This document shows, piece by piece, positions 1 to 64,000 of a DNA stretch of 64,000 bases. The first letter of the stretch is position 1. Each line of letters starts with the position of its first letter. A program made the position numbers and the translations under genes. The stretch comes from Rhynchonema sp. JSB1_4 (lineage: Eukaryota > Nematoda > Chromadorea > Monhysterida > Xyalidae): the NCBI GenBank assembly GCA_030248065.1, contig JASAMV010002058.1:1-64000 (forward strand), in the 5' to 3' direction. The notes below the pieces were generated by a model that did not search any database, was not told where the DNA came from, and saw only the letters and a program-made list of their open reading frames with translations.

Positions 1-1198
1 GCAGATAGCTGTCGAGGTAAAGCTGAAAATGAATAAAACATGCTGAACTGAGGCGCTGAAATGACAAAAGTCCAAATATTTTACTTTTGCCATTATAATG
101 TAGGTTGACCGGTTGCAGCGCTCGATTATTGCTGTTTTCTCGCATGCGACAATGCAGGATAGACAGCTGAAGAGTTGTGCAAGCTATTTCATTGCTACTG
201 ACGATGCCCTGGTGCACCGTTTGCTTGCACTATTCAAAAAATTGTGAATTGTCGCACAATGGTACAGCAGAGCCCAGCAGACATGCGATGCACCAGGGAC
301 ATCGTCGGTGCGAATAGCGAATGCACCAAATGGCTGTGTGGCACGTTCCAAACTAACAAAAAACCTGACAGCAAAACACACCCGCAAACGAGCGGCAAAC
401 TATAACTGATGATCATCTCAGCATCATGCATGATCCAATGAAAGAACATTTCGTGAAACGTATCGGTTATCTTGAAGAATCTCGCACAATCCCGTCCCGT
501 ATTGCATCCGCCCTCAGTCAACGACGTCGGTATGTGTTGTAGACAGGACATGTGCGCCATAACTGTGTCACATACACATGTGTGGTGATGTTTCAAAATT
601 AATTAACTTTGGAAATTTGACAAAAAACATTTTGACCGGTGACATACTATGTACGTGATCCGACAGATCCACACCGGTTTGATCCTGTGAATCATTGATA
701 CCGAAATAAAGCTGTTTTTGTTTTTCAAACCTAACCATCATTTCCGTCTTCACACACAAACCGATTGAACTCGTTAACAGCCAGTGCGATTTTGGTGTAT
801 TTTGATGGCAAACAACGATGCACACAGTCCTCGTACGAGTGTTGCCAGCTGCGATTGGATGGTTCGTCAATTTAGGGTGATTGACACACTTGACTGCACA
901 CACCTTAGTTGATTTTAACACCAAGTCGCGTGTGTCAACCACCACGCCCCAATGGGAATGGAGAAGCAATGTGGTTTCGACCTCTTTTCACAGACCAGCG
1001 GTGCACCATGACGCCGAAAAGCACAAGTGAATGTGAATATCTAACTGTAATCTGATAAAAGTCTTGGTGAAAACATCATGACATCTGAGGCAGCAATAGT
1101 AATGAACTTTGAAGCATCACGAACTTTGAAAACCTTATCTTGAGCTTTATGCCAAACAAAAAGAATGATAATTCTGCGATAAAAGCCGGTCGAATTAC
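1..1198. other. Intergenic, no supported gene
   Basis: I find no convincing coding exon here. Reading frames on both strands are open for 100 or so codons but show no domain or signal peptide. One minus-strand stretch near 900-960 could be an exon of the gene downstream of 1199, but nothing confirms it. The region holds one TGATGTTTCA copy at 586 and an inverted pair of the second dispersed motif at about 198-219 and 283-306. Confidence 0.5.
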
Positions 1199-2038
1199 CG
1201 AGATATACTGTAAAGTGCCAAAGTACCGTGCGTATAAAGTTGGTGATTCATTACGTTTCGTCGGCGGACGAAGTATACTCTCAACAATACCAAGTGCCTC
1301 GCTTCTGGTAACAATCTGCAATTTTTCAACCCAACCCCTCAACTCACAAGCAGTAGTGACTGTGCGTGTCTCTATTCGCACCAATGAGCACGTAAACATT
1401 GAGCGGAAAGAACTGTCTGACCGGCGCACCAACAATGACCGATTTCAGGTTCCAGCTGCGTTGCGCGTCACAATGCAGCACACACTCGCGGTGCACTCGG
1501 TTCCTGAAATGAACCCGAAGTATCAAACTTGGTGACTCGGTCCGATCCTGGTCTTGACTTTGTCCATGTGACTTCAAACGATCCAGCCCAACCGTATCTT
1601 TGCTGCCCCGGTGGAGCCAAAGGATCTGCGGCAACACCGCGACCGGGACAAGACCGGGACTCGACCAACCACCCTGTTTGATGTGACTAAAAAATTTAGC
1701 GGGTGACTGACGGGTATCAAACATATACATAGTTACAATGTCGTCAACGTGTGGAAGAAAGCGTATTGAAACATCAGCAAGCCCAATATTCAAGATTTCA
1801 CTGAAGTGACATTGAAGTAGGTAGAATGCTTTATGCACGAAACAGGAGAAAGAAAAAACTAAACGTAAGCAAGTTTAGTAAAGTTAATATGAACTCACTC
1901 TTGCACTCTGTCCATGATCGTTTCCAGGCGAGTTTTTAATGGTGGGGGCGTGTATTCAGTATTCTCGTTGTCATCATTATCATGCGCACCCGTTGTGTAG
2001 ATCAGAATGAACCACAAAGACACCAGCTGATGTTTCAT
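1199..2038 (-). CDS. Putative secreted protein, partial model
   Basis: I do not recognise the family. The model has three exons: 2038-1899, 1800-1712 and 1371-1199. The ATG at 2038 opens a short hydrophobic segment (about residues 4-18, rich in Leu, Ile, Phe and Trp) that looks like a signal peptide. An acidic Asp/Asn/Glu stretch and a Pro-rich turn follow. Phases agree across both introns (phase 2, then phase 1), with donors GTGAGT and GTCAGT. The last exon ends at a possible donor GTAATT, so more exons may follow towards position 1. The first codons, Met-Lys-His-Gln, coincide with a copy of the dispersed 10-base motif. The third exon is the weakest part. A signal-peptide predictor and RNA-seq would decide the model. 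Confidence 0.35.
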
Positions 2039-3203
2039 GATGATGATACGAGCTGATTGTCATCACGTTATGTTTTGTACAATTTAGAACGCTCTATAAA
2101 AGGTTAATAAAAGCTTTTCATGGAGAAGCTGATGCTCAATATGCCCAAGCACTTTTTTACCTTTTCAGAAAAAAAAACAAAGTTTTTCTTGATACAATAC
2201 GCTTGTGCAGCTGTGTCTCTCTGTGAGATAACGCGCGTTAATAAATGAATGCTGAAGGAAATCTGGCAACTACATGTGCCCATAAATACCTGGATGTATA
2301 GTGCACCTGAGAGCGATGTGTTATTATCATGTTATCAACGTTATGTGCTTGTTGTGTGTCCTGCAAGTTTTCCAGCGCTCACAGCAAAAACAACGTGTGC
2401 TGCTGGACACATGCTTAGACACATGTGCATCAGAGGACGATACTGTTGTGATACGGTGCACACATGTGCCTCACCTATACTGTACTTATTATAACACACT
2501 CTCCTGTGTCCCGCCCGTTGCTCATGAACTGCAATATGCTGATTGCAGTTTTACGACAGTAAAGTTCCGAAAAACATTTATGAGTAACTTTTGTGAGAAG
2601 TTTCTTTGACCGATTTTTATCATCCTAAAATCACCACACATTTTGCGCGAAAAGTTCGTGATGAGCTACGGTAACATGGAGTGGCATCCTGCCCAAACTT
2701 TACTGCCAAATAGCACTACCATCAGTGTTAGTGCGTTGTGCATGAACAGGCTTGTTACAGTACAAAGTTGTAACGAACAGGTTACGACGTAAAAAGAAGA
2801 TTATTATCTCTCGTGAGTGACGTATGTATGAAGGTAAACTACACCAACATGAGGTCGATTTCGAAGGTGGTGTGTATTAAAAACGAATAGAAAGAGAAAA
2901 TCATCATGCTCCATTTTGTATTCTTCAACGTGTCACATTTCCCAAATCTTCCCGTATGAATGTTTCACTATTCTGCCAGGTCTGAAATCGAGCTCGTGTT
3001 GGTGTAGTTTGCCTTTACGTGTTACTTTCCGAACATGCCGTGCCTTCTTTTTGTTTCAAGAGAAGAAAGTTCTGACATCACGAGCCAATTAACGTCTGCT
3101 TTCATTGCAAGCTCTTTTGGTTCAATCTTCAGCATAGCAAATTTTTGACGTGATATTGTGGGAACCAAGTGTGTAATATTGAGGCACACAGTGCCCAAAG
3201 CAA
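2039..3203. other. Intergenic, no gene seen
   Basis: This is the shared upstream flank of the putative secreted gene and the 3' flank of the GPCR. Frames at 2249-2609 (+) are short, Cys-rich and mutually overlapping, with no domain or splice logic. I see no RNA gene or element. Confidence 0.5.
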
Positions 3204-6200
3204 TCAAACGAAAACTTCGTTGCTGGTCAATGATAGCTGATCTTCGTACGTGACAACCACGTCAACCGGCATAACCACATACTCCCTTTTTGCCTTGTCT
3301 TGATTATTCGAATATGCCTTATCAATAAGGTCCGTTGTTGTGTTATTTTTCTCCAAGTCATTCGAAACGGTCGCCAGTCGCGGGCATGATCTCGACAGTT
3401 TGCGATGCAGTGGGGGCAGTAGGTCCTGGTCTGAGTCGGGCAGTGGTTGTGCCTGATTTTCAGGCTCATTCACGCTATCGTTGTGATTGCTGCTGTGATT
3501 CGACAGTGAGTTCTGACATGAACTCAGCTCCATGTCTGAGCCGTGACATCCGGTGGTGGGTTTACGACCGCGTCGTCTCCTGATGGTGGGACGTTGGAGG
3601 GCAATAACTGGCACGGAGGGTCCATGTCCGATGATGGGGGGCACAGCACCGATGAAGGTCGATGTTTGGTTGATACCATTGGTTGCGAGCTGTTGCTGGA
3701 ATGAGAAACGTTGAATATCATTTCTGACGTTATTGGGAACGCACTTTTCCTAGAATGTCGCGCTCATGTCAACTTCTATACATTGACTCTCAAGGTTCAA
3801 AGCACCAGACATACTGTATATGTAGGTATGAGTCACCTGATTTCTGCCAGCCTGGTTTCTGAAGAATTTTAGAAATCCAAAGTCTGCAACGTCGTTATGT
3901 TTGGATTCCAAAGATAACGACGTTGCAGACTTTGGATTTCTAACGCTGCTGACAACCTGTTCGTGACGGCTGGCGAAGACTGGCCAAATTCAATTCGTAG
4001 AGCGTTTGTCTCGCAACCGGTTTCCAGGAGAAAGAGGGCGATTGAAGTACCCTCAGACATCTACACACATACATATATGTACGTACCTACCATGCTCACC
4101 CGCTTTATATGATTTTCTTGCAAGAAAATCTCAAAACAATGATAAGCTTTTTTGTGTCCAAGCAACCTGACTGGCTTTCTCTCCCTTCATTCGTCCCCAA
4201 ATGCGTCGCATGCCCCGTTTGACCAGCGGCCATTGGAAATACGAATAGATCCAGGGTGAGACGAAACTGTTGAGATTGCCAAGCAGCATCAGATGGGTGG
4301 CCAGGGATGGGGCTGCAGGCGGAAAGGCTTGGGCGGAATTTGGAATGTTTGACACAAACTCGGTTGTTGGTCCGGTCTTGTTGGTCACGTGACTTTGGAT
4401 TACGTATGGCTATTTCGATTTCAGGGCAGGAACAATTTCGACCAGCAGAAAAGTTTGACTGCCTGTCATCAACTTTCGCGCTGGACGAAATTTGTGCCAC
4501 TTCACTATTATAAAAAAACTTGCAGTCACGTGACCAAGGCAAAACCGAACCCAGGAATAGATCGCCAAAATATGATACAGACCGCATTTGTGTTCGGTAC
4601 AAACGGCAATGCGATTAATTGTGGCAACTCACAATAAGTAAAAGGAATAACGAAGACTCACAAATGAGATTCGGCGCAAGCACTTGGACCAAGTTGACGC
4701 CACAGAAGGGTGCCCAAAGCACGAAATATGAACAGACGATGCACGAGGTCAGTTTGATGGTGTCGAGCTTCTGGAAAAAAGTCAGGTTGAATTTGAAATC
4801 AAATGTAAAAAAGCTAAGAAGCAACGCAAAACAATTAATGAGGGAGTTTCGCACAAACACCCCAAACCTGTTTGTCCAACTGCCGAATCTGTTCCCGGCA
4901 CGCGTCACTGAGTCGTTGTCGCTGCGTCGGTCTGCCGGCCAGAAATTCCAGCCCGATGCGTTCCGCTGATGCTTTGCGCACTTCTGCAAAGTTGTGGGTT
5001 TGACACGGAATCAATTAATAAGTTGAATCGGTTTATGCTGAGAACGCTATAGCAAGATTTTTGAGCACCAAATGAGAGTCGCCCCGATATACGGCACCTT
5101 GATAAAATATGGCCTTCTTGAGTCCGTTGAGTTGTTTCCACACAACCTTGCACACGTTCAAGTATAGACACGCGGATGAAGTTGTCGGAATCAGCCACAC
5201 AGCCACCACGAAAAGTATGACATTCACAATTTGGAACTGTTGTGTAATGTGGATTGGTTGACAGGGCGAACGGGCCAGCAAAGTTTGGTGGTTGTTGAAC
5301 GTTAACGTGTGATTGGTTGCTGCTGTTGATGTTTCATTATGATTATGTCTGGCGGGTACCAATCCGTAAGCGTATAAATTGGGGGTTGGCATCACAGCTG
5401 CGGCCAGCCATGATGCTCCCGCTAGCATTTTGGCCCGATACAGTCTCCCAGCCACCAGATTGCGAAGTGGGTGGCAAATTGCCTGAAAATACGCGTCACG
5501 TTACTAGTGTTAACTGACCACTACAAAGAGGATCGTAATGTGGTGTTTGTAGAACGCAAGAATAACAGCAGGAACGCAACCAATACAAGTAAACAACTTT
5601 TACCGCCCGTCCACTGAACAAGTCTAAAAAATCACGAAATAATCTGACAAGGAGGCCGCCAACGAGCCCCATTACTCACATTGCAGCACATCAAGCCCGT
5701 TTTTTTGAAAATTCTAGCAACTCAATGTAAAGGCCTAACTATACTTCGTTCTCTCAGAGAACAAAGAACAAATTCTCGCGCGCTGATTGGCTGTTGAACA
5801 TACGTGGACCAATCAGTGCGCGAGAATTTGTTCTTTGTTCTCTGAGAGAACGAAGTGTAGTTAGGCCTTAAAGGTGCTGGTCAACAACCCATCGACTTCG
5901 TTTAATCTTGGGGGCAGTGCACCTGAACAAAGGTGGAATATCGTGTTACTCGACCCTGACTTGGGGAGTCGATTGGTTGCTTCCTGATGTTTCACGGCCG
6001 GGTTGAAGTTTGCCCCTCAGTGAAAAAATGCAAAAATTATGCCGGGTTTCCGTGGAAAGGACAATTCGCTGCAACGTTTAATAATTTCAGAATATCAAGC
6101 ACCAACGTTTGTTTCATCAGTATGATATAAAGCTTTGCAGGAAACAGCTTGTATCCTGAAGGAGAAGTCATTTAGTTCCAAAAACCTGGTGTTTTTTGGT

Positions 6201-7328
6201 CACCGTTTTCTTCGCCGATAATTTTAAGCATCTGCGATTGACCAGCAAATGTGTTGATCGGACACAAAAATCCTCTAATTACTGTGTACATAACCTGTGC
6301 TTTTGAGTTCTTTGCACCAAATACAGCTAACGCAATAATTCGGACAACATGCGCAAGTCGGTCATTATGGGCGTGCGCGACCCCAAAAAAGACAAAACAT
6401 TTTTGAGTGCTCGAATCTGCACGTTGTTTTTGAGCGCGCGCGCTCATAATGACCGACTTGCGCATGTTGTCCGAATTATAGTATTAGCTATTGGTGCAGA
6501 GAACTCAAAAGCACAGGTTATGTACACAGTAATTAAAGGATTTTTTTGTCCGATCAACACATTTGCTGGTCAATCGCAGATGCTTAAAATTATCGGCGAA
6601 GAAAACGGTGATCAAAAAACACCAGGTTTTTGGAACTAAATAACTTCTCCTTCAGGATACAAGCTGTTTCCTGCAAAGCTGTATATCATACTGATGAAAC
6701 AAACGTTGGTGCTTGATATTCTGAAATTCTAAAACGTCGCCGTGAATTGTGCTTTCCACGGGAAGCCGGCATAACTTTTGCATTTTTTCACTGAGGGGCA
6801 AACTTCAACCTGGCCGTGAAACATCAGGAAGCAACGAATCGACTCTCCAAGTCAGAGTCGAGTAACACGATATCCCACCTTTCTTAATGTGCACTGCCCC
6901 CAAGATTAAGCGAGGTCGATGGGTTGTTGACCAGCAGCTTTATAAATAAGCAAAAATAAGCAAAAAATGTATACACTAGCTTCGACTTTGGCATTACTCA
7001 CCATATAGCGATCAATCGAAATCGACACGAGCAAGAACGGACTGGCGAACATGGGCACGAGTCTCACATAGCCAAACAGCCTGCAAATCGTATCGTCGCC
7101 GAAAAAATCGGGCGCCATCAGAAACTGCGCCATCGTCGGCAGAATGGTGACCAGCGCGAATAGGATATCCGAAATGCACATGTTCAAAATCAACAATTGA
7201 ACCGAACCTAGCGATTTGTTTTTGTTCACCGTTCGAATACCGAACACGATGACGAGCACCAGGAATATGTTTGACATCAACACCAGCGTCACTATTATGC
7301 CCAGGAAAACAGTGACTCGGACAAGCAT
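3204..7328 (-). CDS. Class A peptide-type G protein-coupled receptor
   Basis: This is a seven-helix receptor in six exons: 7328-7002, 5482-5098, 4983-4868, 4770-4633, about 4358-4167, and 3695-3204. Exon 1 carries TM1-TM3 and ends in Asp-Arg-Tyr-Met. Exon 2 resumes with Ala-Ile-Cys-His-Pro-Leu, which restores the classic DRY...P-L second intracellular loop, then TM4, an Asn-rich second extracellular loop and TM5. Exons 3-4 give a long basic third intracellular loop and TM6 (Trp-Ala-Pro-Phe-Cys). Exon 5 gives TM7 with Leu-Asn-Ser-Phe-Val-Ser-Pro-Trp-Ile-Tyr. That Leu-Asn-Ser...Pro-Trp-Ile-Tyr pattern is typical of the vasopressin/oxytocin, GnRH/AKH and CCAP receptors, so I infer a neuropeptide receptor of that superfamily. 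Exon 6 is a polar 163-residue tail. The 5' side of exon 5 has a weak acceptor and is uncertain. A good acceptor about 30 bases before the ATG suggests a 5' leader exon or trans-splice site. Because TM1 begins almost at the start codon, N-terminal exons may be missing. Confidence 0.85.
3869..3943. repeat. Perfect 30-bp inverted repeat, 15-base loop
   Basis: The arms 3869-3898 and 3914-3943 are perfect reverse complements around a 15-base loop that is itself nearly palindromic. It lies in the last intron of the GPCR (4166-3696), so it would be transcribed with that pre-mRNA and could fold into a precursor-like hairpin. No TIR or target duplication was found. It could be a tiny palindromic element or a small-RNA hairpin. 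Confidence 0.85.
5730..5869. repeat. 140-bp hairpin MITE-like element
   Basis: About 60-bp arms starting AAGGCCTAACTA are reverse complements, with a few mismatches, around a short centre near 5795. The left end follows TA. The right end is where the larger foldback element (5871-6940) was inserted. It lies in intron 1 of the GPCR. No coding capacity. Confidence 0.85.
5871..6940. mobile_element. Foldback (palindromic) element, copy 1
   Basis: This is a 1.07-kb near-palindrome with ends AAGGTGCTGGTCAACAAC and its complement, flanked by TA on both sides. The two ~0.5-kb arms read through the same ~57-residue frame on opposite strands, which is a by-product of the symmetry and not two genes. 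I see no transposase. A second copy lies at 33000-34073. TA fits a Tc1/mariner-type target. The related TTAA signature fits copy 2 exactly and copy 1 with one mismatch, so a piggyBac-type target is the alternative. It sits in intron 1 of the GPCR, exactly at the edge of another hairpin element. Confidence 0.9.
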
Positions 7329-10300
7329 TGTGTTGTGGTTTGGGTGGGCTTTATATTAGTACCTGTAGAAAAGAAAAAAGCAGGTATTTAACTGGAATCA
7401 GGTATTGCTTTGCCCATCAGAACGATAGGCTCGTTTCGGCTGTGCGCTGGTCACTTGAGGGCAGTTTTCATATTTTTGTAATCGCGGACTTCCATTTACT
7501 CTGATGCCACCGATCCAAACTTGTTCTCAGACAACAAAGAAACAACATGACTGGCACTTTTCTGCCACACAAAAAACTGTATAAAATGCTTTCCAGATCA
7601 AACGTTGTCACTGGTAAACTTTTACTTTTTGCAGACATTTTTTGAACAAGTGTTCCAAATTAGGCGATTGTGGCAAGCGCACGGAGCCAAACAATAGTGT
7701 GTGTGCCTTTCTGGGAACTCAATTGGTATGACCACAGCGGGCACTTGTTTCACAGACGATACGAGGGTGGAATTTGCTTTTCAAACCCCATGGGGTAATT
7801 TGTAAACATTATTTTTGTGTCGTAGAACCTCCGAAGCTAGTCTCGATTTACCCATCTGCCAGGCGAAATACTGGAAAGCATACGTATTATATATTGGTCT
7901 CTACTATAGGCTGCATCACATATACGACAAAGTTTCCCAGACACAACAAAAAGTAGACAACAAAGGGTGATATTTTCGAAACGGTGTAAAGGTCAGTTTG
8001 GTGTAAAGGTCGGTGAAAAGCTCGGTCGACAGCTCAGTGTGATAGACCTCGGTGTAAACTTGAAACATTCCACGTTAATAACAGGCAATGTTTCACGTTT
8101 ACATCGAGCTACGCCGACCGAGCTTTCGACCGAACTTTACGCCGACCTTTACGCCCAACTGACCTTTACACCGTTTCGAAAATTCCACCCAAAGTTTTCA
8201 CCGCGGTAAACGAATGAATGTTTGCGCTTGGCTGGCAGGGAAAACTTTTTCATGAGCATTAACACATTTAACAAAGGATGAAAGCGGAAGTCAGGTTTAG
8301 TCATGCATTGCCTTGTCACGTAGACCGAAAGAAAGCCGATGTGTACTGCAAAGTTGTTCCGATGAGCTGCAAAGTTGTGATTTCTGGGTATGACTTCCTC
8401 GACAACTTTCAATGAGGTCGATGTGACACGTCTAAAAGCTTCAAGTGTCTGCTTGAAGTCTCAAATCCAAGCGTGCGTGATATGTACCTACATTATAATC
8501 ATGCGCGGAAGGGGTGTGGAAGTTAAACACACGGGAACGCAAGACAATATATGGGAATCTCGCAATCTTGCCTCCCCCCAAAATAACGACACAGTTATTC
8601 ATTTCTTCGCACACAGACCCGTCCCGTACGTACACCTATTTCAATCATCAGCTGTGTGGCTGTGGCTGGGGTGGCACCAAAATGAATAACAGAGAATCCC
8701 TGATTGAAATTTGAGCCGGCATGGGGCATACGGAGAGTGTTTGCGCAAGGAAATGGTCCGCAGTTGGTTACTTGGAGTTTGGTTTGTTGGGGCCAGTTGG
8801 TAAAGCTTTCACGCACCATACGTACAACTGACGATGTCCTGGACTTATATTATAGTGGCCAACTCAAGTGGTCAAATCACTTCGTCAACTCACCAACTAG
8901 AGTTCGTCAACTCAATGTACATATTTTATTTGTCGCGCTCACTCGGGGCTACCTGACCACTTGAGCTAACCACGGTAGTCATGTCCTGGTTTACGTCTGC
9001 GAAAACCATTGGAAATTGAATTCCAAGAAATATAAGTTTTTACAAGTCGTTTTAATATCTACTGGAGCAACGGAAAACAGCATGGTACCAAATAATATCA
9101 TCATGGCGATTCGGTTACACTCCTACACTTTGAGAACTGCGGGGCTGACATAATTCTAGCCACGCACACCCTTCTCACATGGTGTCGGCAAGTCGGAGTG
9201 ACAATGCCCGCCCGTTTGAGAAACAGCTACCGGCATGTACCCATGCAGCTACACTCAAAAATACTAGCTAGTACCTTCGTAAAGATCACCTCGATAAAGC
9301 TCAATGGTCTGCCGCCTGCAAAACACTGTGGACACCATAATTCAATTTGTTTATACATACATACATACGAAGAACTTTTTGATATCAGAAAGCAAAATCA
9401 TGTGGACACTGCCAAAAGATACGGGCAGTGGAAAGCAGGTTTCCACTACGACACTGTCAGTGCAGACAGACAAAAGCGAAAACTATGTACAAACGTAAGG
9501 AGCCAACTGCTATCTTCATCTGTCAGAGCTTTTTTTAATTATTTTTCATGCACCATGCCTTTTTTCGCTGAGAAAATATTTTTCTCACGCCCAGTTTTTG
9601 CGTACAATTTGTGGTTGGGTGGTTCTCGTTATCATGCCAATAACAGCAGGGTGACTGATTTCTTTGGGCTCAAAATCAATCCTACACAGCGTCATTAGGT
9701 ATGTACATAGATATCTTTGTAACACTTGACATAACGAACAAAACTTGGTATGAAGCCCGTGAGAAAGCATAATCACCGAAACCCATCTGTTTCAAAGTGC
9801 TAACCGACTGCTAACAGCGCAGGTGTACCTGGTCTGGTACATACAGTACACCTGTATTGTTGCATCATCAGCTGCAGGAATACTGCTTTCTGACTGATAC
9901 AGATGCGGATTAGCTTGCCACAAATAATCGGACTTCCAAAAAACAAGACCAGTGCATGCACACAAGGCAGCAATTGATCATCTTGTATCACAAGCATGTG
10001 TGTCTGTCTGCAGCCCAGCTGATAATAACCAGTTTAATCCCAAGTATAACGAATTGGCTTCCGAATCAGCTAAACTGCCCGAATCACGCCGAGAAACGTT
10101 TTCTTTGAAAAGTTTTCCAGAGCATGCGGATAGGACTTGGACTCGACAGTCTGGGGGCTACCGGAATATCCAGGCATCAGCACACGGGATACAATGGGAC
10201 ATAGAACATTTGCCCAGGAAAGCGCTCATGTACAACTGTCAATTATACCGTACATAGGCCACCAGGCCGGGTCACATGACAGGAATGTATATGTACCTCG

Positions 10301-11469
10301 GGCAGTCTTTTTTGTCCAACTTTTCCGTAAATAAGGCCACTCTCATCTTAAAAAGAAGAAAATAAACGTGTGCGCTGGGCACACACACACCTTTGTTGAC
10401 GTTGGTGAGGTACAATCTGCATGGTAGCGCGCCTTGCAGTTGTCCTTTTTTCACAGCAGACCTGCTCTCGTGGTCACGACCAAAGTTTGATGAAAAGGAA
10501 ATTTTTTTCGTGTCGCGTCTCGTCTCGTTCTCAGGTTCTCTGCAAGCAGTTATAGGGTAACGAAACAGCGTCTTTCAGCAGCTAACGAAAACTAGAGAAA
10601 AAGAGATCACTGTGAACTTTTTTGACATGGCCTGATGTTTCATTCATGTCTACAGCACAAGACACAAGTACAGGATTGCAATTATCGAGTGTGTTTTGTG
10701 TGAAACATCAAAATGCATATTCTTGCGATGGTCTAAGAAACTGGACCCGGCACAGTGTACTTTTTAGCCACGCTGTATTTCAGTATTCCAACGACACATT
10801 TGCTGCGCATGACATCGTTTCAATGTGACGAGAAACTATCACGGTTCTGGTGAATCTTCAAATATTCCCGGGAGGCTTTCACGCAAAGGTGCATTGCGAA
10901 TAAGATGCTACAGGCATGCTATATACATACTTTGGCATTTATCTGCTCCGAATGTAGCGCACAAGACGACATTATTTATGTGATTCGCACAAGTGTATGG
11001 CATACGGGTACTATGTTCGCGACCATGCCGCCCGCGTCCCGAACATTCATGCTTTGTGTTAATATGTTCTTAACTTTGTTGACACGTGTGCAAAATTGAA
11101 CCCCATGTCAGAAGTTCCGATAAAAGTTCCAAGCAGCAGTTGAGCTTTGGGGTGAGGGCATTAGCTGCCTTCCAATGTTTCAAATGAAAACAACAAATCC
11201 GCATTGCAGTCTCAGTTTCAGCGTTTCGCATTGGGATGGCAGCTGCTTCTCTGGCACTGCGTTGTTTTTGGCTTTAAAGTTCGTTTGGGTTGAAATGACA
11301 ACACGGGTGGGCAACCGATGTGTAAAAAGAAGCTGTAAGCAGCTGCAAGTGCAGGGACAAAGCAACACGTGGCCGCCGACATCATTTGTATATCGACATT
11401 TTGTAAACACCGCTTTAAACGGTATGAGTGAACTCCACCAAACCTAAACTCCATAAAAGAATAGCAAAA
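7329..11469. other. Long intergenic region
   Basis: Apart from the palindrome at 7965-8190 I find no gene. Frames such as 9198-9698 (+) lack domains and splice logic. Two TGATGTTTCA copies face each other at 10633 and 10701, and a second-motif fragment lies near 8827. A short inverted repeat (about 13 bp) lies at 8864/8950. Confidence 0.5.
7965..8190. repeat. Palindromic element, ~225 bp
   Basis: The ends GGGTGATATTTTCGAAACGG (left) and its imperfect complement (right) begin two ~100-bp arms rich in repeated TTTACACCG/AAAGGTCGG blocks. It lies upstream of the GPCR. No protein. The target duplication is ambiguous (possibly AAA). Confidence 0.75.
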
Positions 11470-11868
11470 ATGCCCTACCAAGCACCAATCGGCAGGCAGA
11501 TTACTAAATTGGATCAAAATGTCGGAGATTCTCAGTCAACGTCGTCATCCAAGGGCGAAAATCGACCAAAAACTTCACGGGTCATGTTTGAACGCGAAGT
11601 TACAACATCAGAAACTCGCAAAGAGTCATCTTTCGATCAACCGGCCACAATAATCTGGCCAAAGAGGATCCACAGCTGGCGAACATCGCAAGAACAAGAA
11701 CAGAGTCGATTTCGACGACTTTGGCGCCGTATCCCGTTTGGCAACATTTCGCTGGCACTCGGCTGTGTGCTGCTGGTGGTGCTGTTTGTGCTGTGTGTCT
11801 TCGCTGAGTACATTGTTGGACATCCACTACTGATGGCCAGTGGAAGCAATCGAACGGAATGTGAATGA
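11470..11868 (+). CDS. Small single-pass membrane protein
   Basis: This is a 132-residue single-exon frame whose ATG has a favourable AAAA context. The N-terminal ~95 residues are polar, rich in Ser, Thr, Lys and Arg. One strongly hydrophobic segment (about residues 98-120, Leu/Val-rich) is followed by about 12 residues ending in Asn-Arg-Thr-Glu-Cys-Glu, where Asn-Arg-Thr is a possible glycosylation site. The basic residues before the helix suggest a cytosolic N-terminus (positive-inside rule, inference). I do not recognise the family. It could instead be one exon of a larger gene, since a frame open over a helix is not by itself strong evidence. Confidence 0.5.
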   Translation: MPYQAPIGRQITKLDQNVGDSQSTSSSKGENRPKTSRVMFEREVTTSETRKESSFDQPATIIWPKRIHSWRTSQEQEQSRFRRLWRRIPFGNISLALGCVLLVVLFVLCVFAEYIVGHPLLMASGSNRTECE

Positions 11869-12588
11869 TTTTATGGACATGCATAATTTTTGTCATTTTT
11901 TTTAAAATTTGAATTATTACAGCAACTACTGCAAAACATGGCGTTATTATTATTATTACCATTATTAAGCTGCTGGCATCTCGACCAGAATCGCGCACCG
12001 ATATTTCAAAAGAGCGCGAGGTTTGTTATAAATGTTGAATGGAGTGTCACTGTCGTTATTTTTGGTTTCGAGTGTCTGGCTTCAGGCTTTCTTGTGGTTT
12101 GACATGGCGTCACACGCAGAGCTTCCGATCTGCTGGACATATTGGGTGAAACATGGTGATTGGTCGGTCGTGTCTTGCTTGGTCACGTGACTATTTTGAA
12201 TTTCGGATATTTCGAGAGAGTTACTAATGCCAGATCACAGGTACAGTAATTTCAACCAATGCCGCTGATCAGGAACTCTTATGCTGGTCGAAACCAGTAA
12301 CTTTCGAAATATTCTTGACACAACAAGAGCCAGAAAGTTCAGAGCGAACCGATTATCAATGTTCGATATCGCCCACTGTATTATGGATTTACTGTATATA
12401 CATAGCGTGTCCAGCTTGTTATTCAATATTCTTTTCAGAAAGCGTGGTCATTGAGTACTAATATGCATAAACGTTCGTAATAAATACTACTCGCTCTGGA
12501 ATATTTTTTCATCTGGAATAAAATCATATGAAAACAATTGCAAAGCCAAACGATTGCATTTACACAACCTCTGCTACTGTATATGTAT
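11869..12588. other. Intergenic, nothing recognised
   Basis: AT-rich spacer between the small membrane protein and the 3' end of the zinc-finger gene. No gene, repeat or RNA signal was found. Confidence 0.5.
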
Positions 12589-14396
12589 TTATGAATGCTT
12601 TTTTCGATAGTGGCTCTTCACGTGAGAAGTAGAGTAGCTGCGATAGTCACATTGTGTGCATCTGTGGCGCTTGATGTTCGTATGAATGAACATGTGATTG
12701 TAGAGCAGAGTTGGCTGTTTGAACGCTGCATTACATTGCAGACATTTGAACGGTCGTTCATCTGAGTGAATGCACATGTGCAGTCGCAGTTCGTACTTGG
12801 TTTTGAATCTCTTCGAACAGTGAATGCAGTTGAATAGCCATTGATCGGGATCGGTGTGAATGCGTAAGTGGCCCTGGAGAGTTCCGTTTGCTTTGAATGT
12901 TTTAGAACACTGAGGGCAGCTGAACGGTCGCTGATTAGTGTGTGTTATCTGATGTCCTTTTAGTTCGCCGTTGGTTTTGAATTTGCTTTCGCATTCGCTG
13001 CATTTGAACGGTTTGTCGTCCGAATGCATCCGGCGTTGATGCCCACGAAGCACACCTGGTTGTTTGAATGCAGCATCACATTGCGAACATTTGAATGGCC
13101 GATCGTCGGAGTGTATGAAAACGTGACGGTGCAGACCTGTGATTGATTTGAATGATTTCGAACATTCCGTGCATTCATGCCGTTCAACATTAGTGTGAAC
13201 ATGTCTGTGATGAGAACTGAGTGTACTTGGAGTGTTGAAAGCAGCGCCACATTGCAAACATTTGAATGTTCGTTGATCGGCGTGCGTCAACGCGTGATCT
13301 TGCATTGCTCCCTTTGTTTTGAATGATCTCGAACATTCTGTGCATTCGTGGAGTCTGGCATCAGAGTGAACCTGTATCGGAACAGTAATGATATTGAGTG
13401 ACTGCGATTCACACTACACCTTTATAGTTCAACCAACGGACCAGACGTTACAGTATGTGAAAGTGCAACAGCTTGCAGGATAGTGAGTCAGTCTGACTGA
13501 CCTGCCGTACCATGCATTTTGGTGTGTTCTTTTCCTGAGCCCGGGACTTAGTTTGGTGTGGGGGATTATTTGGAGACAGGATTAAATACCAACAATAACT
13601 TTTGCGACCACACACCTGTTTATGATGTTGACGAAGCACATCTGGCTGTTTGAATGCGGCATCACATTGCAAACATTTGAATGGTCGTTGGTAGGAGTGA
13701 ATAAGAAAATGATTGCGCAAATCACTGTTTGATTTGAATGCTTTCGAACATTCACTGCATTTGAATGGTCTTTCATCAGAATGAAAGCGTTTGTGGTTTT
13801 TCAGTTCGATGTTCCTTTTGAACGATTTTCCGCATTCATCGCAATTGAAAGGACGTTCATCGGAGTGGCTCTTCGAATGAAGTTTGAGTTCGCTATTGGT
13901 TTTGAAGCACTTCGAGCACTGAACACACAAATACGAGGCGACGTTTTCATGTCTCCGCAACCGATGCCGTTTCAGGTCGCCGCTAGACGCCGATTCATAA
14001 TTACATTCGGCGCATTTGAACCGTTTGATGCCGGAGTGATATCGAACATGTCGGTCCAGGTTACCTTTTCTGAGTGAATGTGGATCCACATTGAATGCAT
14101 TTGTGTGGTCGTTGACCCGAATGAACAACTGAATGCAGTTTCAGTTCGCTTTTCGAGGCGAATGCTTTTGAACAGACGGAGCATTTGAAATGTCGCTGCC
14201 CGGGTGGGATGTGTCTGACCCGCTGATGATAGTGCGCATCTAACCGTGTCTTGTAGCACACGCCACACGTGGCACATTCGAACTGTCGGTCGTTGGTGTG
14301 CACGGTGAGGGTGTGCCGCTTCAACTTGCCTTTCACGCTGAATGACGCACCGCAGTTTGTGCACTTGAATGGGCGGGCATTGCTGCTCGTATTCAT
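12589..14396 (-). CDS. C2H2 zinc-finger protein, 18 fingers, frameshifted
   Basis: The gene has two exons, 14396-13616 and 13371-12589. The intron (donor GTGTGT, acceptor TACAG) falls inside finger 9 and joins cleanly to rebuild His-Lys-Gln-Val-His. Eighteen Cys-X2-Cys...His-X3-5-His units run almost the whole length, many with linkers of the type His-Ser-Asp-Glu-Arg-Pro-Phe-Lys-Cys. There is no KRAB, BTB or SCAN domain, so this is a poly-finger DNA-binding protein, probably a nuclear regulator. In finger 4 a run of four A (minus strand; 14066-14069 on plus) shifts the frame by one. The frame before it stops within three codons, while the next frame continues the finger perfectly. Without that base the protein would be 520 residues. 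Either this allele is broken or the assembly has a one-base error. The run is followed by GGTAAC, which resembles a donor, but no matching acceptor exists. Confidence 0.9.
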
Positions 14397-14425
14397 TGTC
14401 TGGAAATGTGAATACTGAGCAATGC

Positions 14426-14827
14426 AGGGTGTCTCAAAAATACCGTTCTACTCGTAACCTCTCGGGTCATAACTAACGTTACAGATGCTGTACTTTATTG
14501 ATTTATAGGGCTATCAAAGCCGAAGGCGACTCTGAGTATATTAGATGCACACAACATATCCGGGAACTGGTTGCCTGATGTTTCAAGGTCGCTTGCGCTT
14601 TCTAATGCTTGGTTGCATCCTTTTCCCAACATGTCAATCAAATGAGCAATGAACAAACAACATGCAAATGGCTTTGAAACATCAGGCAACCCTGCTTGTT
14701 TTACGCCTCCAACACGCGTAGAATCGCTGTCTGATTTGACTGCATCATAAATGAATACAAGCCAGCTTTTATAACACTAGGTGTGAGCTGGAACACAACG
14801 AGTAGGACGGTATTTTTGAGACACCCT
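14426..14827. mobile_element. TIR element with CAGGGTGTCTC-type ends
   Basis: About 30-bp terminal inverted repeats starting AGGGTGTCTCAAAAATACCG bound ~400 bp with no transposase. The end sequence resembles mariner-type termini. The target duplication is unclear. Inside lies a second, smaller hairpin at 14571-14695 whose arms are copies of the GCCTGATGTTTCA motif. It sits just upstream of the zinc-finger gene. Confidence 0.75.
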
Positions 14828-16471
14828 ATAGAAGGCAAAAATGGCACACGTATTTGAAACGTAAAAACAACTCGGTAGACACGAATCACGCATTGAAGCA
14901 ACACCAGAAAAGGGCAAAACGCAACACCTGTGCATGGTGTTGAAGGGCCACGCCCCACGGACAAAAACAAAAACTGTGTCTCGTTGCACCATGGATTTTT
15001 CCTTATGGGCATGTATGTACCATACGGGTGCATATATGTAGGTATGTTATTCATGTAAATATCCATGTCGGGCACCCTCAGCATATTGGACGCAACCAGA
15101 ACAACTTTTACGTTTTGTGGAGAAAGTCATGCATGAAAACCGGTCCCGTTCGTGCCTCTCAAGGTCATGTCAAGACACACACCAATGTGTTTGTGCCATA
15201 CAAAATGCTAATGCAAGCAAACACAAGTGCTGCCTGCAACAGCATTGATATTGCATTATATTATCAACATTCGTATGATGGCCTGATGCTTGTAGTTGCG
15301 CTTGATACAGTCCTTCCCGAACCGATGTTTACAACGCAGTCAAACTTTAGGCATGCTGCAGCTGGCGATGTTTTTGTCGCATGAAGACCAGCAAAAACTA
15401 ACAAACACGCGCCACACATGACCACTGAGTTTGACATGAGACGCTGGCCGTGAACAGAATGCAGTTTTGAAACCATTGAAAACGCCGAGCAGAGCAGTTG
15501 GCCGAGCGGTCGAGCCAAAGATTTTGCCCAAATATGGAAGACCCTCCTTATCGGTGCGACTGCGGCTTGGAGTCAAATCTCCAAGCAACAAACAACACCC
15601 AAAAATGCGTTCATTACCTGGAATCGCAAAGAAACATCCAAAGATGTTTTGCATTTGTATAGTCTTTCATATTTTATTCTCGGTCCAAACAAAGTTTACA
15701 GCAAAGGCTTCATCGCAACGGCAGCCATCCAGTAACACGCATGTTTATTTCGGGCTACGTTGTCGACCTTTTGGTTATCATCCACGGCGATGACTGCTGT
15801 CTTCAAGGCGTTGAAACATTTTCTGTATACCGCCTCTGGACTGTTATAAAACGGAAAGACTACATGGACCAATTTATCAAATTACCAGTCAAACACAAGA
15901 TCTGCATCGTGGAACAAACAAGCCGATGTTGGCTATACCTATACTTGGCTGTTGATGACAGCCGTTTTTGTCCGAAATAGACTCATTGAACAAACACTGA
16001 AACAGGCTTGTGGTCGACAAACGATGAAACAGGAACGTTGTGATTCTTGAGATGTTGATCCCCAGAAAGAAGGTTGAGAATGCGTTTGGATTTAGAATGA
16101 TGGGCATATTGGGTCTAGGTTTGCTTGAACTGGCGTGTGAGTTTTGTCTAAAGCCTTTTCAAATTATTTCGGGAAACATTAGCGACAGCACTTGTTCAAC
16201 CACGGGGTTGAATGGGATTTCTGTATCGAATTTCTTCATCATTATGATGGTCTAGACGCAGGCGTGCGTGTTCTGTGACCACTTTTTTTAATAAATTGAT
16301 TGGTTTTTCTGTAAAACACTGTTTTCGACAGTGGAATTGAATTTGAAGCATCAGTTTTCAGTCCTGTGTCACTAACCGCAATTTCGAGTGCCTGTTAACG
16401 TGCACTGAGTTTCCAGCAGCTCAAAGTCACTAAAATACATATATCCATCCAGTCGCAACCGAGCTCACACC
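14828..16471. other. Intergenic, no supported gene
   Basis: Frames at 15028-16255 (+) are open but show no homology to the adjacent receptors and no domain. The 5' leader, or a signal-peptide exon of the first receptor gene, could lie in the last few hundred bases, but I cannot place it. Confidence 0.45.
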
Positions 16472-17671
16472 ATGGCGGCATCAAGTGGAACACTTACCGT
16501 GATTTATCCGCAAATCAACGAACCATTTCGATACGCTTGCGGTTTCGAGTCAAATCTGCAAGCGACGTCAGACTGTCCTCTGCCAGGATTAGTGTCCGAA
16601 TCCATTGGCCTAATCCTCAGACTGGCCAACATTTCCTTTGAGCTTCGTGATTACCGCAATCGCAGCATGCCTGATGCTGATTGGTTCATTAATTCTCAAC
16701 AACCAAACGTCATGGTCATGTGGGCCGATACATTCGGTGAGCCAGGACTGTATTATGAAACATCGCCAGCTTTGACCTACCCCATAAATGGATGGGAGAA
16801 CGTCAACTACGTGTTGGGAACGAACAGTGCACCGCATGATCTGAAATATCAGGCCGTTTCCTTTCTGATGGTGTTTGGCCATTGGGTCTGGCTCGCAGCT
16901 ATTGTTGCATTGATTGTGCTGAAAACCTTGTCAAGTATTATGGCGACACGTTTCGGGCAACGAAACTGCACTCAACCGTTTATTGTAATCGTGTTGGGAT
17001 TTTTCGTTTTGTTTATCACAGGACTGTATCGATCCGGACTGCTCTCCAAGATCATTCTGGCAAAGAAGACCTATCAGTTCGAGAATTTCAATGAATTGCT
17101 TCATCTGTTGAAGAACAAAAAAGTACAACTGCTGTTAGCGGACCCGTTATTTCGCAGTGTGCTGGAGTCGTCAAACGATAAAAGCGTGGTCAGTCTGAGG
17201 CAGACCTTCATTAACAATCCCCCCGTGGTCGTCGACAATTTTGACTACGACGTCCATCGTGACCAAATTGTGCGGGGCGAGGCGGTGATGTTGATGTACA
17301 AGGTCACGGCGGCCAAACTGACCAGCAAATGGTGTGGTGTGAGGGCGCTGTCGTTTCCCAACGCCTGGGCGGGCAGTGCCAAGACATTCACTGTGAGTCG
17401 GAATGTCCCAGGGGAGCTCCTAGCGAAACTGAATCACGCAATTGTTCAATCGCAAGGTTTGACCAGACGAATTAGCGCAAAATATATGCGTTTTCTGAAA
17501 CATCAGAAGCGGAGTTGTCCGAATGATATCGCAATTCGGATGAGGGATACGTCACTTCGAGTCGAACATGTATTCGGTATGTTTGTATGTTTGCTGGCAG
17601 GACTGTGTGCTTCATTGATTACATTTTTCACGGAACTTGTTTGTAAGCGGAATCGATTAACGCGAAAGTGA
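16472..17671 (+). CDS. Ionotropic-receptor-like protein, copy 1
   Basis: This is a 399-residue intronless frame with ATG in a CACACC context. It follows the bilobed ligand-binding layout of ionotropic glutamate receptors: S1 (residues 8-130, with Asn-Glu-Pro-Phe-Arg-Tyr-Ala-Cys-Gly near the start), a helix at about 131-152, a second helix at about 169-190 ending Leu-Tyr-Arg-Ser-Gly-Leu-Leu-Ser-Lys-Ile in the position of the SYTANL motif, S2 (about 200-365) and a last helix (about 370-392). The amino-terminal domain is absent, as in insect IRs and some nematode paralogues. Only about 17 residues separate the first two helices, too few for the usual pore loop. No signal peptide is visible, so a 5' exon may be missing. 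It is roughly half identical to the next gene. Role inferred: chemosensory or co-receptor membrane protein, possibly non-conducting. Confidence 0.8.
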   Translation: MAASSGTLTVIYPQINEPFRYACGFESNLQATSDCPLPGLVSESIGLILRLANISFELRDYRNRSMPDADWFINSQQPNVMVMWADTFGEPGLYYETSPALTYPINGWENVNYVLGTNSAPHDLKYQAVSFLMVFGHWVWLAAIVALIVLKTLSSIMATRFGQRNCTQPFIVIVLGFFVLFITGLYRSGLLSKIILAKKTYQFENFNELLHLLKNKKVQLLLADPLFRSVLESSNDKSVVSLRQTFINNPPVVVDNFDYDVHRDQIVRGEAVMLMYKVTAAKLTSKWCGVRALSFPNAWAGSAKTFTVSRNVPGELLAKLNHAIVQSQGLTRRISAKYMRFLKHQKRSCPNDIAIRMRDTSLRVEHVFGMFVCLLAGLCASLITFFTELVCKRNRLTRK

Positions 17672-18258
17672 TGCATGAGTCTGTGGTCGGAGCATCGTGG
17701 TTTTTGCGGTTTTGTGCATGTGTAACATTGGCTAAAGAGAAGGTTGCGCCATTTATCCTTTGTGCATATTAGCGCCTTACCCTCATATTGTCGGCGAAAT
17801 TTTTTGCGACAAAATCACTGGTAGACAAAGCAGTATGTAGCAGCATGCATGCTTTGTTCTGTTCGTGTGGACATCTGCATCAAACAAGTCATAACGTTGT
17901 CAAAATTGCCCGTTGCACGAACAGAAAAAAGATCGAGGTTCAGTCGTCTGCCGACTTTCTGAAACACAATGAGGTTGAATGTAGACGTCGGAGATCTGAA
18001 GTCTGTGGACTGTCCTTTGATAACACCCAAATGAATATACTGGACATGCGAGACTTCAAAACAAACATTCTGAGGTCACGGGAAATAGATTTAAATGGAA
18101 GCAGTGTGCGATACCTATGTTCTATCTTGAGTTATGTTATATTTGCAAGCCTGCGGACCATAACTTCCATGAAGGATTGGATTTCGCACATGCATTATCA
18201 AAAATGAAACACACTGCGATCCAAAGCCGCGTGCGCACAAGCGCTTTTGGCAACGCTC
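17672..18258 (+). other. Spacer between the two receptor genes
   Basis: No coding exon is supported. An open frame at 17788-18207 has no receptor similarity. The spacer is expected to hold the promoter of the second copy. Confidence 0.45.
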
Positions 18259-19524
18259 ATGACATTTTGCTGTTTTGAGTTCGTTTGCGCCAAGACAATG
18301 TTGTCTAACGAAATATTCACTGTTATCTACCCACCTGTCAATGAGCCGTTTCGGTATGCGTGTGGTTTTGAGTCAAACCTTCGAGTGACCTCGCAATGTC
18401 CGATGCCTGGCATCGTGCCAGAAAGCGTCGCGTTGATTCTCAAACTCGCTAACATCAGTTTCGAGCTGCGCGATTACCGAAAACGCCGGACAGCGGATGC
18501 TGATTGGTTCATCAACACGCAACAACCCAACACATTGACGTTGTTCAGTGAGGCTGTCGGTGACCCAACCTTGTACGACAATGCACCTGCTCTCACCTAC
18601 CCCGTGAGCGGATGGGAACAGACATATTACATCGTCGGTACGAGCACTGCGAAACACGACCTCAAACACCAAGCCATATCCTTCTTAACTGTTTTTGGCA
18701 ATTGGGTCTGGGTTGCTGCAGTGCTGACCTTCTGTGCCTTGAAGGTGTTCTTGCGACTCATGGGAACTGCTATTGGTCGAAAGACATTCACACAAGCATT
18801 TGTTGTCGTTATGGCCGGCTTCTTCACTCTGTTGTTGAGCGGACTCTACAGATCGGGTCTGCTGTCGAAGATCATTCTCGCCAAGCCGGAATATCAATTT
18901 GAGAATATTGGCCAACTGGTCAAACTACTGGCACGAAGCGAACTACAACTGATCGTGAAACATCAGTCAGATATTGAGTCGTTCGAGAATTCCACCGCGC
19001 CAGATATTGTAGCGTTGCGAGAGACGTTTCATAAAAATCCACCGCTGCTCGCCCCCGACTTTGATTACGACGTTCATCGCGAAACAATTGTGAGTGGTCA
19101 AGCAGCCATACTGCTATCGTTGACAGAAGCCAATGTTTTGGTCCGCAAATGGTGCAACACGGTTAGATTGGTCCGTTTCACCGGTGTGCCGGACGAAATA
19201 TCGAGCTTTGGCATGAGCGCCAACGTGTCCCGTGAAGTTTTGTCAAGGATCAACTCGGCTATCATTCATTCCGAGTCAGTTACATACAAAATTAACAAAA
19301 AGTATGAGACTGCTATGGACTACGGGCATCGACCTTGTTCAAACGATCCAATCACCAGCGAAATTACCGACATCTCATTGAAAGTTGAAAGCATTTTTGG
19401 CATAATGCTGTGCTTTGTAGCTGGATTAGCATTGGCATTGTTTGTCTTACTAGCTGAACTGGTGAGCACTTGTATGTTTAGTGACAAGAATGCTATCGTG
19501 AAAATTTTGCAGTTGAAGTCATAA
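18259..19524 (+). CDS. Ionotropic-receptor-like protein, copy 2
   Basis: This is a tandem paralogue of the preceding gene, in the same orientation and also intronless. The first ATG at 18259 adds a Cys/Phe-rich N-terminus that could serve as a weak signal peptide; a second ATG lies at 18298. S1, helix, short hydrophilic link, helix with Leu-Tyr-Arg-Ser-Gly-Leu-Leu-Ser-Lys-Ile, S2 and final helix all align with copy 1. It too lacks space for a pore loop. Highly conserved blocks are the Asn-Glu-Pro-Phe-Arg-Tyr start, Asp-Ala-Asp-Trp-Phe-Ile-Asn, and Asp-Tyr-Asp-Val-His-Arg in S2. The shared Asp-Tyr-Asp-Val-His-Arg is a family feature rather than a known ligand motif. Two copies of TGATGTTTCA (reverse) fall inside the two genes at non-homologous codons. 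Confidence 0.8.
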   Translation: MTFCCFEFVCAKTMLSNEIFTVIYPPVNEPFRYACGFESNLRVTSQCPMPGIVPESVALILKLANISFELRDYRKRRTADADWFINTQQPNTLTLFSEAVGDPTLYDNAPALTYPVSGWEQTYYIVGTSTAKHDLKHQAISFLTVFGNWVWVAAVLTFCALKVFLRLMGTAIGRKTFTQAFVVVMAGFFTLLLSGLYRSGLLSKIILAKPEYQFENIGQLVKLLARSELQLIVKHQSDIESFENSTAPDIVALRETFHKNPPLLAPDFDYDVHRETIVSGQAAILLSLTEANVLVRKWCNTVRLVRFTGVPDEISSFGMSANVSREVLSRINSAIIHSESVTYKINKKYETAMDYGHRPCSNDPITSEITDISLKVESIFGIMLCFVAGLALALFVLLAELVSTCMFSDKNAIVKILQLKS

Positions 19525-19565
19525 CGGTGAGCGCATGTACATTCCAAAATTCTTTGCGAAGTGCG

Positions 19566-19641
19566 AAAAAAAGGACGGCTTTCTTCGACTAGGGCTCGAA
19601 CCCAGGTCCTCCGCATATCTGACCGACCGAGCCGTCGAAGT
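19566..19641 (-). other. tRNA-like Pol III unit without anticodon arm
   Basis: On the minus strand, a 6-bp acceptor-like stem (CTTCGA/TCGAAG) encloses a D-arm-like GGCTCGGTCGGTCAGA and a perfect B-box/T-arm GGTTCGAGCCC. A T7 run follows at 19572-19566, which would end Pol III transcription. The body is only about 59 bases because the anticodon arm is missing. It is therefore a tRNA pseudogene or the head of a tRNA-derived SINE, not a working tRNA. Confidence 0.55.
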
Positions 19642-20285
19642 GCCTATCCTTCTTGGACTCAAAGTTCAAGTTGAGGTGATCGAAGGACGAAGGTTTCACC
19701 TTCACTCTCGTTTCTGTGGCACAAATTTTGGGATATTCGGTCGCGTGGTGCTCAGCCCGACTCCATGGAATATTCGGACTCATTATTGATACCCTTGCGA
19801 ATCTCATGCAACGGCAGTTGCAGTTTATATAAAGCATTACATTATGTGTGTATAAAAACGTATTTTATAACTGCGACCAGGACCGGCGCTTGAATTGACA
19901 ACCTGATGTCTTGTTGTTCGTGACTCAGGTTGAGAAAAATCAAACACCACATCACTTTTGTCAAATTCAACGTTGCACACATCAGCACACTTCCGCTGAA
20001 ATTCCTGTTCAGCTCAGCACCAAGGACAACAAACAACAATTCATTCATTGTGCTGCACCTTTCCGTTACTAACCCCGACATCGGTTCACACGCACGACAC
20101 GTCAAATAGGTACGTTTACGCATCAAATCAAACCATAATGTCGCGTCAGCATATGCGCGAAATCAGCAGACGTTTCCAGTAAAAGTGCCCACTACATATT
20201 TCATGTACACGTAAAATAGTAAAACCCCGCTACCCATTGGTGAAGCCGTGCGGGGTAAACACTACACGTAACTTTAGCGCATAAC

Positions 20286-20293
20286 CCACGTCA
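20286..20293 (-). promoter_or_regulatory. UPR element TGACGTGG (XBP1/ATF6 site)
   Basis: The minus strand reads TGACGTGG, the UPRE core bound by XBP1/ATF6, 316 bases before the BiP start codon. BiP genes are induced through such sites when unfolded proteins accumulate in the ER. Confidence 0.65.
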
Positions 20294-20337
20294 GCATAAG
20301 ACTTGCTGAAACATAACCGCGAGGGGCGCCGCGACAG

Positions 20338-20374
20338 CCAATCAGCGTGCGCTATTTGCATGACAACAACCAAT
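20338..20374 (+). promoter_or_regulatory. Two CCAAT boxes, ERSE-like
   Basis: CCAATCAGCGTG occurs twice (20338 and 20370), each suited to NF-Y. The second is followed after nine bases by ACACG, one mismatch from the ER stress element CCAAT-N9-CCACG. Confidence 0.55.
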
Positions 20375-20406
20375 CAGCGTGCCACACGCCCGCTGTGTGC
20401 CGCGCA

Positions 20407-20413
20407 TATAAAA
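20407..20413 (+). promoter_or_regulatory. TATA box of BiP
   Basis: TATAAAA lies in a GC-rich stretch, 33 bases after the second CCAAT box and about 190 bases before the ATG. It leaves a ~160-base 5' UTR. Confidence 0.6.
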
Positions 20414-20601
20414 CGCAAACGTGGTAACGAGCAAAATCATTCAACTGACTGACTTTTAGAAAGACAAAAATTATCAACCAAGAAAGTTCAATTCTCGAGC
20501 TCTCTGTGATTCAGAAAGTGTTCCTTGAACAAATCTTGAATCTTCGGTAATTTTATTGGTGAAATTTTGCGAAAAAAACAGTCAGAAATCACGACAACAA
20601 G

Positions 20602-26245
<5,644 letters not shown>

Positions 26246-28106
26246 CGCATTTATGTAGGTAATCAGTTGTAGTCATTTGTTGAATAAATCGGTTATTTGT
26301 TAATATTGATTTATCGACGAAGCTGTTATTGCGTTACTCCACCCACCAACCAATATTTATTTTTCTCTGTCGTAAACCCATCAACAAGCACAATTACAGC
26401 TATTCTGAAGTAATTTTGGTGGAATTTTTTCAGTAATTTTGCAAACATCCTACCGGATTTTAATGTCGTTGATCAACCTTCCCAGTTCGAATAATGTGCC
26501 TGCCAAAGCAATTGTGTTGACTTAGTGACAAGAAAAGGTGTGAAGATTTAATACTAAGAGTTTCTTGGTTCCACAAACAATGATGTTAACTTTGTTTGTC
26601 TTGTGTGTTTTCACGGGTTGTTGCTCAATTATTGATACTTCTGCGTTATTGTAATTACTGCTGTTTTTTTTAACTTTTTTGTTAATTGCGTGTGAATGAG
26701 TGAATATTATTTATTTGTGCATCCCGATTTCTGTCCGACTGACCGCTCTGTACCGTTGTGTTTTCTGTTTCGTGCTCCTTACTATGTTTCCGCCACCACA
26801 AAATGCACGTGTCCCTGTGGATTTGATAGCCCGTGGTCCCTCCAGGCTGCGACTGTGAAACCCCAAACCGTGTGTACTACATTCCGTGCTGTGATTATAT
26901 ATTATTACTGTTATTGTTGTTTTTATGACTTTTTTGCGCAGATTTATTGTGTGGCGGTAATTTTCGCGAGAATTTTTGTCCGCGTGAGAGTTCAGTTCAT
27001 TTGGCTCTTGTTTGGGAATATGTGAGTCTTTTATGGTAGCGATATTTTCGTATTTTTTGTACTGTCACTTCATTATGGTGTATTTTTATGGTCTCTAGTT
27101 TTCTCGTTTTTTGTATTTTTTCTTTTGTCATTGTTTTGAGCTTTGCTGCGTTCGTTAGTGTTTTTTGAAAGAGAATTTGTGTGTTTTTTGTTGGCTCGCA
27201 ATCTCCATGATGAAACAGCGAATAAAAAAGAGAAAATAGAAATTATCGATAATTATTCTGCGCCAACAGAAAAGGTCAATAATATACAGGTATACCGGTT
27301 AGGTTTCGCAATATGGGGCCAATGTATTCAAGTTGGTAACTTGAAACGCAGAAAGCAAAATGTACAGTCATGAGAAATGGTGAATAATTGACAATTTGTG
27401 GTTATTTTTACTGGGCAACATGGCGTAGTTCAAAAACGAAACTGGTTTGATCGAAAAATGGAAAACAACAACTTGGAAGAAAACAAATTGGGGCCGCCAG
27501 CCAGAAATTTATTGATCAAATATTTTGTAGCAAATGCACTACGGATGAATTGGGTATAGGCAATCCATCGGCTCATGGCACTTTTTATACACACAGCGCA
27601 TGCAGCAGCACACACCATCTTCTAAACAAAATGTACACTTTGAGCGATTGCCGTACTTTGATGTTTTTTTATATTCGGTTTTTATTTCCTGCTTGACATA
27701 ACACTTTTCTGCACTGTTGCAAAATTTGGGGATGTTTCAAGCGTGCCATGAGCTGGCGGATTGCCTATACGTGGCAAAACGCCCTTTTGTCGAAATACAT
27801 ACATCTGTGAAACATCGGCCAGCTGACCATGCTCGCGTCTGCTTACACAATCAATGTGCTTATTGGATGGCTGATGCTTCACGGTGGCCTACACATAGTC
27901 AATCATTTGCCCAATGCCTTTAGAGTGACCCAACATGGTATAGTATAACAACCGGATTATGCATAAACTAATTCACTGCACACGCAAATTAATTCTGATC
28001 AAACAGCAAGAAAAGAGCACTGTTTTCGCAGCAACAAAAATTTCAATTTCAGGTCAAGCTGCTCGTTTCACTGCTGTTTTGTCATCAAATAAAATTAGAC
28101 CCGAGA
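26246..28106. other. AT-rich intergenic region
   Basis: No coding exon is supported. Thymine-rich frames at 26696-27373 (+) are low-complexity. Two or three variants of the GATGTTTCA motif cluster at 27733, 27810 and 27866. Confidence 0.5.
26283..26288 (+). terminator. Polyadenylation signal of BiP
   Basis: AATAAA occurs 38 bases after the BiP stop codon, giving a short 3' UTR. Confidence 0.65.
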
Positions 28107-29842
28107 TCAATATCGGTCTCCACTGCATAAATCGGGCGGCGGTTTCTTCTCCAAGGTGTGATAGGTTGGCTCAGCATACTCATTCTCAATGGTCGCCACG
28201 GAGGTGAGATACTTTTTGTGTCCCCCTGTGTTGCAGAAACGGGCCCGCAGCGCAACGCACACGCACACCGTGCAAATGATGAGGCATAGACACAACACGA
28301 TGGTGACTGCCAGCATGCAGTATTCGGCCAGGTGGATCGTATGGGTCATGCGGTTCACAACCGTGGTGATCTCCTGGAAAATAGAAAAATATGCAATGCT
28401 GGCTTTTTTTGTATGAATGATAATTTGCGATTTGGTGACGCTGCTAATTTTGTCCGACGTAAACGTCGCTAACACAGCGGTCTGATTTCGCTCTTGGAAT
28501 TCACGTTTCACACCGGGCTCCCTGGTTGATGAATTCACTATACTGCTGTAAGCTTACCGTTCCTTTCGGCCGCTGGTAGCCTTTTGATTGGAGCACTATC
28601 AACTCAGTCTCGTCCATATTTAAATTTGTATCAAAATAATATACTATTGCTGTCTGTTGTTTAATGTTTTTTAACGCAGCACCTATGTAGTTCTATAACA
28701 CTTCACTTGAAACACCGGCCGTAAATTTCATTCCGTTGGCAGAACGTACATGGAACCAACACAGATAAAAAACGGCAAGCTTCATCTCGCCTGCGGCCTG
28801 ATGTAAATGAACGAAACACACAGCTCCGCGACATGAAAAGAGAAAATCTCATGACATGTAGAAGTCTCAGAACTGGATACAGGATGTACATACAGTGAGA
28901 GATCGCGGTGCAATGACAGTTCAGGAATAATTACGTTTCCGATCCTGTCTGTCTTCGAAGGTTGTCATATTACATAGCTATGTATAACTCACCCTATGTT
29001 CGGTTCACGGGTGCACAGCTTGATTTCAGGTTGTGGAAAAGTTCACACTGAATGAGAGGGGATCCAGAAATTATTTTGCTCTCATGAAAAATGTCTGCCA
29101 TTTCCGGCGGGTGCTCTCGAGTGGCGCTCGACTTCTGAGCCCGAGGCTAGATTAATTTCCTGACAGACGTGCCTGTACCTACACCTAGCATTCTTTCGTG
29201 GCTTCAGCTACAGACTAAACATTACCTAGAACCTCATCCACTATGTAGCTATACATAGTCCTTGATATGTAACACCACGCACAAGCGTTCAGAAGTGATA
29301 TACAATACATAAACCAAACCGTGCGTCCTATGTAAGTCCTGCAGAGAGCTACACTGGTCCCTCCCACCAGGGTCAATGACCGTATGCCATCATGCCTTAA
29401 CTGCATCATAATAGTCAACCCTCTTCGTTCTGTGTATAGATAATGCACTACACCGTGACCTCCGCAACATAAAGCAGTGAACGAACGAAAATACCAGGTC
29501 CGTGTCGATTTACTTTTAAGTATAGGCGGTCGACTGTACATATATTTTGGCAATAATTATGAAAATATTAATCATTAATAATAATCATATTATACCAACC
29601 TTGATCGAGTGGGCAATCTGATCGAGCGAGCACGCTTTGACGCACGCGCCTTGTGGCGAGAAGAACGGTGTGATCGTGTCACCCACCGCTTTCAACGGCG
29701 ACGCGTAGTGTTTGGTCGATTCGACGGTCTTGTGACCGGACGGGGCGAACAGCTGGCGGAAGATGTCCACCGAATTGCTGAGATCCTCGAAAAAGTCGTA
29801 GCCCCCGCCGCCATTTGGGTTGTTGTTGTTGTGATGGCCCAT
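28107..29842 (-). CDS. Single-pass membrane protein, 169 aa
   Basis: The gene has two exons, 29842-29600 and 28373-28107, joined in phase 0 (donor GTTGGT, acceptor TTTTCCAG) across a 1.2-kb intron. The N-terminal half starts Met-Gly-His-His followed by an Asn run and a Gly run. It then reads as amphipathic helix up to the junction (Asp-Gln-Ile-Ala-His-Ser-Ile-Lys then Glu-Ile-Thr-Thr-Val-Val-Asn). One long hydrophobic, Cys/Val/Leu-rich segment (about residues 105-128) follows, then a 40-residue polar tail with Tyr motifs (Glu-Tyr-Ala-Glu-Pro-Thr-Tyr). No signal peptide is seen, so the N-terminus may be cytosolic or the protein a type III membrane protein. I do not recognise the family. A frame starting at the ATG near 28616 inside the intron is an alternative first exon but fits the splice phases less well. 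Confidence 0.6.
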
Positions 29843-32350
29843 TGTGTCGCTTGCGGCTGATGAAATTCTATCGTGCTTTTCAAATGTTATGAATTATTGG
29901 AATATTCGTTCGCTGTTGGCTGAAAACTTATCTTGTCGACTGTTTTGATTAAACTGGCAGTGCTCCACAGAACAAAAAGTGTGAATACTGCGGTTTTCAG
30001 CAAACGACACGTCATGAAAGTGACGGTCCATATTTAGTTGCGCAATCCACAATGAACCACATCGCTGTGCCTGCCTCAGATAGTACATATGTATATAACA
30101 CGAAGCACTCGAAAACGTTTCCACAACAAAACCAACAATAAAAACTTCAGATGACTGACCTCTCGACCTCTGAATTGAATTTACAAAATGCGAACAATGC
30201 AACTTTGTTCGTGTGAAGGAAAACAAAAGCTGAACTGGCAATCGTTTGTGTTTGTCAAGAATTCGGGTCACCCATGAACTTTCTGCGTTTATGGTGCAGC
30301 GGAGAAAACACCATCTATGTATACGTAATTTTACCGAAAATCAGACTTTCGCAATTGAAAGCCACTTTTGTCAAAACACGATAAGTGCATCGAAAGCTGC
30401 GCCTACGCATTATTCCTTCCTTATCACATGTTGGCGACAAAGCAAGAAACATGAACAAAAATCACGACCTCAACTATGTAACTGCACTTCAATAACAACA
30501 ACAATGACAACAGCGAGATAAAAAAAGTACAGGACAAATAAAAAAATCAGGATTTCGATTTCAAAATTGTGGCCAAACAACAAACACAGCGAAGCGAGCG
30601 GTTATAATTGATCCAGTGCACGAGTGAGTTAAAATGTTGTTAAACACAACCAAGTTCAAAGTACGTAAAATATGAGGACCCAGGGACAGGGCCGGTACTG
30701 GCTTGTGCAAGCAGTTGATGATGAGTACCCACAATGTACACTTCCGCGATGCGGGGGCTTGTGAACTGGCGGACAACCTGTTACCTACATCCAGCGAGGG
30801 TTTGAGTTTGTTTGGTTGGTTGGATACTGGCAATGTGTATTTATGATGATGATATTAATAAAAATGTAAACATTTCGGTCCGCACGCGCCTGCCCGCTAA
30901 TCTGGGTGCACGTCTGTTTTTTATTTTATATTTTACGACGAGGTTTTGGGATTTGGTGTCCGGGAGGAGGACACTTTATTTTGTGTGCGGGATTTATATG
31001 AAATTTGCAGCATAACGGAAGGGTGTTTGCGAGAGTAAAAAAAAACTGAGAGCTCAGCACCTGAGCGGTTATATGTTGCTGACAGTAAATTTCAGTGCAG
31101 TGAAACTGAAATCCACGAATGCCCACGTGCGTTATCTGCATTTTCGAAAATCATGGAAAAGTTCTGGAACTGGTTGGTCCAGTAGAACTGCATTTCATCA
31201 GCACGCAATATAGTGGTGGTGTATGGTATAGTGCACACACTAACGGACCAATGGCAACATACTGTGTATATTCAGGAGGATAACTGATCAGGAGGAGCAA
31301 CTCGATTCCACACCAGTCTGGGTCGGTCATATCAAAACCCGGTTCGGACTTGACTCCACAAGTCCCATAAGAAATGTTACGTGAAATGATGTCTATGTGA
31401 AACATCAGTCAGCCTACCACTAATGCGGTGAGGTGCCTGATGTTCCAAAGGATAACTCAAGCTCGAGTAAAGGGATCTTTGAGTACTGCAGAACCAACAC
31501 GATCACCAAATTTGATCACCAAAGCAACAAACTGACTAAAATCAAACACACAACGCTTGCCATTGGTAAGTGAACACCCGCATGGACATTTTCCGACAAA
31601 TATATTTATCTACCTGCACAGATCATTCTACCTGCATGTATACATATAGCCCAAACCTGGTGCAAATTCAACTGAACACTGCTGAGTGGTGATGATTCGG
31701 TCAAACCCGAAAATTCTAAAATCGTTCGCCCGTGGAGGTGCGCGCGGTTTTGTTGACGAGTGTTATGTAGTTGGACAGATTTTGTCACCACACCACAAAT
31801 CAGCCATAAAAACGAGTTCAAGTGGGATTAGCACAGCAGCAGTCATGCCTCACAGCGATTACCTGACGCCACTTATATTCTGAGGCTGTTTTGGGCTGAG
31901 GTTGTTTGTGCGCGCATTTATTTGGGAATGATTTCAAGGACAGAACGGATTTCCTTGCGCGAAACATACATATGCGTGTAGATATACAAACAGCAATCGG
32001 AACAAGAATCAGGAAGGAAACTGCTCGCAGCGAATTTGGGATGTTACACGTTACTCGCACACGCACACACCAGAAAGGATGCGAGGTTATTATTTGAACT
32101 GTGACGCAGGCAGGTCCTTGGCCTTCATTTGTGGCGCAACAAACGTGTAGGAATGATGTTATTTTATGATTGTAAATTATTGTTGTTTTTTTTATATCGT
32201 GCCATGCTACTTATATTGGATCAGGGTCACGGCACGCGAGCGGTTTTGTTTGTTAATTTAGATTGCGGAAGAAGCTGCGGACAAATAGCAAAATGAGTAT
32301 GATCATGTTGGAACGGCGAATACCTGCATTTGTGTGCATAGACGCATTTA
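29843..32350. other. Intergenic, no gene seen
   Basis: No supported exon or RNA gene. One TGATGTTTCA copy at 31398 faces a one-mismatch copy at about 31437, about 40 bases apart. Confidence 0.5.
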
Positions 32351-32997
32351 AAGCGGGCCTTTCGCATTTCAAACCCCCTTCAAACTTCGCATGTGTTTAG
32401 ACAGTGGTCAAGGCGTCATAAAAGTCGAACACACCGGAGGTCTAACGTTAAGCATGCGGTCAGGAGATCCCCTTCAAGGGGAACATCCGCGAACAAAATC
32501 AAATGTGGACCAGCCCAATTTCTACCTGCGCATTCAAGCAACTCGCCTGATGACAAGGGCGGTCAAGGCGCAGAATGTTTCGCACGATATTTGCCCCTTC
32601 CTCACTATAGAATTTCGCTTTTCTTTTTATTTCGAATTGCAACGAATTGTTCATGCGTGGTTGCTAAATGTTTCAAGGTCTGCTTGTCGCGCTGGAACAA
32701 TTCGTTGAAATTCGAAATATAAAGAAAAGCGAAATTCCATAGTTAGTGGTGTTGCATGTTTCATGCGAAACATTCATTCGCCTTGACACCTTTTTGATCA
32801 TGCAGTTTGCCTGAATGCGCAGGTATAAATTGGGCTGGTCCGCGGCACACTTTGTTCCCGGATGTTCCCCTTGAAGTGCATCTCCTGGTCGCATGCTGCA
32901 GATTGTGTTCTTGGTGCGTGAGAGTTTAATAACGCCCTGAACAATATTCAAATGCGTGCAAATTTTGAAGGCGGTTTGAAATGCGAAAGGCCCCCTT
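32351..32997. mobile_element. Palindromic element, second family
   Basis: A 647-bp near-palindrome with ends AAGCGGGCCTTTCGCATTTC and its complement, flanked by TA (and by TTAA once the neighbouring insertion is removed). Opposing short frames reflect the symmetry. Its right-hand TA is also the left-hand TA of the adjacent foldback element. Confidence 0.85.
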
Positions 32998-32999
32998 TA

Positions 33000-34073
33000 A
33001 AGGTGCTGGTCAACAACCCATCGACTTCGTTTAATCTTGGGGGCAGTGCCCCTGAACAAAGGTGGAATATCGTGTTACTCGAAACTGACTTGGGGAGTCG
33101 ATTGGTTGCTTCCTGGTGTTTCACGGCCGGGTTGAAGTTTGCCCCTCAGTGAAAAAAATGCAAAAATTATGCCGGGTTTCCGTGGAAAGGACAATTCGCG
33201 GCAACGTTTAATAATTTCAGAATATCAAGCACCAACGTTTGTTTCATCAGTATGATATACAGCTTTGCAGGAAACAGCTTGTATCCTGAAGGAGAAGTCA
33301 TTTAGTTCCAAAAACCTGGTGTTTTTTGGTCACCGTTTTCTTCGCCGATAATTTTAAGCATCTGCGATTGACCAGCAAATGTGTTGATCGGACACAAAAA
33401 TCCTCTAATTACTGTGTACATAACCTGTGCTTTTGAGTTCTTTGCACCAAATACAGCTAACGCAATAATTCGGACAACATGCGCAAGTCGGTCATTATGG
33501 GCATGCGCGACCCCAAAAAAGACAAAACATTTTTGAGTGCTCGAATCTGCACGTTGTTTTTGAGCGCGCGCGCTGATAATGACCGACTTGCAAATGTTGT
33601 CCGAATTATTGTATTAGCTGTGTTGGGTGCAGAGAACTCTAAAGCACAGGATATGTGGACAGTAACTAGAGGATTTTTGTGTCCCATCAACATATTTGCT
33701 GGTTAATCACAGATGCTTAAAATTATCGACGAAGAAAACGGTGACCAAAAAACACCAGGTTTTTGGAACTAAATGTTTTCTCATTTAGGATGCAAGCTGT
33801 TTCCTGCAAAGCCGTATATCATACCGATGAAATAAATGTTTGTGCTTGATATTCTGAAATTCTTAAACGTCGCCGTAAATTGTGCTTTCCACGGGAAGCC
33901 GGCATAACTTTTGCATTTATTCAATGAGGGGCAAACTTCAACCTGGCCGTGAAACATCAGGAAGCAACGAATCGACTCTCCAAGTCAAAGTCGAGTAACA
34001 CGATGTCCTACCTTTCTTAATGTGCACTGCCCCCAAGATTAAGCGAGGTCGATGGGTTGTTGACCAGCAGCTT
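33000..34073. mobile_element. Foldback (palindromic) element, copy 2
   Basis: This has the same ends, length (1.07 kb) and organisation as the element at 5871-6940, and its left arm is nearly identical to it in sequence. It is flanked by TA on both sides, and by TTAA on both sides if one base of each end is counted as target. No transposase. Confidence 0.9.
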
Positions 34074-34749
34074 TAATGCAAGTCACGATTGCAGGCAAAA
34101 TTGTCACCCTGCAAAATCATGATGCCCGTGTGATGTTTCAAAAATGCATTGCTGCTTTGTTGGACTAAATACGTATTCCCTCCCCACATTACGATACAGC
34201 CTACCCATCATAGTGAATTGATCCGGGACACACCATTTTGTTCGCAACGTTGAATATGAGCCACATGGAATTCCCCTTTATGGTCCATCACCAGATGTTT
34301 AGCATGAAGTAGCGATTGTATTAAACGTCAATGAACCGATTTCAGAACTCCTATGTATACATGTGAATACCACGATTTTGCTTCCACTGACTTGTGCCAT
34401 GCTCATCTCATTCACCTTGGCTATCTGGCTCATTTCGGAACCTAAATTTCTGGTCCCTCAAATTTTGTTCACTTTCGAAAGCGGCGTTTCAGCCCTAAGT
34501 CACTATACAGAATAGAGAAATATTCAGAATATAAGGAATCCATCCAAATTCTCACTGAGCTCAAAAAAATTAACCACCGTACATACTCCTTGGCAAAAAA
34601 TCTTTTGTAAAAAATATGAATGGACACTGCGGTGAATTGCAGCGAGAGGGTCTTCACCATTCAAGGAATAAAGTAGATGAATTCTGACGTATTATACATA
34701 ATGATTGCTGCCCGTTCTACAGATCGTAGATATGGATAGAATAACTCAA

Positions 34750-35045
34750 CAATCACTCAACAAACAGACAGAACACTTTATTTGCACACAACGAGCGCAA
34801 AGCATCGTGGAGACACGCGTGATTTGAACAGTTGCACAGTGGACACTTGTTTCGAATGACTGGTGAAACATTGTTCCTTCAGGCACAATAAATAACCTGT
34901 CCAATAATTATCACCGTTTGAATTAGTGGCGCAAGCACCATACGGAACACGTAGAATGCGAACATCCGATGGAAATACCGATTCATTTGAACATTGATGA
35001 ATTGATTCGTTGATTGATCGCGATCGAGGAAATCGATCATTGGGT
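34750..35045 (-). pseudogene. Broken copy of the last METTL25B exon
   Basis: This is clearly similar base-for-base to 37615-37885, the final exon of the METTL25B gene, and in the same orientation. The motif Phe-Ala-Phe-Tyr-Val...Val-Leu-Ala-Pro-Leu-Ile is kept. A 1-base and a 4-base insertion within 15 bases then shift the frame, which ends a few codons later. No upstream METTL25B exons are duplicated. An unrelated + strand gene (36665-37365) lies between the copy and its parent. It is a partial tandem duplication, not a retrocopy, because flanking 3' sequence is also shared. Confidence 0.85.
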
Positions 35046-36433
35046 GGAATTCACAAAACAAAGTCAAGGTCGGACTTGAGGGCAGCCGTCGACCTGGCAC
35101 ACTCTGATCATCCGGTAAACTGAAACATCAATTTTACAAGTTGTCGGTATTGGAGCAATAGCAAGCACTCACGTGGCCAAAAACAGCGTGGCACTATTCT
35201 GAAACGTTAGGTTGGGGAGGGGCAAGCAACACATGTCAGCGTGCGTGGCATAATTTACCGGCATTTTCCACGTGGAGCCCCTTTTCGAATAGAGCCCTCC
35301 GATGGGGCGCTATTTGGGGCAAATTTTTTTTGGAAATCGATTGAAAACAAAGATTTCACCACGGGGTGCAAGCGCGTCACTCGCACATATTTTTCAACAG
35401 AAGCCGTTGTTTGATTGAATCACATTACCTCCAATTGCACTCAAAGCGACTCTGATAACCTTAGAGTTCAACAAATGCTAAAAAAACCTTACCACAGACT
35501 TCTTTTCAAATGTAGGCATGCCCTGGGATTTATTTGGATAAAATGATTGAAACAAAACTGTCGATTTTTTCGTTCTTTTCCGAAAAGAACCCGGGTCATT
35601 ATGTGAAAAGCTCCGGATGTATATATTTTATGTATGTTTACCGTGGTTCCACGTTGCATAGATTTTGGGGGAAACGTTTCACGCATAAAACGTTTTTCGT
35701 TTCGTATTTTTCTTGTTTGATCTCAGTCAGTTTTGAAAAGAACGATTTCATTATTGCTGTTTTGACAGGGCAACTCTGATGCAACTGTCTTTCAGATGAA
35801 AACTCAAATTGCAAATCGAGTGCAAAACTTCAGAGTGCAAATTGATTGGAGAATAAAATTACTTCATCGTGTTGGGCGATCCGCGACCGCCATGGGAAGA
35901 CAGAGGGGAAGGTTGTCCGGGAGCGCAAGAAAAAAAGAAGAAATTGATGAAATTATCACAGGTGAAGGTGAGCAAGGTCAAAGTTGGATGTCACATGACA
36001 ATATAGTACATGTGCCGAGTCGCATCAAATTTGAAGCCACAGGGGCTTTATTCGGAAAAAGTTTGTGGGTAGGTTTATGACAATTCTGGAAATTGCCAGC
36101 GTTATTGGGTGTTATTACAAACGCTCAGTGGTTCGCACATGCTTTCGAGATAGCATTGGAACTTTCGGAAAAATCAATTTTTGTCCAGTGGTTGTATGTT
36201 TCTTGAAAAGTCATTTTTATCCAGGGCGTGTTCAGAGTTTGACGATTAAATCAAATATTCTACCACACGCACACAAAATACCATGCGTGTAAAATTTTGA
36301 CACTGTTTGCTTGCACGCGCGATGGTTAAACTTTACTTAAAAAGGGGTTTCAAAATGGCAAAGTGAGCCTTTGTGAGCGAGTTACAAAATTGCGCACTTG
36401 CCGCATCCTATACCCTTGTAGCGACACAGTGAC
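35046..36433. other. Intergenic, no supported gene
   Basis: Short frames at 35534-36292 (+) show no domain or splice logic. The 5' end of the following basic-protein gene probably lies near the right edge. Confidence 0.45.
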
Positions 36434-36664
36434 TTGAGTCGGTCGCCCAGAAAGCGAGCGACAAACGAGACCCAAGTACGATGCATAAGTTCTACGGCGC
36501 CGTTGGCAGTTTATGTTCCCAGTCCTCGAACGAGTGACTACAACTGGCAGAGCTTACAGAGCGGAGGACCAAACGAAATCGATTATCGGCTGCGAGGCCC
36601 AAGGAAAAGGCTGAAGCCGAACCCGAATGTGCCAAAGGCAAAGAGCAGAGATAATGACATTGAC

Positions 36665-37365
36665 ATGGCGACCGAGACGGCAGATGAGAGAGAGGGAACA
36701 GGAGCGGAGATGGTTGGTACTGACAAGTCGTTTCCATCAACCTTTCGCGCATTGAACAGACTATGGTGAAAGCGAACAATAACACTGCCTGCAATTTAGG
36801 AACGACAGATCCGAGAGCACATGAAGCTCGTGAAAGAGTTGGCAGAGCTAGAAATGAAGCGGGCTAAATGCAAACGACAATTGGCAGAAATGGAGGAGGA
36901 AATGTGGCCGGTCGTCACAAACAATATTCAAAATCAGATTCGTGCATCGAGGATTGGCATGAGTGAGTGTGCGAGAATCAGCACGATATTGTTCTGTGCT
37001 TACTGCGTGCGCGGCTTCGTGTTATTATCCTATTCGTTGCAGAAAAAGACAAAATCTACATCGCTGAGGTGCCGGGCAGCATTGTCACACCCGAATATTG
37101 CGAAGCAGGATTGCAGGTACAAGGAACAAGGCTGACTTCTGATTTATGATAGAAAGAGCGAAATCTTCTCATAATGTTCACATGATAAAGATGTCAACCT
37201 TATTATTTTACACTTTTGTAGGGCTTGACGCCGGAAGCCGCTCGCACGCTGTATGAAGAAGTGACAGGCAAAAAGAGTTACTGCACGAAAAGGAAAAACG
37301 GCACGAAGCTCAAGCAATACATGGAGAAGAAAAAGACTCAAAGGAAAGTGGGCAAGAAAAAGTGA
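36665..37365 (+). CDS. Unrecognised basic coiled-coil protein
   Basis: The gene has four exons: up to 36712, 36800-36962, 37043-37116 and 37222-37365, with phases 0, 1 and 0 closing exactly. The first in-frame ATG is at 36665. The frame is open upstream to about 36434 and there contains a basic patch (Arg-Lys-Arg-Leu-Lys-Pro) resembling a nuclear signal, so a 5' exon is likely. Exon 2 is a charged heptad-like helix rich in Lys, Glu and Leu. Exons 3-4 encode a compact block with Val-Pro-Gly-Ser-Ile-Val-Thr-Pro-Glu-Tyr, then a very Lys-rich tail. I do not recognise the family; a nuclear or nucleolar protein is inferred from composition only. It is convergent with METTL25B, with the two stop codons 264 bases apart. 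Confidence 0.7.
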
Positions 37366-37629
37366 AAGGGTCGTGTTACCGGTGTAAATATGCATGGGGC
37401 TTTGTACTTTCTGTTATCGAAATGGTTTTCTGGATTATTTGCATCGTTTTTTAATGAAACATACGCACATCGAAGTTTTATAGTATGTGAAAATTGAATT
37501 GTTTACCATGCTTTTTTGTACATTAGCTAGCGATCTTTTTATAACTGTCAGTGAAGTTATTATTGAACACAAATAGTCCGAAGAATGAATTAATGCTCAG
37601 TCAAAACCAACCAACAAACAGCGAACATA

Positions 37630-41122
<3,493 letters not shown>

Positions 41123-41498
41123 TATTTGACGTGGGATTATTGAGACGCTGAAAAGAGACACCAGCGTTATTGCGAGTGAACGCGAGATTTCGTTCACTGT
41201 GTGTGCAGAACATTCACTAAAACTGGTAATTTATGCCCAAATCGCGGTCAAAATAACTCAATTTCGACTGGAATTCACTTTCACGAGGGTCACAATAAGG
41301 AACATGCATCACAGCACACGACTTTCGTTAAAAAATAATTTTTAGACTCTTGTTAGTTACCGTCGACTGCGAAACATCAATGAGCACCAAGAACTGAACA
41401 ACCAGCGTGCGCCATCTGGTATCATTTTTTTCAAACGGAAAACAACTCGGTGTCAATGTGGCGGCTGCAGAGAACACAACACATAACACGCAGCTCAC

Positions 41499-44409
41499 CT
41501 AATTCATTCACCGACACGTTCACGGTGAGAATATCCGACGTTCGCAGGATCGCATGCGGCAGCACACCGATCGGGGTCTCCAGTTGACGCACAATGATCT
41601 GCAAAAAGCAAAAATCAACTTTTTCGATGTTTTTTGTTCATTTTTCGTGAATTGCGTGCGTGTGTGTGTTGCTGTAAAGTATTTATGTTTTGCTTTCACA
41701 GATAGGCGGTAAAATACCTTGCCAAGTCATCGCCAACCATGAAATTCGAGTGTGCGTGTCTGGAACACTGTTTTTGACCCACTTGGTATCAATATCAATA
41801 CCACGTTGCATGCAACTTTGAATGAAACATTTAACCCGTCCGCGCATGAAACATTTCGACGTGTTTTGTTCAGCGTTTTCGCATCTAATTCGTCATAAAA
41901 TACCTGTTCATTTAGTTTTTGATAATCAAGACGTGGCAACAGCTTTGTGTTCGGATCGGATAGAATACGTGGCCTTTTCGAGATTTACCGACAGTTCTAA
42001 ATTGGTGAACCAGACTGTACAAAATAAATTTTTTACAATAACTGTCATTAGTGAGAAGATCCGTGAATCTTGACATAAATTATCTTCAATTCAAACCATT
42101 TGTACCCACTTTTACTAGTTAATCCTATCTATCCGATCCGGTGACCAATTTTGGCACCGATCTAAGCTTTTGTTTCAAACGCATATTTTACTGCACCGTT
42201 TTTCATTAACATTATTTATTTTACAAATCGATTGAAATTCTATAGAACTAAATTATTTCGTCGACTTCGAGTTAAAATCGTTCAACACAAATCGTACAGC
42301 ATAGCACGCATAAAAATGGCGCAAAATGAACAGCCGCAACGCCAGCAGTCAGCCACCAATAGCATTGCCACGAAAGGTTAGAGCATCATCATCACAGCAC
42401 CCACAGTTGTTTTCCGCAAATAACCCACTGGACAATTTCTCAGGAGATTGGCAGCGCGCTTATCTGATGGACACGGTACAGTATGTGAAGGTTCGAATCG
42501 CATCTGCGGCCGGTCAGGTGAGTTTGGGCGGTTGGTCCGTTCCGTTTGCACACAGTTTCTCCCGCTCTATTTCAACAACAACATTGTTATAGTTTTGTCA
42601 TTCACAGCCCGACGTATGCGCCACAACAATGGACTGTATGTACAAGGAGTTGGCGAATGCTGAGAAAGCACTGGCCACACACGACAGTTGCGCGAAACAG
42701 CAGGAACAGACTCAAAACCAGCCAATCAGCATCAGCAGTCTCGGTGAAATGCCTGGTTGGTGCATCATTACATACAGCACGCATGCTTTTCGGGATCGGA
42801 ATCTGAGGGTCCCACGCACCCGCACATTTGGGGACAAACTCACACACCCACAGACAGTGATGTAGTTGGTCCGAGCAAGAAAGCTAGCTAGCTGGAGGGG
42901 TCCAGCGCAAGAAAGCTAGCTAGCTAGCCGGGTACCCCGATTTGGGTGGGGTATTGGTCCAGAAGTCAAAAACAGGGCAAGGGTTTAAAAACTGGTCGAA
43001 ATTATGCCAAAATAAGCCTTAAAATGCGTGTTTTAGTGCATGTATGAGCAAATTTGACCATTTTGGCCCATTAAAAGGTCATTTTGGCACTACAATCAAC
43101 ACTTTTTTACTTGGATGACCGGAGCAAGAAAGCTAGCTAGAAGTTGGGGGTATTACCCCCACCCCAACTACATCACTGCCCATAGAGTTGCTGAGAAAAC
43201 CCACACTCACACCTATTTTGAAGAAACGACATTTGTTTTCTCAAAAGGCATCTGCGTCCGAACGCTCACAAATTTCTCAGGCACGCCGCGCGAAAGGCTC
43301 TTGTACTCGATAGAACATTATCGGCAACAGATTGCCATATACACCGGAAAGGTGAGTTCGGCGGACGCTTCTTGTTCCATTTTCCACACATTTCTTCAAC
43401 CGATGTTTACTTCAACAAAAACATTCTTGGAGTTCTATCATTCACAGCCCGGCATAACCGCCGAAATCATGTGTGATTTGTACATGAAACTGTCGATGGT
43501 TACGAAAATGCTGTCCAAACATGACAATTATATCGCTGTTTACCATTAGCAAGTCGGGCAGTGAATTGCGTGGTTTTCCTTTTTTTATCTTTGCCACTGT
43601 CGATTGGTTTCCGTCTACATCTATTTATTACGTCATATTCAAGGACAGGAGAGAGGCTTTTTTAACTTTGTTAGCTGATTCTGGCGATAATTTTGATCCA
43701 AGTAAATACTCCCGCCAAAAGGAAGCATTTAATTCGTTGTGGCTTTATATTTTTTGTTATTTGTCTCTCGATTGAGGGTTATGAGCCGCGCTTAAAAGAT
43801 CTAACTGATTTCGGATGCATCTTCATTTATCGTGTTATTTTCAGACCAACTGTGTTTTGCGTGATCTCTGTGAGCATTTTTTTAAAAATATGCGTTGCTT
43901 GGAAATGACGTTGAAAATTTTACCGGGCTCAGTGATGCTGAACGTGTCCTTCGTACACTATGCCGAGGCCGAGCTGCTATCATATATCCTATCCTATATT
44001 ATCCTATCTTTGCAGCGTATTTTTGTACTCACAAATAATAAAACTGTTGTCGTACCAGCCAATAGTGGCAAATCTGGGCGCAAATGCAACAGATTGACAA
44101 GCGACACCACATTACACAAACTAATGTCATTGCTCTCGTACCAGACTTGCGCAATGCACATGCACTAATCCCAACTTGCCCCGGTCAGCGAATTCGCCGA
44201 ACATTCATTATGTCCAACACACCGAGCCAAAACAACCCAACCACGCCAATTATTACCTGCGATCCATCCGGTCTGTGCGCCATCAATTCACCTTTGACAA
44301 TGGTCCGCTCAAACATTTCAATTGTCGCAGTCTTGCCCATCAGTGAATCCATGACGCGCAGATAGCGTTCCCTTTGGTGGGCACGATGCAGCTGCTCAGG
44401 GGTGGACAT
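41499..44409 (-). CDS. GEMIN7: GEMIN7-like SMN-complex subunit
   Basis: Exon 1 (44409-44257) encodes Arg-Ala-His-Gln-Arg-Glu-Arg-Tyr-Leu-Arg followed by the first Sm-like strands. Exon 2 (41598-41499) encodes Arg-Gln-Leu-Glu-Thr-Pro-Ile-Gly-Val and Leu-Arg-Thr-Ser-Asp-Ile-Leu. These match the two halves of GEMIN7 and join in phase 0 across a 2.66-kb intron. GEMIN7 is a small Sm-fold subunit of the SMN complex, paired with GEMIN6, that helps load Sm rings on spliceosomal snRNAs. The ATG at 44409 is the first in frame, but an acceptor just upstream allows an earlier exon. Exon 2 ends at a donor GTGAGC in phase 1, so a small last exon remains to be found; reading through without splicing adds about 20 codons. 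The intron encloses a complete gene on the other strand. METTL25B starts 377 bases downstream on the same strand. Confidence 0.8.
42316..43549 (+). CDS. Protein with duplicated two-exon module
   Basis: This is a 151-residue protein in five exons: 42316-42376, 42444-42517, 42608-42755, 43281-43351 and 43448-43549. All phases close. Exons 2-3 and exons 4-5 are paralogous: same phases, same boundary (Gly-Gln then Pro-Asp, or Gly-Lys then Pro-Gly), and introns that both end in the same bases before CCCG. Each module is a two-helix-like unit of about 50 residues containing Met-Tyr-Lys-Glu-Leu or Leu-Tyr-Met-Lys-Leu. A 33-residue Gln/Ser-rich linker joins them. There is no signal peptide or membrane helix. 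I do not recognise the family. The gene lies entirely inside the GEMIN7 intron on the opposite strand. A hAT-like element sits in intron 3 between the modules. An open stretch at about 43853-44000 after a TTTTCAG could be an alternative last exon. Confidence 0.7.
42855..43178. mobile_element. hAT-like MITE between the duplicated modules
   Basis: TIRs CAGTGATGTAGTTGG and its complement bound 324 bp. The flanking 8 bases are CCCACAGA and CCCATAGA (7 of 8 identical). Inside are repeated GCAAGAAAGCTAGCTAG blocks at both ends. No transposase. Confidence 0.85.
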
Positions 44410-45716
44410 TTCGGGTGGCAAAATCTGGAACCCTTTGCATAGTTTTTTCGATTTTCATATACCGAACTTTGAGTAAAGCCATTGTTTGGCCGTGGAAGAA
44501 CCGGACATTCAAAAAACACAGTAAAATTGTTTGAGTAAACCTTTTATCCCAAAGCCCTGGACACACGCACACAAATGTTTGACCAAAAATAAGTACAAGT
44601 ATAGACACCGTTACGTTTTTGTTACAAATTCAATAGAAAGTAATCGTTCAATAAATAAATGGTATTTTTGAAGTCCAATTATAATTCAAGTTATGGAACA
44701 ATCGACAAGATAAATTTTCCGTTTTTGAGTGCTGCAGTGCAACAGAAAACTTTAAGTTAAAAACCATTCAATAATTTAGGAATATGAAAACACAAAAAGT
44801 CATTGCAAACAACACTGTTGGTCTGAAAACAAACAAAGAATACAAGAAAACCATATGTCAAAACAATTATGTACCGGTAAACCGGAATATCGCAATCAAG
44901 TGAGACATTGTGAGTGGGGCTCATAGCTCAGACAGAACCAATAGACAAACATCAAAAATAACTCAAAATGTGCTTTCCGTGAATTAAAAAATCGGTTGTT
45001 TTTTCACTCGTGGAGAACAAGCCGAATTTGGGTGGATCAAAATCAACACCAAAAACAATTAACTGTTGACGCACATAAAATCTCTCATTGGGATAACTCA
45101 AAAAAATGACTTATCCTTTCAATAAATTAATGTAAACGGAACCCAAACAACAACAGATAACAAATGTGAGAACCACGTATAATAGTAGGTAACAAGAATG
45201 GAATGGCTCCAAAAAGGCGCTTTAGTGTATTTCAATTCATATGGGACACGTTTTGTTGATACATAATTGTTGTTTGCACATGAAAACAATCAATATTTCG
45301 GCAATAACTTTGTGTGAGTAAGTTGATAACAATTCGCGGATTACGCGCAACAAACGAGCTTAGCGATAGCAATCTGTGAACAAACGAAGACAAAAGATAT
45401 ATTTTTTGAAATCAAGCTTTCGGCGCTTCAAAGTTCGGGATGGTTCATCTTAATTATCGGCGCACTCAAATACTTGAAGCTAACGAAAGTCCGTCACATG
45501 CTTTTATAATACACCACAATCGGTAGAACAGTATAGATATCACATTTTGTCAGCGAATTTTTGTTGGTTGTTTGTTTGTCTGTTTGCAATAGCGGCGACA
45601 CAAACGAAGACACGCGCGCGCACCCGACAGACACAAAAGTCACGATTACATTTAATGACAGATGATATTTTATTGATGATGAAGTCGTGAGGAAGCATCA
45701 GATAAGCGTTGGTTGG
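44410..45716. other. AT-rich intergenic region, no gene seen
   Basis: No frame over about 60 codons with coding character. It holds the shared flanks of GEMIN7 (5') and SERP1 (3'). Confidence 0.5.
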
Positions 45717-46165
45717 TTACCAGCCCATCTTCACGTACCTGACGATCTCGAAGATTGCTGCAAAGACGGTCATTTCGTAAAATTTAGGATTTTTGCTAGT
45801 TTAAGATTCAAAACAAGTTCCCAAGTTGAATCTCCGCTGCCCCGCGCAGCACCAACAGGCCACACTTGAGTGGAGTGTGAAATGAGATGCTGCGAAAATA
45901 AAGCCATCATCTGACCTGATCCGCATACGACGAAAACAAAAAGACCGATGAGCCACGGCGCCGCTGGTGATTTATCTTCGGCTGGTTTCTGGAACACAAA
46001 TGTTTTATGCATCAGTGGTCTTTTGTCAAAAAGTTATAAAAGCACACTCTCTGGAATTTCAAACGCCTGACTCTGACTTACCAAGCTCTTCGCGACTTTT
46101 CCACGAGTCTCCACGTTTTTGCTGTACGCCTCGTTGGCGACCTTCATTCGTTGTTTTGCAGGCAT
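45717..46165 (-). CDS. SERP1: SERP1/RAMP4 stress-associated ER protein
   Basis: This is a complete 65-residue protein in three exons (46165-46082, 45988-45916, 45757-45717), phases 0 and 1, all closing. The N-terminus Ala-Lys-Gln-Arg-Met...Ala-Asn-Glu...Ser-Lys-Asn-Val...Arg-Gly is the conserved cytosolic part. A single C-terminal helix (Pro-Trp-Leu-Ile-Gly-Leu-Phe-Val-Phe-Val-Val-Cys-Gly-Ser-Ala-Ile-Phe) anchors it in the ER membrane, and it ends Lys-Met-Gly-Trp. RAMP4 is tail-anchored, associates with the Sec61 translocon and stabilises new membrane proteins under stress. Length and layout match the animal family. Confidence 0.97.
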
Positions 46166-47607
46166 CGTGAGCAAGATTCGTCTAGTTTGAGTCTTTTTGA
46201 GATGTTCGGAGCTGACTGACTGACTTTGAAGCGACAGGCCGTCAATTTCGCTTGTCCAACAGCCGATTGAACCGCGCCGATGTCGAAATGAAAATATCGG
46301 AATTAATGAATCGAGCAGGCTTCAGCACCTGTCTTTGTTTCGGAATGGATTGGAGGAATCGGCAACTTTTTTTTAATTTATAAATTCAGCTCAGCCAGGA
46401 TGTCGTCAAATGTGGAATTTTGGCTGTGCTTTGGCGTCCTTCAAGAATAGTTGTGAACAGAAAAAAAGGAAAAAACATGCTCTGAGCCAAAAAAATTAAG
46501 GTGAAAATGCGCGCAAAGTCGAAAAATTTGTAAACAAGGTAGGCCCGGCCCGGCCCCACGATGGGAAAACTTGACCAGGTTCGGCCCGATTTTTTTGACC
46601 AATTTTTTCCTCACGGTGGTTATGTACCTAGGGGGGTTGGGGGGGGGGGGGGCAGGGTTTATTTTTTCAAAATGGGCTAGTAGCAAAAAGCTTGTAAAAT
46701 AAAAAATTTAGTAGCTTTTTTTGCCGCTGAAAAGCCCATTTACTAGCTTTTTTGGCCAACATACAAAATTTAGTAGCTTTTAGGCTACTAAATTTGAAAA
46801 TTTACTAGCTTTTCAAAAAATTTAGTAGCTAAAAAGCTACTAAATTTGGTTAAAAAAATCCATGGGGGGGTTGGGCGGGAGGGGTGGGTGGGGACGTTGG
46901 GGGCTGAGGTTTTTGGGTGAAAATTTTTAATGTCTTTATTATGTGTGGAATCGTGTGAAAACGTAGTATTTGAACGCGTAGCGCGCGAATTTTGGGTAAT
47001 TTGAGGTAAAAACCACTGATTTTGGCCATTTTGGGGCAAAATCGGGGGGGGGGGGTACCTACTGTACCGGGGTCAGTGTGGTGGCAGCTGGCAGGCCAAT
47101 CGACCCAAGATACCCTAGGGGGGGGAAGGTTTCGGACTTGATACCCCCCAGAGGCTACCCAAGATACCCCCATGGTCCGTCAAAAGGCGAAAAAAGGCCG
47201 TTTTTTGCATGCAATTTTACTGCAAAATTGGCCTAAAAATGGGTATTTTTTGACATTTTGCCGAAAATTGGCCTAAAATGACCATTTTTGGGTGTCTGCG
47301 CGCAGAACGCGCAATTTTTGGGGGTCCCGAGGTCGAAAAACACCTATTTTTGCATTTGAAAACCATAAATCTACTTACTCGATATACCCTTTGGGGTCGA
47401 CTCGAGATAGATACCCTTCCCCCCCCATCCCCCCCTAAGGGTTGACTCGAGATAGATACCCCTAAGGGGGGAATCCCCCCATCCCCCCCAGCCACTACAG
47501 TGACCGGGGTGAAAATTGGGGGATACCTGCTGCACCATGCCAAACATCGGGGGGATACCTACTGTACCAGGCGAGGGGGATACCTACTGTAATAGGGGGC
47601 CAGCCCC
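46166..47607. repeat. G/C-homopolymer-rich repeat, left part of island
   Basis: After about 250 bases of SERP1 upstream sequence, the region becomes long G runs with repeated TACCTACTGTACC blocks, tandem CTACTAAATTT/TTTAGTAGC motifs at 46670-46850, and segments with GCGCGTAGCGCGCG. The stretch 46860-47070 recurs in inverted orientation at about 50930-51150. No protein-coding exon. Confidence 0.7.
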
Positions 47608-48892
47608 CAGTGGTGTCGTTGAGAAATCGAAATTTTCCCATACCCAGCCCAATTTTCGGGAAATTTCCCATACATACCCTCAAAAATCAAAAATTTCCCA
47701 TACCAGGGGGGGTTTCTCCAAAAACTCAAAAATTTCCCATACCCAGGGTGGGGTTTTGAAAAAAATGACCCCAAAAATCTTCTAAAAGTACCAAAAAGTG
47801 GTCCAAAAGTGCTTAAAACGGAGTTTTCTTGCGGTAGCAAGCGATTTTTGACATTTTTAGGTGAAAAATGGTCAATTTTGGTACTTCTCGGGGTAGGGTT
47901 AGAGAGATGTCGGGTGTCGGCTGTCGGGTGCCAAAAAAGTGTAGGTGTCGGGTGTCGGGTACCCCAGATGTCGGGTGTCGGGTTTTTTCGGCCCCGACAC
48001 CCGACAGGCGACACCCGACACTTATAGTCCAGCCACGAACTCATGAGACGACTTTTTTTTTAACTTGGCTTGTGCGGATCCAACAATGTTCCGGTTCCAC
48101 GTATTTCGGAAATGAAAGAAAGAGAAACGCACGTATTTTTTAAAAACACGCTCTCCACTCGGTGCGTAAATTCCCTTTTGACTCCCAAAACATTTGTGTG
48201 CTGAACAACGCTGCTGTTCGCGTAAGCACGCAACAAATTGAGGTCAGCCAGCTGGAACTTGTCATCATCTCCCTCAGCCAATCTCTTTCTTTTGTTTGCG
48301 AAAACACGTGTATCTGGAGCATTTTTGAATGCGGCCAAGCAAGCTTTAAAAAAAGTCGTCTCATGAGCTGGTGGCTGGACTATACGGTTCAAAACATCAG
48401 TATTGCTGAGAGAAAAATTTTGAGAGAAAATTTTCTTCGAAACAAATGTTTCCGAAGACGCAGAATGTGACATTTTGGTGTTTATTTCGTGTGAAAATAC
48501 CTGAATTCAGTAACTTGAGCCAAAAAATTGCACTCGTGATGCAAATGAGCAAAAATTTGCCTGTTTTTGGTCCAAAAACAGGTGTCGGGTGTCGGGTTTT
48601 TTTCAAAAACTAGGATGTCGGGTGTCGGGTTTTTTTGCAACTGTCGGGTGTCGGGTGTCGGCTTTTTTTCTGAGATGTCGGGTGTCGGGTACTTCCAGAT
48701 GTCGGGTGTCGGCTGTCGGGTGTCGGGTACCCCCCGACCTCTAACCCTATTCTCGGGGTCAAAAAGTCATTTCCTAGGGGTGCTTGTTCCAAAAGTGAAA
48801 AATTTCCCATACCCGATACCCCCGGCCGATTTCCCATACCCCATACCAGGGGGGTAACCCCCCCAACCCCCCCCCCCCTAACGACACCACTG
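47608..48892. mobile_element. hAT-like element with TGTCGGG satellite
   Basis: It starts CAGTGGTGTCGTTGAG and ends with the complement CGACACCACTG. The flanking 8 bases are CCAGCCCC and CCAGCCAC (7 of 8). The 1.29-kb body contains arrays of GGTGTCGGGTGTC in opposite orientation at both ends (47905-48020 and 48580-48735) and many TTTCCCATACC repeats. A separate palindromic element is nested at 48025-48382. No transposase. Confidence 0.75.
48025..48382. mobile_element. Nested palindromic TA element
   Basis: The ends TAGTCCAGCCAC and complement are flanked by TA on both sides. The arms are imperfect complements over nearly the whole 358 bp. It is inserted inside the larger CAGTG element. Confidence 0.8.
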
Positions 48893-49015
48893 CCAGCCAC
48901 CAAACCCCCCACCTCCAACACTGCTCTAAACTAAAAATTGCAAATAAGACAAAATCAAGTGCCAAATCCCAACGAAAAATCGTGTTTTTCATGAAAAACC
49001 ACGATTTTGTCAATG

Positions 49016-49419
49016 CCGTAAAAACCTAAATACAGCCCCCCCCCCGGAATACAGCCCCCCCAAAAAGGGGTCAGTGAATTATTATAGGCCCCCCCCGGAA
49101 TAGAGCCCCCCCCCCAAAGTAACATCCCCTATACAGTAGTGTATTAAGGCTTGATAGTGGTGCACAGGTACATTTATGCACGTTTGTTGTTCGTTCAGAG
49201 CACATAATACGCCTCTTATTGACGAATGGACACAAATAAATGCAATTACAATCGAAAAAACATCCTTTCAAACCCCTTTTTGGGGTTTTTAGGGGTATTT
49301 CTGGGAACAATTTTTTCCGGTTTGGGTCAGTGAATTAATAGAAGCCCCCCCGGAATAGAGCCCCCCCAAAATGGGGTCAGTGAGTTAATAGAGCCCCCCT
49401 TCTATTTAGGTTTTTACGG
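49016..49419. mobile_element. TIR element CCGTAAAAACCTAAATA, copy 1
   Basis: 17-bp perfect terminal inverted repeats enclose C/G runs and a ~190-base unique core (about 49120-49310). The core is nearly identical to that of the next copy, 590 bases away. No protein. Confidence 0.8.
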
Positions 49420-49606
49420 TACAAGGGGGCTCCAGTGTAGTTCATGGGGGGAGGGGGAACTTCGCAATTATGATGCTTAAAAGCTGTATTCCGTTGTATA
49501 CGCAAGCTTAAACAACGTTTGACGACACAACAACACAACACAACCCTAATGCCACCAACCGGTTGGCAGTGCTGTGGCTACTTTGGCGGGGCGGGTAGGG
49601 TACATA

Positions 49607-50034
49607 CCGTAAAAACCTAAATACAGCCCCCCCCCCGGAATAGAGCCCCCCCCGTAATACAGCCCCCCAAAAAGGGGTCAGTGAATTAATAGAGCCCCCC
49701 CCCCGGAATAGAGCCCCCCCCCCAAAGTAACATCCCCTATACAGTAGTGTATTAAGGCTTGATAGTGGTGCACAGGTACATTTATGCACGTTTGTTGTTC
49801 GTTCAGAGCACATAATACGCCTCTTATTGACGAATAGACACGAATAAATGCAATTACAAGCGAAAAAACATCCTTTCCAAACCCCTTTTTGGGGGTTTTT
49901 AGGGGTATTTCTGGGAACAATTTTTTCCGGTTTGGGTAAGTGAATTAATAGAAGCCCCCCCCCCCCGGAATAGAGCCCCCCAAAATGGGGTCAGTGAGTT
50001 AATAGAGCCCCCCCTTCTATTTAGGTTTTTACGG
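49607..50034. mobile_element. TIR element CCGTAAAAACCTAAATA, copy 2
   Basis: Same TIRs and core as the previous element, flanked by TA on both sides. A third, degraded piece with the same right end lies at about 50130-50260. Confidence 0.8.
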
Positions 50035-50349
50035 TAAGTGGAAAAAATCGGGGCGGGTAGGGGGTAGTGTACCTGGGATTTTGGGGGGGGGGGGGGGAAT
50101 CCGGTTTGGGGGGAGGGGGGAGATTTGTAGAGTGATTAAATCGGGTCAGTGAATTATAGAGAGAGGCCCCCCGGAATGGAGTCCCCCCGTAATAGAGCCC
50201 CAAAATGGGGTCAGTGAATTAATAGAGCCCACTTCTATTTACGACGAGGTTTTTACGGTGTCTATCGTCAACACTTATGGGCAAATCTATCTGTCGTCAA
50301 CAAATTCTGGGAACAATCTATTTCGATTTCTCAACGACACCAACCACTG

Positions 50350-50670
50350 GGCGTGGACATGAGGAATGTGCACAGGTCTTCCTGGCTGGGGCCTAAACCT
50401 GAGCCTAATCGAATAGCGATAAATCTTGCTGATAAGCCTGAATCGAAGCCTGAGCCAAAAGTTGAACGAAAAAAATTCAGAGTTTGGATTCCGTTCACCT
50501 ATGTGAATTCTATCTATTGGGCTTATCGCGTTGTGGACCTCTGGAACAGGCTCCCAGAGGACGTCGTCTCCGCTGCCTCAATTGCGGCCTTTAAATCTAA
50601 ACTAAACTCACGTGGTCGAGACGTAGTTTCTCGCCATATTTCAACAAAATTCTCAGCCGTCGTTGACTGA
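50350..50670 (+). pseudogene. C-terminal remnant of a LINE reverse transcriptase ORF
   Basis: The frame ends with Tyr-Arg-Val-Val-Asp-Leu-Trp-Asn-Arg-Leu-Pro...Val-Val-Ser-Ala-Ala-Ser-Ile...Phe-Lys-Ser-Lys-Leu. This is the typical end of ORF2 in CR1/jockey-like non-LTR retrotransposons, after the polymerase domain. Only this tail is left. The element's 3' end seems to continue to about 51395, where it ends in an AATTTGAATTTGA-type tail, interrupted by the hAT-like insertion at 50792. Confidence 0.75.
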
Positions 50671-50791
50671 TCTTCTCAGTCACTGAGTTGCTGCTTTCAG
50701 GTAATCGTTGGTTTTTGTTGTCGCCTGTTTTCATTTCGTGTGCGCCATTGATCACTGATTTTCGCCTGTCGTTGCTGTTTTTGGTTGGTTT

Positions 50792-51250
50792 CAGTGTTGA
50801 AGGTGGGGGGTTTGGGGGGGGGGGGCCCCCCCCCCCAGTACAGTAGGTATCCCCCCCTCGCCTGGTACAGTAGGTATCCCCCCCCCGATGTTTGGTATGG
50901 TACAGTAGGTATCCCCCCCCGATTTTCACCCCGGTACAGTGGCATCCCCCCCCGATTTTGCCCCAAAAGTGCCAATTTTTGACTAAAATGGCCGAAATTA
51001 GAGCAAAATCAGTGGTTTTTACCTCAAATTACCCGAAATTCGCGCGCTACGCGCGCAAATACTACTACGTTTTCACACGATTCCACACATAATAAACACA
51101 TAAAAAAATTTCACCCCAAAACCTAACCCCCCCAACCCCCCCCCCCAGGTACATAACCCCCCCAGGCCATCGGCTCTGGTACAGTAGGTATCCCCCCTCT
51201 CCGAGCGCGGTACAGTAGGTATCCCCCCCTCCAGAGTACCTCCAACACTG
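50792..51250. mobile_element. hAT-like element inside the LINE 3' end
   Basis: The ends are CAGTGTTGAAGGT and CCTCCAACACTG, with a perfect 8-bp duplication GTTGGTTT (50784-50791, 51251-51258). The body is G/C runs, repeated GGTACAGTAGGTATCC blocks and a segment inverted relative to 46860-47070. No transposase. Confidence 0.9.
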
Positions 51251-51934
51251 GTTGGTTTAAAATTTCTCTGGTACGTTTTGTCGTTTGTTCATTCATGATT
51301 ATCATTGTGTTACGTACACTCGTTTATTTTTCAGGTGTTTTCCGGATCTCGTTGTAGGTCTTTGCGTGAGCTTGCAAATAAAATTTGAATTTGAAAATCT
51401 CCCCTCCCGTTGAAGTTGAAAAAGGCCAAAATAAATCTCTTTCAATTCATTTTAGTTCCTATTCCGCAACCAGCATGGTACCGGAACCTGGGGCCCAAAA
51501 CATGACCACTACAAAATAGTGGTCGAAGAACACGTTGGCAAAATGTCTGAAAATGACCAAAGTTCAGCACTTTATTGTGTTTCTCACCATCCCCACAAAA
51601 TTGACGTGGGCCAAGCTAATGTTTGAGATGCACACTTGTCAATACATTGCGTGGTTTGTTTGCGTCCATCAATCACACTGCGGAAAAATACATGTTGCCG
51701 GTTTACAGTAAGACTCTGACACAACCATTTCATGACAAAAGTTGTCAGTGTAAAGTTGTTCACTGCAAAACCTGCGTTGCAAGATAGTGCAATAACGCGG
51801 TAAACAAACTTCTGCGTCACATATACAAAGTAATTTTAGTATTTCGACTTAGTTTCGAATTAGTTTGGTTTCAAAACTTTATAGCTTTGAAAAATCTAAT
51901 CCGGATATTGTTAACCAAACCCACAAACAAATAA

Positions 51935-53374
51935 ATGTCTGATCGCGATGTGAAGTTATCCAAAACTCTGTCATGGGTTTTGCGACACGGTGCCACACAG
52001 GTCGGGCTCCAACTCGACCCAGGAGGGTTCCTTCCTGTTGATGAAGTTCTCCGTTTGCCACAGCTGGAAGGTCTGCGCTGACTTTTGGCATTTTTTAATG
52101 ACCAGATTGACATAAACTTTGTGATGTTTGCAGGATTCACCCAACTGGATGTTGAGCGCGTGACGCAAACGAACAGAAAAGGTCGATTTGCGATCGAGAC
52201 CAGCCCGATAGACGGTCGACTCAGGATCCGAGCCAATCAGGGACATTCGCTGCAAGTGGAGAATCTGGGTGCGCTTTTCGCATTCTGTTGTAAAAGCTTA
52301 CAATATGTGTGTAAACTGCATGAACCTGATCCTCCTCACATGATTTTGAAATATCAGTCGGTTTTGTCGCATATTGAATATCTAACACATTCTGAGGTTG
52401 TGTATCATTAGGGTCCAGCGCTCACTTGGGTCCACTTTTTCGCTGGGCCTAGGCGTAGGCTTAGACTTTCACTTCGGGTTAGGCTTGGGCTTAGGCCTAC
52501 ACTGCGTATTTTAATGGGCAGTTTGCAGCCTAAGCCTAAGCCTAAGCTTGAAACAAAGCTAATGAGCGCTGGACCCTAGTGAGCACTGGACCCTAATGAT
52601 ACACAACCACATTCTGACTACTGTTGTTTTGATGCGACGTGCTGATGTTATACAAATGTTTCTCATTGCAGACCTGACCCCGATCACCAGCGTACAAGAA
52701 TGTCCGATAGCAATCCACGGTACTCAATCCCAACTTTGGTCAAAAATTCGCGCTCGGGGCCTAAACCGAATGACGCGACAACATATTCACATGGCCAGCG
52801 GACGACCGAATTCGAATGGTTGGTTTGAACATCAGTGAAACATCAGGTCGTGTTTCTGGATCCTGTGTTGGACGGTAGTATTGATAGCAAAGTGATTATG
52901 GTGAACATGTGTTGTGTGCAACTAGAAACTGAAAATTGAAACATCAGCTCGTTGGAGGTCACATCTCGGCTAATGCGGCGCCGGTGCACCTGCACCACTC
53001 GTTGTGGAAACAAGTATTAGTGCACTGGAGATACTGACAGCGATCGAGTTAAACCTCACTTGAGCTTGACCGATTGATCTGACTCACAGAACCAACTAGA
53101 TCAATCCGATCAGCGTTTGGAAAGTGCGACTCCAGATTTCTGAATAATCTCAACAGCGACATAACTTCCAGGTGTCATATCGGGAATGCGCACAAACTGC
53201 GACCTGCTGATCTACATCGATGTGCGAAAAGTTCTAGAATTCGGGCTGAAGCTCTTCCGATCGGCCAATGGCGTCATACTTTGTCCTGGCGATCGGGATG
53301 GCTTTCTGAGTGTGGAGTTTTTTGAACGAGTGGTTAGAATTGAGAACGGGGCTGATACTGAAGTTAGCATTTGA
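51935..53374 (+). CDS. TRPT1: tRNA 2'-phosphotransferase (Tpt1/KptA)
   Basis: This is a complete 206-residue enzyme in four exons (51935-52070, 52134-52268, 52672-52818, 53172-53374), all introns in phase 1. It removes the 2'-phosphate left at tRNA splice junctions, transferring it to NAD. Conserved blocks are visible in order: Leu-Ser-Lys-Thr-Leu-Ser-Trp-Val-Leu-Arg-His-Gly, Thr-Asn-Arg-Lys-Gly-Arg-Phe, Ile-Arg-Ala-Asn-Gln-Gly-His-Ser, His-Gly-Thr with a downstream Gly-Leu-Asn-Arg-Met, His-Ile-His-Met-Ala, and Phe-Arg-Ser-Ala-Asn-Gly-Val-Ile-Leu. These supply the RNA-binding and NAD-binding Arg/His residues of the family. Length is in the normal range. Intron 2 holds a palindromic element carrying telomere-like hexamers. 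Confidence 0.97.
52396..52608. repeat. Palindromic element with TTAGGC repeats
   Basis: About 30-bp inverted ends (GGTTGTGTATCATTAGGGTC and complement) enclose an exact short GCCTAA array at 52529-52548 and several degenerate copies. TTAGGC is the nematode telomere hexamer. It lies in TRPT1 intron 2. Confidence 0.85.
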
Positions 53375-54590
53375 AAATTTCTCACGGTTTTTTGTTTCTT
53401 GTTATTGTTGTTTCCTTGTTTTTTCGATATCTCTGCTTTAAAGTTTGATTCCATGAGCGGCTGTGACACCATATTTTTGCTCATATAACGATGAGATAAA
53501 TCCTGTAACTGCTCATGCATTCCATTGCAAGGCTCGCAGTTTTATGGAAATGGTTTTGTGTGATTTCAATAAGGCAAGGACAAGGTACGGTTCAAAAGGC
53601 AGTATACACAATGTGATATTCGAAATTTTGAAAACTCAAAAGTTAAAGCAGGTTGAATGATATGCTAATGCACGCAGAAGCAACGAATGCTAAAAACAAA
53701 ATAGAATGAAAGACTCGGCGGTAGTGATAACGGCCTAATAAGAAAAGTTCATTACCACAGTATCAATATCATTTTGATCGCAAAGCATAAAATCATCAGC
53801 CAAAAACGAAAAAAATCATGAACTTGTGTGAATTTTCTATTCACTCGGGCTGTTTCATTTGTTGCTGTCAAAGCTGTTGAATCCAGTTGAACCTGAAACA
53901 AGGGGAAAAGTCCGTTTTCGAATTTCCAGTGAACGTGAAAAAGTTCTAATCTTTTCGCCAACCGAAATTTTTTCAGAAAAAAATCAAAAGTTACCAATTC
54001 CGGAATCCTGGCTTTTCCACCGGTGCATGTGCGTTCGTGCGGCCATTAGCTCATTGACGTTGTGTCGGCCGGTCACTGGAAGGTTTTTTTCTTCCAAAAA
54101 AGTTTTATGTTTTCAAAAAAAAATGATTATTTTTTGCAAAAAGGGTGTGAATCAACCTTGTTGCTGCTGTTGCATTTCCTGCTGTTGTTGTTGTTCGTAA
54201 TATCGCTGATGACCAAGGCCACCACGACTCGTGCGCAGCGGATTCGATCGATCAAAATACGGCGGCGACATATACCTGCGCGTGAAACATCATCCAGAGC
54301 TCAATCATTATGCAGTGGCTGGTGTGGCTCAACGCCCTTGCTGTCCACTATTGCGAACGACCTTTGTGAGCGCATAACCAGCTCGTGTTTGTTTTTGGGA
54401 TCACTTTGCCATCTGGTGCATTCGCACTGACGATGACCTGGTGCACCGCCCGTCTGCAAGAGCAGGTCGAAACGGGCAACCAAAAAAAATATATGCTGCA
54501 TAACTGGAACATGGAAGGTTATTTAGAGCTGTAAAATTATTCAGAGTGCCCATAATCATTTGTATTTGAGCATCCATGGCTGGTGGGGCA
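53375..54590. other. Intergenic, no supported gene
   Basis: Open frames at 53859-54430 (+) have no domain and end in poly-Cys low complexity (a CTG-rich stretch near 54160). One TGATGTTTCA copy lies at 54283 and a second-motif copy at 54426. Confidence 0.45.
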
Positions 54591-56042
54591 TACTCTCCGG
54601 GAAATTTTGGCCGAATTTTACCGAATTCGGTAAAAATTTTACAGATTCTCGTTAAAATTTTGAGCACATAAACTGTCTGTAAAATTTACAGACTGTCTGT
54701 AAAATATTACGTGTGTTGCATAGTAGCTGCCGTTTTACAGAATGTTGGTAAATTTACAGACAGTTGGTAAAAGTGGGACTTTACAGACTTTATCGGTGAT
54801 TTCATTTCCACTGCAACAGGCTGCTTTTGTCATTAATATCACTTGTTACTTGCGCACGATGACAGCATACATAAGTACATACTGTAAATACCTATCAAAA
54901 CACGCATATGGTTGAGAACAATCTAAATGGGAGCTAAAACGTACCAGAAGGTGTGTTACGAACCCATGCGTAAAACAACGCAAACACAGCAAAATATTGA
55001 TACATAAAACTGTTGCGGTATTAAGAGACAAGTACAGGTACATATATAACTTTTGAAATGACTGCACAATTAAGCTCGTGCGCCTTCCAATAGTGGTGGT
55101 TTAGGCTTGGAACTAGACATGGGTAGGTAAAGTAAGCCTTCTAAGCCGAGTCTAAACCACAATAGGAGGCGAGCTATAATGGTGAGGCACTAGTTTTGGA
55201 GTATATCTCGCCTGCAATAAATTGCGGTAATCAGTTGCGTTTGGTGTTTTGACGGTTTTGATTATTGACACCGACGTGATGATGCTCATCAGCCTTTCTG
55301 ATCAGCCGATCCTGTTGGCGACAAAACGAACCGAGTTCAGTTGCAATCGAATTGATTAGTCCGATCCTGTAATATTGAGATTTACGAGCATTCTCAAACG
55401 ATAGTAATAATAGTGAATATAATTTTGTTGAAATAAAGAAGTTTATTTCAAAAATTCGCCCAAAATTCGCCCACTTTTCTGTGCCTAAACACGGTCCTAT
55501 GCCTAAGCACAGGCATAGGCTTAGGCTTTATTTTTCAAGGTGGGAGGAGCTTGGGTGGATTTTTGGGCGAATTAATCACACGTAAATCAACACAAAAAAG
55601 GTTTCAAATTCCGCACAAAGCACGAAGATCAATGTCCAGTCCCTGTTCCATAAATTTACCTGCTATATTGTTTTGTTCGAGTTCTCATACTGATCTTGTG
55701 TCAATTTGTGGACCAGGCGCGATGAATCTTGCGAAATTTGACAAACATTGCGCATCGGAATGCTTAGAGTTCACAGTTTTAGCAGCTGCTGAATAAAGAC
55801 GCACAGTTTGTTAAAACAAAGCAGGGATAAGTCAGAACACAACGCTATCAATAAGTAAGGAACACTTTCACATGAAACATTTCTGATTCCCGCGCTTTCA
55901 CTCATTTTTACAGACAGTTTGTAACGTTTACAAAGTGTCTGTAATTTTTACATATAATCTGTAAAAATTACAGATAGTCAGCTTTTTCATTTTTTACCGA
56001 CACACTCGGTAAAATTATTTTACAGACTCTTCCCGGAGAGTA
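54591..56042. mobile_element. 1.45-kb TIR element with subterminal repeats
   Basis: The ends TACTCTCCGGGAA and complement are followed on both sides by clusters of TTTACAGAC/GTCTGTAAA repeats (54640-54800 and 55905-56030), a common arrangement for transposase-binding subterminal repeats. The interior has a small hairpin at 55080-55170, TTAGGC-like hexamers near 55510, and no transposase. No target duplication is visible. Confidence 0.8.
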
Positions 56043-56275
56043 CGAGGGCGTGTAACTGTAGTGATCTTTGAATTGAATAGCAATTAATTGAACCCAAGCG
56101 TGCACAACGGTTTTGCAGTGAGTTGTGCTGCATTCGCGATTGCTGCCAAACAACGTTCCGTAAAATTGTTCAGCGAAACAGCTGTCACGAAATCGCTGAT
56201 GTTTCACCAACTAATCAGCGCCCCTCCCGCACTCCAGCGATCAGCACAAACAAACAACCAACTTGTTGATTTGTC

Positions 56276-59200
56276 TCAAATCGAGCATTGAAGCCGATGC
56301 AACCGAGTTGCGCTGCGGGTTGTAATGGAACTGACGGTGTTGTTGTGGCACGTTCATGGGCACCATTGGGGGTCCGCCCCCACGCAAGGCTGGCTCGAAC
56401 ATTGCGTGTGACCAGTCGCCACCGTTCGGGGTTAGACAATGCTGAAAGGACCTGATTCTTGACCGAAGACAAAGACACATAATTTTCCTGTTATCCGATG
56501 GTTGCACCTGTTTTGTGAGTAAGTTTCTGTGGTTAGCGTACAGTGAGGATCAAACTTGTTGGGGCATTTCGAAATCGGTGCCGTTGAGTTTCACCACGAC
56601 GTGGGAGGCCAATAGTGCTCCTGGCACCAACACCGATCAGAACTGCCGTCCAAACATTATAATGAAAGTCGGACATTGATTCGCCTCGGCTTTTATTGGC
56701 ATTGACTGTTTACAGTCGCAACGTGCGCTTTTCGTGGATCTTTTCTAAGGTTGGAGTGGTTTGCGTGGCTGGTGCCTAAGCCTAAGCGTAAGCCTGAAAC
56801 AAAGCCTAAGCCTAAACCTTCACGAGCACACGAAAAGCCCGAAAGGCGAATAAACGTCCACGTTCAATTATAATGAGCCGAGCAGTATTCATCGCTGGTT
56901 CGTCCCCCTGCCCCGAACACGTTGTTCGTCTTGTTATCATGCCCTTCGTACGCTTTTTTCCAAAGACAGCACGTTTCGAACCGAACAGTAACTGTCATGA
57001 TGTACTATAACGTCACAGCAGTGAGATTTACCTTTTTCATCCTGTCTTCATACACGGTGAACCATTGCAAAGGACAAAATGAAACCCGCGAAACTTTACC
57101 AACCAACGAAGCAGCATTGCTCATCTGCGGTTGTGGCGGCAGTTTTCCCATCTGAGCGGCGAGTCCACCGTCCAGGTTGCGTTGTATTCGTTTCGACACG
57201 CCACCAACCCGGGCGCGTGACACCCCGCCTCCTCCATTGATGAGGCCGCGATTGTTTGATTGTGGTGGCGATTGGTTCGGCGCCAGCAGGGGCGGACTCG
57301 GCGCGATAAAGCTGCTGCTCGGCGAACTGATGTCGTTGTCTGGGGAGAATTAGGAGCGAGGCTTGGACACGCCACCTTTCTGGGATCATTTAGGGCAGCA
57401 ATCTGTGCATTCGCACTGATGATGAACTAACCGCCACATGCGAAGCCACACGTCGAAAAGTGCAAAATTCGCTTGGTTTTTACACGCTTTGCCTGATCGA
57501 ACTGTAATCTGATCAAAATGGACCAAAACCACTCGATTGGCAGTGCCATTTTCTTGCACCAACCTTTTGGCAGTACCAAATTCAACAATTCAATGGCCAC
57601 CAGATGCACGAGCAGCACCCAACACGGTGTGCGCAGTAGGTCGTAGTGGTCGACGGAGAACTTGAGACACACCAAACAACATTTCTCCAATCTGCGTCGG
57701 TCCGGAGTGTTCTGTTTGAGTTCCTGCACCAGGATCTCTTTGAAACGGCGAATGTCGAACACCTGAAAATAAATTGGGGACCTTATGGGCAGCACTGATG
57801 ATGTTCTGGTGCAACAGTGTGAAATTTGGTGATCGGATCTACTTGTCTTGGTGACGTAATATTTCTGTAATTTGAACATTATAGATCTACTGATTCCACT
57901 GGCTTCGACCCAACCCAGCCAATGAAGACACGTGACAATGTCGTTTCGCACACTGAATGTTGACCTTCTTCATGGTTCCGTCTGTGCGTGGGCTTTGGTC
58001 AGCTGAACCATTGTATGAAACACGTTGATGATGTTCCGGTGCACGTTTAGTCTGCTTGCTTGGTTTAAATTGCCATGTGCTTGTGTATACATAATTTTCA
58101 GTCCCTCAGTTGCTTTCAAGTTTCCAAACGTGCGGACTGGTTGTCTTCTGCGTACGCATGATCTAAATCTTCATACCTGCACCAAATCTCTCGCATGCGT
58201 GTATTTTTTGTGTTAAGTCTGAGAATTAGGTTCCACACGTGCATGTATTCCCAAGAGATCTGTGTAATATGTAACGACAATAGAATCATAAACCTGGGTA
58301 CAAATCCTTTCAAAACAACAACAGCAAAAGCAGCAGATAAACAACAAATTTTTGTTACATCTGCAGTGTTTTTTGTGTCCATTGATAAGCGTGCAAACGT
58401 GTGTATTATCCAAACCACTCGTGAACAAAATGTGTAACCGTGCGCTCCAGATAAATTCGACAAACAATAGGGCAGATCCGGATAAATTTCTTGGGTCCCT
58501 AATATATTCCTTTCGAAAGGGTGAGCAGTTTGGTGCTGCAGATATACCGAATATCAAAGGTTTTCTGATAACGATTGCGACACAGGACAGAAAAATCGGT
58601 CATATCGTGACCGATTGAGTGGATTAAAAATTTTGCGGAGGAATTTTTCGCACGCGCGCGTGCGCCACAAAAAGTGCACCAGGATACATGTACATCTGAT
58701 CGTGTTGATTACCTGAACACCCCACTCAAGAGGGCCTTTTCACACCAAAAAGCGTCACTTTTGTTTTCATGCCTTACTAACCCCGATTAACGCATGTTAT
58801 CATGCAATATTTGTCAACCGGGACCTGTTGTTTTCTTTCAAGCCACGCTCCCCTTGTTGAATTTTGAAATCAAAACGACCCAAGCATGACAACGCATGTC
58901 AATTTTAACCTCACCTCGGCGTGCAAAAGTGCGCCTTTTTATGAGAGCAGATGACACTACGTATCTCAAACATGATACTTTTCCGCTTCCGCGTCCGAAT
59001 GACAAGCCTTTGCAAACAACGGAGTGGTTTGAGTTTGATGTTTGTGAAACCCTAAACCGCGGTACTGTGTGACATGTGCTCTCACGCAAACCTCAAATTG
59101 CTGCTTTTGTGTATTGTAGTCTTTTTTGTTTGGAAAGATTCAGGAAACTGGTGACATGAGAAAACTGAAGTAATTCAGATTGGATTACAACAAGGACTTA

Positions 59201-61598
59201 AAAACATGAAATGCACGCTTTGAAGGTCGAATCAAATTCTTCAGCATTGATGTTCTGTGTGTTGTTCTTTTTCCGCGTGCTATTACACTTTGGGGTCAGA
59301 CGCGCGTGTCAAACAAAAAGGCGGAAAAAATAAAAACAGACATGCAATAAATATGGTTTTGGCGTTTAAAATGTCAAGTTCATTCATGCGGGCCGCGCCA
59401 GTAGTGGCCTTAGGATTTTCACTCATGGTGTTTTTAAAAAGTAGTGACATGGTAAGTGATGTAATGGGATTGAACAGCAACATTATTTGCGGATCCAAAT
59501 TTCAGCGTTTTTTCACTGTTTGTCAAAATCTTACAGTGCGAATGCGCCGAAACACTGATTTTGAAAACATGGTGCACACATGCTCGTGAAACTTCACTGC
59601 TTTTGAATGCCTCAGTTTGGAAAATAATCAGCATTGCTTGAATGTTCCTTAAAGAAAGAACCAGACATAAAAACAAAATAAACCAAAATTCCATTGGCAC
59701 ACCTTGACAGGTCTCTGATCAACGACAAACAAGTCATTGGCTCGATTTCGGTACAACGGCTTCAAGAATACGGGCGTGTGGCACATTCGTTTCGCCCACA
59801 AGTTGCCGTCGGGGTCGATTTTGAGTTTGACACCTTGTTCGAGGTCGTTGTGAATCTCAGCCACTGCGCCAGAGCGTTCGGGATTGTCGAAATATGATAG
59901 GCCGACGCTGAAAGTGAAATTGATGCGTACAGTCTACCCTCGATGTGGTGAATCCATCGGCTGTGAGCAGATAAACGCGGAATGCGGAAATTGGTTAGCA
60001 GATGGTGATCGTCAGGGTGAAGAACGCCAACGGCACGTCCCAAAGAAAAACCAGCTAAGATAACAACTGGTACCCTAAAACCTAAAATAGAAGCGGGCTG
60101 TATTTTATCACGACCCCTTTTGGGGGGGTCGTATTTTTGAGGGCTCTATCGTTAGGCGGTTTAGAAAAAACATACGTGGGCGTTTTGAAAGCCGAAAGCC
60201 TGCACCTACCGCAACCCATCGAATTCGGCCTCTGTGCCGTCAATAGTAATTACAGGGTGTCTCAAATATGCCTTCGCTGTCCGACGATTGTTCTCCATCA
60301 CAATCAGCTTGCCCCAAATCTGTTTCTCCAGATTCGGCAGTTTGTCGTAGACTTCGTGCAGGTGCTCCTGGAAAGAATGTTCTTCGTTGTTTCTTTTTCA
60401 ATGGCGTGGATCATTTTGTTACCAGTTTGCTTCACCCCGAGTGTGTTCATGCTCAGCACCGTTTCACTTGTTATCGGCTTGGTACATGTTTCGATAATTT
60501 TTGAAGTGCAGTGTGGCTGTTGTGAACAAAGAAGTTCATCAGATCGCCATATTGATATGGCTGCACCTTCAATCAGAAACCCTGAACCCCAGTGTAGTTT
60601 TTAACGAGCTATTGTCAACCTTTTTAATGACTAATTTTCCCGCCAATAAAAAGTGAACAACAGAACATTAGATTGTGTTCTTTGTTTTGCTCTGGTTACC
60701 ACCCGAGCGGAACATAAACATCCATGCAAATTACCCCCAGGTGCAAATATAAATTACCGATCTGCGTAAACTAAATACACTAGTATTATACACCAACTAA
60801 CTAAACAAATTTATCTGCGAATCTTTGTTACTCGGAGGCAAATTGAGCATTACACTTTTAGTAACAGGCCCAGGGGTACGATTACCAATCCAGGTCAACT
60901 CAGCCAAATAATAGAATTTGAGAAAAGTTTTAAACAAAGTTCTGAGTTATGCGTGGATGGAGCGCATGTTTAGGAGAAAATGAGATGTCACAGCACTTGG
61001 CATTGTTTTGATATGATTCAAAGAGATTGACAAGCAGAGTGTCAAGGTGTTGATAATAATTTGCAGAACTAACTTTCATATGAAATAAACCAGTGAGAAA
61101 TTCAACCGGAAGAGAAGCCGCATAGGTGCATACATACATACATACCTGGTAGAAAACAAGAACTTGGACTGTAAGACAAGTTGTTTGAAATGCTCCGTAG
61201 GCTCTGGCGTCATTTTAGATCATTGCGTTTCAACTTTACCGCAACAGTGATCGTTTCCAGACACAGGCGTTCTCGTGTTATCATGACCATCGATGTCAAA
61301 CCCAACACGCTGTAGTGCGTGAAGAACAAAATGATCGAAACCAAACAAAATAAATTAGATCACAAAAGCGGGGCAAACCTCAATCATAGTCTCGCCGTCC
61401 ACCCAACAACGTCCATTTAGGTTCCCTCTCTGTTCGCAAGGCATTTGTTGATCACTTGAACCACTGCTCGACGCCTCACTGCCCTGGTCATCGCTGTTGC
61501 AGCCTTGTGACAGCAGCTTATCGATCAAATCCTGACGCGAATGGTAGCTCATTGCGCTCGTCACAAGGATGCGATCGTTCAGTTTGATGACGCTCCGT
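56276..61598 (-). CDS. Divergent SMAD-family protein (MH2 domain), partial
   Basis: Exons in order: 61598-61379, 60367-60210, 59907-59703, 57762-57564, 57339-57104, and one starting at 56441. Phases agree at each junction. Exons 2-4 form an MH2 domain: Gln-Ile-Trp-Gly-Lys-Leu-Ile, Pro-Val-Ile-Thr-Ile-Asp-Gly, Arg-Val-Gly-Leu-Ser-Tyr-Phe, Leu-Glu-Gln-Gly-Val-Lys-Leu, Val-Lys-Val-Phe-Asp, and Thr-Pro-Cys-Trp near the end. Each corresponds to a landmark of the SMAD MH2 fold, closest in layout to co-Smads. Exon 1 is a Ser-rich linker-like segment. Exons 5-6 add a Pro/Gln/Ser-rich tail after MH2. SMADs carry TGF-beta signals to the nucleus through MH2 oligomers. No MH1 domain was found in the window; it may lie beyond the right edge or be lost. 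The 57564 donor is inferred, since without it the frame stops at 57427. The 3' end is uncertain. No C-terminal Ser-X-Ser is seen, which fits a co-Smad or a divergent Smad. Confidence 0.75.
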
Positions 61599-63690
61599 CT
61601 GGAAAACATATTTTGGATGAAACTTTACATTTTTTTGTTTCAGATAAAAAAATCTCTATCATTATGATTATGAACAAAACGTCAGAAATGTGTCCATATG
61701 TATGTATGTATCTATGTATAGTTCACGTTTCATTGGCGTTGAAAATCGCAAAAGAGCCCGGAACAGTTATGATCACTTCAGTTGGTACTAGCGCGTCTCG
61801 TACAAGCAGCCGCGCATGAATCGCATAAACGGCAGCGTCAGGTAACTTTTGTCAAGACTGAAATTCGGCACAAGCGAAAGCGTTTACTCCCAGGGGTTTA
61901 GGCTGAAGCTGTGCTGAGCCGTCTAAGTTTCGATTTGAGCCTGATTTCAGTCCTACTGTAATTCTTGTGTGGACGTGGTCAGTTACCTATCTGTGACGAA
62001 TTGCACTGGTGCCCTCACTTCTCCACACATCAATAGCAAAACTTTATATGAAGAAGTTTCTGCCCTGAATGCGGTGCGCGAACGACAAAGTCAAGTACGG
62101 GTATTGGGCGAATGGGTCAACAAGCCGAATTGAATAATGGAAAAATTTGTGGTCGAATAATCAGAAAAAGTGGCTATTCAAAGGAAACGCGTCAGAAATT
62201 TGTATATTTTTAACAAATTGTTGTGTTATAATAATGACTTTTTTTACGAATTCATGTATGCAATCGAAAACCGTATAAGTGAGCAAGTTGAAGTGTTGGA
62301 AAACATTCAATATTCGTATGAAGTTTCGTTGGAAAGATGAAAACACTTTTTTCTTCGATTTCGGGCGCACTGACAGCAAGCGCAGAACATCAAAAAGGTG
62401 TTTTCAGTCAAACACATAAAAATAGCAAAGAATAACAAATAAAAGTTTTGTGGATTGCAAAGCTTGACTGATTTCATTCAGGCGAAACTGGTGATTAAAT
62501 CGGAGAACCAACAAGCGGCTGAAAAAGAAAATCAATCAAACAACAAAAAGAAGAGGCAGATGCGCGCGCATGAGGGCTTTCACCGCAGAAAATTGAATCT
62601 AATTTATGAAAGAAAGAGCCATGCGCGCGCAAACAATGAAAGAGTGAAACAATGAAAAATTGGAGCTGGTATGTTTCGTACTCACCTATAAAAGTGAATC
62701 AGAAATGTGAAAGGCAAAGAAAAGCGATCGGAAACAACACTTCAGAGGAGATGCACATTCAGGCCCGAAAGCGCAAATGCACACGCACACGCATGAAACA
62801 ACAAGGCGGAAATAAAACTGAGCAGGCACATGCGTCAAACATGACACCGTGTGAAACTTATGCTCCAAAATCTGTGCATGTATTTTGCACATCAGGTACT
62901 CACTTGCACGCACGTTGCAAGATCTCTTATTTTTGCACACAGATTTTCACAGGACACACCAGTTGTTGTGGCGTGGAAGTGGCTTGGCGATATAATATTA
63001 TCTCGTAGTAGTATAAATACCTTGTGTATGTTGTTGAATGAGCTGAGGTCGGATATTGCGCCATGCTCACTCAAATGATGCACATGCGCACAGGATACGG
63101 GACTCTACTGTTTTCAAGAGGATAACATTTCACGGTGCGCATGTACGTATGCATGTTTCATTGTTCTGATCTCTCCTTTTTATCTTCATATATCACATAT
63201 CCATTTTTCGTGGTATTTATTTTGGTGGGTGGAGTTCCGAATGAGAGCTGTGGGGTGCTTGCCAGATTTTTTGGAAGCTGCTTGGTGGATCTGCAGAAAC
63301 ATGTCTGAGGAAAACCGCTGAATGCCTGATAATTTAGTTCAGACCAAGTTCAGTCTTGCACTCGGACCGAGCATTACATAAAAAGAAGTGTATAAACTTT
63401 CGCCATCATTCAAATTCAAGCCCAGTTTACCCGAAATGACACACCCATGCCAGACATAGTATTATAATACACCTGAATTGAATTTATGCAAAAACATTTA
63501 TTTCGAAACAGGTTATACCTGGCGCACAACATGCGAAATGCAATAAAAATTGTTAGCACAGCTGTCCAGAATACCACAAACACCAGGATCATAGTATAAT
63601 GTTTGTTCGGCAGGCACTATGTTTGGGTGTAGTATACTCACGAGCATTTAACCCGATCTGAGCCCAAAATAGCAACTTTTTAACCAAATA
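61599..63690. other. Intergenic or upstream SMAD introns
   Basis: The first SMAD exon found starts in phase 2, so at least one more exon must lie upstream, but I cannot identify one here. Lys/Arg-rich frames at 62455-63000 (+) look like low-complexity sequence. Tandem ATGT/ATAC short repeats occur near 61700. Confidence 0.4.
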
Positions 63691-64000
63691 ATGCCAAAAA
63701 CAATCTCCGAAACCACACTTCCTTTATTTCTCTTGCTCCTCACACCCAACCATCTGAGTGAATGTTTCATCACCCAATCACGTGATGGGTCGGTGCATGG
63801 CACCATGCTGTTTGACGTACCCAGCAACAGAGAACGATGTTTCTATCAGGATGTTGTGGTCGGAATGAATATTGATGTGGTTGCGCAGGTTTGCCCACTT
63901 TGTGAAATGACGTTTTATGACGTAACGTTTGATCAGCATAATGGTTTTATAGCAAGCCTGATCATTGGATCGGATCGATCTGAGTGTTTTTTTTAGCAAA
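63691..64000 (+). CDS. p24/TMED cargo receptor, first exon only
   Basis: The ATG at 63691 opens a signal peptide (Leu-Pro-Leu-Phe-Leu-Leu-Leu-Leu, residues 10-17). The start of a GOLD domain follows: Phe-Asp-Val-Pro-Ser-Asn-Arg-Glu-Arg-Cys-Phe-Tyr-Gln-Asp, the Cys-Phe-Tyr-Glu/Gln signature of p24 proteins. The exon ends in phase 0 at 63888 (CAG then GTTTGC). The remaining GOLD domain, coiled coil, membrane helix and KKXX tail lie beyond the window. p24 proteins cycle between ER and Golgi in COPII/COPI vesicles and sort cargo. Which TMED subfamily this is cannot be told from one exon. Confidence 0.75.

Follow-up and report, generated by a model that had tools for sequence, protein, structure and literature searches.

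The window analysed here is a stretch of 64,000 nucleotides from the nematode Rhynchonema sp. JSB1_4 (contig JASAMV010002058.1, positions 1 to 64,000). It contains HSP70 exons, two paralogous receptor-like open frames, C2H2 zinc-finger frames, a foldback element and 23 exact copies of the 10-base word TGATGTTTCA, 9 in + and 14 in - orientation. All 23 copies were found where the original prediction had placed them, and the word turned out to be more abundant than that prediction suggested.

Copies of the Motif in the Window

Several copies coincide with recognisable features. Three lie in the foldback element (5985..5994, +; 6817..6826, -; 33950..33959, -) and had been set aside as non-independent, which the flanks common to them bear out. 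The copy at 17496..17505 (-) is antisense in a receptor-like open frame whose Lig_chan match scores under its cut-off, where it is read as LKHQ, and the copy at 18956..18965 (-) is antisense in the paralogous frame, where it is read as VKHQ. An apparent further exonic copy, judged by eye, lies in an EGF-like frame outside the window (L027). The copy at 23120..23129 (+) is on the sense strand of an HSP70 intron, approximately 42 bases upstream of the inferred start of the next HSP70 exon, and that at 14576..14585 (+) adjoins the C2H2 zinc-finger frames. Three - strand copies fall within open frames of uncertain gene status, one of 176 residues (1767..1776) and one of 153 residues on the + strand that holds two copies (38180..38189 and 38459..38468). 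The copy at 56197..56206 (+) has the form GC-TGATGTTTCA-C. The remaining copies are at 586..595, 2028..2037, 5327..5336, 10633..10642 and 34131..34140 on the + strand, and at 10701..10710, 14675..14684, 31398..31407, 35121..35130, 52836..52845, 52937..52946 and 54283..54292 on the - strand. An Rfam scan of the window at gathering scores gave no matches.

Abundance in the Window and the Genome

In addition to the exact copies, the window holds 20 copies with one mismatch, where several had been predicted. This makes 43 copies with at most one mismatch; 100 shuffles gave 10.67 on average and never more than 18. In 329 kb of the genome, 69 exact copies were observed, vs. 2.3 expected under a second-order Markov model. 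Across the whole genome (203.9 Mb) there are 37,556 exact copies (18,829 and 18,727 on the two strands), or approximately one per 5.4 kb, vs. 345 (172 and 173) for the reversed string; with up to one mismatch the counts are 92,371 and 15,893, respectively. In counts of the kind proposed as a check of the original prediction, the word is thus far above the Markov expectation in the 329 kb and far above the reversed-string control genome-wide, and a chance origin of the copies is ruled out, as shuffle, Markov and reversed-string counts are all far lower.

The genome counts also fall off sharply around the exact word, which is about 20 times as common as the average word differing from it by one base. 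Among near misses in the sample, transitions (43 vs. 15.2 expected) and transversions (50 vs. 35.4 expected) are both in excess, a pattern such as decay or gain via point mutation would give. Dispersed copies are located in unique and partly genic DNA, and self-repeats hold fewer of them than expected (5 of 52 vs. 11.0, p 0.04).

Flanking Sequence and Spacing

The core had been predicted to extend into a longer consensus. A short extension does exist, in a form other than that proposed: it is better described as G(-2) C(-1) 5′ of the core and C(+10) 3′ of it. The corresponding 13-mer, GCTGATGTTTCAC, has 4,090 copies in the genome vs. 6 for its reverse; no relevant paper on the extended word was found in the literature, judging by titles and abstract openings. 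Flank conservation around dispersed copies is graded, and among 85 distinct copies no clear conservation was seen past approximately 8 bases to the left and 1 to the right. Both exonic copies in the receptor paralogues align to the other paralogue with no insertion at the motif in either of the two comparisons.

Many copies had also been described as opposed pairs. Close neighbours do appear over-represented, with 6 of 102 adjacent intervals below 120 bp vs. 2.2 expected at genome density; the orientations within these six pairs are mixed, however, and none is preferred, so that the description as opposed pairs is not supported. Of the six, three occur in the window and two correspond to the two arms of what looks like a single inverted duplication on C3.

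Match to snRNA Promoters

The snRNA genes of this genome are preceded by a proximal sequence element (PSE) that the word closely resembles. When the 120 bases upstream of U5 genes were scanned with a profile of the dispersed copies, the best match fell at -46 to -48 in 8 of 8 genes, and likewise in all 7 U2 promoters with a readable start (of 9 U2 matches). With the RNA start taken from the conserved 5′ word of these genes, all 15 readable U2 and U5 promoters fit, with the qualification that snRNA genes inside one family are non-independent. A related site, TGATGCTACA, precedes the two U6 genes that were read, of 9 U6 matches. The genome search also located 10 U1 and 3 U4 matches; the PSE comparison covers U2, U5 and U6.

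Summed over 11 promoters (3 of 7 U2, 7 of 8 U5 and 1 of 2 U6, near-identical ones excluded), the match reached 154.4 bits, vs. maxima of 51.9 bits for 2,000 column-permuted profiles and 70.9 bits for 500 random draws. The profile used for this sum contains most of 60 copies that were fetched for having the GCTGATGTTTCAC form, and its flanks are sharpened because of that selection. Taken singly, promoters match modestly (0.010 to 0.086 after allowing for approximately 110 positions), and what gives the snRNA match its strength is the constant position together with the summed score, not any single promoter.

Individual promoters carry versions such as GCTGATGTTACAC in U5, GCTGATGTGACAG in U2 and TTATGTTTCAC in another U2, and ATGTTTCAC itself is present in L038, a U5 gene, and in L034, a U2 gene. 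The dispersed copies counted here differ in being of the TTTCA form, and they carry the GTTTC version of the PSE. Typical U5 promoters have a second, downstream conserved block, GATAGACTACCC; no such conservation was seen at those offsets in dispersed copies.

Since TGATGTTTCA closely matches the worm's own splicing-RNA gene signal, it probably serves to bind the SNAPc transcription complex. The suggestion that the word is a genome-wide binding site is thus well supported by the close match to the PSE core, the fixed place in U2 and U5 and the related site before U6. There is no need for the zinc-finger protein suggested as its reader, since sites of this kind are recognised by a known factor, SNAPc. 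None of the results points specifically to the chromosome-pairing or insulator sites that had been offered as an analogy. The genome contains SNAPC3 exons (best E 1.3e-14), as well as a PIWI-clade Argonaute exon (L140) whose best matches are Piwi proteins (59 bits to Drosophila Piwi vs. 24 bits to human AGO2). TTAGGC x4 arrays gave 698 occurrences (overlaps included) vs. 0. A genome search for the SL1 RNA family (RF00198) gave no matches, and neither did its control.

Comparison With Nematode piRNA Promoters

In other worms, SNAPc also helps to switch on piRNAs, tiny RNAs of genome defence. The last eight letters of TGATGTTTCA are ATGTTTCA, which fits the 8-nt core (C/A)TGTTTCA with GTTTC of Ruby-type (type I) nematode piRNA promoters. 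In C. elegans, the oogenic 21U-piRNA 21UR-2502 has ATGTTTCA as its core motif, the Ruby motif of type I 21U-RNA genes has a core one base off, CTGTTTCA, and the spacer is approximately 35–42 nt (PMC3597512). The resemblance extends to copy numbers of many thousands and to the presence of PIWI and SNAPC3 in the genome. The copies in Rhynchonema differ from the Ruby motif in being dispersed over the genome, in having a longer and PSE-like 5′ part and in lacking a detectable YRNT or fixed T downstream.

In Plectus, snRNA and piRNA motifs are described as highly similar, and GTTTC as part of the ancestral nematode SNAPc site (PMC6436959). The SNAPc-like piRNA motif of P. sambesii and P. murrayi, compared with the Rhynchonema word through that description, is likewise highly similar to the species' own snRNA PSE and contains GTTTC. 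The same source gives 3,082 piRNA sites in P. murrayi from a motif scan, vs. the 37,556 exact cores counted here (PMC6436959).

No fixed-distance start signals were found 3′ of dispersed copies. YRNT with its T at offsets 45–52 from the core start occurred in 70 of 144 distinct copies, vs. 63–77 of 144 in other downstream windows, which is no enrichment; we estimate that an obligate YRNT at these offsets is possible in no more than about one-sixth of copies. Nor was any clear downstream GC or pausing-like signature seen in the flanks of dispersed copies. AT content in the spacer that follows the motif was 0.575 at offsets 18–25 and near background beyond.

Discussion

The reading that we favour, with roughly an even chance of being right as a whole, is that TGATGTTTCA is the conserved core of the nematode SNAPc site and that its dispersed copies act as promoters of Ruby-type piRNA minigenes. 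Its two parts differ in standing. That the word is a SNAPc binding site has a strong basis in sequence similarity, while the piRNA-promoter role is drawn by analogy. SNAPc would bind the dispersed copies, possibly together with piRNA co-factors that resemble the USTC of C. elegans, and recruit RNA polymerase II, which would make short capped transcripts from DNA approximately 45–50 bases 3′ of them. A PIWI protein might then load these transcripts as piRNAs, on the model of the C. elegans Ruby motifs and of the Plectus piRNA motifs, which are PSE-like. The missing YRNT enrichment downstream counts against the piRNA part, and the exonic copies (two in the window and the apparent one in L027) are odd for promoters.

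It is conceivable, though on balance doubtful, that a snRNA-promoter word has instead been multiplied and kept sharp, exons included, for SNAPc binding itself or via drive rather than for piRNA starts, as a eukaryotic parallel to the uptake words of bacteria. In one version, which we regard as unlikely, SNAPc would bind the copies without their acting as promoters; they would serve in chromatin organisation, insulation or chromosome pairing or as decoys, and be maintained for binding itself. The PSE identity of the word, the absence of a start-site signal 3′ of copies, the equal use of both strands and the presence of copies within exons and an intron would all suit such a role. Against it, the genome has a PIWI gene, close pairs show no preferred orientation, and no such role of SNAPc was found in the portions of the literature searched. 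Bacterial DNA uptake words accumulate in a manner comparable to a self-spreading drive, in which TGATGTTTCA would be over-transmitted (e.g., where bound sites undergo biased gene conversion) with no need for function at each site. The cliff of about 20-fold between the exact word and its one-mismatch neighbours, the excess of both transition and transversion near misses and the tolerance of the word by exons without indels are consistent with a drive, which nonetheless seems distinctly unlikely, as it would alone leave the match to the snRNA PSE unexplained.

The remaining explanations fare worse. A short mobile element, part of the original prediction, or the remains of a single longer repeat family would account for the 3 of 23 window copies that sit in one foldback element and for a few copies elsewhere in duplicated DNA (e.g., C3 and C9). 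Both are very improbable, as the flanks of the 85 copies are unrelated beyond the short extension, the paralogue comparisons show no insertion at the motif, and repeats are poorer, not richer, in copies. An assembly or adaptor artefact, for which no supporting point was found, is scarcely credible: snRNA promoters hold the same element at a fixed place, exonic copies read in frame, flanks are graded and transition-type near misses are in excess.

If the dispersed copies are piRNA promoters, this worm would have a dispersed, PSE-driven piRNA system, whose candidate sites outnumber the figure of 25,883 piRNAs given for C. briggsae (PMC9683057). Such a system would put directly to the test the idea that the piRNA promoters of nematodes arose by co-option of those of snRNA genes. 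Should the copies turn out not to be piRNA promoters, a core transcription site would have spread over an animal genome for some other reason.

Abundance and form of the dispersed motif

The original prediction had counted 23 exact copies of a 10-base motif, the core word TGATGTTTCA, on either strand of the window, and all 23 of 23 were recovered at their positions. Allowing up to one mismatch, the window holds 43 copies against a shuffle mean of 10.67. Across the whole assembly (203,913,205 bases in 5,747 contigs, the window lying on contig C1235) there are 18,829 forward and 18,727 reverse exact copies, whereas the same word read backwards occurs 172 and 173 times, giving an excess of about 109-fold and a density of one copy per 5.4 kb. 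The 30 one-mismatch words sum to 54,815 copies genome-wide (92,371 minus 37,556), which makes the exact word about 20 times as common as its average near miss. In a 329-kb sample of the genome, near misses by transition numbered 43 (15.2 expected) and those by transversion 50 (35.4 expected), a spectrum that is what would be left by point mutation into or out of the motif. The top near misses in this sample were TGATGTTGCA (12 vs. 1.5 expected), which may be a repeat, and TAATGTTTCA (10 vs. 1.4).

Flanks were counted after copies with similar flanks had been left out, which kept 85 of 101 rows in a first set, not selected on flanks, and 144 of 162 in a second; the rows left out were mostly one place fetched twice, and the 162 rows represent 147 distinct 40-base contexts. 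Conserved positions in the 85-copy set were T(-8), G(-6), C(-5), T(-4), G(-2), C(-1), and C(+10). The 144-copy set, which takes in most of 60 copies picked for the form GCTGATGTTTCAC, additionally had C(-9), A(+11), and a slight T excess at +18 and +19, for a consensus of roughly CTGGCTRGC-TGATGTTTCA-CA. Outside this extended consensus the flanks looked background-like. The 13-mer GCTGATGTTTCAC occurs 4,090 times genome-wide, compared with 6 for its control.

Genomic distribution

Neighboring copies are nearer each other than a uniform spread predicts: 20 of 102 adjacent intervals were below 500 bp, against 9.0 expected at genome density, with some of the pairs sitting in duplicated DNA. The intervals were drawn from the window, itself denser than average, and from the 100 places listed first (contigs C2-C24). 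The opposed pairs of the original prediction were not borne out, as adjacent copies had no preferred orientation over these intervals. Self-repeats held fewer copies than expected in a 261-kb sample (5 of 52 against 11.0, p 0.04). Two repeat-rich stretches with many C or G runs of at least 7, window positions 44001-52000 and C18:8001-12000, have zero exact copies; such runs number 25 in 48001-52000 of the window and 24 in the C18 stretch. C17:16001-36000, within a 46-kb motif-free gap between copies at 5295 and 51397, carries very long open frames, the largest of 824 residues, together with some repeats, and these may be transposons.

Several copies lie in genes. The copy at 23120 is in an HSP70 gene intron, between an exon ending in RIINEP and one starting with TAAAIAYGL. 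At 17496 and 18956 the motif runs antisense to the open frames of a neighboring pair of receptor-like paralogues, which are identical at 193 of 398 aligned residues; Pfam matched the first frame alone, to Lig_chan and under its cut-off. In the two paralogue comparisons both exonic sites align gap-free to the opposite paralogue, which is compatible with gain or loss through substitution, the direction being hidden by paralogue divergence. Four further copies cluster in a gene that is EGF-like by eye (C7:1-10000), one of them apparently encoding DVS in frame, with an EGF-like unit on either side.

Resemblance to snRNA promoters

The genome has nine matches to U2 snRNA genes (eight above the cut-off, seven with a readable 5′ end) and eight to U5. 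With RNA starts set at conserved 5′ words, the U5 start lying one base inside the family-match start, the best match in the 120 upstream bases to a position profile built from dispersed copies fell at -46 to -48 in seven of seven U2 and eight of eight U5 genes; snRNA genes of one family are related, and the independent units are families and visibly distinct promoter classes, not 15 events. Examples are GGCAGC-TGATGTTACA-C and TTGGC-TTATGTTTCA-C for U5, and GGCTGGC-TGATGTGACA-G and TTATGTTTCA-C for U2. Two of nine U6 matches were read, and in both GCGC-TGATGCTACA stands 56 bases upstream of the model start and has a TATA-like stretch after it. Single-promoter matches were modest (0.010 to 0.086, corrected for about 110 positions). 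Summed over eleven promoters, near-identical ones excluded, the score was 154.4 bits to the dispersed-copy profile, which includes most of the 60 copies of form GCTGATGTTTCAC; controls gave 51.9 (best of 2,000 column-permuted profiles), 38.1 (reversed profile), 19.3 (opposite strand), and at most 70.9 (500 draws of random window stretches). Given the fixed upstream position and the summed score, the core word resembles the core of the proximal sequence element (PSE) of the same genome, and from sequence it looks like that core, a putative SNAPc site.

By promoter, the U2 genes form two classes, one on contigs C2142, C4125, C492, C1444, and C1555 with the PSE GATGTGACAG (GACGTGACAG in stretch L029), the other on C5394 with ATGTTTCAC (L034) or ATGTTTTAC (L035).

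Telomere repeats, SNAPc and PIWI genes

SNAPC3 exons were found in the genome, as were 54 Piwi-domain stretches. Among the 20 translated, inspection by eye suggested that about half were AGO-type and the two from C1663 PIWI-type, and some were unclear. One C1663 stretch scored 59.4 bits to Drosophila Piwi and 24.1 to human AGO2, whereas the preference was reversed for a typical AGO exon from this genome. C1663 holds a PIWI-clade Argonaute gene among many Argonaute loci; C3368 and C4595 apparently carry two more copies or alleles, judging by match pattern. Four tandem units of TTAGGC, the nematode telomere repeat, gave 698 overlapping matches genome-wide and none for the reverse, which fits Nematoda. 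Many contigs have TTAGGC arrays in their interior (e.g., C568:77388-86096), often in the form of two blocks with 30 bases between them, resembling a component of a dispersed repeat.

A possible role in piRNA transcription

According to excerpts of PMC3597512, each type I piRNA gene of C. elegans is an autonomous unit whose 8-nt core precedes the 21U-RNA by about 35-42 nt, and at one oogenic piRNA locus this core is ATGTTTCA, exactly the last eight letters of the core word. The USTC complex, including SNPC-4, binds at the C. elegans piRNA motif (excerpts of PMC6317315). Portions of Beltran et al. (PMC6436959) describe high similarity between piRNA and snRNA motifs in Plectus, GTTTC in the ancestral nematode SNAPc site, and dispersed piRNA loci in some species. 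Judging from sequence, SNAPc would bind the dispersed copies; by analogy, transcription would start from them and PIWI would load the resulting RNAs. The simplest reading is that the copies may be a PSE-driven piRNA promoter set, and we consider its chances evenly balanced.

We do not place it higher, or class the copies as proven Ruby motifs, because the 21U-RNA start signal YRNT was not enriched: its T stood at the predicted distance for 70 of 144 copies, and other downstream windows gave 63 to 77. Were most copies 21U-RNA loci, that T would be expected at nearly all of them; we estimate that an obligate signal is possible in at most about a sixth. Either the PSE-driven RNAs of this worm have no YRNT-type start rule, or selection on predicted binding alone explains the copies, or the core word spreads by drive.

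A literature search that included related topics found no paper giving the core word this role. A dispersed SNAPc-derived motif acting in nematode piRNA biogenesis is of an already known kind; new relative to the literature examined are its scale, the sharpness of the word, its presence in exons, and the absent start signal.
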